A stretch of DNA of 44,111 bases from an uncultured Oscillospiraceae bacterium (GTDB lineage Bacteria > Bacillota > Clostridia > Oscillospirales > Acutalibacteraceae), in NCBI GenBank assembly GCA_948471095.1, contig CAOKRG010000018.1, forward strand, positions 1-44,111. The letters are read 5' to 3'. Positions 1 through 44,111 of this stretch are shown here, piece by piece; positions within the stretch are counted from its first letter, which is position 1, and every line of letters begins with the position of its first letter. A model generated the notes under the pieces. That model was not told where the DNA came from. It searched no databases and worked only from the letters and a program-made list of their open reading frames with translations. The translations under genes were made by a program, and so were the position numbers.

Positions 1-28
1 TTTTTTATGCAAAATTGGGGGTCCTGGG

Positions 29-82
29 GGGCCCCCTGGGCGGGGTCTTCTGGGGGGGCGTTTTTTTGTTTTTTGGGTACCC
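29..82 (+). terminator. Possible rho-independent terminator of a gene left of the window
   Basis: A C-run at 31-36 can pair with the G-run at 54-59 across a long loop, followed by a T-rich tract (61-76). This would end a plus-strand gene lying before the window. The large loop and low-complexity G/C runs make the call weak. Nothing coding is visible in 1-394. Confidence 0.35.
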
Positions 83-102
83 CCCTACCCCCGCCGGAGG
101 CC

Positions 103-250
103 ATACATTACAAAACAGGCCGTGGGGCTCTGCCCCACACCCCGCAAGGTGCCAACTTCGCGGAGCGAATGTTGTAAGCTCCTGGACCGCGTATATTGCT
201 CACCGTTAATTTGAGTTTCGCCACATTTTTGCGAAGCAAAAATTAGCGCC
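103..250. repeat. THA repeat copy R1 (triloop-hairpin array)
   Basis: This intergenic repeat lies downstream of the glycogen operon. Hairpins in order: GTGGGGC/GCCCCAC around TCT (122-138); the purine-bulge hairpin (154-172, reverse orientation) with inner stem TTCGC/GCGAA around GGA and outer AAC/GTT; the end module CCTGGACCGCGTATATT (181-197), shared with copies R4, R6 and R9; and TTTTTGC/GCAAAAA around GAA (226-242). The order GTGGGGC hairpin, bulged hairpin, CCTGGA module is the same as in R9 at 37225-37300. No coding signal is visible. Confidence 0.75.
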
Positions 251-334
251 TCGCGCAAAGGGCGGAAACTGGCAACAGCGTACATTATAGCACAATTTCC
301 GCCAAAATGGAAGCAAAAGATTACAAAATAATTA

Positions 335-364
335 CAAAAAGGCGGCAGGTTGCCCCGCCGCCTT
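335..364 (-). terminator. Rho-independent terminator of the glgBCDA operon
   Basis: On the minus strand an 8-bp stem, AAGGCGGC with GCCGCCTT (357-364 and 339-346), closes a GC-rich loop and runs into a T tract (complement of 336-340). It lies 31 bp past the glgA stop codon. Confidence 0.85.
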
Positions 365-394
365 ACATTGGTATTCGATCCGACTAAAAACTTC

Positions 395-1822
395 TCAGTT
401 CTCCATGATCTGCTTGTACAGCTTGATGTACTCGCCGGCCGACCTGCCCCAGCTGTTGTCGCAGCCCATGGCCCGGTCCACCAGCACGCCCCAGCCCTCC
501 TTGTCGGAGTTGTAGGCGTAAATGGCCCGGTGCAGGCTGTGCAGCATGTCGCCGGTGTTATAGGTCATAAAGGTGAAGCCGTTGCCCACCCCGTCGCCGC
601 TGTCGGTAATGGAATCCTTCAGGCCGCCGGTCTCCCGGATGACCGGGATGGTGCCGTAGCGCAGGGCGATCATCTGGGACAGGCCGCAGGGCTCGGACTT
701 GCTGGGCATCAGGAAAATGTCGGCCCCGGCGTAAATCTTCCGGGAGAGCTCCGGCACAAAGCCCAGGCACAGCACGAACCGGCCGGGATACTTCTCCTGC
801 ATCCACTTGAAGTAGTTTTCATACTCCAGGTCGCCGCTGCCCAAGATCACGATCTGGGCGTTGGAGTACTCCATCACATTGTCCACGCCCTCTTTCACCA
901 GGTCCAGGCCCTTGTGGGAGACCAGCCGGGTCACCATGCCGATCAGCGGCACGTCCGGGTCCGCCTCCATGCACAGGCGCTCCTGGAGCTTTTTCTTGTT
1001 CACCGTCTTGTTGGCCTTGTCGGCCTGGCTGTAGTTGGCGTAAAGGTTGGGGTCGGCCGCCGGGTCGTAGCCCACGGTGTCGATGCCGTTGAGAATGCCC
1101 GAAAGCTTCCAGCTGCGCTCCCGGAGGATGGGGTCCAGCTTGTGGGAGAACCAGGGGTCCAAAATCTCCTGGGCATAGCTGGGGCTCACGGTGGAGACCC
1201 AGTTGGCGCACTCAATGGCCCCCTTCATCAGGTTCACGTCCCGGTTGAACTCCAAAAGCTGGCTCTCATAGGCGGGAATGCCGAACACGTCCTCCAGAAT
1301 ATCCTTGCCATACTGGCCCTGATACTGGATGTTGTGGATGGTGAACAGGGTCTTAATGCCCGCGTACCACTCGTTGTTGGCATAGAACAGCCGGTAATAG
1401 ACCGGCACCAGGGCGGTCTGCCAGTCGTTGGCGTGGATCACGTCCGGCTTGTAGTCGATGTAGGGCAGCATCTCCAAAATGGCCCGGGAGAAGAACGCGA
1501 AGCGCTCCGCGTCGTCAAAATGCCCGTAAAGGCCGCCGCGCTTGAAATAGTACTGGTTGTCGATGAGGTAATAGGTCACCTGGCCGATCTTGGCCTCAAA
1601 AATGCCGCAGTACTGCCGCCGCCAGGCCACGGGCACGGAGATGCTGGTGATGAACTTCATCTTGTCCCGCAGCTCCTGGGAGACATTGTCATACAGGGGC
1701 ACCACCACCCGGCACCCTACCATGCGGGCCCGCAGGGCCTGGGGCAGGGAACCGGCCACGTCCGCCAAGCCGCCGGTGGCGGAGAAAGGCAGGGCTTCGC
1801 TGGCACAGAATAAAATCTTCAT
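395..1822 (-). CDS. glgA: Glycogen synthase (ADP-glucose), GT5
   Basis: Adds glucose from ADP-glucose to the non-reducing end of growing alpha-1,4-glucan in the cytoplasm. It is 475 residues, normal for GT5. The N-terminal Rossmann domain opens with a sugar-nucleotide loop (residues 13-24) and the C-terminal domain carries the EPCGLSQM...TGGLKDS signature. An AAAGGA ribosome site precedes the ATG. It is the last gene of glgB-glgC-glgD-glgA, 55 bp after glgD, and a terminator follows. The canonical loop is KTGGL, whose lysine (Lys15 in E. coli) contacts ADP-glucose. Here the loop is ATGGL with Ala15, which may lower substrate affinity or alter nucleotide preference. All other signatures look intact, so I expect an active enzyme. 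Confidence 0.95.
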   Translation of the reverse strand: MKILFCASEALPFSATGGLADVAGSLPQALRARMVGCRVVVPLYDNVSQELRDKMKFITSISVPVAWRRQYCGIFEAKIGQVTYYLIDNQYYFKRGGLYGHFDDAERFAFFSRAILEMLPYIDYKPDVIHANDWQTALVPVYYRLFYANNEWYAGIKTLFTIHNIQYQGQYGKDILEDVFGIPAYESQLLEFNRDVNLMKGAIECANWVSTVSPSYAQEILDPWFSHKLDPILRERSWKLSGILNGIDTVGYDPAADPNLYANYSQADKANKTVNKKKLQERLCMEADPDVPLIGMVTRLVSHKGLDLVKEGVDNVMEYSNAQIVILGSGDLEYENYFKWMQEKYPGRFVLCLGFVPELSRKIYAGADIFLMPSKSEPCGLSQMIALRYGTIPVIRETGGLKDSITDSGDGVGNGFTFMTYNTGDMLHSLHRAIYAYNSDKEGWGVLVDRAMGCDNSWGRSAGEYIKLYKQIMEN

Positions 1823-1877
1823 TGGTCAAATTCCTTTCCGCTTTTCTCGGTGTAGTAACGGGCTTTGCGCGCCAGGC

Positions 1878-2993
1878 TTAGACCCGGCTGCCCTTGCCCA
1901 CGTAGACCGGGTAGCTCTGGTAACCGGCCATCTTGCGGCCCGCGTCGAAGATCACGTTCTTGTCCGCCACCACATAATCCAGGCGGCAGTCTTCGCCGAC
2001 CACGCAGTCCTGCATGATCACGCAGTTCTGGAGCTTGGCTCCCTTGTGGACCTTCACGCCCCGGAAGATGATGCAGTTCTCCACCTCGCCGTCAATGATG
2101 CAGCCGTCGGCCACAATGGAGTTGGTGACGGAGGAGCCCAAGCCGTACTTGGCGGGCATGTCATCCCGCACCTTGGTGTAGACCGGGCGCTCCGGCAGGA
2201 ACAGCTGGGCCCGCACCTTGGGGTCCATCAGGGCCATGTTGGCCTCGAAATAGCTGTGGAAGGAGGTGATGGTATAGGCCGCGCTGGTGCACTCGTAGGC
2301 AAAGACCTTCAGGTCCTTCAGGTTGCGCTGCAGCACGTCCCGGTCAAAGTCGTACAGGTTGCGGCTCATGCAGTCCTCTACCATGTCTATGAGCATCTGG
2401 CGGCGCAGGATGCACTTGCCAAAGCCATAGTTGCAGTTGGCGTCGCTGCCCCGCTTGATGAGCATATCCCGCACGAAGCCCTCCGGGTCCACGGTGTAGA
2501 CCACGTTACGGTCCGTGTCCGGGGAGGTGCCGTGGCGGTAGATCACGGTGATGTCCGCGTTCTTCTCGGTGTGGAAGCGGAACACGTCCCGGTAGTCGAT
2601 GTTGGAGACCGTGTCGCAGTTGGAGAGCAGCACGTACTCCTCCTTGGAATTCTTCAGGAAGCGGTGGATGGAGGAAAGGCTGGCCACCAGCCCGTCCGTC
2701 CGGTTGGTGTCCGCGCCGAAGGGGGGCAGCAGGTACAGGCCCTCCCGCTTGCGGGAGAGGTTCCAGGACTTGCCGGAGCCCAGGTGGTCCATCAGGGACT
2801 GGTAGTTCTGCTCGGTGATTACGCCCACCTTGTTGACCCCGGAATTCACCAGGTTGGAAAGGGCGAAGTCCACCAGGCGGTAGCGCCCGCCGAAGGGTAT
2901 GGAGGCCATCACCCGGTTTTCAGTCAGTTCTCTTACACGCTCCTCATGCACATAGGCAAAGAGGATGCCAATTACGTCGTTGCCGCGCATCAT
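1878..2993 (-). CDS. glgD: Glucose-1-phosphate adenylyltransferase, regulatory-type subunit GlgD
   Basis: Partner of GlgC in ADP-glucose synthesis. In Firmicutes GlgD has little or no activity alone and raises the activity of the GlgC/GlgD heteromer. The fold is kept: an N-terminal nucleotidyltransferase domain with PFGGRYRLVDF near residue 35 and a C-terminal left-handed beta-helix. The glycine-rich pyrophosphorylase loop of GlgC is missing, and the catalytic GDH motif reads NCD, as expected for a non-catalytic paralogue. I place the start at 2993 because GGGAG lies 9 nt upstream. An ATG at 3002 sits directly against that ribosome site. It lies 31 bp after glgC in the same operon. Confidence 0.92.
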   Translation of the reverse strand: MMRGNDVIGILFAYVHEERVRELTENRVMASIPFGGRYRLVDFALSNLVNSGVNKVGVITEQNYQSLMDHLGSGKSWNLSRKREGLYLLPPFGADTNRTDGLVASLSSIHRFLKNSKEEYVLLSNCDTVSNIDYRDVFRFHTEKNADITVIYRHGTSPDTDRNVVYTVDPEGFVRDMLIKRGSDANCNYGFGKCILRRQMLIDMVEDCMSRNLYDFDRDVLQRNLKDLKVFAYECTSAAYTITSFHSYFEANMALMDPKVRAQLFLPERPVYTKVRDDMPAKYGLGSSVTNSIVADGCIIDGEVENCIIFRGVKVHKGAKLQNCVIMQDCVVGEDCRLDYVVADKNVIFDAGRKMAGYQSYPVYVGKGSRV

Positions 2994-3033
2994 ATGGGCC
3001 ATCTCCCTTTCTTTTGTGAAAATTGTAAGGTTT

Positions 3034-4248
3034 TCATCTCTTTACGCCCTCCTCGGCGTCCAGCATCTCCTGGGGCGCCACGCAGGCGCCGGGGGCCACG
3101 TGGGCCCGGGGGCCCACCACGGCCACGCCCCACTTGTCCTTGTCTTCCATCTCCTCGGGCTTCATGCCCACCACGGCCCCCGCGCCGACCACCGCGTCCT
3201 CGGCCACGATGGCGTACTGGACCTTGGCGCCCTCTTCAATGCGGGCGCCGGGCATGATGATGGAGGACATGACCTCCGCCCCGGGGGCCACATAGACCCC
3301 GGCGAAGAGGATGGAGAACTCCAGGTCGCCGTACACATTGCAGCCCTCGGCAATCAGGGAGTTCTGCACCTGGGAGCCCTTGGCGATGTAATGGGGGGGC
3401 ATAACCGGGTTGCGGGAATAGATGCGCCAGTCCGGGTCGCCCAGGTCCAGGGGGACGTTGGGATCCAGCAGGTCCATGTTGGCCTCCCACAGGCTGTCGA
3501 TGGTGCCCACGTCCTTCCAGTAGCCCTCAAAGCGGTAGGCGAACATCTTCTCGCCGGCGTTCAGCATGGCGGGCAGGACGTTCTTGCCAAAGTCGTTGTC
3601 GCTGCCCGGGTCCTCCTCGTCGGCCAGCAGGAACTTGCGCAGCTTCTCCCAGGTGAAGACATAGATGCCCATGTTGGCCAGGTCGTTCTTGGGCTGCTTG
3701 GGCTTCTCGTCAAACTCGTAGATGGAGTCGTCCTCGTTGGTGTTGAGGATGCCGAAGCGGCTGGCCTCGGCCATGGGCACCTGCTGCACGGCGATGGTGA
3801 CGGCGGCGTCCTTCTCCTTATGGAAGGCGATCATCTTGGCATAGTCCATCTTATAGATGTGGTCGCCGGAAAGGACCACCACATAGTCCGGGTTGTAGCG
3901 CTCGATGAAGGGAATATTCTGGGTGATGGCATTGGCGGTGCCCTTGTACCAGTCGGAGCCCTTGCTCTTCTGGTAGGGGGGCAGCACATGGACGCCCGCG
4001 TCCATGCTGTCCAGGTCCCAGGGCTGGCCGGAGCCGATGTACTCGTTGAGCTCCAGGGGCTGGTACTGGGTGAGCACGCCTACGGTCTCGATGCCGGAAT
4101 TGACGCAGTTGGAAAGGGGAAAATCGATGATGCGGTACTTGCCGCCAAAGGGCACGGCGGGCTTTGCCAGGTTCTTCGTCAAGACTCCCAGCCGGCTGCC
4201 CTGGCCGCCCGCAAGCAGCATAGCTACGACCTCTTGTTTGGGTAACAT
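3034..4248 (-). CDS. glgC: Glucose-1-phosphate adenylyltransferase, catalytic subunit
   Basis: Makes ADP-glucose and pyrophosphate from ATP and glucose-1-phosphate, the committed step of glycogen synthesis. It is 404 residues. The pyrophosphorylase loop [13 protein letters not shown] (about 12-24) is followed by [22 protein letters not shown] with the metal-binding Asp, and EFDEKPKQP in the sugar-phosphate site. The C-terminal third is a hexapeptide-repeat beta-helix. AGGAGG precedes the ATG. It lies 94 bp downstream of glgB and 31 bp upstream of glgD. The intact catalytic motifs contrast with GlgD and support a GlgC-active, GlgD-modulating pair. Confidence 0.96.
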
Positions 4249-4342
4249 GTTTCGTCCTCCTATTATTTCAATTTATATATCGCAACGCGTCCGCCAGGGC
4301 TGGCTGCTGAAAAAACCGGCGGACGCACGTACTGCGCCGGGC

Positions 4343-6373
4343 TCAGCCCGCGGCCCGAACCGAACCGGGCCGTTCGGCGGGAGCCTCCGCCGCCTTGGGC
4401 ACGGGCATGGCCTTTACCTTGGGCTTGGGCTTCTCGCTGCGCTTTACGCACTCCAGGAAGAACACGGAGCAGCCGGGCAGGGTCAGGGAGACGCTCTGCT
4501 CGCAGCCGTGCATGGGCTCGTCCAGGGTGCGGATGCTCTTGCCGTTGCTCACGCCGCCGCCGCCGAACTCCTTGGCGTCGGAGGTAAAGACCTCGGCCCA
4601 GGTTCCCCAGTAGGGCACGCCGATCTTGTAGTCCTCCCGCTCCACGGGCACAAAGTTGCACACGCACACCAGCTCTTTGCCGTCCTTGGCCTTGCGCCGG
4701 AAGGCGATGACGCTCTGGGTGTAGTCGTCGTTGCTGATCCACTCAAAGCCCTCCCAGGAGAAGTCGATCTCCCACAGCTCCGGGCGGCTCAGGTAGAAGC
4801 GGTTTACGGCCTTGAAGAAGCGCTGGGCGTTCTGGTGCTCCTCATACTGCAAAAGGCCCCATTCCAGCTCCTTTTCAAAGTTCCACTCGTTCTTCTGGGC
4901 AAATTCCGTGCCCATAAATTGCAGCTTCTTTCCCGGGTGGCCCATCATATAGGAGACGAAAGCCCGCATCTGGTCCGCCTTCATCTTGTCGTCGCCGGGC
5001 ATTTTGTTAATCAGCGAGCCCTTGCCATAGACCACCTCGTCGTGGGAGATGGGCAGAATGAAGTTCTCGGAGAAAGCGTAGAAAAAGGAGAAGGTCAAAG
5101 AGCTGTGGTTGCCGCTGCGGAACAGGGGATCCATGGACATATAGCGGAGCATGTCGTTCATCCAGCCCATGTTCCACTTGTAGTTGAAGCCCAGGCCTCC
5201 CATAAAGGTGGGCTTAGAAACCATAGGCCAGGCGGTGGACTCCTCGGCGATCATCATGGGGTCCTTGACCTCGGCGAAGACCGCCTCGTTTAGGGCCTGC
5301 AAAAAGGCCACCGCCTCCAGGTTCTCCTTGCCGCCGTCCTTGTTGGGGACCCACTCCCCGTCCCTGCGGTTGTAGTCCAGGTAGAGCATGGAGGCCACCG
5401 CGTCCACCCGCAGGCCGTCCACATGGTATTCCTTCAGCCAGAACACCGCGCTGGACACCAAGAAGCTGACCACCTCGGGGCTGCCGTAGTCGAATACCAA
5501 AGTGCCCCACTCCTTATGCTCGCCCTTGCGGGGGTCCGCGTATTCATAGCAGGGCGTGCCGTCAAACTTGGCCAGGCCCGCCGCGTCCCGGGGGAAATGG
5601 GCCGGGACCCAGTCCATAATGACCCCAATGCCCGCCTGATGGCAGCGGTCCACAAAGCTCATAAAGTCCTTGGGCTGGCCATAGCGGGAGGTGGGCGCAA
5701 AGTAGCCCATCACCTGGTAGCCCCAGGAGCCGTCGTAAGGGTACTCGGTCAGGGGCATAAACTCAATGTGGGTAAAACCCATCTCCTTCACGTAGGGAAT
5801 CAGCTCGTCGCCCAGCTTCTCGTAAGAGAACACGCTGCCGTCCGCGTATTTCCGCCAGGAGCCGGCGTGTACCTCGTATATGTTCACCGGCTGGGCATAG
5901 TGGGGCTGCTTCTCCTTCTTCTCCTGCCAGGCCTTGTCCTGCCAGGCGTAGTCTTCCAGCTCATACCAGCGGGAGGCTGTGCCGGGGCGGGTCTCGGTGT
6001 GGCGGGCGTAGGGGTCGGCCTTATAGCTGTCCTGCCCGTCGGCGGTCTTGATATAGAACTTGTACATCTCAAAGGGCTGGAACACAAAGTCCGTGTAGCC
6101 CTCCCAAACGCTGCCGTCCACCTTGCGCAGGGGGTACTTGGCGCTGTCCCAGTTGCAGAAATTGCCCACCAGGGACACCGCCCGGGCATGAGGGGCCCAC
6201 ACACGGGCCACCATGCAGGGCTTGCCGCCCCGAACCGCCTTGTGCACGCCCAGGTACTCGTACACCCGCCGGTTTTTGCCCCGGTGGAACAGGTCCAGGG
6301 GAATTTCGCCAGGGTTGGGGGCCTTGGCCCCGGCTTTCGCGGCAGACTCCATACCGGTCTTTTCCGTATTCAT
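4343..6373 (-). CDS. glgB: 1,4-alpha-glucan branching enzyme, GH13
   Basis: Cuts an alpha-1,4 chain and rejoins it as an alpha-1,6 branch. It is 676 residues. A CBM48-type domain (about 50-125) precedes the GH13 barrel. Catalytic residues read as nucleophile D324 (GLRVDAV), acid/base in the AEEST motif at E377/E378, and D445 (SHDEV). The last 30 residues are a Lys/Pro/Ala-rich tail outside the enzyme fold. AAGGAGA lies about 9 nt before the ATG. It is the first gene of the operon, with a good promoter about 85 bp upstream. No glycogen phosphorylase or debranching gene lies beside it, so breakdown genes must be elsewhere. Confidence 0.95.
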   Translation of the reverse strand: MNTEKTGMESAAKAGAKAPNPGEIPLDLFHRGKNRRVYEYLGVHKAVRGGKPCMVARVWAPHARAVSLVGNFCNWDSAKYPLRKVDGSVWEGYTDFVFQPFEMYKFYIKTADGQDSYKADPYARHTETRPGTASRWYELEDYAWQDKAWQEKKEKQPHYAQPVNIYEVHAGSWRKYADGSVFSYEKLGDELIPYVKEMGFTHIEFMPLTEYPYDGSWGYQVMGYFAPTSRYGQPKDFMSFVDRCHQAGIGVIMDWVPAHFPRDAAGLAKFDGTPCYEYADPRKGEHKEWGTLVFDYGSPEVVSFLVSSAVFWLKEYHVDGLRVDAVASMLYLDYNRRDGEWVPNKDGGKENLEAVAFLQALNEAVFAEVKDPMMIAEESTAWPMVSKPTFMGGLGFNYKWNMGWMNDMLRYMSMDPLFRSGNHSSLTFSFFYAFSENFILPISHDEVVYGKGSLINKMPGDDKMKADQMRAFVSYMMGHPGKKLQFMGTEFAQKNEWNFEKELEWGLLQYEEHQNAQRFFKAVNRFYLSRPELWEIDFSWEGFEWISNDDYTQSVIAFRRKAKDGKELVCVCNFVPVEREDYKIGVPYWGTWAEVFTSDAKEFGGGGVSNGKSIRTLDEPMHGCEQSVSLTLPGCSVFFLECVKRSEKPKPKVKAMPVPKAAEAPAERPGSVRAAG

Positions 6374-6454
6374 GGCTATCGATCTCCTTGTCCTGGTATT
6401 GTCGGCAGCGCCGCGCTTCCCGCACGGAGCCGCCTTTCAGAATTTACCACTACT

Positions 6455-6482
6455 ATCATACCATATCCCAAAAAAAATTCAA
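6455..6482 (-). promoter_or_regulatory. Sigma-A promoter of the glg operon
   Basis: On the minus strand, -35 TTGAAT (6482-6477), a 16-bp spacer and -10 TATGAT (6460-6455) preceded by TGG, an extended -10. It gives a leader of about 75 nt before glgB. The stretch 6483-6663 upstream shows no gene or clear element. Confidence 0.6.
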
Positions 6483-6663
6483 GTGTTTTTAGCTATTTAT
6501 TTTAAGATTTACACTCTAACTCCTTGATCTTTGTTTCTTCTCACAAAAATCGACTCCATTCTCTGTGTAATAAGTAAACGGACTTTGAGAAAGGGACGCC
6601 CTTTTTTGAACGGCGCTGCCCATGCCGCCGGCAACCGTGCCCGCGTCTTCGGGCCCGGAAACG

Positions 6664-6690
6664 CAAAAGGCGGGGGATGCTCCCCCGCCG
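6664..6690 (-). terminator. Rho-independent terminator after the nucleotidyltransferase gene
   Basis: A perfect 9-bp stem, GGCGGGGGA with TCCCCCGCC (6669-6677 and 6681-6689), closes a 3-nt loop. On the minus strand it is followed by TTTT. It lies 21 bp past the stop codon of the gene at 6711-7649. Confidence 0.85.
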
Positions 6691-6710
6691 GACCGCTTTT
6701 TCTCCTTTGT

Positions 6711-7649
6711 TCAGCCCTGTCCGCCCCACACCGGCGAGGGGTACTCCCCCCTCTCGGTCAGGTCCCGCAGGGCCCGGGCCACCGGCTCCCGGTCCACCCG
6801 GTAGGTGACGCCGTACCACTTGCAGCCGGTCTCCAGCACCCGAACCTGGGCCTTGCCCGCCTCCACCAGAGCGTTCACCGCAAAGGGCAGGTAAAACTCC
6901 CCCTTCAGCGGGTTCTTGGGCAGGTCCTCCCGGAAAAACCGGGCGTACTCCCGCTCCAGCTCCGCCGTAAAGCCCGGCGTAAAGCCCCAAAGCTGCATGG
7001 AAACCGGCGTTTCCGGCTCCAAAATGGTCCAGCTGGCGCCCTCGTCCTCGGTGTAGCCGATGCGCCCGTCCTCCAGCTTAGAAATCTTGGTGCGCTCCAC
7101 CACCCGGGCCAGCAGCCCGTCCTCCACCTGGCATACGCCCCGGGACACCGCGCCGTTTTCGGAGACCGTGTTCTGCACCTGGTAGCCCACCATGCACAGG
7201 TCCAGCTTTTCCCCATCTCGGGCGCTTTTCAAAAACTGGTACACCTGCTGGAAGGCCTCCCGGCCGTAAAAGTCGTCCGCGTTGATGACCGCGTAAGGCG
7301 CGCCGCCCACGGCCCTCGCGCCCGTCAAGGCCGCGTGGCCGGTGCCCCAGGGCTTCTCCCGGCCCGCTGGGATACCCTCCCCCGCCGGGACGTCCTCCAT
7401 CTCCTGAAAGACGCAGTCCGCCTGTAGGTAGCCCTCCATGGGGGCCAGAATTTCCCGGCGGAAGTCCTCCTCCATGCCGCGCTTGATCACGCATACCACC
7501 CGGCGGAACCCGGCCCGCCAAGCGTCGTACATGGAAAAGTCGATGATCCGCTCGCCGCAGGGTCCCACCGGGTCCACCTGCTTCAAGCCGCCCCCGCCGT
7601 ACCTGCTGCCCATTCCTGCCGCCATGATCACCAATACCGGTTCGCTCAT
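6711..7649 (-). CDS. Sugar-phosphate nucleotidyltransferase-like protein
   Basis: A 312-residue cytoplasmic protein with an NTP-transferase fold. The N-terminal nucleotide loop is LVIMAAGMGSRYGG (residues 6-19) followed by LKQVDPVGP, and a metal-site motif NADDFYG lies near residue 130. This family is related to UTP- or CTP-dependent sugar-phosphate activating enzymes. The sequence does not tell me the nucleotide or sugar. The start has AGGAGG 6 nt upstream. It follows an LCP ligase gene by 37 bp, so a role in activating a sugar for a wall-linked polymer is a reasonable inference. A strong terminator follows, making it the last gene of its transcript. Confidence 0.8.
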   Translation of the reverse strand: MSEPVLVIMAAGMGSRYGGGGLKQVDPVGPCGERIIDFSMYDAWRAGFRRVVCVIKRGMEEDFRREILAPMEGYLQADCVFQEMEDVPAGEGIPAGREKPWGTGHAALTGARAVGGAPYAVINADDFYGREAFQQVYQFLKSARDGEKLDLCMVGYQVQNTVSENGAVSRGVCQVEDGLLARVVERTKISKLEDGRIGYTEDEGASWTILEPETPVSMQLWGFTPGFTAELEREYARFFREDLPKNPLKGEFYLPFAVNALVEAGKAQVRVLETGCKWYGVTYRVDREPVARALRDLTERGEYPSPVWGGQG

Positions 7650-7686
7650 ACTTGCCTGCCTCCTGTTCTATGCCCAACGGGCATGA

Positions 7687-8928
7687 TTAGCCGAAAATGA
7701 ACCCGTGCAGATTTTGGACCATCAAGTCCTGGTCGAAGCGCAGGACCCAGCTGTCCTCTTCGTTGGTATCCCCATAGGCCCCTTCCGCCTCGCCGGGGAA
7801 GGTGGCGGACTCCACCTGGAAGCCGCCCAGGGCAAAGGGGGCCAGCCCGGCCAGGCCGGATAAATCCAGGGAGGTCTCGCTGTGGGAGAGCAGCCCCCGG
7901 GCCATGGAGGGAAGCCGCAGGAAATTGCCGGGCCGTACCTGGTCCAGAAGCCCGGCCAGCACCTGGTGCTGGCGGCTGGTGCGCTCCCCGTCCCCGCCCA
8001 GCTCCCGGATGCGGGCAAAGGCCACCGCCTGCCGGCCGTTGAGCTTCACCTTTCCGCCCACATATTCGCCGTCCACCATATTATGGGTGCCGTCCGTGGC
8101 GGTAAAGTAGTCGTCGTGCCGGATGCCGGAATCGCCGCCCTCTTCCTCCACCTCCCGGGAGAGGTTCCACAGGTTCCGGTTCACCTCCAGCATCTCCTCG
8201 CCGGAAAGCTCCAGCTCCACCCCGCCGAAAGCGTCCACGATCTCCGCCATCTCATAAAAATTGACGGTGACATAGTCTTCGATGTCTAAGTCAAAATTCT
8301 CGTTGATGGTCCGCACTGCCAAGGAGGGGCCTCCATAGGCATAGGCGTGGGTCAGCTTGTCATAGCCGTAGCCCTCGATGTACACCTCCGAGTCCCGCAT
8401 CAGCGAGGCCAGCTTCAGTTTGTGGCTCCGGCTGTCCGCGGTCAGCACCATCATCACGTCGGACCGGCCCTCGTTCTCCCTCTCCCGGGCGTCCACTCCA
8501 AAAAGGGCGATGTTCTTCACCCCGGCCGTCCGCACGGAAAGGTCGGCGCTCAGGCCCCCTTCCAGAGGCTTGACCCGCAGCGCGGAGAGCACGTACACGC
8601 CCGCCCCCACCAGGGCCACCAGCATCAGCGTAAGGACCCAGCCGATGACGCGGCCAGCGCTCCCCCGCCGCCGGGGCGGTTTGGGGGGGCGCTCTGCCCG
8701 CCGCTGGCCGGCCCGCCGCTCCCGCTCCGAAGAATAGCTGGAAATGTCCTGGAACTCCTGCCGGGCTCCTGGCTGGCCATAGGGCTCTTCATAGTAATAA
8801 TTGTCCCGCAGGGGCTCCTTTCGGGCCCGGGCAGGACGGCCTGCGCCCCGCCGCTCCCCCGCCGGGGGCCCGCTGCGGCTCCCGGCGGAATGCCGGCCCG
8901 CCTGGGGCTTTCTATCGTTGTTTCTCAT
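7687..8928 (-). CDS. LytR-CpsA-Psr (LCP) family protein 1
   Basis: LCP enzymes transfer undecaprenyl-linked polymers such as teichoic acids or capsule to peptidoglycan outside the membrane. This 413-residue copy has a long basic, low-complexity cytoplasmic N-terminus (1-90), one membrane helix (about 92-116) and an extracellular LCP domain. The domain shows the usual Arg/Asp sites: RSDVMMVLTAD, LASLMRDSEV, and the late FARIRELG with a following Arg-rich stretch. Its N-terminus carries DISSYSSERE, closely matching DVSSYSSSKE in LCP protein 2, so the two share more than the catalytic domain. No convincing promoter precedes it. It may be read through repeat R2 from the upstream LCP gene. Confidence 0.9.
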   Translation of the reverse strand: MRNNDRKPQAGRHSAGSRSGPPAGERRGAGRPARARKEPLRDNYYYEEPYGQPGARQEFQDISSYSSERERRAGQRRAERPPKPPRRRGSAGRVIGWVLTLMLVALVGAGVYVLSALRVKPLEGGLSADLSVRTAGVKNIALFGVDARERENEGRSDVMMVLTADSRSHKLKLASLMRDSEVYIEGYGYDKLTHAYAYGGPSLAVRTINENFDLDIEDYVTVNFYEMAEIVDAFGGVELELSGEEMLEVNRNLWNLSREVEEEGGDSGIRHDDYFTATDGTHNMVDGEYVGGKVKLNGRQAVAFARIRELGGDGERTSRQHQVLAGLLDQVRPGNFLRLPSMARGLLSHSETSLDLSGLAGLAPFALGGFQVESATFPGEAEGAYGDTNEEDSWVLRFDQDLMVQNLHGFIFG

Positions 8929-8990
8929 TGGCGTTTCCTTAAGTTATTTGCCCTTCTTCCCTTTTTTTGAAGCAAGTCCATTCATGCCGG

Positions 8991-9273
8991 GGCGTGTCCA
9001 AAAGGGCGCAGTTTTTGAAGAGTAATACGGAGTGGAGTCTCGCCTGCCGGCTCGGTCGAGTTGACAAAGTCAACTCGTGGTCAGAGCGCTTCCAGTACGT
9101 TGGCTGCGCCAAGTACCCGGGAAGCTTCCCCCTCCATGCGCAAGGTACGCGCATTACGGCAAGACCGTGGGGCTCCGCCCCACACCCCGCAGCCTTTGAA
9201 AAGGTTGACGAAACTTTTTCTGTTGCGCTCAGGGAGCCTTCTTCTTGTCAAAACGCGCGTTTTGGCTACTCCC
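8991..9273. repeat. THA repeat copy R2, MITE-like
   Basis: A 283-bp repeat fills the space between two LCP genes and ends 12 bp from the stop codon of the upstream one. It begins with the GTGTCCAAAA...GCAGTTTTTG end module. Hairpins: CGAGTTGAC/GTCAACTCG around AAA (9057-9077); the purine-bulge hairpin GTAC-G-TTGGC/GCCAA-GTAC around TGC (9095-9116); ATGCGC/GCGCAT (9136-9154); GTGGGGC/GCCCCAC around TCC (9167-9183). It closes with the TTGAAA-loop hairpin and the GCGCTCAGG module. The two ends form an imperfect terminal inverted repeat (CCAAAA...CGC...TTTTG). Confidence 0.8.
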
Positions 9274-9285
9274 TCATGCCGTCCC

Positions 9286-10455
9286 TTATTCCTCCGGCTC
9301 CGCGGCGGCGTCCGGCTGGGCACCGCCCCCGTACTCGTCCCAATAGGGCGAGCCCTCCTCGAAGATAAAGGCGCTCATCCGCTTGGCCGCTCCGCCCAGG
9401 TCGTACACCAGGTCGTAGGCCACGTCCCGCAGGTCGGTCTCATAGTCGATGTCCGGAATGGAAATGCTCTGGATGTCGAAATCCTTGGTCAAGATCGGCG
9501 CCATGCCCAAGATATCGTCCAGCTCCAAGTTGGTCTCGCAGTAGGGCATCAGCTTTTTGATCATATTGGGGTAGCTGGTCACGCTCAGGGCCTTCACCTG
9601 GGTGATCAGGGCGGAAAGCACCTTCTGCTGGCGCTCCACCCGGGCAAAGTCGCTGCCGATGTTCCGGATGCGGCCGTAGGACACCGCCTGGTTGCCGTTC
9701 AAATGGTAGACGGCCACATCCGCCGTGGCGGACATATAATCGCTCTCCACAATATTGGGGTAGCTGCGGCCGTCATACATGCCGTTGGCCATATCCTGTT
9801 CCTTTTTCTGTTCCACTTCCCAGGTCAGGTTGTGCAGGTTGGTGTTGATCTCCTCCACCTCGGCGGCCGTGACCTCCATGTCCACTCCGCCCACCGCATC
9901 GATGATGGAGGCCATGTTCACAAAGTTGATGGTCACATAGTCCTCGATGCGCAGGCCGAAGTTCTGGTTCAGGGTGCGCACGGCCAGCTCGGCCCCGCCA
10001 TAGGCATAGGCGGCGTTGATCTTATTGTTCTCGTCATAGCCGCCGCCCTCGATGTGCACCAGGCTGTCCCGCAGGATGGAGGTCATCTTGATGGAGCCGT
10101 GGCGGTTGTCCACCGTTAGGATCATCACCACGTCGGACTGGCCGGAAAAGGCGCTGGAACGGTTGTCCAGGCCGAACAGGGCGATATTCTTGATGCTGGT
10201 GTCCACCACGGCCTCCTCGTGGAAGCCCAGGGCCACCGGGTCCTTGGTGATGGTGCTGGTGGTCAGCTCGGCGATGATATCCGTGGATATGTATATCATG
10301 CCGGAGCCCAGAAGGATCAGCAGCACGCAGACCACCGCGGCCACGCATTGCAGCGCAAGCCTGCCCCGGCGGTTCTTTTTGCGGCTGTTATATTCCTTGG
10401 AGGACGAATAACTGGAAACGTCCTCGAAGCCCTGTTCTCTTTTCTTTCGCGCCAT
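9286..10455 (-). CDS. LytR-CpsA-Psr (LCP) family protein 2
   Basis: Probable wall-polymer ligase of 389 residues. It has a short cytoplasmic N-terminus with DVSSYSSSKE and a KKNRRGR basic cluster, a membrane helix (about 30-52) and an extracellular LCP domain. Domain signatures are QSDVVMILTVD, MTSILRDSLV, the YAYGGAELAVRTLN region and YGRIRNIGSDFARVER. It lies 32 bp after gtrA and shares its promoter. The last 30 residues are acidic and Ala/Pro-rich. Pairing with a GtrA-like membrane protein suggests a function in glycosylated envelope polymers. Which polymer cannot be told. Confidence 0.9.
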   Translation of the reverse strand: MARKKREQGFEDVSSYSSSKEYNSRKKNRRGRLALQCVAAVVCVLLILLGSGMIYISTDIIAELTTSTITKDPVALGFHEEAVVDTSIKNIALFGLDNRSSAFSGQSDVVMILTVDNRHGSIKMTSILRDSLVHIEGGGYDENNKINAAYAYGGAELAVRTLNQNFGLRIEDYVTINFVNMASIIDAVGGVDMEVTAAEVEEINTNLHNLTWEVEQKKEQDMANGMYDGRSYPNIVESDYMSATADVAVYHLNGNQAVSYGRIRNIGSDFARVERQQKVLSALITQVKALSVTSYPNMIKKLMPYCETNLELDDILGMAPILTKDFDIQSISIPDIDYETDLRDVAYDLVYDLGGAAKRMSAFIFEEGSPYWDEYGGGAQPDAAAEPEE

Positions 10456-10487
10456 AAAATTCCTCCGAAGGGTAATCCGCCCGCCGC

Positions 10488-10913
10488 TCAGGCCTGCGGG
10501 CCGTGCTTTTTGAACACAAAGAGCTTGCTGAAAACATAGTTCGCGGCAATAATGATCACGTTGGAGATAATCTTCATCAGCTTGTCGTCCACGTGCAGAA
10601 AGCTGACGCCCACATACATGGCCGCCATGTCCAGCACCAGGGAGACGCCCCGGGCCCCGAAAAACTTGGCCATCTCCACCACAACGCCCCGAAAGCCCCG
10701 CACTTTGCTCTCAAAAACCCAGCGCCGGTTGGTCGCGTAGGCGAAGAGGATGGCCAGCACCTGGGCCAGGAAGGTGGCCGCCATGTAGTCCGCGTGGAGC
10801 AGGTCCGCCAGCAGCCAGTAGGCCAGCCAGTTCACCAAAGTGGTGAGCACGCCGAAAAACACATATAAAATCAGTTCCCGGTATTTCCGGAAATATTTTT
10901 TCACCAAATCCAT
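10488..10913 (-). CDS. GtrA-like membrane protein
   Basis: A 141-residue protein with four predicted membrane helices (about 15-37, 41-60, 78-98 and 110-132) and the family motif ATNRRWVFES between helices 2 and 3. GtrA-like proteins are thought to help flip or hold undecaprenyl-phosphate-linked monosaccharides during polymer glycosylation. GGGAGGA precedes the ATG. It is the first gene of the gtrA-LCP2 unit and has a strong promoter directly upstream. Confidence 0.88.
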   Translation of the reverse strand: MDLVKKYFRKYRELILYVFFGVLTTLVNWLAYWLLADLLHADYMAATFLAQVLAILFAYATNRRWVFESKVRGFRGVVVEMAKFFGARGVSLVLDMAAMYVGVSFLHVDDKLMKIISNVIIIAANYVFSKLFVFKKHGPQA

Positions 10914-10960
10914 TGGGTCCTCCCAGGCGGGGCGGCGGGCGCTCCGGTCAATTATCCCTT

Positions 10961-10989
10961 ATTATACCCCAAAATCTTCCGGATTTCAA
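10961..10989 (-). promoter_or_regulatory. Sigma-A promoter of the gtrA-LCP2 unit
   Basis: Minus strand: -35 TTGAAA (10989-10984), 17-bp spacer, -10 TATAAT (10966-10961). The -35 box lies only 12 bp from the edge of repeat R3. Confidence 0.8.
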
Positions 10990-11000
10990 GCCTTGGTTTC

Positions 11001-11266
11001 TGGGGGACTGTCCAAAATGGCGCAGTTTTTGAAAAGTAATACGGAGTAGAGTCTCGCCTGCCGGCTCGGTCGGGTCAGAACGGTCCCCACCAGGGACCTT
11101 CCCCCTCGGTCGGTTCGCGGCATGTCTGCCACCGGCAGACGCTCACCCCCTAAGAACCCACGAGTTATCCTTTGGATAACTCGTCCACTTCTTGAAAAAG
11201 TGGACAAAACTTTTACTGCTGCGCTCAGGATGCTTTCTATCCACAGCGCATCCATACGCAGTCCCA
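11001..11266. repeat. THA repeat copy R3, MITE-like
   Basis: A 266-bp repeat between the gtrA promoter and the HD gene, ending 10 bp from that gene's stop codon. It opens with GGGGGACTGTCC and closes with the complement of TGGGACTG, an imperfect terminal inverted repeat. Hairpins: GGTCCC/GGGACC (11082-11098); GTCTGCC/GGCAGAC around ACC (11124-11140); 11-bp arms ACGAGTTATCC/GGATAACTCGT around TTT (11160-11184); GTCCACTT/AAGTGGAC around CTTGAAA (11183-11205); then the ACTTTTACTGCTGCGCTCAGG end module in two parts. Confidence 0.8.
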
Positions 11267-11275
11267 GCCCTTCGG

Positions 11276-11800
11276 CTAAACCGCGCCGCGCCCCCGCTTC
11301 TCCGCCCTGCTCAGGCTGGGGAACCGCCCCGCCAGGCGGGGATAGGGCCGCTTGCGCTTGAAAAACTCATACACCGAGCAGCCCTTATCCACCAAGGTGA
11401 CCACCGCGCCCTCCCGGTACCGGGGCGGGCGGAGCGTCAGGGGGAACATGTGGGTGCGGATGATGTCCGCCTCCCGGCCGGTCAGGGGCAGCTCCTTGGC
11501 GGCGTTGCGCCAGGCGATTTCCGGGTGCCGGGACCAGTGGCCCTTATGGGACGGGTCGCCGTCCTGGGCGTCGTAAAAAAAGTAGTCGTGGAGCAGGGCC
11601 CCCCGGGTCATCTCCCGCATGTGGAAGCCCCCGCCCAGCAGGGCCGCCACCCGGCAGCTGTAATAGGCTACCGCCACGCTGTGCAGCAGGCGGCAGGTCG
11701 CGCCGTGCTGGGGGTATTGGGCCATACATCCCAGGTTGGACGCGTTCGCCGTCTCCTCACAGTCCCGCCAAAACGCCTCCGGGTCCCATCGTTTTCTCAT
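11276..11800 (-). CDS. HD-domain phosphohydrolase-like protein
   Basis: A 174-residue cytoplasmic protein with HD-superfamily metal ligands in order: His in HSVAVAYY (about 40), the HD pair in GALLHDYFFYD (about 70), a later His in SRHPEIAW and IIRTHMFPL (about 112). It resembles small uncharacterised HD hydrolases of Firmicutes. The substrate is unknown. I chose 11800 because GGAGG lies 9 nt before that ATG. An in-frame ATG at 11824 lacks a ribosome site. The gene is read from a promoter about 225 bp upstream through a structured leader. Confidence 0.78.
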   Translation of the reverse strand: MRKRWDPEAFWRDCEETANASNLGCMAQYPQHGATCRLLHSVAVAYYSCRVAALLGGGFHMREMTRGALLHDYFFYDAQDGDPSHKGHWSRHPEIAWRNAAKELPLTGREADIIRTHMFPLTLRPPRYREGAVVTLVDKGCSVYEFFKRKRPYPRLAGRFPSLSRAEKRGRGAV

Positions 11801-11829
11801 ACCATCGCGCCTCCATCGTTTCATTCTTC

Positions 11830-12015
11830 ATCACAGAGCCAAATTTAAATCCGTCAGGCCGTAAGGAACGGGCGGACGGGCTGAGCCCCACGCCGCGCCC
11901 CGTGCCAGAACCTATGGCACGCATAGGAAAAGAGCTTCCTAAACGAAAAGAAACAAAGCCATCCGCGGGGCTTTCCTTCGGCATAGGCCCTAAGAAAGCC
12001 CTAAAGCCGCGGCTA
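11830..12015 (-). promoter_or_regulatory. Long structured leader of the HD gene (or a small RNA)
   Basis: Between the predicted start of transcription (about 12016) and the HD gene lie about 215 nt with successive stems: GGGCTTTC/GAAAGCCC stacked on CCGCGG/CCGCGG (11963-12012); AGGAA/TTCCT (11925-11940); GTGCCA/TGGCAC (11902-11920). I see no T-run terminator and recognise no riboswitch class. It could be a cis-regulatory leader or an independent RNA. Confidence 0.4.
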
Positions 12016-12023
12016 ACTTTTTT

Positions 12024-12052
12024 ATTATACCGCAAACCGCCGGGCTTTTCAA
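12024..12052 (-). promoter_or_regulatory. Sigma-A promoter of the HD gene
   Basis: Minus strand: TTGAAA (12052-12047), 17-bp spacer, TATAAT (12029-12024) preceded by CGG. It is divergent from the HAD promoter at 12119-12147. Confidence 0.75.
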
Positions 12053-12118
12053 CCCCGGAAAAGCCCGTGGGAGCGCCAAATTTTAGGAGCCCGGGAGCTT
12101 TTCCAAACGCAAAACGCC

Positions 12119-12147
12119 TTGATTCCAAAAGAAAAGTATGATAAAAT
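12119..12147 (+). promoter_or_regulatory. Sigma-A promoter of HAD-glucosidase genes
   Basis: TTGATT (12119-12124), 17-bp spacer, TAAAAT (12142-12147). The predicted leader is about 20 nt and carries an AGAAGGA ribosome site before the ATG at 12175. Confidence 0.6.
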
Positions 12148-12174
12148 GATAAAAACGGAAAGAAGGAATTCTCT

Positions 12175-12873
12175 ATGCTGCGCTGCGTTCTATTCGACAT
12201 TGACAACACCTTGCTGCTGAAAAAGCCCAGCATTGTGGAAAAGGTTTTTGAAGCCGCGGGTCCGGGGCTTCGGTTTGAGGACGTGGAAAGGGCCTATGCC
12301 GAAAGCGAGATCTGGCAGGGCGAACAGATCCGCCGGGAGAACGAGACCGGCGTGCGGATGGCGGACGACGAGTATCTGCGCAGCGTCTTTGGGGTATACC
12401 AGCGGGTCCTGGGACTAAAGGAGGAGGCTTTCGCCGCCCTGCGGCCGGTGTTCATGCGGAACTACCATATGGACTATGAGGCCGCTCCCGGCGCGGAGCA
12501 AGCCCTGCGGTCCCTAAAGGCGAAGGGGCTGCGCCTGGGAATCGTCAGCAACAACACGCCCCAGGTGCGGCAGGCCCTGGAGGCGCGGGGGCTGGCGGGA
12601 TTTTTTGACGCGGTGGTAATCTCCGAAGAGGCGGGCCTTTACAAGCCCGACCCCCGCATTCTGGAGCTGGCCTGCCAGCGGCTGGGCGTTCCCTGCGCCG
12701 GAAGCGTCTATGTGGGCGACCACCCCTTTGACATCCTGTGCGCCCATGGGGCCCACATGCCCGCCGTCTGGATGCCGGCAAACCGGTTCATGACGGTCCC
12801 GGAATCCATCGGCCCGGCGGAGTATCGGATCGGCTCGCTGGCGGAGCTGGACGGGGCGCTGGAAAATCTGTGA
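12175..12873 (+). CDS. HAD-superfamily hydrolase
   Basis: A 232-residue phosphatase-like protein. Motif I is FDIDNTL (nucleophile D9, acid/base D11), motif II is the Ser in IVSNN near 124, motif III is the Lys in LYKPDPR near 161, and motif IV is YVGDHPFD near 181. A helical cap lies between motifs I and II, as in phosphoglycolate-phosphatase-like subfamily I enzymes. The substrate cannot be read from the sequence. The glucosidase gene starts 74 bp further on the same strand, with no terminator seen between, so they are probably co-transcribed. Confidence 0.88.
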   Translation: MLRCVLFDIDNTLLLKKPSIVEKVFEAAGPGLRFEDVERAYAESEIWQGEQIRRENETGVRMADDEYLRSVFGVYQRVLGLKEEAFAALRPVFMRNYHMDYEAAPGAEQALRSLKAKGLRLGIVSNNTPQVRQALEARGLAGFFDAVVISEEAGLYKPDPRILELACQRLGVPCAGSVYVGDHPFDILCAHGAHMPAVWMPANRFMTVPESIGPAEYRIGSLAELDGALENL

Positions 12874-12947
12874 GAAAAGGGGCTCCCCGTTCCAGGCGGG
12901 CCCCCGGCATGCAACGCATAAACTATAACAATCAGGAGGCACGGAAC

Positions 12948-14600
12948 ATGACAGCGGAAAAGGATTGGATCAAGGACCTGGTGATCTACCAAATTTATCC
13001 CAGAAGCTTTTGCGACTCCAACGGGGACGGCGTCGGCGACCTGCCGGGCATTTTGCAGAAGATGGACTATCTGCAGGAGCTGGGCGTCAACGCGGTCTGG
13101 CTCTCCCCGGTGTACCGCTCCCCCAACGACGACAACGGCTACGACATCTCCGGCTATCGGGAGATCATGGAGGAGTTCGGGACCATGGAGGACTGGGACC
13201 GGCTGCGGGACGCCTGCAAACAGCGGGGCATAAAGCTCATCATGGACCTGGTGGTGAACCACTCCTCGGACGAGCACCCCTGGTTCCAGGAGTCCCGTTC
13301 CTCCCGGGACAACCCCAAAAGCGAATATTACATCTGGCGGGACCCGGTGGACGGCCACGAGCCCAACAACTGGGCCTCCGCCTTCGGAGGCAGCGCCTGG
13401 GAGTACGCGCCGGAGCGGGGGCAGTATTATTTCCACTATTTCTCCAAGAAGCAGCCGGACCTGAACTGGGCCAGCCCCCGGCTGCGGGAGGAAATCCTCG
13501 GCATGATGGAGTGGTGGGTGGACAAAGGCGTGGACGGCTTCCGGGTGGACGCCATCAGCTACCTGGACAAGCCGGAGGACTTTCCCGACTCCAAGCTGCC
13601 GCCCCAGCCGGACGGGTTCTCCTTCCCGGACTGCCTGGCGGGCCGGCCGGGCACCCACGGCCATATCCGGGAGATGAACCGGCGGGTCTTCGCCCCCCGG
13701 AACGTGCTCACGGTGGGCGAGGTCTCGGCCCCCACGGTGGAGGAGCTGGCCAATTATGTGGATACCGGCCGGGAGGAATTCGACATGGCGATCCCCTTTG
13801 TGCTGCCCATGGTGGAGATCGATACCTGGTCCCCGGAAAAGCTGCGGCGGGACGTTTGGGAAAGCTATGAGGCTTTAAAGGAAAACGGCTGGTGGGCCCG
13901 GTTCTTCAGCAACCACGACAAGCCCCGGCAGGTCTCCCTCTATGGGGACGACGGAGAATATTGGGAGGCCTCCGCCAAGCTGCTGGGCCTCTTCCTCCAC
14001 AGCCTGCCCGGCACGCCCTTTGTGTACCAGGGGGAGGAGATCGGCATGACCAACGTGAGGCTTCCCCGCATCGAGGACTATGACGACCCGGACACCCAGA
14101 ACCGCTACCGGCAGCTGACGCTCTCCGGGGCCAGCCCCGAAGCGGCCTTGGCCCGGGCCCAGCTGGAAAGCCGGGACAATGCCCGCACCCCCATGCAGTG
14201 GGACGCCACGGAAACCGGCGGCTTCACCACCGGCAGGCCCTGGCTGAAGGTGAACCCCAATACCGCGTCCATCAACGTGGAGGCCCAGCGCCGGGACCCC
14301 TGCTCGGTCTTCCAGTTCTACCGGCGGCTCATCGCCCTGCGCCGGGAGCGGCCCGCTCTGGCCCGGGGGGACCTGGCCTTCCTGGAGACCGGCAGCGCGG
14401 AGCTGGTCGCCCTGACCCGCAGCCTCCCGGGGGAAAAGCTGTTGGCCGTGTTCAATTTTTCCGCGGAAGGGCACACCGTTCCCGCCGGCCTGCTGGAAGG
14501 GGTGGGGGAAGCCCTGCTCTCCTCCTACGACCGGCAGGGCGGCTGGCAGGGCCCGGCCCTGCGGCCCTATGAGGCGGCGCTGTTCTCCGTTGCCGGATAA
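12948..14600 (+). CDS. GH13 alpha-glucosidase / oligo-1,6-glucosidase family
   Basis: Cytoplasmic exo-glucosidase of 550 residues that releases glucose from short alpha-glucans. It starts with the family opening DLVIYQIYPRSFCDSNGDG. Catalytic residues are D201 (GFRVDAIS), E258 (LTVGEVS) and D324 (SNHD). The ATG at 12948 has AGGAGG (12934-12939) 8 nt upstream, and no signal peptide is present. The residue after the nucleophile is Ala202. In this family Val there goes with alpha-1,6 and Thr/Ala with alpha-1,4 preference, so a maltase-like specificity is likelier. It pairs functionally with maltodextrin or glycogen turnover. Repeat R4 begins exactly at its TAA. Confidence 0.92.
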   Translation: MTAEKDWIKDLVIYQIYPRSFCDSNGDGVGDLPGILQKMDYLQELGVNAVWLSPVYRSPNDDNGYDISGYREIMEEFGTMEDWDRLRDACKQRGIKLIMDLVVNHSSDEHPWFQESRSSRDNPKSEYYIWRDPVDGHEPNNWASAFGGSAWEYAPERGQYYFHYFSKKQPDLNWASPRLREEILGMMEWWVDKGVDGFRVDAISYLDKPEDFPDSKLPPQPDGFSFPDCLAGRPGTHGHIREMNRRVFAPRNVLTVGEVSAPTVEELANYVDTGREEFDMAIPFVLPMVEIDTWSPEKLRRDVWESYEALKENGWWARFFSNHDKPRQVSLYGDDGEYWEASAKLLGLFLHSLPGTPFVYQGEEIGMTNVRLPRIEDYDDPDTQNRYRQLTLSGASPEAALARAQLESRDNARTPMQWDATETGGFTTGRPWLKVNPNTASINVEAQRRDPCSVFQFYRRLIALRRERPALARGDLAFLETGSAELVALTRSLPGEKLLAVFNFSAEGHTVPAGLLEGVGEALLSSYDRQGGWQGPALRPYEAALFSVAG

Positions 14601-14771
14601 GAGCCTGTATTCACAGCCAAAGAACCACCACTCGGCTGACGGTAACCAAGTGTACGCGGTCCAGGTGCGGGGAAGATTGTCAGTGGCAATCTTCCCCGCA
14701 CCTGGACCGCGTATATTCCCTACTTTTACCTGTCAGCGTAATCGTTCTTCATTTGTGAATACAAGTTCTTA
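14598..14771. repeat. THA-linked palindromic element R4
   Basis: A 174-bp element that is one long interrupted palindrome. Outer ends are TAAGAGCCTGTATTCACA and the complement of TAAGAACTTGTATTCACA. The core is a perfect 27-bp inverted repeat (14653-14679 and 14687-14713) around a 7-nt loop, TCAGTGG. Its first three bases are the TAA stop of the glucosidase gene. The right arm, reversed, matches about 70 bp of R6 (17398-17470) almost exactly. It sits between convergent genes and may also act as a bidirectional terminator. Confidence 0.85.
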
Positions 14772-14786
14772 GTTATAAAACAGACT

Positions 14787-15800
14787 CTAGGGCTCCCGGG
14801 TGCAGACGGAGTCCCGCTCCACCAGGACCGGCGTGAAGGCCATGTTTTTTTGAAAGTTCCGCTTGTTTATAATCCGGTCCATCACAAAGGCGGCGGATTC
14901 CTTTCCCACCTGACCCTGCAGCATGTCCACCGAGGTCATGGCCGGGTTGGTGCACAGGCAGTACTCCGTGTTGTCCATCGCCACAATGGAGATATCCTCC
15001 GGCACCCGCAGGCCGAAGTCCGCGCAGGCCTTCATGCAGCCCACGCCCATCAGGTCGTTGCAGGCCACCACGGCGGTGCAGGCCCCGCCCCGGCGCAGGA
15101 ACTCGGCAAACGCCCCGTAAGCGCCCTCACGGGTGAAGTCGGCGTGGACGGCCAGCAGCTTGGAGGCGGAAAGCCCGCCCTCCTCCAGGGCGCGCCGGTA
15201 GCCCTCATAGCGCTCCCGGGTGTTCTGCTCCTTGGCGCTGCCGCCCAAAAAGGCGATCTGCCTGTGGCCCTTTTCCATGCAGTACCGGGTGGCGGTCCAG
15301 GCGGCGCGGGGCTGGTCGATGTACACGCAGTCGTAATCCTGAAAGCCCCCCGGGCTCTGGTAATAGCTGGTGATGACCGTGGGCAGGCCCATGTCCCGAA
15401 TGGCCCGGATCAGCTGGGGCGTGTAGTCGAAGGAGCCGAAAATCAGCCCGTCCACGTACCGGCCCTTGAGGGAGTCCAGGACCTCCAGCTCCTTCTGGGG
15501 GCTGTGCATGGTGTAGCCCAGCAAAATGCTGTAGCCATACCGCTCCAAGGTCAGGGCCGCGCCGTGGATCATCTCAAAGTAATAGGGGTTCATAATGTCG
15601 GGAATGCACATCATGATTTTTTTCGTTATATTATTTTTAAGGGTCTTCGCGGCCTGGTGGGGCACATAGCCCAGCTCCGCCGCGGCCTCCAGGATCGCCG
15701 CCTTGGTCTCCGCGCCGCAATACCCGCTCCCGCTCAGAGCCCGGGCCACCGTGGAGGCGGAGAACCCGGTTTTATCCGCAATATCATAAATGGTTGCCAT
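14787..15800 (-). CDS. LacI-family transcriptional regulator
   Basis: A 337-residue repressor-type protein. The N-terminal HTH reads TIYDIADKTGFSASTVARAL (3-22) with a hinge helix near 45-58 (PHQAAKTLKNN), followed by a periplasmic-binding-protein-like sensor domain (60-330). It is separated from the sugar operon by the cyclophilin gene and repeats, yet it is the only LacI protein in the window. The operon promoter has a LacI/CcpA-type operator at 24320-24333. Control of that operon, or of the neighbouring alpha-glucosidase, is plausible but unproven. A consensus promoter lies 335 bp upstream, implying a long leader. The ligand is unknown. Confidence 0.92.
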   Translation of the reverse strand: MATIYDIADKTGFSASTVARALSGSGYCGAETKAAILEAAAELGYVPHQAAKTLKNNITKKIMMCIPDIMNPYYFEMIHGAALTLERYGYSILLGYTMHSPQKELEVLDSLKGRYVDGLIFGSFDYTPQLIRAIRDMGLPTVITSYYQSPGGFQDYDCVYIDQPRAAWTATRYCMEKGHRQIAFLGGSAKEQNTRERYEGYRRALEEGGLSASKLLAVHADFTREGAYGAFAEFLRRGGACTAVVACNDLMGVGCMKACADFGLRVPEDISIVAMDNTEYCLCTNPAMTSVDMLQGQVGKESAAFVMDRIINKRNFQKNMAFTPVLVERDSVCTREP

Positions 15801-16134
15801 CCTTCAACACCGTACTTCCCCAAAATGAATTACAGGCAGTCGCGCGGCGCTCCGCGCTCCCTCCCGCCAAGCCGAAGGCCTGGGCGGATTGGGCCGGCCG
15901 GCGGAACGCGCGGAAAAAACGCGCGGGGCCGAAAACCAGGCTCAGCGCGGCGTTGCCTCTGTGTCTTAAAAACGGTATTCCCTGCCGGAATTGTGAAAAA
16001 AGGAGGAGCCGCCGCCGTCCCGCAAGGCAGAAATGTGCAAAGAGATTCGGCGCGTTGCAAGATTTTCAGCGGGGCGGGACGGAAAAATCCCCCGGCGTTC
16101 TCCGGCGGTGAATACGGGTCTTTTTTATCTTTTT

Positions 16135-16163
16135 ATTGTATCACGGGCTTTCCGCGATGTCAA
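16135..16163 (-). promoter_or_regulatory. Sigma-A promoter, probably of the LacI gene
   Basis: Minus strand: TTGACA (16163-16158), 17-bp spacer, TACAAT (16140-16135). Transcription would start near 16127 and give a leader of about 326 nt. That leader (15801-16127) is GC-rich, with a CGCGCG/CGCGCG stem near 15905-15930, and no convincing small gene. Confidence 0.65.
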
Positions 16164-16233
16164 ATGAAAGCCGCCTTCCGCCAAAACAAAATTTTCCACC
16201 TGGTGGAAAACGGCCTGGAAGCCCGGCCGCGGG

Positions 16234-16466
16234 GGGAGTGTCCAAAGGGCGTTGTTATTCAAAAGTATTAGGAGGCCTCCGGCGGTCAAGTTCATCAAAG
16301 ATGAACTTGCGGGGCTCTGGGTCTCGGCTCCGCCTCGGTCGGTTCGCAGCGTGTCTGCCACTGGCAGACGTTCACCCCCTAAGAACCCCGCCACCTTTAA
16401 AAAGGTGGACGAAACTTTTAATGGCTCGCTGACCTAACTTTTTTAACAACGCGTTTGGACACTCCC
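16234..16466. repeat. THA repeat copy R5, MITE-like with terminal inverted repeats
   Basis: A 233-bp element bounded by GGGAGTGTCCAAA...GCGTTGTTA and its inverted copy (GGGAGTGTCCAAACGCGTTGTTA read from 16466 leftward). Inside are the GCCTCCGGCGG module; 9-bp arms AAGTTCATC/GATGAACTT around AAA (16288-16308); GTCTGCC/GGCAGAC around ACT (16353-16369); and CCACCTTT/AAAGGTGG (16391-16408) followed by GAAACTTTTAA. It has no gene. GCCGC on both flanks could be a target duplication, which is uncertain. Confidence 0.85.
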
Positions 16467-16481
16467 GCCGCAAGAAAGGCC

Positions 16482-16510
16482 TTGCATATTTTCCCCGTTT
16501 GCGCTAAAAT
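16482..16510 (+). promoter_or_regulatory. Sigma-A promoter of the cyclophilin gene
   Basis: TTGCAT (16482-16487), 17-bp spacer, TAAAAT (16505-16510), giving a leader of about 25 nt that contains AGGAGG. Confidence 0.65.
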
Positions 16511-16542
16511 AAAGAAAAATTTGAACATTAGGAGGAACCCTC

Positions 16543-17400
16543 TTGAAACGAATCATTTCCATTCTGCTTGCCTGCGCCCTGCTCTTCTCCCTTTCCGCCT
16601 GCGGCGGCTCCGCCGGAGACTCCAAAGCGGCCCACGTTCTGGACAACAAGGACAGCCTGGTTCCCATGGACGAGCTAAGCCCCGCTAAAAACAGCCAAAA
16701 GCTGGGCTATCAGCTGGAAGAGCCCGCCAAGGGCGAAGAGATCGCCGTCATGACCATGAAGACCGGCGAGGTCATCAAAATCCGCTTCTTCCCCGACGAG
16801 GCGCCCAAGGCCGTGTATAACTTCAAGCTCCACGCCATTCAGGGCTACTATGACGGCCTGACCTTCCACCGGGTGATGGAAAACTTCATGATCCAGGGCG
16901 GCAGCCCGGACGGCACCGGCACGGACGGCGTCAGCGTGTGGGACCAGGACTTTGAGGACGAGTTTGCCGGCAACCTGGTGAACATCGACGGCTCCCTCTC
17001 CATGGCCAACCGGGGGCCTGCCACCAACGGCAGCCAGTTCTTCATCAACTGCACTAACACGCCGGTCCAGTCCAGCCTGTGGAGCCAGTATGAGCAGGCC
17101 TTTGAGGAATTCCAGGAGGTGTATAAGGAGAACAAGGAGTACATCGACTCCAACCCCAACCTGAAGACCCTGGACATGGACAAGGTCACCGAGGAATACA
17201 AGGCCCTTTATGAGGCCCAGGGCGGCAACGTGCACCTGGACGGGGCCTACTCCACCAATGGCACCGGGCACACCGTGTTCGGGCAGGTCTTCGAGGGCAT
17301 GGACAGCGTGTACGCCCTCTCCAAGGCCGAGACCGACCCCAGCAACGACAAGCCCCTGGAGGACATGGTCATCGAGAAGGTGGAGATCGTGGTTTACTAA
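16543..17400 (+). CDS. Cyclophilin-type peptidyl-prolyl isomerase, lipoprotein
   Basis: Catalyses cis-trans isomerisation of Xaa-Pro bonds, here outside the membrane. It is 285 residues and starts at TTG, with AGGAGG upstream. A lipoprotein signal ends at LSAC (Cys20). The cyclophilin domain shows the catalytic FHRVMENFMIQGGSP (Arg about 107), the NRGPATNGSQFFI segment, and the closing HTVFGQVFEGMD. Between the last two lies a mostly helical insertion of about 60 residues not found in a minimal cyclophilin. It is probably a folding helper at the cell surface. Its TAA coincides with the edge of repeat R6. Confidence 0.92.
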   Translation: MKRIISILLACALLFSLSACGGSAGDSKAAHVLDNKDSLVPMDELSPAKNSQKLGYQLEEPAKGEEIAVMTMKTGEVIKIRFFPDEAPKAVYNFKLHAIQGYYDGLTFHRVMENFMIQGGSPDGTGTDGVSVWDQDFEDEFAGNLVNIDGSLSMANRGPATNGSQFFINCTNTPVQSSLWSQYEQAFEEFQEVYKENKEYIDSNPNLKTLDMDKVTEEYKALYEAQGGNVHLDGAYSTNGTGHTVFGQVFEGMDSVYALSKAETDPSNDKPLEDMVIEKVEIVVY

Positions 17401-17613
17401 GAGCCTGTATTCACAAATGAAGAACGATTACGCTGACAGGTAAAAGTAGGAAATATACGCGGTCCAGGTGCGTTAGGCACCTGGCAGGGTTCTTAGGGAC
17501 GGAGTCCCGCAAGTTCATCTTTGATGAACTTGGCCGCCGGAGGCCTTAACAGTACTTAAAAGGGCCGTAGGCCTCTTAGGGACGACTTGGCGAAGCCAAC
17601 GTCATAAGTCCCG
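17398..17613. repeat. THA repeat copy R6
   Basis: Begins with TAAGAGCCTGTATTCACA, whose TAA is the stop of the cyclophilin gene. Then come the ACGCGGTCCAGG module; CCAGGTGC/GCACCTGG (17464-17484); GGGAC/GTCCC around GGA (17496-17508); AAGTTCATC/GATGAACTT around TTT (17511-17531); GCCGCCGGAGGCC; and the purine-bulge hairpin in reverse, GGGAC...GAC-TTGGC/GCCAA-GTC...GTCCC around GAA (17579-17612). Most modules are in reverse orientation compared with R5 and R8. Confidence 0.8.
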
Positions 17614-17712
17614 GCCTGCTTTTCCTGTCGTTTAGCGCAGAAGTAATATCCCGGTCAAGTTCTAAAGGCCCACAGGAACGCGCCCGCCATTTTATGCAAA
17701 AACCATAAGCAT

Positions 17713-17756
17713 GAGCCCGCCGTAAAACCGGAACCTCCCGGTTTTGCAGCGGGCTC
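17713..17756. terminator. Large hairpin between convergent genes, probable terminator
   Basis: Outer arms GAGCCCGC/GCGGGCTC (17713-17720, 17749-17756) and inner arms AAAACCGG/CCGGTTTT (17724-17731, 17738-17745) form one tall stem. T-rich tracts follow on both strands (CTTTT at 17760-17764; GGTTTTTG on the minus strand). It would end the sugar operon (stop at 17831). Tails are imperfect. Confidence 0.55.
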
Positions 17757-17830
17757 TCCGCTTTTAATGGGAAAGGCAGAGGGCGGATTCCGGCCGCAGG
17801 AGGCAGAGGAGCGGCCGTCCCGGCTCTTCC

Positions 17831-18715
17831 CTACCCCTTGATGGCTCCCACCATAACGCCCTTAATGAAGTAGCGCTGCAGGAACGGGTAGATGCACAGA
17901 ATGGGCAGGGTGGCGATGACCACCACGGCGTACTTGACCAGCACCTGGTACATGTCGTTGGTGTAGGTGCCCACGGTGTTCATATTGGTCATGGAGGACA
18001 TGTCGTTGGCAATCAGGATTTCCCGCATAATCAGCTGCAGGGGGTACTTGGCCCGGTCCCGCAGAAAGATCATGTGGTTGAACCAACTGTTCCAGTTGCC
18101 CACGCCGTAGAAAAGGGTCATGGTGGCCAGCATGGGCTTGGAAAGGGGCAGGTAGATGCTGGTGAAGGTCCGCAGGGGACTGGCCCCGTCGATCTTGGCG
18201 GATTCCTCCAGGGAGTCCGGAATGCCCAGATAGGAGGTCCGCATGACGATCAGGTTCCAGGTGTTCACCAGGCCCACCAGGATAATGGCCATCCGGGTGT
18301 TGTAAAGGCCCAGATTGTTCACCAGCAGGTACAGGGGGATCAGCCCGCCGGAAAAGTACATGGTGAAGATAATGCCCAGCATAATGGGCTTGGCCAGCAT
18401 GGCGTCCTTCCGGGAGGTGACAAAGGCCCCCGCCGCCGTGACCGCCAGGCTGCACGCCGTGCCCACCGCCACATAAAAGATGGTGTTCATGTAGCCGGTT
18501 AGAATATTGGGGTTGCGAAAGGCCAGGGTGTAGCCCTCGAAGGTGAAGCCCAGGGGCCCCAGCAGCAGGCCGGTGTGCTTCATGATCCGGGCCGGCTCGC
18601 TGAGGGAGGCGAAGACGATATAGAGCATGGGATACAGGCACAGCGCCCCCACCAGGCACAGGATAATCCCGTTGAGCAGCGGAAAAATGGACTTGGGCCG
18701 TTTACGCAGTTTCAT
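17831..18715 (-). CDS. Carbohydrate ABC transporter permease, YtcP type
   Basis: Second membrane subunit of an oligosaccharide importer, 294 residues, about six helices. The EAA loop that docks the ATPase reads EESAKIDGASPLRTFTSIYLP (about residue 190-210). The C-terminus ends KGVMVGAIKG, a common end in this family. It starts 12 bp after permease 1 and is the last gene of the operon. No ATPase gene is present, so a shared MsmX-type ATPase encoded elsewhere is expected. The substrate is discussed under the GH172 gene. Confidence 0.93.
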   Translation of the reverse strand: MKLRKRPKSIFPLLNGIILCLVGALCLYPMLYIVFASLSEPARIMKHTGLLLGPLGFTFEGYTLAFRNPNILTGYMNTIFYVAVGTACSLAVTAAGAFVTSRKDAMLAKPIMLGIIFTMYFSGGLIPLYLLVNNLGLYNTRMAIILVGLVNTWNLIVMRTSYLGIPDSLEESAKIDGASPLRTFTSIYLPLSKPMLATMTLFYGVGNWNSWFNHMIFLRDRAKYPLQLIMREILIANDMSSMTNMNTVGTYTNDMYQVLVKYAVVVIATLPILCIYPFLQRYFIKGVMVGAIKG

Positions 18716-18727
18716 TGGGGTCCCTCC

Positions 18728-19645
18728 TTACCACATGCCCACTTCGAACAGGCGCTTGGAGACCTTGTTGGCAATGACCAAAAGCACCAGGTTGATGACG
18801 GAATTGAGCAGGCCCACCGCGGAGCTGTAGCTGAAGTTCATCTGCATCAGGCCCATGCGGTACACATAGGACGAGATCACGTCGGCGGTCTCATAGGTCA
18901 TGCCGTTGTAGAGCAGAATGATCTTTTCAAAGCCCAGGCTCATCATCTGCCCCACCTTCATGATGTAGACGATGGCGATGGTCTCCCGGATGCCGGGCAG
19001 GGTGATGTGCCACATCTTCCGCCAGCGGCCCGCGCCGTCGATGGTGGCGGCCTCGTACAGGCCCTGGTCGATGTTGGTGATGGCGGCGATATAGATGATG
19101 CTGCCCCAGCCCAGCCCCTGCCAGATGTCCGTGATGGTGTAAATGGGCCGGAACCAGCCCGGGTCCAGCATAAAGGAGGTGCGCCTGCCCCCAAACAGGG
19201 CGATCAGGTCGTTGACCACGCCGTCCTGGCGGGTAAACTCCAAAATCATGCCGCACACCACCACCAGGGAGATAAAGTAGGGCATGTAGGAGACGGTCTG
19301 CACCGTGCGCTTGAAGAGGGGATTGCGGAGCTCGTTGAGCAGCAGCGCGAAGATGATGGGCGCGGGCAGGCCGAAGGCCAGGGCATAGAGATTGATCATA
19401 AAGGTGTTGCGGATCAGCGCCCAGCAGGTGCGGCTTTGAAAGAAGGCCTCGAAATGCTTTAGGCCTACCCAGGGGCTGCCCATTATGCCCAGCCCGGGGG
19501 AAAAGTCCTTAAAGGCGATGATCTGCCCATAGATGGGGCCGTAGCAGAAAATAAGGTAGAACAAAATCATGGGGACGGCCAGCAGGTAAAGGGGCCAGTT
19601 CCGGCGCATATCGCGCCCCAGCCGGGGCAAAAGACCGGTTTTCAT
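18728..19645 (-). CDS. Carbohydrate ABC transporter permease, LplB type
   Basis: First membrane subunit of the importer, 305 residues. A basic N-terminus is followed by six predicted helices and the EAA loop YEAATIDGAGRWRKMWHI near residue 190-207. The segment after helix 1, GPIYGQIIAFKDFSP, is typical of the LplB branch that imports glycan fragments with large lipoprotein binders. It lies 115 bp after the solute-binding protein gene. Confidence 0.93.
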   Translation of the reverse strand: MKTGLLPRLGRDMRRNWPLYLLAVPMILFYLIFCYGPIYGQIIAFKDFSPGLGIMGSPWVGLKHFEAFFQSRTCWALIRNTFMINLYALAFGLPAPIIFALLLNELRNPLFKRTVQTVSYMPYFISLVVVCGMILEFTRQDGVVNDLIALFGGRRTSFMLDPGWFRPIYTITDIWQGLGWGSIIYIAAITNIDQGLYEAATIDGAGRWRKMWHITLPGIRETIAIVYIMKVGQMMSLGFEKIILLYNGMTYETADVISSYVYRMGLMQMNFSYSSAVGLLNSVINLVLLVIANKVSKRLFEVGMW

Positions 19646-19760
19646 GGTTTCATCTCCTCCAACGGGAAAGATTGGTGGAAAAGCCGCCGCACAGCGCTTG
19701 TACGGCGGCTTTTCCCAGGACTTGGATCGATCAATCTATAGGAAAGAAACAGACGAAGGC

Positions 19761-21434
19761 TTAGTGGCTGTTGTAGGTGTCCAGGCCCTTCTGCTGGTAC
19801 TCGATGGCCTTTTCAATGCCCAGCTTCTTCAGCTCCTCCACAAAGGCGTCAAAGTTGTCCAGGGGCTCCATGCCCATGATGAAGCTGAGGATCATCTGGT
19901 CCTGGTAGGTGTTCACCTCGGTCATAATGCCGCTGTACTCCTTGGCGTTCTCCACCGGCACCTCGCTGGGGGGCATCTGGTCCGTCCGGTCGTTGTTGGA
20001 GATCCAGGTGCTGATGGACGCCCAGCTGGCCTCGATCTGCGGGTCGGGCATGGCGAAGGCGTTGTAGATATAGGGGCCGCAGAACAGCTTATACTTCCAG
20101 GAGGACACGGCATAGTCCAGCCCGTCCGGGTTGTTGGCGATCAGGTCGGTGTACACGGGGCGGCCGTCTTCCATGTTGTAGCTGCGGCCCTCAATGCCAT
20201 AGTTGAACAGCATGGTGGACTCTTCGGTGTACCAGTTGTCCCGCCAGCGGCACACCGCCTCCAGCCGGTCGTCGGAGACCGCGGTGGTCAGGTAGTCCCT
20301 GCGGCCGTTGCCGGTCTCCACAATGGGGGACAGGGAGCCCAGGTGCAGCTGGTCGCCCTTGTTCTTCACCGGGTAGGGCACTGCCGCCACCTTGCCTTCT
20401 CCCCCTTCAAACAGGGAGTTGTACAGGGGCACGATGTCCTGGTAGGTCTCGGTGATGGAGCCGGCCTTGCCCGTGGTCAGGTACTCGGCGTAGAAGTTGG
20501 AATCGGAAGCCGTGGCGGCAAAGTCCGGGTCCAGCAGGCCCTCGCTGTACCACTGGTTCATCAGGGCCAGGTAGTCCTTGAAGCCGGGCTCCATGGGGCC
20601 GAACTTCACCTTGCCGTCCTCCTGGTAGAAGCCGGCGCCCACGCCGAAGGCGCTGACGAAGATGGACTGGCCGGAGCGGCCGGACTTGGGCAGGATCAGG
20701 GGGGCGGTAGCGCCCTTCTGGTCCCGGAAGGCCACCAGCATCGTGTGCCAGTCGTCGATGGTCTCCGGCGCATCCAGCTTCAGCTCCTCCAGCCAGTCGG
20801 CGCGCACTGCCGGACCCGCCCAGGGAGAGATGGAATACTGGCCCTTGTCGCCCTGGTTCTCCGGCAGGTTGAACTGGCCCCAGCCCCAGATGTGGCCGTT
20901 GGTGGTGGTCATCTGCTTGCGGATCTCCGGGTTGCTGTCAATGATGGCCTGCATGTTGGGCGAATACTCCATCAAATCGTCCAGGGGCCGGTAGATGTTC
21001 TCGTCAATGGCGCTGTCCGCGCCGCTGGGATAGTCATAGCTGATGATGTCCGGCAGCTCCTGGGAGGCAACCATCAGGTTGTACTGCTCCAGCTCCTGGC
21101 CCACCGGGGGATGGATGAAGTTCACATGTACGCCGGTCTGGCGCTCCAGCTCCTGGAAGCACTCGTTGTCGTTCCAGTCGGTGAGCACCTGGGCCGCGTT
21201 GGAGTGCAGGGGCACCCAGTAGGAAATGGTCTCGCCCGTTCCGGCGGGCTCTGCCTGGGAAGAGCTGTCCTCCTGCGAGGCGGCGGAGCTGGAACTGGAC
21301 GGGGCGCTGGAGGAAGAGGACAGCGCGCTGCTCTCGGAAGAAGGCGTGGAACAGGCGCTCAGCGCCAGGCTGGCGGCGCAGGCCAGGCAGGCCAGCAGAG
21401 CGATGGACTTTCTTTTGGAATTCCTTTTAGTCAT
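19761..21434 (-). CDS. Extracellular solute-binding lipoprotein
   Basis: Binding component of the importer, 557 residues, the large class that works with LplB/YtcP permeases. The signal peptide ends in a lipobox LSAC (Cys28), then a Ser-rich flexible linker (about 29-62) leads to the binding domain. The start is ATG at 21434. The 122-bp gap before it contains CGAAT/ATTCG around GGC (near 21491), a possible processing or operator site, and no convincing promoter. The large pocket domain suggests an oligosaccharide ligand rather than a monosaccharide. That is a family-level inference. Confidence 0.93.
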   Translation of the reverse strand: MTKRNSKRKSIALLACLACAASLALSACSTPSSESSALSSSSSAPSSSSSAASQEDSSSQAEPAGTGETISYWVPLHSNAAQVLTDWNDNECFQELERQTGVHVNFIHPPVGQELEQYNLMVASQELPDIISYDYPSGADSAIDENIYRPLDDLMEYSPNMQAIIDSNPEIRKQMTTTNGHIWGWGQFNLPENQGDKGQYSISPWAGPAVRADWLEELKLDAPETIDDWHTMLVAFRDQKGATAPLILPKSGRSGQSIFVSAFGVGAGFYQEDGKVKFGPMEPGFKDYLALMNQWYSEGLLDPDFAATASDSNFYAEYLTTGKAGSITETYQDIVPLYNSLFEGGEGKVAAVPYPVKNKGDQLHLGSLSPIVETGNGRRDYLTTAVSDDRLEAVCRWRDNWYTEESTMLFNYGIEGRSYNMEDGRPVYTDLIANNPDGLDYAVSSWKYKLFCGPYIYNAFAMPDPQIEASWASISTWISNNDRTDQMPPSEVPVENAKEYSGIMTEVNTYQDQMILSFIMGMEPLDNFDAFVEELKKLGIEKAIEYQQKGLDTYNSH

Positions 21435-21556
21435 CTGAGAAACACCTCTTTAAAAAGCGATTTTATGGTTTGATCAGCGAAACTTTAGCGAATGGCATTC
21501 GTAATAGTATGGCTCCCTTTTTTGCGCGCATGTATCATTCACGCGGTTTCAAAGGG

Positions 21557-22168
21557 CTAGCGCTCGCCTTCCCGCAGGACGCCCAGCGTGCCGCCCGGAT
21601 GCCACCGGACGTATTGGGCCGGGTCCAGCCCGCGGTAGGCCTGCAGCAGCAGGCTGAGCCGCTGGATCACCACGTTCTCCACCAGAATGGAGATGCGCGG
21701 GGCCCGGTTCAGGGGGCCGCCCTCTTCCGGCACGCCGGCATAGAGGAAGACCTCCGCCTGGGCGGCCAGCCAGGAACCCGCGTTCCCGCTGACGGCGATG
21801 AGGGAGCAGCCGTTGTTCTTGACGGCGTTTACCGTGGATTTCAGCTCCGTGGTCTCGCCGCTGTTGGAGATGGCGATGACCACGTCGCCGGGCACCAGCT
21901 GCCCGCAGGAGCCGTGCACCGCCTCGGTTCCGTGAAGGAAATAGGCGGGCGTGCCCGTGGAGGACAGCAGCGAGGCCCCATAGGCGGACACGTGCCCCGG
22001 TTTGCCGATGCCGGTAATATGTACCCGGTTGCCGGCCCTTTGGGCCTTTAGAATCAGCTCAGCAGCCTGCACGTAGGCCCCGTCGTCCACGCTGCTGAAA
22101 AAGTGCTCCATCTCCCGGGCGGCGGTCTGGTCAAACTGTTTGAGCGCGTTTAAATCCCATTGTTCCAT
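21557..22168 (-). CDS. SIS-domain sugar-phosphate isomerase, KdsD/GutQ-like without CBS
   Basis: A 203-residue protein made of one SIS domain. Phosphate-binding signatures are GIGKPGHVSAYGAS (about 49-62) and ISNSGETTEL (about 99-108). The KdsD-family end motif HPGGTLG (about 191-197) is present. KdsD/GutQ enzymes interconvert D-ribulose-5-phosphate and D-arabinose-5-phosphate. The CBS pair of full-length KdsD is missing, as in known SIS-only members. A Gram-positive has no Kdo to make, so a catabolic role is likelier. The start is ATG 22168, with AGGAGG 8 nt upstream. It lies between the PfkB kinase and the transporter genes. Confidence 0.85.
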   Translation of the reverse strand: MEQWDLNALKQFDQTAAREMEHFFSSVDDGAYVQAAELILKAQRAGNRVHITGIGKPGHVSAYGASLLSSTGTPAYFLHGTEAVHGSCGQLVPGDVVIAISNSGETTELKSTVNAVKNNGCSLIAVSGNAGSWLAAQAEVFLYAGVPEEGGPLNRAPRISILVENVVIQRLSLLLQAYRGLDPAQYVRWHPGGTLGVLREGER

Positions 22169-22181
22169 GTTCAATTCCTCC

Positions 22182-23165
22182 TCAGCCGCACCGGGTCAGC
22201 TTTTCCGGCAGGAACAGCAGCTCCGTCTCCCCCCGCTCCCGGATGAGCCGGTTGATCTGCTCCAGCGAGGGCAGGGAGGTCTGGGCCCCCAGCGTTGAAA
22301 CCGTCAGCGAGCCCACATAGTTGGCCATGCGGACCGCGGTTCTGTGGTCCGCCCCGGCGGACACGAAGGTGGAAAACGCCCCGATGAAGGAGTCGCCCGC
22401 GCCGGTGGGATCCACGGAAACCACATTGTCCAAAGCGGGGAGCAGGAAAAACTCCCGGCGGTTTCCAAAGGCGGCCCCCGCCCGGCCCAGGGTGATCAGA
22501 ACATTCTCCACGCCCATGTCCAAAAACCGCTCCACTGCGGTCCGGACGCTGTCCGGGTCCGCGGCGCCATTGCGAAAGCGGATGGGCGCTCCGGTCAGCT
22601 CCCCGGCCTCGGACTCGTTGGAGGCCACATAGGTCAGGCCGGGAATCAGCTCCCTGCTTTTTTCATCGGCGGGGGCCGTGTTCAGCATCACCGGCACCCC
22701 GCTGCGGCGGGCGTACTCCATCACCCGGCGGTTCACCTCCAGAGGGATCTCCAGCTGGAGCAGCACCATGTCGTACCGGGCGATCTCCCGCTCCAAGAAG
22801 GCGACTTCCTCCAGGGTGATGCCCATGTTGGCTCCCGGAACCACGATGATCCGGTTCTGGGTGGTCCCGTTTTCGTCCACCTGCAGCTGCACGTTGCCCA
22901 CCGAGGAGGGGTTCTGGCGGTCGGTCATCACATGGCTGCAATCGATGCCATCCGCGAGGCAGGCGTCGATCAGCTCCTTTCCGAAACCGTCGTCTCCCAC
23001 CTTGCCCACCATCGTGACCCCCGCCCCCAGCCGGGCGGCCTGGATGGCCTGGTTGGCCCCCTTGCCGCCCGTGGCCATCTGAAAGCCGCACCCCAAAACC
23101 GTCTCGCCCTGGCCGGGGAATTTGCGGGTGGAAACGATCAGGTCCTTGACAAAGCTGCCCACCAC
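22182..23165 (-). CDS. PfkB/ribokinase-family sugar kinase
   Basis: ATP-dependent sugar kinase of about 327 residues. The first signature reads GGKGANQAIQAARLGA (about 33-48) and the catalytic signature is DPTGAGDSFIGAF with the base Asp near 252. It is closest in pattern to ribokinases, which phosphorylate the 5-OH of pentofuranoses. The start is uncertain. GTG 23165 cuts into the first strand (KPRILVVGS), yet no ATG, GTG or TTG lies further upstream in frame, and a strong GGGAGGAG site ends about 40 nt before it. An unusual start codon is possible. It lies between GH172 and the SIS isomerase. Confidence 0.88.
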   Translation of the reverse strand: MVGSFVKDLIVSTRKFPGQGETVLGCGFQMATGGKGANQAIQAARLGAGVTMVGKVGDDGFGKELIDACLADGIDCSHVMTDRQNPSSVGNVQLQVDENGTTQNRIIVVPGANMGITLEEVAFLEREIARYDMVLLQLEIPLEVNRRVMEYARRSGVPVMLNTAPADEKSRELIPGLTYVASNESEAGELTGAPIRFRNGAADPDSVRTAVERFLDMGVENVLITLGRAGAAFGNRREFFLLPALDNVVSVDPTGAGDSFIGAFSTFVSAGADHRTAVRMANYVGSLTVSTLGAQTSLPSLEQINRLIRERGETELLFLPEKLTRCG

Positions 23166-23216
23166 CAGAATCCTTGGTTTACCCTTATCCGTTGGAATCT
23201 CCTCCCTTCATGGCGC

Positions 23217-24299
23217 TCAAACCACTTCCAGCTCGTCCTTGCCCTTGAGCGCCGGGAAGCCGGCCGTTGGCAGCGTCTGATACCAGAACGCCACCGAGGC
23301 GATGTCGTCCCGCAGGGGCAGGTAGCGCCCGCCCTCCCGCCAGCCCAGGGCCTGGATGGTCACCCGCAGGCTGGACTCGAAGCGGATGGGGTCGGCAATG
23401 TGGAAGCGGTAGAGGCCAAAGCGGTTCTGGCTCTGGTAGAGCTTATCCTGCCCCACCTTGTACATGCCGCCGTAGGGTGTGGTGAACTCCGCGTAATTTT
23501 TGTGGGTGTGCGGGTCCTCGAAATTGTAGGAGCCGCAGAAATAGTCCTCGGTCCCTGTGCCGCAGATGGTGGGATACTCCCCATCGCCGTCCAGGTAGAA
23601 CTTGATCTCGCCCTCGCCCCACCAGTTGTTGTTGTTTACGCCCCAGGCCATATAGGTGCCCACATAGTGGCCCTTGCCGCTGACGCCGTCCAGAATGGTG
23701 TAAACCTCCTTGTAGGGCAGGGGGTTCACCCGGCGGAACTGGGCGTGGAAGTAGGCCGCGTCCTCCGGAACCGGGCCCAGGGCGTAATCGACCTGGTAGT
23801 AGTAGATTACGTCCTCCTCCGCCCGGTTTTCCAGGGTGATGCGGCAGCGGCTGCGGAAGGGCATGGTCCAGTAGCAGTTGAAGGCGCTTCCCGGGTTGAC
23901 GCAGACCGCCAGGGTAGAAACCTGGAAGTATTCCTGCCAGCCGCTGCAGAAGAAGTCGCCTACCGGGCACTCCACAGAGGGAGCCTCCTGGCCGTCCCAA
24001 TAGAAACGGATAATGGTATTGCGCCATTTGCCCGTGGGGGTCATCCAAATGTGCTGGATGGCCCCGGGGCCTTCGATGTCGGCCACCTCAAAGGTCTCTC
24101 CCGCCGGGATGCGGACGCAGGGGTTCACCTTCCAGCCCTTGCCCAGGTCCCGGGCCGCAGCCTTGGCGAAGCCGTCTTCCAGCTCGCACCTGGCGCCCCC
24201 GCCCTTTTGGCCGGTGTAATTTTCCGGGCTGATGGAGCGCGTGACCGCGTTGGAGAGCAAAGAAAGGTTTCCAATGTGGTTTGACATGCCATCATACAT
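23217..24299 (-). CDS. GH172 glycoside hydrolase (DUF2961)
   Basis: A 360-residue protein of the DUF2961 family, now GH172. Characterised members act on alpha-D-arabinofuranosides or on alpha-fructofuranosyl linkages (difructose anhydride I), which share furanose stereochemistry. The hallmark region is present: WWGEGEIKF (226-234) and GTGTEDYFCGS (247-257), giving candidate catalytic glutamates E229/E231 and E251. There is no signal peptide, so it acts in the cytoplasm on imported oligosaccharides. The ATG at 24299 has GGAGG 9 nt upstream. It is the first gene of the six-gene sugar operon, under a consensus promoter with an operator. Confidence 0.88.
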   Translation of the reverse strand: MYDGMSNHIGNLSLLSNAVTRSISPENYTGQKGGGARCELEDGFAKAAARDLGKGWKVNPCVRIPAGETFEVADIEGPGAIQHIWMTPTGKWRNTIIRFYWDGQEAPSVECPVGDFFCSGWQEYFQVSTLAVCVNPGSAFNCYWTMPFRSRCRITLENRAEEDVIYYYQVDYALGPVPEDAAYFHAQFRRVNPLPYKEVYTILDGVSGKGHYVGTYMAWGVNNNNWWGEGEIKFYLDGDGEYPTICGTGTEDYFCGSYNFEDPHTHKNYAEFTTPYGGMYKVGQDKLYQSQNRFGLYRFHIADPIRFESSLRVTIQALGWREGGRYLPLRDDIASVAFWYQTLPTAGFPALKGKDELEVV

Positions 24300-24319
24300 G
24301 GTAATGCACCTCCAATTTC

Positions 24320-24333
24320 TGATATCGGTATCA
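24320..24333. promoter_or_regulatory. LacI/CcpA-type operator (cre-like)
   Basis: TGATATCGGTATCA (complement TGATACCGATATCA) has a central CG and arms TGATA/TATCA. It fits the cre consensus TGWNANCGNTNWCA at every fixed position. It lies about 7-20 nt downstream of the predicted transcription start, a classic roadblock position. CcpA or the local LacI protein could bind it. Confidence 0.7.
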
Positions 24334-24347
24334 CATTGGTTTCCTGT

Positions 24348-24376
24348 ATTATACTCGATCTCTTTCGCCTTGTCAA
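24348..24376 (-). promoter_or_regulatory. Consensus sigma-A promoter of the GH172 sugar operon
   Basis: Minus strand: TTGACA (24376-24371), exact 17-bp spacer, TATAAT (24353-24348). A perfect match at both boxes implies strong transcription when the downstream operator is free. The stretch 24377-24611 beyond it shows no gene. Confidence 0.88.
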
Positions 24377-24611
24377 TACATTTTTCAAACTTTTTTCTGA
24401 TATTTTTTGGATTATTTCTATCAATCCCGAAAATTACCATCTCTCTTCGGAGATTTATTTGGAAAACTTTTTCATAAATATGGTATCGATTGGATATTCC
24501 GGAATGAAGCCTCGCCGAAAGGACCGGCACCGTAAACGCAGCCCGAGGAGGGACCCTCGCGGGTCAGGAGGCAAAGCCCCCGGCGTTCCAGCCGCCCATG
24601 TCCCCGGCCCG

Positions 24612-24657
24612 CACAAAAAACAACGCCTGCTGAAAGGCGGGTCCCTTCCAGCAGGCG
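24612..24657 (-). terminator. Rho-independent terminator of the hybrid kinase gene
   Basis: Arms CGCCTGCTG and CAGCAGGCG (24624-24632, 24649-24657) form a 9-bp stem. On the minus strand it is followed by TTGTTTTTT. It lies 64 bp past the stop at 24721. Confidence 0.85.
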
Positions 24658-24720
24658 CTTGCCGCGCAAAATACAGTTTTGAAGCGCTAGATTCCTCTCC
24701 CTTTGCCGAGCCCGCCGCTT

Positions 24721-27321
24721 CTAGCCGGCGGCTTCATCCAGCCCCAGCAGCTCCCGCAGGGTGCGGCTCAGCAGCTCCGCGTCCACAGGCTTCGCGATGT
24801 GGGCGCTCATGCCCGCGCTCATGGCCGCGTTCACGTCCTCCACAAACGCGTTGGCCGTCATGGCGATGATGGGTATGGTCTTCCCGTCCGCCCGGTCCAG
24901 GCCGCGGATGGCCTGGGTGGCCTGGTAGCCGTTCATCACCGGCATCTGCACGTCCATCAGCACCGCGTCAAAGGTCCCCGGCGGCTCCGCTTGGAACGCC
25001 TCCACCGCCAGCCTGCCGTTTTCCACCAGCCTGCATCGGGCCCCCTGCATGGCCAGCAGTTCGCCCAGGATCTCCGCGTTCAATGCGTTGTCCTCCGCCA
25101 TCAGGAAGCTGCGCCCCCGCAGGGCCCCGGCCTCCCGCCGCTCCTTCTCCCGCTGGCGGGCCTCGGCTTCCGCCTGGCCCCGCTTGGCCCGTACCTCAAT
25201 GATCTGTTCCTTAAAGTTGGCCACGAAGAAGGGCTTGGGCAAAAAGCCGTCAATGCCCGCCGCCCGGGCGGATTCCTCGATCTCCGACCAGTCGTAGGAG
25301 GTGAGGATGAAGAGCAGTGAGGACTCCGGCAGGATCCCACGCAGGGCCCGGGCTGCTTCCAGGCCGCTCATGCCGGGCATTTTCCAGTCCAGCAGCACCG
25401 CGTCGAAGGGCCGGCCCTCCGCCGCTTCCAGCGCGGCCGGGCCTCCCAGTACGGTGCGCACCTCCACGCCCGTGCCCTCCATCATGGCGGACACCGTCTC
25501 GCACAGGTCCGGGTCGTCGTCCACCGCCAGCACGGACCCCACCCCATGATGCTCCCAGAAGGATTGGTCCGCCCGCTGGTCCGGAATGCGCAGCTCCAGC
25601 CGCACGGTGAACTCGCTGCCCTTTCCCGGCCGGCTCTCCACCTGGATGCTGCCGCCCATCATCTCCACGATGCTCTTGGTGATCGCCATGCCCAGCCCGG
25701 TGCCCTGCACCTTGTTGGTAACGCTGTTTTCCGCCCGGCTAAAGGCGTCGAAAATACTGCGGCAGAATTCCGGCGTCATGCCGCAGCCGTCGTCCCGGAC
25801 CGAAATCAGCAGGTTCTGGAACTGGGGGGAATGCTGCTCCTGCCCCAGGATGCGCAGCCAGATATGGCCGCCCTCCTGGGTATACTTTACCGCGTTGGAA
25901 AGCAGGTTGAGCAGCACCTGGCTGATGCGGGTCTCGTCGCCCAGAAGGGTTTCGCAGCGCAGGTTTGCCACCTCCACTTCCAGGCTCTGCCCTTTGGCCT
26001 GGGCCTGGGGGCGGATGACCGCGTCCACCGAGCCTACCAGGTCCGCCAGCTCAAACTCGCCGGTATTGAGGGTCATCTTCCCGCTCTCGATCTTGCTCAT
26101 GTCCAGCACGTCGTTGATCAGGCTGAGCAGATGCCTGCCCGAAGCCGTGATCTTCCGGGTGTATTCCCGCACCTTCTCCTCGTTGGCCGGGTTCCGGGCC
26201 AGCAGGGTGGAAAAGCCGATGATGGCGTTCATGGGCGTGCGGATGTCGTGGCTCATATTGGCCAGAAAGGCCGACTTGGCCTGGTTGGCGCTGCGGGCGG
26301 AGGCCAGGGCCTCCTGCAGCTGGCGCATGTGCAGCTCCCGTTCCTTGGCCCGGTCCCTGCCGGCCTGGGCGCTTTTATACGTATAGGCGGCATATCCCCC
26401 GGCAGCCAGCAAAAAGACCAGCGCCAGCACCCCGGTGATCAGCAGAATGGAGAAGTTCACCAGGTCCGAGATCTGGTGGACGCTGTCCTCTGGCACATAG
26501 CCCAGCAGGTAGAAGCTGCCCCCGTCCACAGGCCAGAAATACATGAAGCTGGGCTGGCCCTCCACCTCCAGGCGGAGCATGAGCTCCCGCCCCTGTTCCA
26601 GGGCCCGGTCCACCTGTCCGGCTACCTCCTCCTCCACCCGGTTGCAGGCAAAAAACACCTCCAGGTTCCGGCTTCCGCCCCGGTTGCCCTTCCGGTTTTG
26701 GGGCAGCAGCACAAAGCGGCGGCTGGTAACGTCCATCAAATAGAGAAGCCCGTCCCCCTCATAGAAATTCTGCGGCACAATGTCCCGGTAGGAGCGGTAA
26801 GAAAACTCCCCGTACAGGGTCCCCAACGTCCTGCCGTCCCGTTCCACGGGCAGGCGCAGGCAGTAGGACCAGATTCCCGCGTAGTTCACATAGGATTCCG
26901 AAACCTGGGCCCTGCCCCGGGGCTGCTTTAAGCCGAACCGGCGCTCCCCCGGGCAGAAGGGCTCACCCCGGCAGGTGACGCCCCGGGAGTGTCCGGCCTC
27001 CACATAGGCCAGGCTCAAAAGGCCCCGCCCCTTTTTCACTTGGCGGATGCACTCTTCCGCCTGGTCCGGCTGGGCGGCAAGGATTTCCGCCCACTGCTCC
27101 AAAATCTGTTCGTCTTTCAAAAAGACGCCGTTCAGACTGCCGGCCACCTGGTCCAGCGCCCTTTCCAGCGAACGGTGGGCAAAACCCGCCGCCTCGTCCC
27201 GCAGCCGGCCGGCCAGCAGGAAAACGCCCAGCCCAGCCGCAAAAAAGAGCAGCGCGCCTACCGCCGCCCACCAGATCCGCCGCCGGTTCCGTTTCCTTCT
27301 GCTTTCCTCACGCCCCGCCAT
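24721..27321 (-). CDS. Hybrid histidine kinase with two receiver domains
   Basis: Membrane sensor kinase of 866 residues. Order: helix 1 (about 16-37); extracellular sensor region (about 40-300, Cache-like length); helix 2 (about 305-330); HisKA with phospho-acceptor H358 in SHDIRTPMNA; HATPase with DDGCGMTPE and GTGLGMAI; receiver 1 with D645 (LLDWKMPG); receiver 2 with D790 (LMDVQMPV). There is no DNA-binding output and no Hpt domain, so the signal must go to a separate Hpt or effector. The start at 27321 has GAGGGG upstream. A longer in-frame start at 27441 would overlap the -10 box. The neighbouring sugar operon points away from its promoter. Confidence 0.93.
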   Translation of the reverse strand: MAGREESRRKRNRRRIWWAAVGALLFFAAGLGVFLLAGRLRDEAAGFAHRSLERALDQVAGSLNGVFLKDEQILEQWAEILAAQPDQAEECIRQVKKGRGLLSLAYVEAGHSRGVTCRGEPFCPGERRFGLKQPRGRAQVSESYVNYAGIWSYCLRLPVERDGRTLGTLYGEFSYRSYRDIVPQNFYEGDGLLYLMDVTSRRFVLLPQNRKGNRGGSRNLEVFFACNRVEEEVAGQVDRALEQGRELMLRLEVEGQPSFMYFWPVDGGSFYLLGYVPEDSVHQISDLVNFSILLITGVLALVFLLAAGGYAAYTYKSAQAGRDRAKERELHMRQLQEALASARSANQAKSAFLANMSHDIRTPMNAIIGFSTLLARNPANEEKVREYTRKITASGRHLLSLINDVLDMSKIESGKMTLNTGEFELADLVGSVDAVIRPQAQAKGQSLEVEVANLRCETLLGDETRISQVLLNLLSNAVKYTQEGGHIWLRILGQEQHSPQFQNLLISVRDDGCGMTPEFCRSIFDAFSRAENSVTNKVQGTGLGMAITKSIVEMMGGSIQVESRPGKGSEFTVRLELRIPDQRADQSFWEHHGVGSVLAVDDDPDLCETVSAMMEGTGVEVRTVLGGPAALEAAEGRPFDAVLLDWKMPGMSGLEAARALRGILPESSLLFILTSYDWSEIEESARAAGIDGFLPKPFFVANFKEQIIEVRAKRGQAEAEARQREKERREAGALRGRSFLMAEDNALNAEILGELLAMQGARCRLVENGRLAVEAFQAEPPGTFDAVLMDVQMPVMNGYQATQAIRGLDRADGKTIPIIAMTANAFVEDVNAAMSAGMSAHIAKPVDAELLSRTLRELLGLDEAAG

Positions 27322-27439
27322 GGCAACCCCTCTTTTTCCTCCAGCGCCTCCCGCCAGCGCGTCGAACTGGCGGCCAAAAAAATCAGGATACGCAATTTTG
27401 TGCCGGATAAATTCATACTGGCGCGTATGCTTTATTTGC

Positions 27440-27468
27440 ATTTTACCACAATTTCACAGGAAATTCAA
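27440..27468 (-). promoter_or_regulatory. Sigma-A promoter of the hybrid kinase gene
   Basis: Minus strand: TTGAAT (27468-27463), 17-bp spacer, TAAAAT (27445-27440) preceded by TGG. The leader is about 112 nt. Confidence 0.7.
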
Positions 27469-27481
27469 TACATTATTCAAT

Positions 27482-27790
27482 AGGAAAGCCACCTGGCGGT
27501 GGGCGCACGTGCGGGCGGGCTTGGGGAATTCGTTGGGTTGGTTGCCCGCGAATGTGCCGGGTGGGGGCTGGAGCAGGCCCGCCTCTGTCCTGCGCGTGGT
27601 CCGTGCCTACTCTCGCCGCTTTGCCCAAACCAGTGGGCGCGCCCCGCCCGGCTGTGAATAGGGTCCACATCCCCTCAAACCTTATGCCGCACGGGCCATG
27701 ACGGCAAAAAACTGTACAAATTGCGGCGATTCTGTTATCGATATTTTTTTATCGAATAGAGAGAATTTCCGCTTCCCTTTTCCGTGAAAG
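27482..27790. other. GC-rich intergenic stretch before rex, no gene seen
   Basis: Contains GCGGGC...GCCCGC and GCCCA/TGGGC inverted repeats and a phrase TTGCCCGCGAATG that recurs at 43956-43968. TGTTATCGATATTT (27733-27746) is a near-cre. A -10-like TATATT lies near 27796. I find no clear -35 and no Rex-type TTGTGA...TCACAA site. Confidence 0.4.
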
Positions 27791-27851
27791 TGTGCTATAT
27801 TATAAGTAGTAAGAGCAAACCACAGCCTGCAACGAGAAAAGAGGTGAGGAA

Positions 27852-28499
27852 ATGCCGGACCGGTGTGTTTCAAAGCAGACCCTGCAGCGGCTGCCAGCCT
27901 ATTTGAATTACCTGCGCAGCCAGGCGGGAAGGGCCGGGAAGAATGTTTCTGCCACCAGCATAGCCGAAGCCCTGGGCCTCAACGACGTGGTGGTGCGCAA
28001 GGACCTGGCCGCGGTGAGCAGCAAGGGCAGGCCCAAGGTGGGGTATGCCCGGCTGGAGCTCGTTCGGGAGCTGGAGAGCTTTTTGGGCTATGATAACTCT
28101 CAGGACGCCATTTTAGTGGGCGCGGGCAAGCTGGGACAGGCGCTGCTGTCCTACAGCGGGTTTCCCCAGTATGGGCTGAACATCCTGGCCGGGTTCGACG
28201 CGGACCCCAGCCTTGCCGGGCGCGAGGTGGCGGGAAAGAAGATTCTGCCCATGGATAAGCTGCCGGGCCTCTGTCGCCGGGTGGGGGTGCATATCGGGAT
28301 CATCACCGTGCCGGGCGAACAGGCCCAGGCCGTGTGCGACCAGCTGATCGACAGTGGGGTGCTGGCGGTGTGGAACTTTGCCAACGCCCACCTGCGGGTG
28401 CCCGAGGGCATTTTGGTCCAGAACGAAAACATGGCCGTGTCTTTGGCGCTGCTTTCAAACCACCTGAGAGAACGATTCAGCACCAAGGGAGGCGCGTAA
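27852..28499 (+). CDS. rex: Redox-sensing transcriptional repressor Rex
   Basis: Dimeric repressor that senses the NADH/NAD+ ratio and controls fermentation genes. It is 215 residues. The winged-helix N-terminus holds LGLNDVVVRKDLAAVS (recognition helix about 40-55). The NAD(H) Rossmann domain begins with GAGKLGQALLSYSGF (about 90-105), and a C-terminal swap helix follows. GAGGTGAGGA precedes the ATG. It is 44 bp ahead of adhE on the same strand, so it probably controls the operon it belongs to. I could not find a consensus Rex operator upstream. Confidence 0.95.
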   Translation: MPDRCVSKQTLQRLPAYLNYLRSQAGRAGKNVSATSIAEALGLNDVVVRKDLAAVSSKGRPKVGYARLELVRELESFLGYDNSQDAILVGAGKLGQALLSYSGFPQYGLNILAGFDADPSLAGREVAGKKILPMDKLPGLCRRVGVHIGIITVPGEQAQAVCDQLIDSGVLAVWNFANAHLRVPEGILVQNENMAVSLALLSNHLRERFSTKGGA

Positions 28500-28543
28500 C
28501 CGCTCCCGCCTCCCCAAATAAACAGCAAAGGATGGGCAATTTC

Positions 28544-31144
28544 ATGGAGACAAATTTCGAAATCGTGGAAAATGTAGAGACCTTTGAAAAGATGCTGGCC
28601 CGGGTCCGCGAAGCGCAGAAGAAATACGCTACCTTTACCCAGCAGCAGGTCGACGAAATTTTCCGCGCGGCGGCCATGGCCGCCAACCTGCAGCGTATCC
28701 CGCTGGCCAAGCTGGCGGTGGAAGAGACCGGCATGGGCGTGGTGGAGGACAAGGTCATTAAGAACCACTATGCCGCCGAGTATATCTATAACACCTACAA
28801 AGACACCAAGACCTGCGGCGTCATCGAAGAGGACAAGGCCTATGGCATCCGGAAGATCGCCGAACCCATCGGCGTGATCGCGGCGGTCATTCCCACCACC
28901 AACCCCACCTCCACCGCTATCTTCAAAACCCTGCTGGCCCTGAAGACCCGCAACGGCATCATCATCAGCCCCCATCCCCGGGCCAAGAAGTGCACCATCG
29001 CCGCCGCCAAGGTGGTGCTGGAGGCCGCCGTGAAGGCCGGCGCGCCTGAGGGCCTCTTCGGCTGGATCGATGCGCCCTCCCTGGAGCTGACCAACCTGGT
29101 CATGGCCGAGGCGGACATCATTCTGGCCACCGGCGGCCCCGGCATGGTCAAGTCCGCCTACTCTTCCGGCACCCCGGCCCTGGGCGTGGGCGCGGGCAAC
29201 GTGCCCGCCATCATCGACGAGAGCGCGGATCCCATTATGGCCGTCAACTCCATCATCCACTCCAAGACCTTCGACAACGGCATGATCTGCGCCTCCGAGC
29301 AGTCCGTTATCACCCTGGAGCCCCTGTACGACGCGGTGAAGGCCGAATTTGTCAAGCGCGGCTGCCATATCCTCTCCAAATCTGAGCTGAACAAGGTGCG
29401 CAAGACCATCATCATCAACGGCGCCCTCAACGCCAAGATCGTGGGCCAGTCCGCCTTTAAGATCGCCCAGCTGGCCGGGGTCACCGTGCCCGAGAGCACC
29501 AAGATCCTCATCGGCGAGGTGGAGAGCGTGGACATCTCCGAGGAGTTCGCCCACGAGAAGCTCTCCCCTGTGCTTGCCATGTACAAGGCCAAGGACTTCG
29601 ACGACGCGGTGGCAAAGGCCGAGCGCCTCATCGAGGACGGCGGCTACGGCCACACCGCCTCCCTGTATATCCACCCGGCCCAGCAGGAGAAGCTGGCCCG
29701 GCACCAGGCGGCCATGAAGACCTGCCGCATCGTGGTGAACACCCCCTCCTCCTTCGGCGGCATCGGCGACCTGTACAACTTCAAGCTGGCCCCGTCCCTC
29801 ACCCTGGGCTGCGGCTCCTGGGGCGGCAACTCCGTTTCCGAGAACGTGGGCGTGAAGCACCTGATCAATATTAAGACCGTGGCCGAGAGGAGAGAGAACA
29901 TGCTGTGGTTCCGCACGCCCGAGAAGGTATTCTTTAAGAAGGGCTGCATGCCCGTAGCCCTGGAAGAGCTGAAGACCGAGTACGCCCGCAAAAAGGCGTT
30001 CATCGTCACCGACAGCTTCCTGTATCAGAACGGCTACACCAAGCCCCTGACCGACCGCCTGGACGAGCTGGGCATTCAGTACGCCGTGTTCGCGGACGTG
30101 GCCCCGGACCCGACCCTGGCCTGCGCCCGGGAAGGCGTGAAGCAGATCAACAGCTTCCAGCCCGACGTGATCATCGCCCTGGGCGGCGGCTCCCCCATGG
30201 ACGCGGCGAAGATCATGTGGGTGCTCTACGAGCATCCGGACGCGGATTTCCAGTCCATGAGCATGGACTTTATGGACATCCGCAAGCGCATCTACCGCTT
30301 CCCCAAGATGGGCCAGAAGGCCATGATGGTGGCCATCCCCACCTCCTCCGGCACCGGCTCCGAGGTGACCCCCTTCGCCATCATTACAGACGAGACCACC
30401 GGCACCAAGTGGCCCCTGGCGGACTATGAGCTGCTGCCCACCATGGCCATCGTGGACGTGGACAACATGATGAACCAGCCCAAGGGCCTGACCTGCGCCT
30501 CCGGCATTGACGCCATGACCCACGCCCTGGAAGCCTACGTGTCCATCATGGCCTCCCCCTTCACCGACGGCCTGGCGCTGGAAGCCATCAAGCTGGTGTT
30601 CAAGTACCTGCCCTCTGCCTACGAGAACGGCGCCAACGATCCCTATGCCCGCGAGAAGATGGCCGAGGCCAGCTGCATCGCCGGCATGGCCTTTGCCAAC
30701 GCTTTCCTGGGCCTGAACCACTCCATGGCCCACAAGCTGGGCGCTTACCACCACCTGCCCCACGGCATTGCCAACGCGGTCATCCTCACCGAGGTGATGC
30801 GCTACAACGCCGCGGAGGTCCCCACCAAGATGGGCACCTTCTCCCAGTATCAGTACCCCCACGCCAAGGCCCGCTACGCGGAAGTGGCCAAGGCCTGCGG
30901 CCTGCCCGGCAATAACGACGACGAGCTCTTCGAGAGCCTGATCGCCGCTTTGGAGGACCTGAAGGACAAGATCCAGATCAAGAAGTCCATCAAGGAATAC
31001 GGCGTGACCGAGGAAGCCTTTAACGCCACTCTGGACGAGATGGTGGAGAACGCCTTCAACGATCAGTGCACGGGCGCCAACCCCCGTTACCCGCTGATGA
31101 AGGAGATCAAAGAGATCTATCTGAAGTGCTACAACGGCAAATAA
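28544..31144 (+). CDS. adhE: Bifunctional aldehyde-alcohol dehydrogenase AdhE
   Basis: Reduces acetyl-CoA to acetaldehyde and then ethanol, oxidising two NADH. It is 866 residues. The N-terminal CoA-acylating aldehyde dehydrogenase domain (1-440) has catalytic C249 (NGMICASEQ). The C-terminal iron alcohol dehydrogenase (450-866) has GGGSPMDAAK near 546-555 and the iron-ligand stretch around H726 (LNHSMAHKLGAYHHLPHG). AAAGGA lies about 11 nt before ATG 28544. ATG 28532 lies directly on the ribosome site. Full length suggests it can form spirosomes, as known for AdhE. Pairing with rex fits redox-controlled ethanol production. Confidence 0.96.
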   Translation: METNFEIVENVETFEKMLARVREAQKKYATFTQQQVDEIFRAAAMAANLQRIPLAKLAVEETGMGVVEDKVIKNHYAAEYIYNTYKDTKTCGVIEEDKAYGIRKIAEPIGVIAAVIPTTNPTSTAIFKTLLALKTRNGIIISPHPRAKKCTIAAAKVVLEAAVKAGAPEGLFGWIDAPSLELTNLVMAEADIILATGGPGMVKSAYSSGTPALGVGAGNVPAIIDESADPIMAVNSIIHSKTFDNGMICASEQSVITLEPLYDAVKAEFVKRGCHILSKSELNKVRKTIIINGALNAKIVGQSAFKIAQLAGVTVPESTKILIGEVESVDISEEFAHEKLSPVLAMYKAKDFDDAVAKAERLIEDGGYGHTASLYIHPAQQEKLARHQAAMKTCRIVVNTPSSFGGIGDLYNFKLAPSLTLGCGSWGGNSVSENVGVKHLINIKTVAERRENMLWFRTPEKVFFKKGCMPVALEELKTEYARKKAFIVTDSFLYQNGYTKPLTDRLDELGIQYAVFADVAPDPTLACAREGVKQINSFQPDVIIALGGGSPMDAAKIMWVLYEHPDADFQSMSMDFMDIRKRIYRFPKMGQKAMMVAIPTSSGTGSEVTPFAIITDETTGTKWPLADYELLPTMAIVDVDNMMNQPKGLTCASGIDAMTHALEAYVSIMASPFTDGLALEAIKLVFKYLPSAYENGANDPYAREKMAEASCIAGMAFANAFLGLNHSMAHKLGAYHHLPHGIANAVILTEVMRYNAAEVPTKMGTFSQYQYPHAKARYAEVAKACGLPGNNDDELFESLIAALEDLKDKIQIKKSIKEYGVTEEAFNATLDEMVENAFNDQCTGANPRYPLMKEIKEIYLKCYNGK

Positions 31145-31163
31145 TTAAGGGAGGAGTATACAC

Positions 31164-31919
31164 ATGAATCTGGAAAACGCAAGAGTAATCGCTGCCCGCA
31201 CCTCCAAGACCATCTACCGGGAAGACGACCGGGTGATCAAGGTTTTTGACGAGGGCTTCTCCAAGGCCGACATTCTCAACGAGGCGCTGAACATCGCCCG
31301 GGTGGAAGAGACCGGCATCTCCATGCCCCATGTACAGGGCGTGGAGATGGTAGACGGCAAGTGGGCCATCGTCACCGACTATATCGAGGGCAAGACCCTG
31401 GACCGCCTGATGAAGGAAAACCCCGAGAAAAAGGAAGAGTACCTGAACCGCCTGGTGGACATCCAGCTGGAGCTGCACCAGCACAGCGCCCCCATGCTGA
31501 CCTTCCTTCAGGACAAGATGCGCCGGAAGATCAGCCAGACCGGCCTGGACGCCACCACCCGCTACGAGCTGGACGCCCGCCTGGACAGCCTGCCCAAGCA
31601 CCGCAAGCTCTGCCACGGGGACTTCAACCCCTCCAACGTGATCATCAAGCCCGACGGCGGCTACGCCGTTTTGGACTGGTCCCACGCCACCCAGGGCAAC
31701 GCCAGCGCGGACGCGGCCCGGACCTACCTGCTCTTCTGGCTGGACGGCGACATGGACGGCGCGGAGAAGTACCTGGATCTGTTCTGCAAAAAGTCCGACA
31801 CCGCCAAGCAGTATGTGCAGAAGTGGCTGCCCATCGTGGCCGCCTCCCAGTCCGTGAAGGGCAAGCCCGAGGAGAAGGAATTCCTCATGGGCTGGGTCAA
31901 CGTTGTCGAGTACGAATAA
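31164..31919 (+). CDS. Aminoglycoside/choline-kinase-like phosphotransferase
   Basis: A 251-residue cytoplasmic kinase-fold protein. The catalytic loop reads LCHGDFNPSNVII (about 149-161, Asp in HGD) and the metal site is VLDWSHAT (about 172-179). The N-lobe YREDDRVIKVFDEGF carries the ATP-binding Lys. It resembles small APH-superfamily proteins of unknown substrate in Firmicutes. It is 19 bp after adhE with GGGAGGAG upstream, so it is certainly in the rex-adhE transcript. Why a small-molecule kinase accompanies AdhE is not known to me. Antibiotic resistance is unlikely in this setting. Confidence 0.82.
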   Translation: MNLENARVIAARTSKTIYREDDRVIKVFDEGFSKADILNEALNIARVEETGISMPHVQGVEMVDGKWAIVTDYIEGKTLDRLMKENPEKKEEYLNRLVDIQLELHQHSAPMLTFLQDKMRRKISQTGLDATTRYELDARLDSLPKHRKLCHGDFNPSNVIIKPDGGYAVLDWSHATQGNASADAARTYLLFWLDGDMDGAEKYLDLFCKKSDTAKQYVQKWLPIVAASQSVKGKPEEKEFLMGWVNVVEYE

Positions 31920-31934
31920 AGAAAGCTTATGGGA

Positions 31935-31968
31935 GGGGGAGGCTCTGGCCTCCCCCCCTTGCTTTTCA
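31935..31968 (+). terminator. Rho-independent terminator of rex-adhE-kinase operon
   Basis: A 9-bp stem GGGGGAGGC/GCCTCCCCC (31935-31943, 31948-31956) with loop TCTG, then a T-rich tail TTGCTTTT. Confidence 0.8.
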
Positions 31969-31973
31969 GCACG

Positions 31974-32442
31974 GCCTCCGGCGGCTTAAGAAACTTCTTG
32001 AAAGAAGTTTCTTAAGAATCTTCAAGAACTTTTAAACGTTTTACGAGGGTGGAGGGAGTGAGTTGGGCGCTCGGTTTGGGGCGGGATGCGATACATTGTC
32101 TTTGTGAACTCGACCAACGCGGCAACCGAAAAAACACAAAGCTTTTACTTCCGCTTTGACCAACCAAACGTAGCAGGAAAAGTTTCGTCCTTCTTTGCTG
32201 CCTCATCGGTATAGCCTTCCCGTTGCCTCAAACCGAGCGCTCAGTGTGCGCCTCGCACTTACGATAAACGTTTAAAAGTTTCGTCCACCTTTTCAAGAGG
32301 TGGACGAGTTATCCAAAAGATAACTCGTGGGTTCTTAGGGGGTGAACGTCTGCCAGTGGCAGACACGCTGCGAACCGACCGAGGCGGAGCCGAGACCCAG
32401 AGCCCCGCAAGTTCATCTTTGATGAACTTGACCGCCGGAGGC
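31974..32442. repeat. Composite inverted THA element R7
   Basis: A 469-bp element bounded by inverted GCCTCCGGCGG. The left half has one hairpin, 13-bp arms CTTAAGAAACTTC/GAAGTTTCTTAAG around TTGAAA (31985-32016), then AACTTTTAAACGTTT. The right half, inverted, has GTCCACCT/AGGTGGAC (32283-32305), an ACGAGTTATC/GATAACTCGT hairpin (32304-32328), GTCTGCC/GGCAGAC (32348-32364) and AAGTTCATC/GATGAACTT (32409-32429). GCGCTCGGTTTG (32067-32078) recurs inverted at 32229-32240. The middle 150 bp hold no gene. Confidence 0.8.
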
Positions 32443-32492
32443 ACGCGCAGCGGAGCGAGCACTTCCAAAACTATACACAAAGGGATGATATT

Positions 32493-33506
32493 ATGAAAGC
32501 AAACTATTTCCTGGGAAACCAGGCCTTTGAGATCCGCGAGACGGAGATCCCCGCCCCGGGCCCCGGCCAAGTGGCGGTTAAGAACATGTTCTGCGGGGTG
32601 TGCGGCACGGACGTGCACATCTTTTACGGCGAACCTGGCTCCGCCGATGTGAACCCGCCGGTGGTGCTGGGGCACGAGTACTCCGGCGAGGTGGTGGAGG
32701 TGGGCGAGGGCGTAACGGCCTTGAAGCCCGGCGACCACGTGACCATCGACCCCAACATCTACTGCGGCGAGTGCGAGTACTGCCGCAATGGCAAAAAGCA
32801 GCTCTGCCCCTCCATGCAGGCCGTTGGCGTAACCCGGGACGGCGGCTTTGCCCAATACAGCCTGGTGCCCGCCGCCCAGGCCTTTAAGCTGGACTCCTCG
32901 GTTCCCTTTGAGGCCGGGGCCATGGCGGAGCCTCTGGCCTGCTGCCTCCACGGCATCGACCTGGCGGGCATCCGGCCTGGGCAGACCGTGTGCGTCATTG
33001 GCGGCGGGGCCATCGGGCTGATTATGCTCCAGCTCTGCAAGCTTTCCGGCGCGGCGAAGCTCATCCTCAGCGAGCCCAACCAGAAGCGCCGGGAGGCCGC
33101 CCTGCGGCTGGGCGCGGACCTGGCCATTGACCCCACCGACCCCCAGAGCCATCGGTTGGCGGAGAACTGTGCCGACGTGGTGATCGAGTGCGTGGGCAAT
33201 AACCCCGCTGTGCAGAGCGCCTTCGACTTTGCCAACAAGGGGGCGGTCATAGTGCTGTTCAGCGTGCCCAAGGTGGAGGCCCAGTTCCCCCTGCCCCTGT
33301 TCGACGTCTATAAGAAGGAGCTGACCATTCGCGGCTCCTTCGTGAACCCGGACACCCATGCCCGGGCCGTGGCCCTGATCAACGCGGGCAAGGTGGACTT
33401 CGGGCCCATCATCACCCACCGCTTCCCCCTGGCCCAGCTCCCCGAAGCCATCGCCGCCCAACAGGGCAGCGAGTCCATCAAGGTCGTGGTGGACTGCCAG
33501 GCATAA
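32493..33506 (+). CDS. Zinc-dependent medium-chain alcohol/polyol dehydrogenase
   Basis: A 337-residue NAD(P)-dependent oxidoreductase of the MDR superfamily. Catalytic zinc ligands are C37 (FCGVCGTDVH) and H61-E62 (GHEYSGEV). The structural zinc site is C91, C94, C97 and C105. The Rossmann loop is VIGGGAIGL near 165-173. The pattern is nearest to sorbitol/threonine-dehydrogenase-type enzymes. The substrate is unknown, and a polyol or sugar alcohol is more likely than ethanol because ethanol production is covered by adhE. A weak AAAGGGA precedes the ATG. It stands alone, with THA repeats on both sides. Confidence 0.88.
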   Translation: MKANYFLGNQAFEIRETEIPAPGPGQVAVKNMFCGVCGTDVHIFYGEPGSADVNPPVVLGHEYSGEVVEVGEGVTALKPGDHVTIDPNIYCGECEYCRNGKKQLCPSMQAVGVTRDGGFAQYSLVPAAQAFKLDSSVPFEAGAMAEPLACCLHGIDLAGIRPGQTVCVIGGGAIGLIMLQLCKLSGAAKLILSEPNQKRREAALRLGADLAIDPTDPQSHRLAENCADVVIECVGNNPAVQSAFDFANKGAVIVLFSVPKVEAQFPLPLFDVYKKELTIRGSFVNPDTHARAVALINAGKVDFGPIITHRFPLAQLPEAIAAQQGSESIKVVVDCQA

Positions 33507-33610
33507 CCCCCTCGTTTCGAAAGGCTCCGGCCTAACATAGAACCAGCCCCATGGCGCTTTGCCAGCGGGGCTGGTTTCCCTTTTTATCGTGTGAATGCCG
33601 GTTTATTGAT

Positions 33611-33775
33611 GAGGGCCTCCGGCGGCCAAGTTCATCAAAGATGAACTTGCGGGGCTTATGACATTCGCTTCGCGAAGTCGCCCCTAAGAACCCACGAGTT
33701 ATTCATAGGATAACTCGTCCACTCCTTGAAAAAATGAACAAAACCTTTACAGTTGCGCTCAGGAAGCTTTCTCCG
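33611..33775 (+). repeat. THA repeat copy R8 (reference orientation)
   Basis: Reading left to right: GCCTCCGGCGG module (33615-33625); AAGTTCATC/GATGAACTT around AAA (33628-33648); purine-bulge hairpin (33651-33684) with GGGGC/GCCCC, GAC/GTC, unpaired A63, TTCGC/GCGAA and loop TTC; ACGAGTTATTC/GGATAACTCGT around ATA with one T-G wobble (33694-33718); a decayed CTTGAAA-loop hairpin; and the TTGCGCTCAGGAAGCTTTCT end module. Confidence 0.82.
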
Positions 33776-33816
33776 TGAAAAACACGCGTCCGGCCGCTTC
33801 CCTTCCACAAAGGCCC

Positions 33817-33845
33817 TTGAAAAAATCCCCATTCTGCGGTATAAT
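33817..33845 (+). promoter_or_regulatory. Sigma-A promoter of prfC
   Basis: TTGAAA (33817-33822), 17-bp spacer, TATAAT (33840-33845) preceded by CGG. The leader is about 94 nt. Confidence 0.8.
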
Positions 33846-33945
33846 ATCCATTGTTTTCTTTATTCTTCCCGCCAGAGGAGGCCTTCCCCCATGTAAACCC
33901 AGCCCCCTTTTCACCCCATTTTACTTTCAGAAAGGATGGCTTCTT

Positions 33946-35544
33946 TTGCCTGATATAAAAACAGAAATCACCCGCCGCCGGACCTTCGCCATTATCTCCC
34001 ACCCTGACGCGGGCAAAACCACTTTAACCGAAAAATTCCTTCTCTATGGCGGCGCCATTACCCTGGCCGGTATGGTCAAGGGCAAGCGCAACTCCCGCCA
34101 CGCGGTCTCCGACTGGATGGAGATCGAAAAGCAGCGGGGCATCTCCGTCACCTCTTCCGTCATGCAGTTTCAGTATGACGGGTTCTGCATCAATATTCTG
34201 GACACCCCCGGCCACCAGGATTTCTCCGAGGACACCTACCGCACCCTGATGGCCGCGGACTCCGCCGTCATGGTCATCGACGCCAGCAAGGGCGTGGAGG
34301 CCCAGACCCGCAAGCTCTTTAAGGTCTGCGTGATGCGGGATATTCCCATTTTCACCTTCATCAACAAGCTGGACCGGGACGCCCGCAGCCCTTACGACCT
34401 TCTGGACGAGATCGAGAAGGAGCTGGGCATCGGCGCCTACCCCATGAACTGGCCCATTGGCTCCGGCGTGGACTTTAAAGGCGTGTACGACCGGGAGCAG
34501 AACCGGGTGCTCCGCTTTGTTCCGGAGGAAAGCGGCGCGGGCCGCCGGGAGGTGGAGGAGGAGGACTACACCCTGGACGACCCGGACCTGGAAGGCGCCA
34601 TTGGGCCCTACCTTTATGAAACCCTAAAGGACGATGTGGAACTGCTGGACGGCGCGGGCTATGAGTTCGATTTGGAAAAGGTCCGCCACGGCAAGCTCTC
34701 GCCGGTGTTCTTCGGTTCGGCCCTGACCAATTTCGGCGTGGAGCCCTTCCTGGAGAGCTTCCTCCGCCTGACCCCCCCGCCTCTGGCCCGTAAAACCGCC
34801 GGCGGCATGGTGGACCCTTTTGACCCGGCCTTTTCCGCTTTCGTGTTTAAGATTCAGGCCAACATGAACAAGGCCCACCGGGACCGCATCGCCTTCATCC
34901 GCATATGCAGCGGCAGGTTTGAAAAGGGCATGGAGGTGGAGCACAACGGCCGGAAGATCAAGCTGGCCCAGCCCCAGCAGATTATGGCCCAGAGCCGGGA
35001 GATCATCGACGAGGCCTATGCGGGAGACGTCATCGGCATTTTCGACCCGGGGATTTTCTCCATCGGCGACACCCTGTGCGCGCCGGGAAAAAAGCTGAAG
35101 TTCGAGGGCATCCCAACCTTTGCCCCGGAACTGTTCAGCCTGGTGCGCCAAAAGGACACCATGAAGCGCAAGCAGTTTGTAAAGGGCGCGAACCAGATCG
35201 CCCAGGAGGGCGCCATCCAGATTTTCCAGGAGATCAGCTCCGGCATGGAGGAAATCATCGTGGGCGTGGTGGGCAGCCTGCAGTTCGACGTGTTCCAGTA
35301 CCGCATGGAGAACGAGTACAACGTGGACGTGCTGATGCAGACCCTGCCCTACTCCTTCATCCGCTGGATCGACAACGAGGACATGGACGAAACCGCCTTG
35401 AAAAAGCTGAACCTGACCTCCGACACCAAGAAGGTCCAGGACCTGCGGGGCCGCTACCTGCTGCTGTTCGCCAATCAGTGGAGCATCAACTGGGCCCTGG
35501 AGCGCAACGAGGGGCTTTTGCTGTCCGAGTTCAGCCAGGGGTAA
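33946..35544 (+). CDS. prfC: Peptide chain release factor 3 (RF3)
   Basis: GTPase that recycles RF1/RF2 from the ribosome after termination. It is 532 residues, the normal RF3 length. The translated sequence begins PDIKTEITRRRTFAIISHP. G1 is HPDAGKTT (about 19-26), G3 is DTPGHQDF, G4 is NKLD. RF3-specific C-terminal domains follow, including the QFVKGANQIAQEG region. The start is TTG 33946, with AAAGGA (33931-33936) 9 nt upstream. An in-frame ATG at 33775 lies upstream of the promoter and would add 57 residues without family support. Single-gene transcript with its own promoter and terminator. Confidence 0.95.
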   Translation: MPDIKTEITRRRTFAIISHPDAGKTTLTEKFLLYGGAITLAGMVKGKRNSRHAVSDWMEIEKQRGISVTSSVMQFQYDGFCINILDTPGHQDFSEDTYRTLMAADSAVMVIDASKGVEAQTRKLFKVCVMRDIPIFTFINKLDRDARSPYDLLDEIEKELGIGAYPMNWPIGSGVDFKGVYDREQNRVLRFVPEESGAGRREVEEEDYTLDDPDLEGAIGPYLYETLKDDVELLDGAGYEFDLEKVRHGKLSPVFFGSALTNFGVEPFLESFLRLTPPPLARKTAGGMVDPFDPAFSAFVFKIQANMNKAHRDRIAFIRICSGRFEKGMEVEHNGRKIKLAQPQQIMAQSREIIDEAYAGDVIGIFDPGIFSIGDTLCAPGKKLKFEGIPTFAPELFSLVRQKDTMKRKQFVKGANQIAQEGAIQIFQEISSGMEEIIVGVVGSLQFDVFQYRMENEYNVDVLMQTLPYSFIRWIDNEDMDETALKKLNLTSDTKKVQDLRGRYLLLFANQWSINWALERNEGLLLSEFSQG

Positions 35545-35587
35545 CCGCCGCCCAGCCCAAAGGGCCATTGGATTTCTAAAGTACAGA

Positions 35588-35624
35588 AAAGCCCGGAAGC
35601 CTGCTGCGGCTTCCGGACTTTTTT
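35588..35624 (+). terminator. Rho-independent terminator, bidirectional, of prfC
   Basis: Arms CCGGAAGCC/GGCTTCCGG (35593-35601, 35608-35616) around TGCTGC, then ACTTTTTT. An A-run on the left lets it also stop the convergent EEP transcript. Confidence 0.9.
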
Positions 35625-35630
35625 GCTTGT

Positions 35631-36407
35631 TTATAGCGCCAACTCTACCCCCACCGGGTAGTGGTCGGACAGATACACCCCGTCCTCCTGGTCCTGTGCC
35701 AAAAAGGCGGGGCCAAGGCTGGGCAGGTTGGTGAAAATGTAGTCGATCTTCTCCGGCGGGCTCTGCCGTCCAAAGTCGTGGAAGGTGCCGCCGGTATTTT
35801 GGGTCACGTCAGCCAAAGGCCGGCCGCACCCGGCAAAGCCCTGGGCGCTCTGGTAAACCAGGCTGTCCGGGTAGGCGTTGAAGTCTCCTGTCAAAATCAC
35901 CGGCATGGGGCGGCGGGCATAGTCCGTGGCCATGCGGGAGAGGATCAGGCTCAGGCCCTGGGCCTGGGCGGTGGGGCCCTCGTGGTCCAGGTGGGTGTTG
36001 TAAAACCGCAGCAGCTTCCCGGTCTCCCGATGAACCAGCATGGCGCAGGTGCAGATGCGGGGGCAGCCGCTCTGGTCCGTGGCGAAACGGCTTCCGGGCA
36101 GGTCCGGCGTGTCGGATAGCCAGAACTGGTCCAGGCCCAGCAGGTCGAAGTCCTCCCGCCGGAAAGCGATGGGGTTGCTCTCGCCTTGCAGGTCCGCCTC
36201 CCGGCCAACGCCGCACACCTCATACTCTGGGAAGCTCTCCATCAGCCAGCGGCGCATGTGGGGGGCCGCCTCCTGAAAGCCCGCCAGCCCCGCCCCATGG
36301 CCGGGGAACCGGGAGCGGATAAACGCCCGCCGGTTGGCAAAGGAGTTCCTGCCGTCCTGGGGCACGTCCACCCGGAGATTGTATGTAAAAACCTGGATGC
36401 TCGCCAT
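35631..36407 (-). CDS. Endonuclease/exonuclease/phosphatase (EEP) family hydrolase
   Basis: A 258-residue metal-dependent phosphodiesterase-fold protein. Motifs in order: FTYNLRVD (Asn10), the metal Glu in GFQEAAPH (about 45), NTHLDHEG (His about 138), LTGDFNAYPDS (Asp/Asn about 172-174), KIDYIF (Asp about 226) and the catalytic SDHYPV (about 248-253). No signal peptide, so it is cytoplasmic. The family covers nucleases, sphingomyelinases and phosphoinositide or sugar phosphatases. The substrate cannot be assigned. It starts 6 bp after pduL, so both are on one transcript. Confidence 0.88.
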   Translation of the reverse strand: MASIQVFTYNLRVDVPQDGRNSFANRRAFIRSRFPGHGAGLAGFQEAAPHMRRWLMESFPEYEVCGVGREADLQGESNPIAFRREDFDLLGLDQFWLSDTPDLPGSRFATDQSGCPRICTCAMLVHRETGKLLRFYNTHLDHEGPTAQAQGLSLILSRMATDYARRPMPVILTGDFNAYPDSLVYQSAQGFAGCGRPLADVTQNTGGTFHDFGRQSPPEKIDYIFTNLPSLGPAFLAQDQEDGVYLSDHYPVGVELAL

Positions 36408-36413
36408 AGGGGG

Positions 36414-36980
36414 TTACAGAACGATCTCTCCGTCCACTGTGCCGGGCAGCGCGGCGGCATTGGACTCGTCGGTGTCCACATGCATGGCCAGGGCGTACTT
36501 GGGGCTCACCCGGCAGACCACATCGCCGAAAATCAGGGCGCGGCCGTTGTAATCCACCTTCACGGAGACGATCTGCTTGTCCTCCACCCCGGCCTCTTTG
36601 GCCTCTTCGGGGTTAAAGTGGATGTGGCGCTTGGCGGCGATGACGCCTTTTTCAATGGCGACCTCCCCGGCAGGGCCCTTCAGGGTGCAGCCAGGGGTGC
36701 CTTCCAGGTCTCCAGACTCCCGGATGGGGGCGGTGACCCCCAGCTTGCGGGCGTCGGTCAGGGAGATTTCTACCTGGGTCTCGGGGCGGCAGGGGCCCAG
36801 AATGGACATGGACATGGAGCCCTTGGGGCCAACGACCTCCACCTTTTCGGCGCAGGCGAACTGCCCGGGCTGGGACAGATCCTTCTTGTTGGTGAGGGTC
36901 GCGCCGGGGCCGAACAGGGTGGCAAGGTCAGCCTCGGACACGTGGACGTGATGGGCGGATGTTTCTACCATAACTTTCAT
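36414..36980 (-). CDS. pduL: Phosphate propanoyltransferase (PduL-type phosphotransacylase)
   Basis: Transfers an acyl group between CoA and phosphate, allowing ATP formation with acetate or propionate kinase. It is 188 residues. Zinc-binding histidines lie in SAHHVHVS (about 8-15) and AKRHIHFNP (about 115-123), one set in each half of the duplicated barrel. ATG 36980 has AGGAGG 8 nt upstream. There is no N-terminal encapsulation helix and no microcompartment shell gene nearby, so this is likely a housekeeping acetate-pathway PduL in place of Pta. A good promoter sits about 40 bp upstream, back-to-back with the glycosylase promoter. Confidence 0.92.
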   Translation of the reverse strand: MKVMVETSAHHVHVSEADLATLFGPGATLTNKKDLSQPGQFACAEKVEVVGPKGSMSMSILGPCRPETQVEISLTDARKLGVTAPIRESGDLEGTPGCTLKGPAGEVAIEKGVIAAKRHIHFNPEEAKEAGVEDKQIVSVKVDYNGRALIFGDVVCRVSPKYALAMHVDTDESNAAALPGTVDGEIVL

Positions 36981-37018
36981 TGCGCTGTCCTCCTGAATCA
37001 ATGTAAGCATTTGGTATA

Positions 37019-37047
37019 ATTATACTCCCGCCCTCGAGAAAAAGCAA
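37019..37047 (-). promoter_or_regulatory. Sigma-A promoter of pduL-EEP
   Basis: Minus strand: TTGCTT (37047-37042), 17-bp spacer, TATAAT (37024-37019). Divergent from the promoter at 37055-37083, only 7 bp away. Confidence 0.75.
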
Positions 37048-37054
37048 CGGAAAT

Positions 37055-37083
37055 TTGACTTTATTTTCTCTCCGTGGTAAAAT
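37055..37083 (+). promoter_or_regulatory. Sigma-A promoter reading into repeat R9 and the glycosylase gene
   Basis: TTGACT (37055-37060), 17-bp spacer, TAAAAT (37078-37083) preceded by TGG. Transcription would start near 37090, so the whole of R9 lies in the leader of the gene at 37397. Confidence 0.72.
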
Positions 37084-37140
37084 GTACACGGCGCAGACCT
37101 AGATGGGAAACGCGACTTGTCGTGGCCGTGTACCGGAAGT

Positions 37141-37322
37141 TTCGGGACTGCCCCAAGGGGGCAGTTTTGGAAGAGTAATACGGAGTGGCCTCCGGGCGCA
37201 AAAGGCGCGCCCTACGGCAAGGCCGTGGGGCTCTGCCCCACACCCTGCCAGGGGCCGCGACTTCGCGGAGCGAACGTCGACGCCCCTGGACTGCGTACAT
37301 TTTTCACCATTAACTGGTAGAG
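37141..37322. repeat. THA repeat copy R9, inside a predicted leader RNA
   Basis: Hairpins in order: ACTGCCCC/GGGGCAGT around AAG (37147-37165); GGGCGC/GCGCCC (37194-37212); GTGGGGC/GCCCCAC around TCT (37225-37241); the purine-bulge hairpin in reverse, extended by CCAGGGGC/GCCCCTGG (37248-37289); then CCTGGACTGCGTACATT. It starts with the GGGACTG...AGTAATACGGAGT module of R2 and R3 and ends with the module of R1 and R4. Confidence 0.82.
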
Positions 37323-37396
37323 TAATGCGGGTTCTCAGAAAAATCTCCAAGCCTTCGTGGCCAAATGAACGCATCAAACAATGGGAGGCGGTAAGT

Positions 37397-37972
37397 GTGT
37401 ACGACAATTGGGAGGCGTTGGAACGGGCCTGTCTGGAATGCCGCAAGTGCGGCCTCTGCCAGGACCGGCGCCATGTGGTGTTCGGCGTGGGCAGCGCCCA
37501 GGCCAAGGTGCTGTTTGTGGGCGAAGGGCCCGGCGAACACGAGGACCTGCAGGGAGAACCCTTTGTGGGCCGGGGCGGGCAGCTGCTGGATAAGTATCTG
37601 GCCGCAGTGGACCTGGACCGGAAAACCAACGTCTACATTGCCAACATTGTCAAGTGCCGCCCGCCCCAGAACCGGGACCCCCTGCCCGAGGAGCAGGAGG
37701 CCTGCATCGGCTGGCTGCGGAACCAGTTCGCCCTGCTGCGGCCCAAGATCGTGGTGTGCCTGGGCCGGGTGGCGGCCATGCGCATGATGAAGCCGGACAT
37801 CAAGATCACCAAGGAGCACGGGGTATTTGTGGAGAAAAACGGCACGCTGATGATGGCGACGCTCCATCCCGCCGCGCTGCTGCGCAACCCCAAACAAAAG
37901 CCCGCCGCCTTTGAGGATTATCTCCGGCTGCGGGAAAAAATAGATGAGCTGGGGTGCGATATCGCGAAATAG
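37397..37972 (+). CDS. Uracil-DNA glycosylase, family 4 (Fe-S)
   Basis: Removes uracil from DNA in base-excision repair. It is 191 residues. Four iron-sulfur cysteines: C15 and C18 (CLECRKC) and two flanking KCRPPQNRDPLPEEQEAC (about 80-97). The catalytic motif is GEGPGEHEDLQGEPFVGRGG (about 39-58) and the C-terminal motif is ATLHPAALLRNP. GTG 37397 has GGGAGG 8 nt upstream and gives the usual N-terminus. Longer in-frame starts run into repeat R9. It is transcribed from 37055-37083 through R9. Confidence 0.92.
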   Translation: MYDNWEALERACLECRKCGLCQDRRHVVFGVGSAQAKVLFVGEGPGEHEDLQGEPFVGRGGQLLDKYLAAVDLDRKTNVYIANIVKCRPPQNRDPLPEEQEACIGWLRNQFALLRPKIVVCLGRVAAMRMMKPDIKITKEHGVFVEKNGTLMMATLHPAALLRNPKQKPAAFEDYLRLREKIDELGCDIAK

Positions 37973-38114
37973 GAGAAGGCGTTATAATTCGGAGCCATAG
38001 CGCAACGGACGGCCCCGTTCCGGCAAAGCCTCACGCTTACAGCTCCCTACGGCACGCCGGTTCAGAGCCATGGTTCTGTAAAATAGCGGCACTCCCAAGC
38101 GGAGCCCCAAAGAC

Positions 38115-38152
38115 GATCCGCCGCGGCGCTTTGTTCGCGCCGCGGCTTTTTC
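38115..38152 (+). terminator. Rho-independent terminator of the glycosylase gene
   Basis: A 10-bp stem GCCGCGGCGC/GCGCCGCGGC (38120-38129, 38137-38146) followed by TTTTTC. The 140 bp between the gene and this stem show no element I recognise. Confidence 0.88.
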
Positions 38153-38168
38153 TTCCATAAACGGCCGT

Positions 38169-39215
38169 TCAGCCCTCCCCGGCCGCTTTGCGCCTGCCAT
38201 AGAGGAACTGGTCCACCACCACCAGCAGGGCCCCGGCGATCACCACCAGATAGTAAGTAAAGAACCGCCAGACCATGACGGCGGCGTAAAGGTCGTTGTT
38301 CACAAAATAGGGCCGGAGAAAGCTGGAAAAGCCGATCTCCTGGGCTCCCGAGGCCCCCGGCATGGGCATGAAGGACACCGAGGACTGCAGCAGGCTCTGC
38401 ATGGCCACGATCTCCCCATAGCCCGCCTGGGTGTAGCCAAAGGAGCGGTAGACAAAATAGAGCACGCTCATTTGCAGAATAAACTGGGGGATGGAGAGCA
38501 GCACGCCCCACACCACCGCCTTTTTCTTCTCTTTAAAGTCATCGGTGTAGCTGTCGAAGTCCGCCTCGAACTGGTCGATGGCCTCCGCCGCGTGAAAACG
38601 GACGGAAAGCTTGGGGAAGCGTCCGGCCAGCCGCTTGGCGAACCGGCAGATGGCCCCCAGTACGGGCCGGCAGAACAGGGACCCGAAAAATACCACGGAC
38701 CCGCCGTTGATCAGCAGCCCCACCACGATAAACGGGATGATGCCCGGGTTTTCCGCCGCGATCTTCCCATACATGGCCCAGAAGGACAGAGCCGAGCACA
38801 GCACAAAGGCGCATTGATAGCAGAAAAATTTCATGATCAGCACCGCCGTGGAGAGGCCCACGGGAACGTGGTCCCGCCGCAGATAGGCCGCCTGCATGGG
38901 CTGGCCGCCGGTGGAGCTGGGCGTGATGTAGGAATAGTAAATGCCGATGAGGGCGATCTTCATGGACGCGCCCAGGCCCATGGGGATGTTCTGGCTGCGC
39001 ATCAGCAGCATGATCACGCCGCCCTCAAAGAAAAAGAACGCCACCGATATCACGATGGCCATGCTCAGGTTTCCCGGCGTCAGGTGGGTGATGGTGTAAA
39101 ACACGTTGCCAAATTCCCGGTTGAATACCCCGAACAGGACCACCGCCAAGATGGTGGCGGCAATGTACAGCATCCCCCAGGGGAACTTTTTCTTTTTCGG
39201 CGGCAGAACGCTCAT
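38169..39215 (-). CDS. Lysylphosphatidylglycerol-synthase-type membrane protein (flippase domain only)
   Basis: A 348-residue integral membrane protein with about eight helices, like the N-terminal flippase part of MprF (UPF0104). The family signature YYSYITPSSTGGQPMQAAYL lies near 100-119, and a GASGAQEIGF segment near 300. The soluble aminoacyl-transferase half of MprF is absent, so it cannot itself lysinylate lipids. Such stand-alone proteins probably move lipids or lipid-linked molecules. ATG 39215 has GGAAGG 8 nt upstream. A longer in-frame start at 39320 lacks support. It follows mreB by about 170 bp. Confidence 0.87.
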   Translation of the reverse strand: MSVLPPKKKKFPWGMLYIAATILAVVLFGVFNREFGNVFYTITHLTPGNLSMAIVISVAFFFFEGGVIMLLMRSQNIPMGLGASMKIALIGIYYSYITPSSTGGQPMQAAYLRRDHVPVGLSTAVLIMKFFCYQCAFVLCSALSFWAMYGKIAAENPGIIPFIVVGLLINGGSVVFFGSLFCRPVLGAICRFAKRLAGRFPKLSVRFHAAEAIDQFEADFDSYTDDFKEKKKAVVWGVLLSIPQFILQMSVLYFVYRSFGYTQAGYGEIVAMQSLLQSSVSFMPMPGASGAQEIGFSSFLRPYFVNNDLYAAVMVWRFFTYYLVVIAGALLVVVDQFLYGRRKAAGEG

Positions 39216-39386
39216 CGCGGGACCCTTCCTTTCCTTCGAACCGGCGCCAACCGGATATAAACTCCGTCTTTCCGTGTACAAGACCCATTGGCGCAAGTTC
39301 TGATCAAGCCTGCGGGACAAAGCATAGCAGACAATGCTTACGTTCCGCCGGTGGTCTTTCTTACAAATTTATGAAGGGGAAGGAGC

Positions 39387-40409
39387 TCAGCCGTAAGACA
39401 TCAGGGGGTTGATGCGCCCGTGCTCGCCCCGCTCCAGCTTGTCTATGTACTTGATGGCCCGCCCGGCCCCCAGCGCCACGCATTCGCCGGGGCTTTCCGC
39501 CACGATGACCGGGATCTTCGTCTTTTTTGAGAGCAAAGTGGAGAGCCCGTATAGGTTGGCCGAACCGCCGGTGAGGATGATCCCGTCGGTAAAAATGTCC
39601 GCCAGCAGCTCCGGCGGGGTCAGCTCCAGGGTGGACTGCACCGTGCGCACAATGGCGATGGCGGGCTCGATGAGGGCCTCGATCATGTCGTCCGAGGTCA
39701 TCACCGTGGCGGTAGGCAGGCCGTTGAGGGCGTCCAGGCCCTTCAGCATATAGGTGGTCAGCCTGCGGCGGGGGTAGGCGCAGCCAATGGCGGTTTTTGC
39801 CGCCTCGGCCATGCGGTCGCCGATGATGAGGCTGAACTTTCGCCGGACATATTTGATGATGGCGTCGTTAAAATCCGCCCCGGCAATGTGGGTGGAATTG
39901 GCAATGGCGATGCCGTTGAGGGAGATGACGGCCATGTCGGTGGTGCCCTCCCCCACGTCCACGATCATGCAGCCGTGGGGCGCGGCAATGTCCACCCCGG
40001 CCCCGATGGCGGCGGCCACCGGCTCCTCGATGAGGCAGACCTTCCGCACGCCCGCCGCGCCGATGGCGTCCACCACGGCGCGCTTTTCCACCTCCGTCAC
40101 CCCGCAGGGCACGCTGACCACCACCCGGGGCATAAAGACCCGGCTGCGGCCCACCTGGCGCAGGTAAAAGGCGATCAGGTGCTCGGCCAGGGACAGGTCG
40201 GAAATCACCCCGTTGCACAGGGGATGGGCCACCGTCACCCGGTCGGAGGTTCGGCCCAGCATCCGGTAGGCCTCGCTGCCGATGGCGATGATCTCGTCGG
40301 TCATATTGTCCACCGCGATAATGGCGGGTTCGTTGAGCACAATGCCCCTGCCGTCCTGGTACACCTTGAAGCGGGCCGTGCCCAAATCGATGGCAATGTC
40401 GTTTCCCAT
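39387..40409 (-). CDS. mreB: MreB/Mbl rod-shape cytoskeletal protein
   Basis: Actin-like filament protein that guides lateral wall synthesis. It is 340 residues, the usual length. Phosphate-1 is AIDLGTARFKVY (6-17), followed by GKGIVL-like DGRGIVLNEPA. Phosphate-2 is IVDVGEGTTDMAVIS (about 150-164), and the adenosine motif is ILTGGSANLYGL (about 285-296). It stands apart from mreC/mreD, so it may be a second, mbl- or mreBH-like paralogue. Strong own promoter 64 bp upstream. Confidence 0.93.
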   Translation of the reverse strand: MGNDIAIDLGTARFKVYQDGRGIVLNEPAIIAVDNMTDEIIAIGSEAYRMLGRTSDRVTVAHPLCNGVISDLSLAEHLIAFYLRQVGRSRVFMPRVVVSVPCGVTEVEKRAVVDAIGAAGVRKVCLIEEPVAAAIGAGVDIAAPHGCMIVDVGEGTTDMAVISLNGIAIANSTHIAGADFNDAIIKYVRRKFSLIIGDRMAEAAKTAIGCAYPRRRLTTYMLKGLDALNGLPTATVMTSDDMIEALIEPAIAIVRTVQSTLELTPPELLADIFTDGIILTGGSANLYGLSTLLSKKTKIPVIVAESPGECVALGAGRAIKYIDKLERGEHGRINPLMSYG

Positions 40410-40472
40410 GTTCCTCTCCCATTCCCACGCCCATAAATTGGCTCACTCGCCCTTTGCGAATGATTACCATAT

Positions 40473-40501
40473 AGTATACCATATCCTGTAGATTTTTTCA
40501 A
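40473..40501 (-). promoter_or_regulatory. Sigma-A promoter of mreB
   Basis: Minus strand: TTGAAA (40501-40496), 17-bp spacer, TATACT (40478-40473) preceded by TGG. GGATATGGTAT at its -10 matches the glg promoter. Confidence 0.78.
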
Positions 40502-40563
40502 CCATTAATCCAGGATATCCCATTTCATTCCCCATAAGCGCCTGACCGCGGGGCGGCGCTGGT

Positions 40564-41229
40564 TTAGCGGCTCTGCCGGCCGGCGGGGCTGGCGTCCCCG
40601 CTTTCCCGCGGCGCGCCCTTTTCCAGCAGCTCCTCCAACCGGCTGGTCCAGGCCTCCAGCGCTTCCAGGTCTAAGCCGGCCAGGGCCCTGGCATAGAGCC
40701 GGTAGGAGGCCGGGTCCTCCCGCTCCATAGCGGCCAGGGCCTTTTTGGGGCCGAAGAAGTATTTTCCCCGCAGGTCATAATAGATTTCCAGGCTGTCCCG
40801 AAGCAGCCAGTGCCAGCGGTAAAACCCCTCCGGGTCCCCCCGCCGGCAGCGCCGGGCCATTTTTCCGCACCAGGCCACGTCCTGGACCGCCTGTTCCAAA
40901 GGCTTGGGCTGGTAATGGGCCAGGTATTCCCACACCCGCTGGAGCAGCTGGGCCCCCAGCCCGTCCCGGTCCAGCAGGGGCGTCCCGTCAAAAGCCTGCA
41001 CCACCTCCTCCGGGTCGAAATCCCCTTGAAAATGCCGGGGCGGGTATAAAAACACGTCCAGCTGGACCCCGGCCACCACCGAACCGTCGTGGCCGCTGCC
41101 GGGCCGCTCCGTCACCACCAGCGCGTCGAAATCGCTGTCCTGGTTGTTGGTCCCGTTGGCATAGGAGCCATAGGGGAGGATCACACTGGGCTGGTAGGCC
41201 TCCATTAAATAGGCAATGATCTCCTTCAT
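40564..41229 (-). CDS. Nucleotidyltransferase-domain protein (MNT type)
   Basis: A 221-residue protein. The N-terminal polymerase-beta-like nucleotidyltransferase domain has YGSYANGTNNQDSDFDALV (about 20-38), giving GS and the D-x-D metal pair, with a third Asp in VQLDVF (about 57). The helical C-terminal part (about 90-200) resembles the HEPN-like partner of such enzymes. ATG 41229 follows GGGGAAG and lies 14 bp after recD2, so it is in that operon. The target is unknown: a protein, tRNA or small molecule could be nucleotidylated. Confidence 0.75.
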   Translation of the reverse strand: MKEIIAYLMEAYQPSVILPYGSYANGTNNQDSDFDALVVTERPGSGHDGSVVAGVQLDVFLYPPRHFQGDFDPEEVVQAFDGTPLLDRDGLGAQLLQRVWEYLAHYQPKPLEQAVQDVAWCGKMARRCRRGDPEGFYRWHWLLRDSLEIYYDLRGKYFFGPKKALAAMEREDPASYRLYARALAGLDLEALEAWTSRLEELLEKGAPRESGDASPAGRQSR

Positions 41230-41243
41230 TTTTTCTTCCCCTT

Positions 41244-43466
41244 TCACGCGGGCGGCAGCTCCACCTGGCTCTCCCGCTCCAAAAACCATTTCAGCCCGGT
41301 ATACCGCCGGGTCTTCCGGTCGTTTTCGATCATCTCCCCCAGCACGGACCGCTCCCCCACTAAAATCAGAAGCTTTTTCGCCCGGGTGACGGCCGTGTAC
41401 AGCAGGTTCCGGTAGCGCAGCTGGCTGGGCGCCTTGAGCACCGGAACCACCACGGCGGTGAACTCGTTGCCCTGGCTCTTGTGCACCGTGACGGCATAGG
41501 CCGGTTCCAGCTCGTTGGCGGCGTGTTCAAAGTCGTAGAGCACCGTCTTGTCGTCAATGCGCACCCGCACCGCGCCGCCCGGCCGGTCGATCTCCGTAAC
41601 GACCCCCATGTCCCCGTTGAAGACTCCCTGGCCCTCGGTCCCGTCATCCTTGCTCCAGGGCAGGTGGTAGTCGTTGCGAACCTGCATCACCTTGTCCCCC
41701 TCCCGGAAGAGCTGGCCGTTGATTTTGGCCTCGGGCTTGCCCTTTTCCGCCGGGTTGATGGCCTCCCGCAGCAGCTTGTTCAGCTCCACGGAGCCCATCT
41801 CCCCCTTGCGGCTGGGGCAGAGGACCTGGATGTCCTCCACGCTGGAAAAGCCATAGCTCTTAGGCAGGCGCTGGGCGCACAGGGCCACCACCAGCTCCTG
41901 GGCCGCGGCGGGGTCCCGGCTGGGGAGGAAGAAAAAGTCATTGTTCCGCACCGCCAGCTGGGGCATCCGCCCCTCCACAATCCGGTGGGCGCTGGTGACG
42001 ATCAGGCTCTCCATGGACTGGCGGAAGATCTCCCGAAGCTGCACCGTGGGGAACAGCCCGGAAGCGATCAGGTCCCCCAGCACATTGCCCGCGCCCACCG
42101 AGGGCAGCTGGTCGCTGTCGCCCACCAGAATCAGGCGGCACCCCAGGGGCAGGGCCCGCAGCACGCTCTCGAACACATAGGCGTCCACCATGGACATCTC
42201 ATCAATGACCAGGCACTCGCACTCCAAGGGGTTGCGCTCGTTGCGGTTGAACACAGGACGGTCCTGCTCGTCCCACTCCACCTGGAGCATCCGGTGGATG
42301 GTCTTGGCCTCCTCGCCGGTGAGCTCGCTCATGCGCTTGGCGGCGCGGCCCGTGGGCGCGGCCAGCAGCACCCGCTCCCCGGCCCGCTTCAGAATATGGA
42401 TAATGGCGTTCAGCGTGGTGGTTTTGCCCGTGCCCGGGCCTCCCGTCAAGATGAGCACGCCCTGCTCCATGGCGGCCTTGATGGCGGTCCGCTGCTTGTC
42501 CGCGTACTGGATGCCCTGGCTCTCCTCAATGAGGCCGATCTGCACGTCCGCCCCGTGGATGGCGTTGGGCGGGGAGCGGAGCATGGCTTTCATCCGCCCG
42601 GCGATGTATTCCTCGCACAGGTGCTGGCCCTGCAAAAAAATGAACCGCCGCCCCCCGATCTCCTCCTCCATCACGCGGAAGCCGCCCAGCAGCTCTTCCA
42701 CCGCGTCCTGGGCCAGGTCCTGGGCCACGCCCAGCATCCGGGCCCCCACCCGGCACAGGCTGTCCCAGGGCAGGCAGGTGTGGCCGTTGTCCAGGTTGTG
42801 GCGCAGCACGTAGAGCATCCCGGCCTGCAGCCGCCCCGCGTCGTCCTGGGGGCATTCCATGGACTGGGCCACCGCGTCCGCCACGCCGAAGCTCAGACCG
42901 ATCTCCGGGTCGCACAGGGAGTAGGGGTCCTGCTGCACGCAGCCGATGGACTCCTCCCCATACTTTTTCCACACCAGAATGGCCTCCTCCGGGGCCACGC
43001 CAAAGGCCCCCAAAAAGGCCATCAGCTCCCGGATGCCGATGATCCGCTGAAACTCCCCGCTGATCTCCTTGGCCTTTGTCAGGGTAATCCCCTTGATCTG
43101 GGCCAGCCGCTCCGGGTCCTTTTCGATTACGTCCAGGGCGTTGACCCCAAAGGTCTCCACAATGCGCATGGCCATCACCCGGCCCACGCCCTTAATCGCG
43201 CCCGAGGCCAAATATTTCAGCATGGCCTCCGCCGTGGCGGGGCGGGCCCGCTGAAAGGCCTCGGCCCGGAACTGCTCCCCATAGGCCGGGTTGTTCTCCC
43301 ATCTGCCAAAGACCTGAAGCTCCTCCCCCGCGCTGACAAAGGGAAAGGAGCCCACCACGGTGACGAAATCGTCGCCCGCCAGCATATTCAGCACGGTGTA
43401 CTGGTTTTTTTCGTTGTGGTAGATGACCTGCTCCACCGAGCCGTTCAGCTCTAAAAGGTCGCTCAA
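41244..43466 (-). CDS. recD2: ATP-dependent RecD-like DNA helicase
   Basis: Superfamily 1B 5'-3' helicase of the RecD2 type, 740 residues, made in bacteria without RecBC partners for repair and replication-fork stability. The long N-terminal region with helix-hairpin-helix repeats (about 90-200) is characteristic. Walker A is LTGGPGTGKTTTL (K348), Walker B is VIDEMSMVD, and motif VI lies in AYAVTVHKSQGNEF and YTAVTRAKK. The start is TTG 43466, 4 bp after the stop of the upstream gene, which suggests translational coupling. Confidence 0.94.
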   Translation of the reverse strand: MSDLLELNGSVEQVIYHNEKNQYTVLNMLAGDDFVTVVGSFPFVSAGEELQVFGRWENNPAYGEQFRAEAFQRARPATAEAMLKYLASGAIKGVGRVMAMRIVETFGVNALDVIEKDPERLAQIKGITLTKAKEISGEFQRIIGIRELMAFLGAFGVAPEEAILVWKKYGEESIGCVQQDPYSLCDPEIGLSFGVADAVAQSMECPQDDAGRLQAGMLYVLRHNLDNGHTCLPWDSLCRVGARMLGVAQDLAQDAVEELLGGFRVMEEEIGGRRFIFLQGQHLCEEYIAGRMKAMLRSPPNAIHGADVQIGLIEESQGIQYADKQRTAIKAAMEQGVLILTGGPGTGKTTTLNAIIHILKRAGERVLLAAPTGRAAKRMSELTGEEAKTIHRMLQVEWDEQDRPVFNRNERNPLECECLVIDEMSMVDAYVFESVLRALPLGCRLILVGDSDQLPSVGAGNVLGDLIASGLFPTVQLREIFRQSMESLIVTSAHRIVEGRMPQLAVRNNDFFFLPSRDPAAAQELVVALCAQRLPKSYGFSSVEDIQVLCPSRKGEMGSVELNKLLREAINPAEKGKPEAKINGQLFREGDKVMQVRNDYHLPWSKDDGTEGQGVFNGDMGVVTEIDRPGGAVRVRIDDKTVLYDFEHAANELEPAYAVTVHKSQGNEFTAVVVPVLKAPSQLRYRNLLYTAVTRAKKLLILVGERSVLGEMIENDRKTRRYTGLKWFLERESQVELPPA

Positions 43467-43470
43467 AGCC

Positions 43471-43824
43471 TTACTTCCCTTCTTTTGGACTCTCCAACAC
43501 GGCAGGCAGGTCCTCCCGCCGGACCCGCTCCAGGCTGTGGTTCTCCCGCTGCAGCCGCTCTAAAATCTCCCCGGTTTCGCCTCCCGGGTCCAGGCAGGCC
43601 AAGCGGCAGGGGGGCCGCAGGGCCATCCAGTCCACCCGCAGGGCCGCGGCCCGAACCAGGGCCTCGCAGTCCTCCGGCCCCTTGGGCAGAACCAGCAGAA
43701 CCATCTCCCCCATGTCCCGCCCCCGACCGCCCCGGAAGGTCCGGAAGCACAGCCAGCGCACCAGCTCCACGCCGCCCAGGATCATCAGCCCAGCGCCCAA
43801 AACGTACCCAATTACCCGCAGCAT
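43471..43824 (-). CDS. Small membrane-anchored protein of unknown function
   Basis: About 117 residues. One N-terminal helix (3-25, GYVLGAGLMILGGVELVRW) is followed by a basic patch and a soluble part, with a repeated ALR/CRLACLDPG hydrophobic centre and an acidic end. I recognise no family. ATG 43824 has AGGTGG 8 nt upstream. An in-frame ATG at 43857 would add 11 residues with a poorer site. It is first in a compact unit with recD2 and the nucleotidyltransferase. Confidence 0.6.
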   Translation of the reverse strand: MLRVIGYVLGAGLMILGGVELVRWLCFRTFRGGRGRDMGEMVLLVLPKGPEDCEALVRAAALRVDWMALRPPCRLACLDPGGETGEILERLQRENHSLERVRREDLPAVLESPKEGK

Positions 43825-43872
43825 CACAAACACCACCTCGCCCCATCCTATGCCCAATCTCCCCCCAGCGTG

Positions 43873-43926
43873 CCAGCGTGACGCTGGACCCGCACGCGCC
43901 CAGCATGATGCTGGACCCGCACGCGC
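43873..43926. repeat. Two tandem 27-bp hairpin units
   Basis: Units 43873-43899 and 43900-43926 each hold a stem around the triloop TGA and a shared spacer ACCCGCACGCGC. The stems are CCAGCG/CGCTGG and CCAGCA/TGCTGG, so the one difference between units is compensated on the other arm. The architecture resembles the THA hairpins. Confidence 0.75.
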
Positions 43927-43955
43927 GTGAGGGCTCAGGGGAGGAGCAAGGTTAG

Positions 43956-44111
43956 TTGCCCGCGAATGCGCTAAGTGGGACAGGGAACATGAGGGCCTGG
44001 GGCGAGGTCGTTCGCGGGCGGCACAGCCAGTACCATTAAGCTGACACGCGCGTGCCGGTCAAGCGGTACGCTTGCCGCGAATGCGCTAAGTGGGACAGGT
44101 GACATAAGGGC
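43956..44111. repeat. 40-bp direct repeats at the window edge
   Basis: TTGCCCGCGAATGCGC...CATGAGGGC (43956-43996) recurs with few changes at 44072-44111 and is cut by the window end. Between them lies CAAGCG/CGCTTG around GTA (44060-44074). No gene is visible from 43858 to the end. Confidence 0.7.

Follow-up and report, generated by a model that had tools for sequence, protein, structure and literature searches.

The closest described counterparts of the repeats considered here are the CGTC REPs, grouped with dRS3, RPE-4 and RPE-6; these are short palindromes with a tag at one end and varying stems, and they are unevenly distributed across taxa. In the sections of the source drawn on here, they have single stems of 8-9 bp, loops of 4-5 nt, a CGTC (or TGTC, CCTC) tag and a CCA-like tail, they occur mostly in alphaproteobacteria, also inside genes, and their authors found no associated transposase (PMC3733652). 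As for the Rickettsia palindromic elements, the excerpted account describes an in-frame palindrome of ~150 bp inserted in unrelated genes, to which it adds a conserved peptide (PMC10969869). Finally, BOX, RUP and SPRITE of Streptococcus pneumoniae are modular intergenic repeats (boxA-boxB-boxC) with strong secondary structure, and both of their strands have open frames; BOX copies differ in how many boxB modules they contain, and MITE-like mobilisation has been proposed in the part of the source used (PMC3049150).

The window, that is, the whole stretch of 44,111 nt analysed, contains nine repeat sites; three were read directly and all nine were folded, and they have perfect or near-perfect stems and many triloops, as the first-pass annotation had reported. 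That these sites share modules and hairpins, another of its claims, is borne out by matches that far exceed chance: 16275-16388 recurs inverted at 32329-32442 (114 nt, 100% identity), 11147 matches 33681 over 92 nt at 89%, and 14697 matches 17396 over 77 nt at 96%, again inverted. When the repeat depth of the window was scored against the genomic loci sampled, ten segments reached a depth of at least 3, and these are the nine sites, one of them split in two; four of the sites, used as BLAST queries, had at least 93, 53, 52 and 44 matches in their own genome, with 40 initial candidates scored per query. The nine sites are members of a genome-wide repeat population, which comprises hundreds of short intergenic elements. 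However, they are not one element: the single family with common end modules that had been proposed is replaced by at least three frame classes, defined by their terminal inverted repeats (TIR A, B and C), with modules in common.

At the contig start, a partial mosaic element (103..250, no strand assigned) is supported by the repeat-depth segment 117-209, shared repeats and folding; it contains the GTGGGGC-TCT-GCCCCAC hairpin (122-138) and the CTGGACCGCGTA module, named X. The class A mosaic element at 8990-9273 (+ strand; 8982..9281 with flanks) is bordered by a perfect 8-bp duplication, TCATGCCG, at 8982-8989 and 9274-9281, and it holds the head of a GTCTCGCC unit followed directly by the hairpin GAGTTGAC-AAA-GTCAACTC (9037..9076, +; model 30.7 bits). 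The class A element at 11001..11266 (+) has the left end GGGACTGTCCAAA at 11004-11016, its right TIR not being found, and a GTCTCGCC unit at 11051..11104 (+; 43.9 bits, E 4.2e-8); the one at 16234-16466 (+; 16226..16474 with flanks) lies between GCCGCGGG and GCCGCAAG, identical at 6 of 8 positions, with a unit at 16321..16376 (+; 31.7 bits). A class B element, 14598..14771, is a long palindrome of unassigned strand with the TIR AGAGCCTGTATTCA / TGAATACAAGTTCT, and it overlaps the upstream ORF at its stop codon. At 17398..17648 (no strand assigned), a class B left end, 96% identical over 77 nt to the right arm of 14598-14771, is combined with the core modules G, the CAAGTTCATC hairpin and the GACTTGGCGAAGCCAACGTC hairpin. 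The long composite at 31973..32442 (no strand assigned), located between GCCTCCGGCGG and CCGCCGGAGGC, has GGCGCTCGGTTTG arms and the inverted copy of 16275-16388, with a unit on the - strand at 32341..32396 (31.7 bits). Core modules G, the CAAGTTCATC hairpin and the ACGAGTTAT hairpin occur with a class A right-arm segment at 33611..33797 (no strand assigned), and 37141..37326 (+) is, by eye, a chimera: its left arm is of class A type and is joined to the GTGGGGC hairpin, and its right arm is of the X type found in many class B and C elements.

The outer frames fall into at least three TIR classes, and their identity as MITE-like, non-autonomous transposons is largely established, in line with one of the roles that the first-pass annotation had considered possible. 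In the own genome, TIR A had 245 matches against 32 for its reversed pattern and TIR B 92 against 3, this control having been run for A and B only. Paired ends at most 620 bp apart (up to 3 mismatches) numbered 39 for class A, 16 for B and 7 for C, in a list that includes false pairs, such as two at 23407 and 41518 inside coding sequence of the window, counts one right end twice and has 4 elements with a single marker only. Identical 8-bp flanks occur in 5 of the 39 class A pairs, and the mean number of matching positions is 3.36 of 8, compared to 2.06 after shuffling (highest of 500 shuffles, 2.62); duplication above shuffles was not detected in the flanks of the 16 class B or 7 class C pairs. 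The class A target duplications thus point to a DDE-type transposase acting in trans. No transposase was found in the window, as had been stated, in a Pfam scan that covered 30 of the 145 ORFs of at least 80 aa (many of which overlap) and assigned 26 to a family. In the assembly, which is 86.6% complete, no IS-sized facing TIR B pair was seen by eye among the matches listed; for TIR A, 100 of the 245 places were covered. The frames are like MITEs in being short and flanked by TIR, with the 8-bp target duplication of class A, and differ from those in the portion of the source consulted in having mosaic interiors common to different TIR classes (PMC10969869).

Inside the frames lies a scaffold of partly fixed order, in which hairpins are exchangeable and slots are filled or empty. 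Modules were present in 54 of 62 paired elements, in 48 distinct strings over all classes and, as the annotation had noted, in both orientations; marker G preceded R in 24 of the 25 elements holding both. The cassette shuffling it proposed is therefore only partly right: the subsets vary, but the core order is largely fixed. A single known insertion sequence with fixed order, which it had named as the contrary outcome, was not found, despite this largely fixed core. Filled and empty versions appear as 575 HSP pairs at 196 places, and single hairpins of ~20 nt are exchanged in the same slots. The U module is present in 30 of the 54 module-bearing elements and in all three frame classes; the GTCTCGCC unit is the commonest passenger module of the frames, and by eye one copy (L162) is nested inside stem P3 of another. 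Compared with BOX as described in the excerpts available, the window elements are likewise modular, intergenic and structured, but three TIR classes draw on one hairpin pool with varying slot filling, and one of the modules moves in its own right, across bacterial families (PMC3049150).

The GTCTCGCC unit is ~50-80 nt long, with a conserved 21-nt head and covarying stems, and its layout is 5'-GTCTCGCCTGCCGGCTCGGTC + GGYGC-[P3]-[P4 NNNNCC-ACY-GGNNNN]-GCRCC; besides a mini-hairpin, it has a domain in which P2 encloses one or two hairpins, most of their loops being 3 nt long. In the A2 alignment (36 of 63 type I units), 95.9% of the cells were paired, compared to 34-45% when slid, and 103 cells were double-changed against 27.7 when shuffled. 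In A1 (31 of 39 type II units, leaving out the mistyped L126, L177 and L208 and five similar to others), the values were 99.7% against 25-45% and 75 against 20.2; the P2 stem could not be counted in this alignment, and two of its five measures were not clearly above shuffles (further pair types 347/500; double-change pairs 24/500). Model matches beyond the exact-head selection retained the head, several of them with compensating changes at pairs 6-15 and 7-14; of 15 loci inspected, 8 had the head pattern, and the other 7 had diverged, mostly compensated heads by the covariance model. It should be noted that covariation could alternatively stem from hairpin-templated correction of imperfect palindromes. 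Neither the window nor 14 foreign loci matched an Rfam model at gathering score, and 16200-16500 gave nothing at E up to 1; no identity or description of the unit family was found in Rfam or in the literature searched.

Copies of the repeats are not confined to the window, contrary to the outcome against which the annotation had guarded. The unit has at least 130 matches in its own genome (150 of 3152 candidates scored), its exact 23-mer was found in at least 115 stretches, and 17 of the 391 genomes sampled in the class carry it, the own genome among them, in 14 of 223 genera and with unrelated flanks. Viral sequences gave 31 stretches, four of which (L472, L486, L489 and L493) have the head pattern only and by eye are not units; a search of phage records gave two with the unit, identical over 871 bp, and a plasmid search gave no match. 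Targeting of tRNAs was set aside as an explanation: a tRNA lies within 150 bp in 7 of 158 unit rows, two of which are the same place repeated in overlapping loci.

The unit is an independent mobile palindromic element, whose movement is seen in nine phage filled/empty comparisons. CC is at the junction in 9/9, and no target duplication was seen; these empty sites alone are independent evidence, the right-flank CC of 79 foreign units being partly built into the unit definition. The CC side is exact, while at the GTCTC side some junctions are exact and others off by a few bases; these loose left junctions were judged against relatives differing by a few to ~30 percent, so that ordinary substitutions may account for some of them, and the comparisons of L376 and L291 are distant ones. 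The cleanest comparison, L496 with L497, shows one exact insertion of 63 nt. Eight of the nine insertions are in genes, and seven of these are in frame, namely those in an MTase gene (four filled cases, three positions) and in L496, L576 and L656; the one in the holin gene of L292 is frameshifted. The unit was antisense to the gene in 8/8 gene insertions compared, and in frame it can add ~21 residues. A location always in hairpin loops was discarded, since a flank helix of at least 6 bp occurred in just 9 of 72 foreign units (mean 2.6 and maximum 9 in 300 shuffles; removing units with a common flank 10-mer had first reduced the set from 95 to 82, 72 of them foreign); at most some units sit in hairpin loops.

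Both palindrome families introduced above are best read as resembling the unit while being distinct from it. Like the CGTC REPs, it is a tagged palindrome with varying stems, patchy taxa and genic copies; it differs from them, as the consulted sections describe them, in its length of ~50-80 nt, its 21-nt head, its mini-hairpin plus one or two hairpins and its occurrence in Clostridia, and its empty sites reveal insertion at CC (PMC3733652). In addition, the base preceding GTCTC is variable (in the 79 foreign units, G 40, T 16, A 15, C 8), loops are mostly of 3 nt, and hairpins are closed by P2, unlike in CGTC REPs and RPEs. In-frame insertion into protein genes, seen for the unit in phages, is a behaviour in common with the Rickettsia elements, which, compared by description only, are of ~150 bp and from Rickettsia (PMC10969869). 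GTAG REPs with RAYT are also high-copy tagged palindromes; as the first-pass annotation held, the unit is unlike them, at least in the parts of those sources used, with GTCTCGCC as its head, no GTAG tag and Y1 not found in most carriers tested (PMC2817692, PMC3733652).

The preferred reading, with a probability of about 0.68, is that transposon frames carry transposase-less mobile palindromes, the unit inserting directly 5' of CC as a folded single strand. Its mobility is shown by the filled/empty comparisons, whereas we infer the insertion mechanism. Most likely, the folded single strand would be the thing recognised or copied; the GG 3' end of the target would pair with the terminal CC of the unit and be extended along it up to the GTCTC end, which would then be joined with a loose junction. 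Units would land in frames, other hairpins, genes and phages, and frame transposition together with recombination between copies would increase their number and rearrange them, which would produce the window's mosaics. No enzyme has been identified for the insertion, and none of the 40 largest ORF clusters around the unit (4096 ORFs, 115 loci, L117-L231) was, by eye, a transposase family.

If the unit were REP-like, ssDNA moved by a Y1 HUH transposase of RAYT or IS200/IS605 type, with its internal GG guiding it to the target CC, then the absence of duplication, the one-sided conserved flank (CC in 9/9), the conserved head and the covarying hairpins, which fit the folded single strand that the annotation had suggested for a tyrosine (HUH) recombinase, would all be explained. 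However, PF01797 was detected in 6 of the 16 carrier genomes tested, but not in G101, G529, G134, G286 or G349 (95-100% complete); the own genome has one copy (L251), a short ORF of IS200-like type close to the end of a contig, and no unit was found in the 1.9 kb of L251; and the second junction, exact in L496, is loose in several cases. This mechanism is considered unlikely. The junction asymmetry fits a SINE-like retroposon, a small RNA copied into a nick by a reverse transcriptase with an exact, CC-primed 3' end and a loose 5' end, as do the RNA-like covariation and the antisense orientation; a resident enzyme should then be present in carriers, yet RVT_1 was found in 7 of 17, the own (incomplete) genome, G101 and G529 being among those where it was not. 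A weak test revealed no clear 5'-truncated copies either: 39 of 114 foreign domains were headless, and most of those inspected were the reverse strand of a complete unit; this origin is considered quite unlikely.

Neither enzyme class is universal among carriers, and in G101 and G529 neither was found, which favours a process with no unit-specific enzyme: host polymerase template switching at CC/GG microhomology, possible at one junction, would copy hairpins, and the same slippage and recombination would reassort modules, as in the ~20-nt exchanges. Random switching should yield partial copies, whereas the inserted units are complete and end alike on both sides even in distant families, and this account is doubtful. 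A tentative reading, below even odds, is a SINE-like or polymerase-copied hairpin, a structured RNA or ssDNA of ~50-80 nt, GG/CC-primed and copied whole without a dedicated transposase, that spread across many Clostridia families and phages and adds in-frame peptides. Decay of one ancestral composite by hairpin deletion, with immobile modules, would account for the G-before-R order; it is contradicted by the phage empty sites, where the unit arrives alone, and by its several slots, both orientations and unrelated flanks across many genomes, and it is highly improbable.

In conclusion, under the reading of frames that carry mobile palindromes, the window is an example of how transposon frames can become mosaics, by capturing mobile hairpins smaller than themselves. 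The movement of transposase-less palindromes such as CGTC REPs was left open in the consulted part of the source (PMC3733652); that question becomes testable with the unit, for which there are filled/empty pairs, a covariance model and carriers where neither of two obvious enzyme classes was found, and the model can be used to annotate the unit in genomes of Clostridia and phages.

The contig carrying the window (C18) is part of a 2.52-Mb genome, in 83 contigs and 86.6% complete. Comparison of the window with itself revealed long near-identical stretches, direct and inverted, common to its nine hairpin-rich intergenic sites, and the segments with a repeat depth of at least 3 coincide with these sites, bearing out the sharing proposed in the first-pass annotation; three sites were inspected directly, while folding was done for all nine. 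Four of the nine, used as queries with 40 candidates scored each, had at least 93, 53, 52 and 44 matches in the genome. Most sites are bordered by Pfam-supported ORFs, and two class B sites overlap a stop codon. Pfam families were assigned to 26 of the 30 window ORFs scanned; none of the 30 matched a transposase, as had been noted from the sequence. Regarding the surroundings, a starch/glycogen-type gene cluster (starch synthase, nucleotidyl transferases, amylase domains) lies among the elements at 395-14600, and a 37-nt direct repeat (92%) at 43960 and 44075 reaches the contig end (43960-44111).

The outer shells of the repeats are MITE-like frames with terminal inverted repeats (TIRs) of class A (GGGAGTGTCCAAA), B (AGAACCTGTATTCA) or C (TAGACCTCTTGCGAAA). 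In the whole genome, TIR A has 245 matches at up to 2 mismatches vs 32 for the reversed pattern, and TIR B has 92 vs 3. The own sequence examined for paired ends came to 656 kb (400 kb sampled regardless of copies, the window, and islands retrieved for their copies); when up to 3 mismatches were allowed, it contained 39 A, 16 B and 7 C pairs, of which some are false. An 8-bp target duplication is exact in 5 of the 39 class A pairs, and TCATGCCG flanks the element at 8990-9273 in this way; class A flanks match on average at 3.36 of 8 positions, vs 2.06 after shuffling (highest shuffle 2.62). No duplication above shuffles was found in the flanks of the 16 B and 7 C pairs, and the genome listing of TIR B matches showed no facing pair of IS size; for TIR A the listing covered 100 places. 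Class B ends recur at an identical 162-bp spacing in the same genome (C9:22731, C22:2878, C33:14056, C44:1194), as if a homogeneous, non-mosaic class B element also existed. At another retrieved locus (L251, 182-1279), a 291-aa ORF has a class A-like end on its upstream side; the ORF product presumably resembles a PD-(D/E)XK nuclease/putative transposase family protein.

As for the interiors, 33 of the 39 A, 14 of the 16 B and all 7 C elements bear modules, and these 54 elements, four of which hold a single marker, display 48 distinct module strings. The scaffold runs from G (CCTCCGGCGG) through a hairpin slot (CTTAGGGGC...CCCCTAAG) to R (AAGAACCC), followed mostly by D/F right arms in A and by X in B; the slots are occupied by differing hairpins. 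The cassette shuffling suggested earlier holds for slots and subsets, but the order is constrained, with G ahead of R in 24 of the 25 elements holding both (the exception is an A element): module shuffling is real yet constrained. The unit U, a palindrome of ~50-80 nt with a 21-nt head and stems P2, P3 and P4, occurs ahead of G, within the L-R slot, or inverted close to the right arm. It is marked in at least 30 of the 54 elements, a lower bound because the marker misses some diverged units, such as that of 16234-16466, which the model recovered. Homologous loci with and without inserts gave 575 HSP pairs, which fall at 196 places; at the 46 of these that were listed, many inserts measure ~20-23 nt (one hairpin) or ~52-57 nt (mostly U).

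The unit extends well beyond the window. The search of the genome and its relatives proposed in the earlier reading, run with the unit model R1, placed units at 9037, 11051, 16321 and 32341 in the window. It gave at least 130 matches in the own genome, where 150 out of 3152 candidates were scored. At least 17 of the 391 class genomes sampled (the own genome counted among the 17), in 14 of 223 genera, are carriers, a lower bound given 13 candidates scored per genome and stricter filters. The head pattern, with as many as 3 mismatches allowed, has 30 matches in 444 kb selected without regard to copies (the window plus 20 stretches). At least 115 stretches from named genomes contain an exact copy of the 23-mer GTCTCGCCTGCCGGCTCGGTCGG, including Acutalibacter, Neglectibacter, uncultured rumen Ruminococcus, Bacterium D16-76, Ca. 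Caccousia and Lachnospiraceae AC2029; a unit also lies on a contig titled uncultured Alistipes (L156), possibly a binning error. Flanks are largely unrelated between copies, repeats inside single assemblies excepted. Units within 150 bp of a tRNA account for 7 of 158 unit rows, representing 5 distinct places. Some units (L134, L152, L272, L258, L166, L204) lie within partial tRNA-like sequence, several of them immediately after an intact tRNA (Gly, Leu, Arg, Pro), and in G286 two tandem unit pairs stand beside tRNA-Pro-like fragments (C9 96918-97202; L258 1449-1737).

Covariation is strong on 5 of 5 measures in type I units, which have P3 (alignment A2, 36 sequences), and on 3 of 5 in type II, which lack it (A1, 31 sequences). 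Because a near-exact head was required for entry into both alignments, head conservation in them partly reflects that choice; in model matches outside this selection the heads differ, and pairs 6-15 and 7-14 are kept by compensating changes in several, the head of L256 having non-standard pairs at one of the two positions.

Nine comparisons of filled and empty sites came from phage relatives. In a gene family of methyltransferase type (L284, L372, L474), which we take from its sequence to be a cytosine methyltransferase, the unit follows YNMG (L372 vs L373/L374; L284 vs L376 shares this position), VAKG (L284 vs L372/L373) or NDQG (L474 vs NDQGG in 46 of 82 retrieved loci). Three different insertion positions are seen in this one family (L284, L372, L474, L477, L483), which may be a hotspot or a tolerant protein. 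In a holin-like gene (L292 vs L293/L294) the frame is shifted and the ORF ends early; L496 vs L497 is exact, the coding strand reading GTGGGG, the 63-nt unit, CTTACG; L576 vs L578 and L656 vs L657 are in frame, with 2-4 bases altered at the GTCTC side. Finally, the insertion of L288 (vs L291) is intergenic between aligned flanks, and a short hypothetical ORF covers it in the deposited annotation. In unit orientation, CC stands directly at the junction of the empty site in 9 of 9 comparisons. In 8 of 8 gene cases the unit and the gene run on opposite strands; two cases have one position in common, so the 8 are not all independent events. All six frames are open in 51 of 89 foreign units, vs 14% of shuffled ones; stop codons alone therefore do not force the antisense orientation, which other selection could set.

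The closest known kinds are CGTC REPs and RPEs (PMC3733652, PMC10969869) for the unit and BOX (PMC3049150) for the modular frames. CGTC repeats apparently have no dedicated transposase, according to their authors; a word search of the main text of that paper returned neither 'Firmicutes' nor 'Clostridi' (PMC3733652). Among the open-licence papers listed by the searches, no description of the unit was found.

The data show that the unit inserts whole, that CC stands at one of its junctions and that its stems covary; no duplication was seen. The most likely reading is a copying model in which the folded single strand would be the form recognised or copied. HUH, RT and host template switching are its rivals, and covariation alone does not tell these three apart; it might also stem from hairpin-templated correction. 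Regarding enzymes, Y1_Tnp was found in 6 of 16 carrier genomes and RVT_1 in 7 of 17. In the own genome, one short Y1_Tnp ORF lies close to the end of a contig, and no unit was found in the surrounding 1.9 kb; RVT_1 was not found in this 86.6% complete assembly. Among 40 ORF clusters listed near units, no recurrent transposase family was seen. Neither enzyme was found in G101 (11 units listed) or G529 (4 units listed), each of them 99% complete; a resident Y1_Tnp or RVT_1 is therefore not needed to carry units, though insertion may need one. Under the copying model, GG/CC pairing would prime the copying, and the GTCTC end would be joined loosely.
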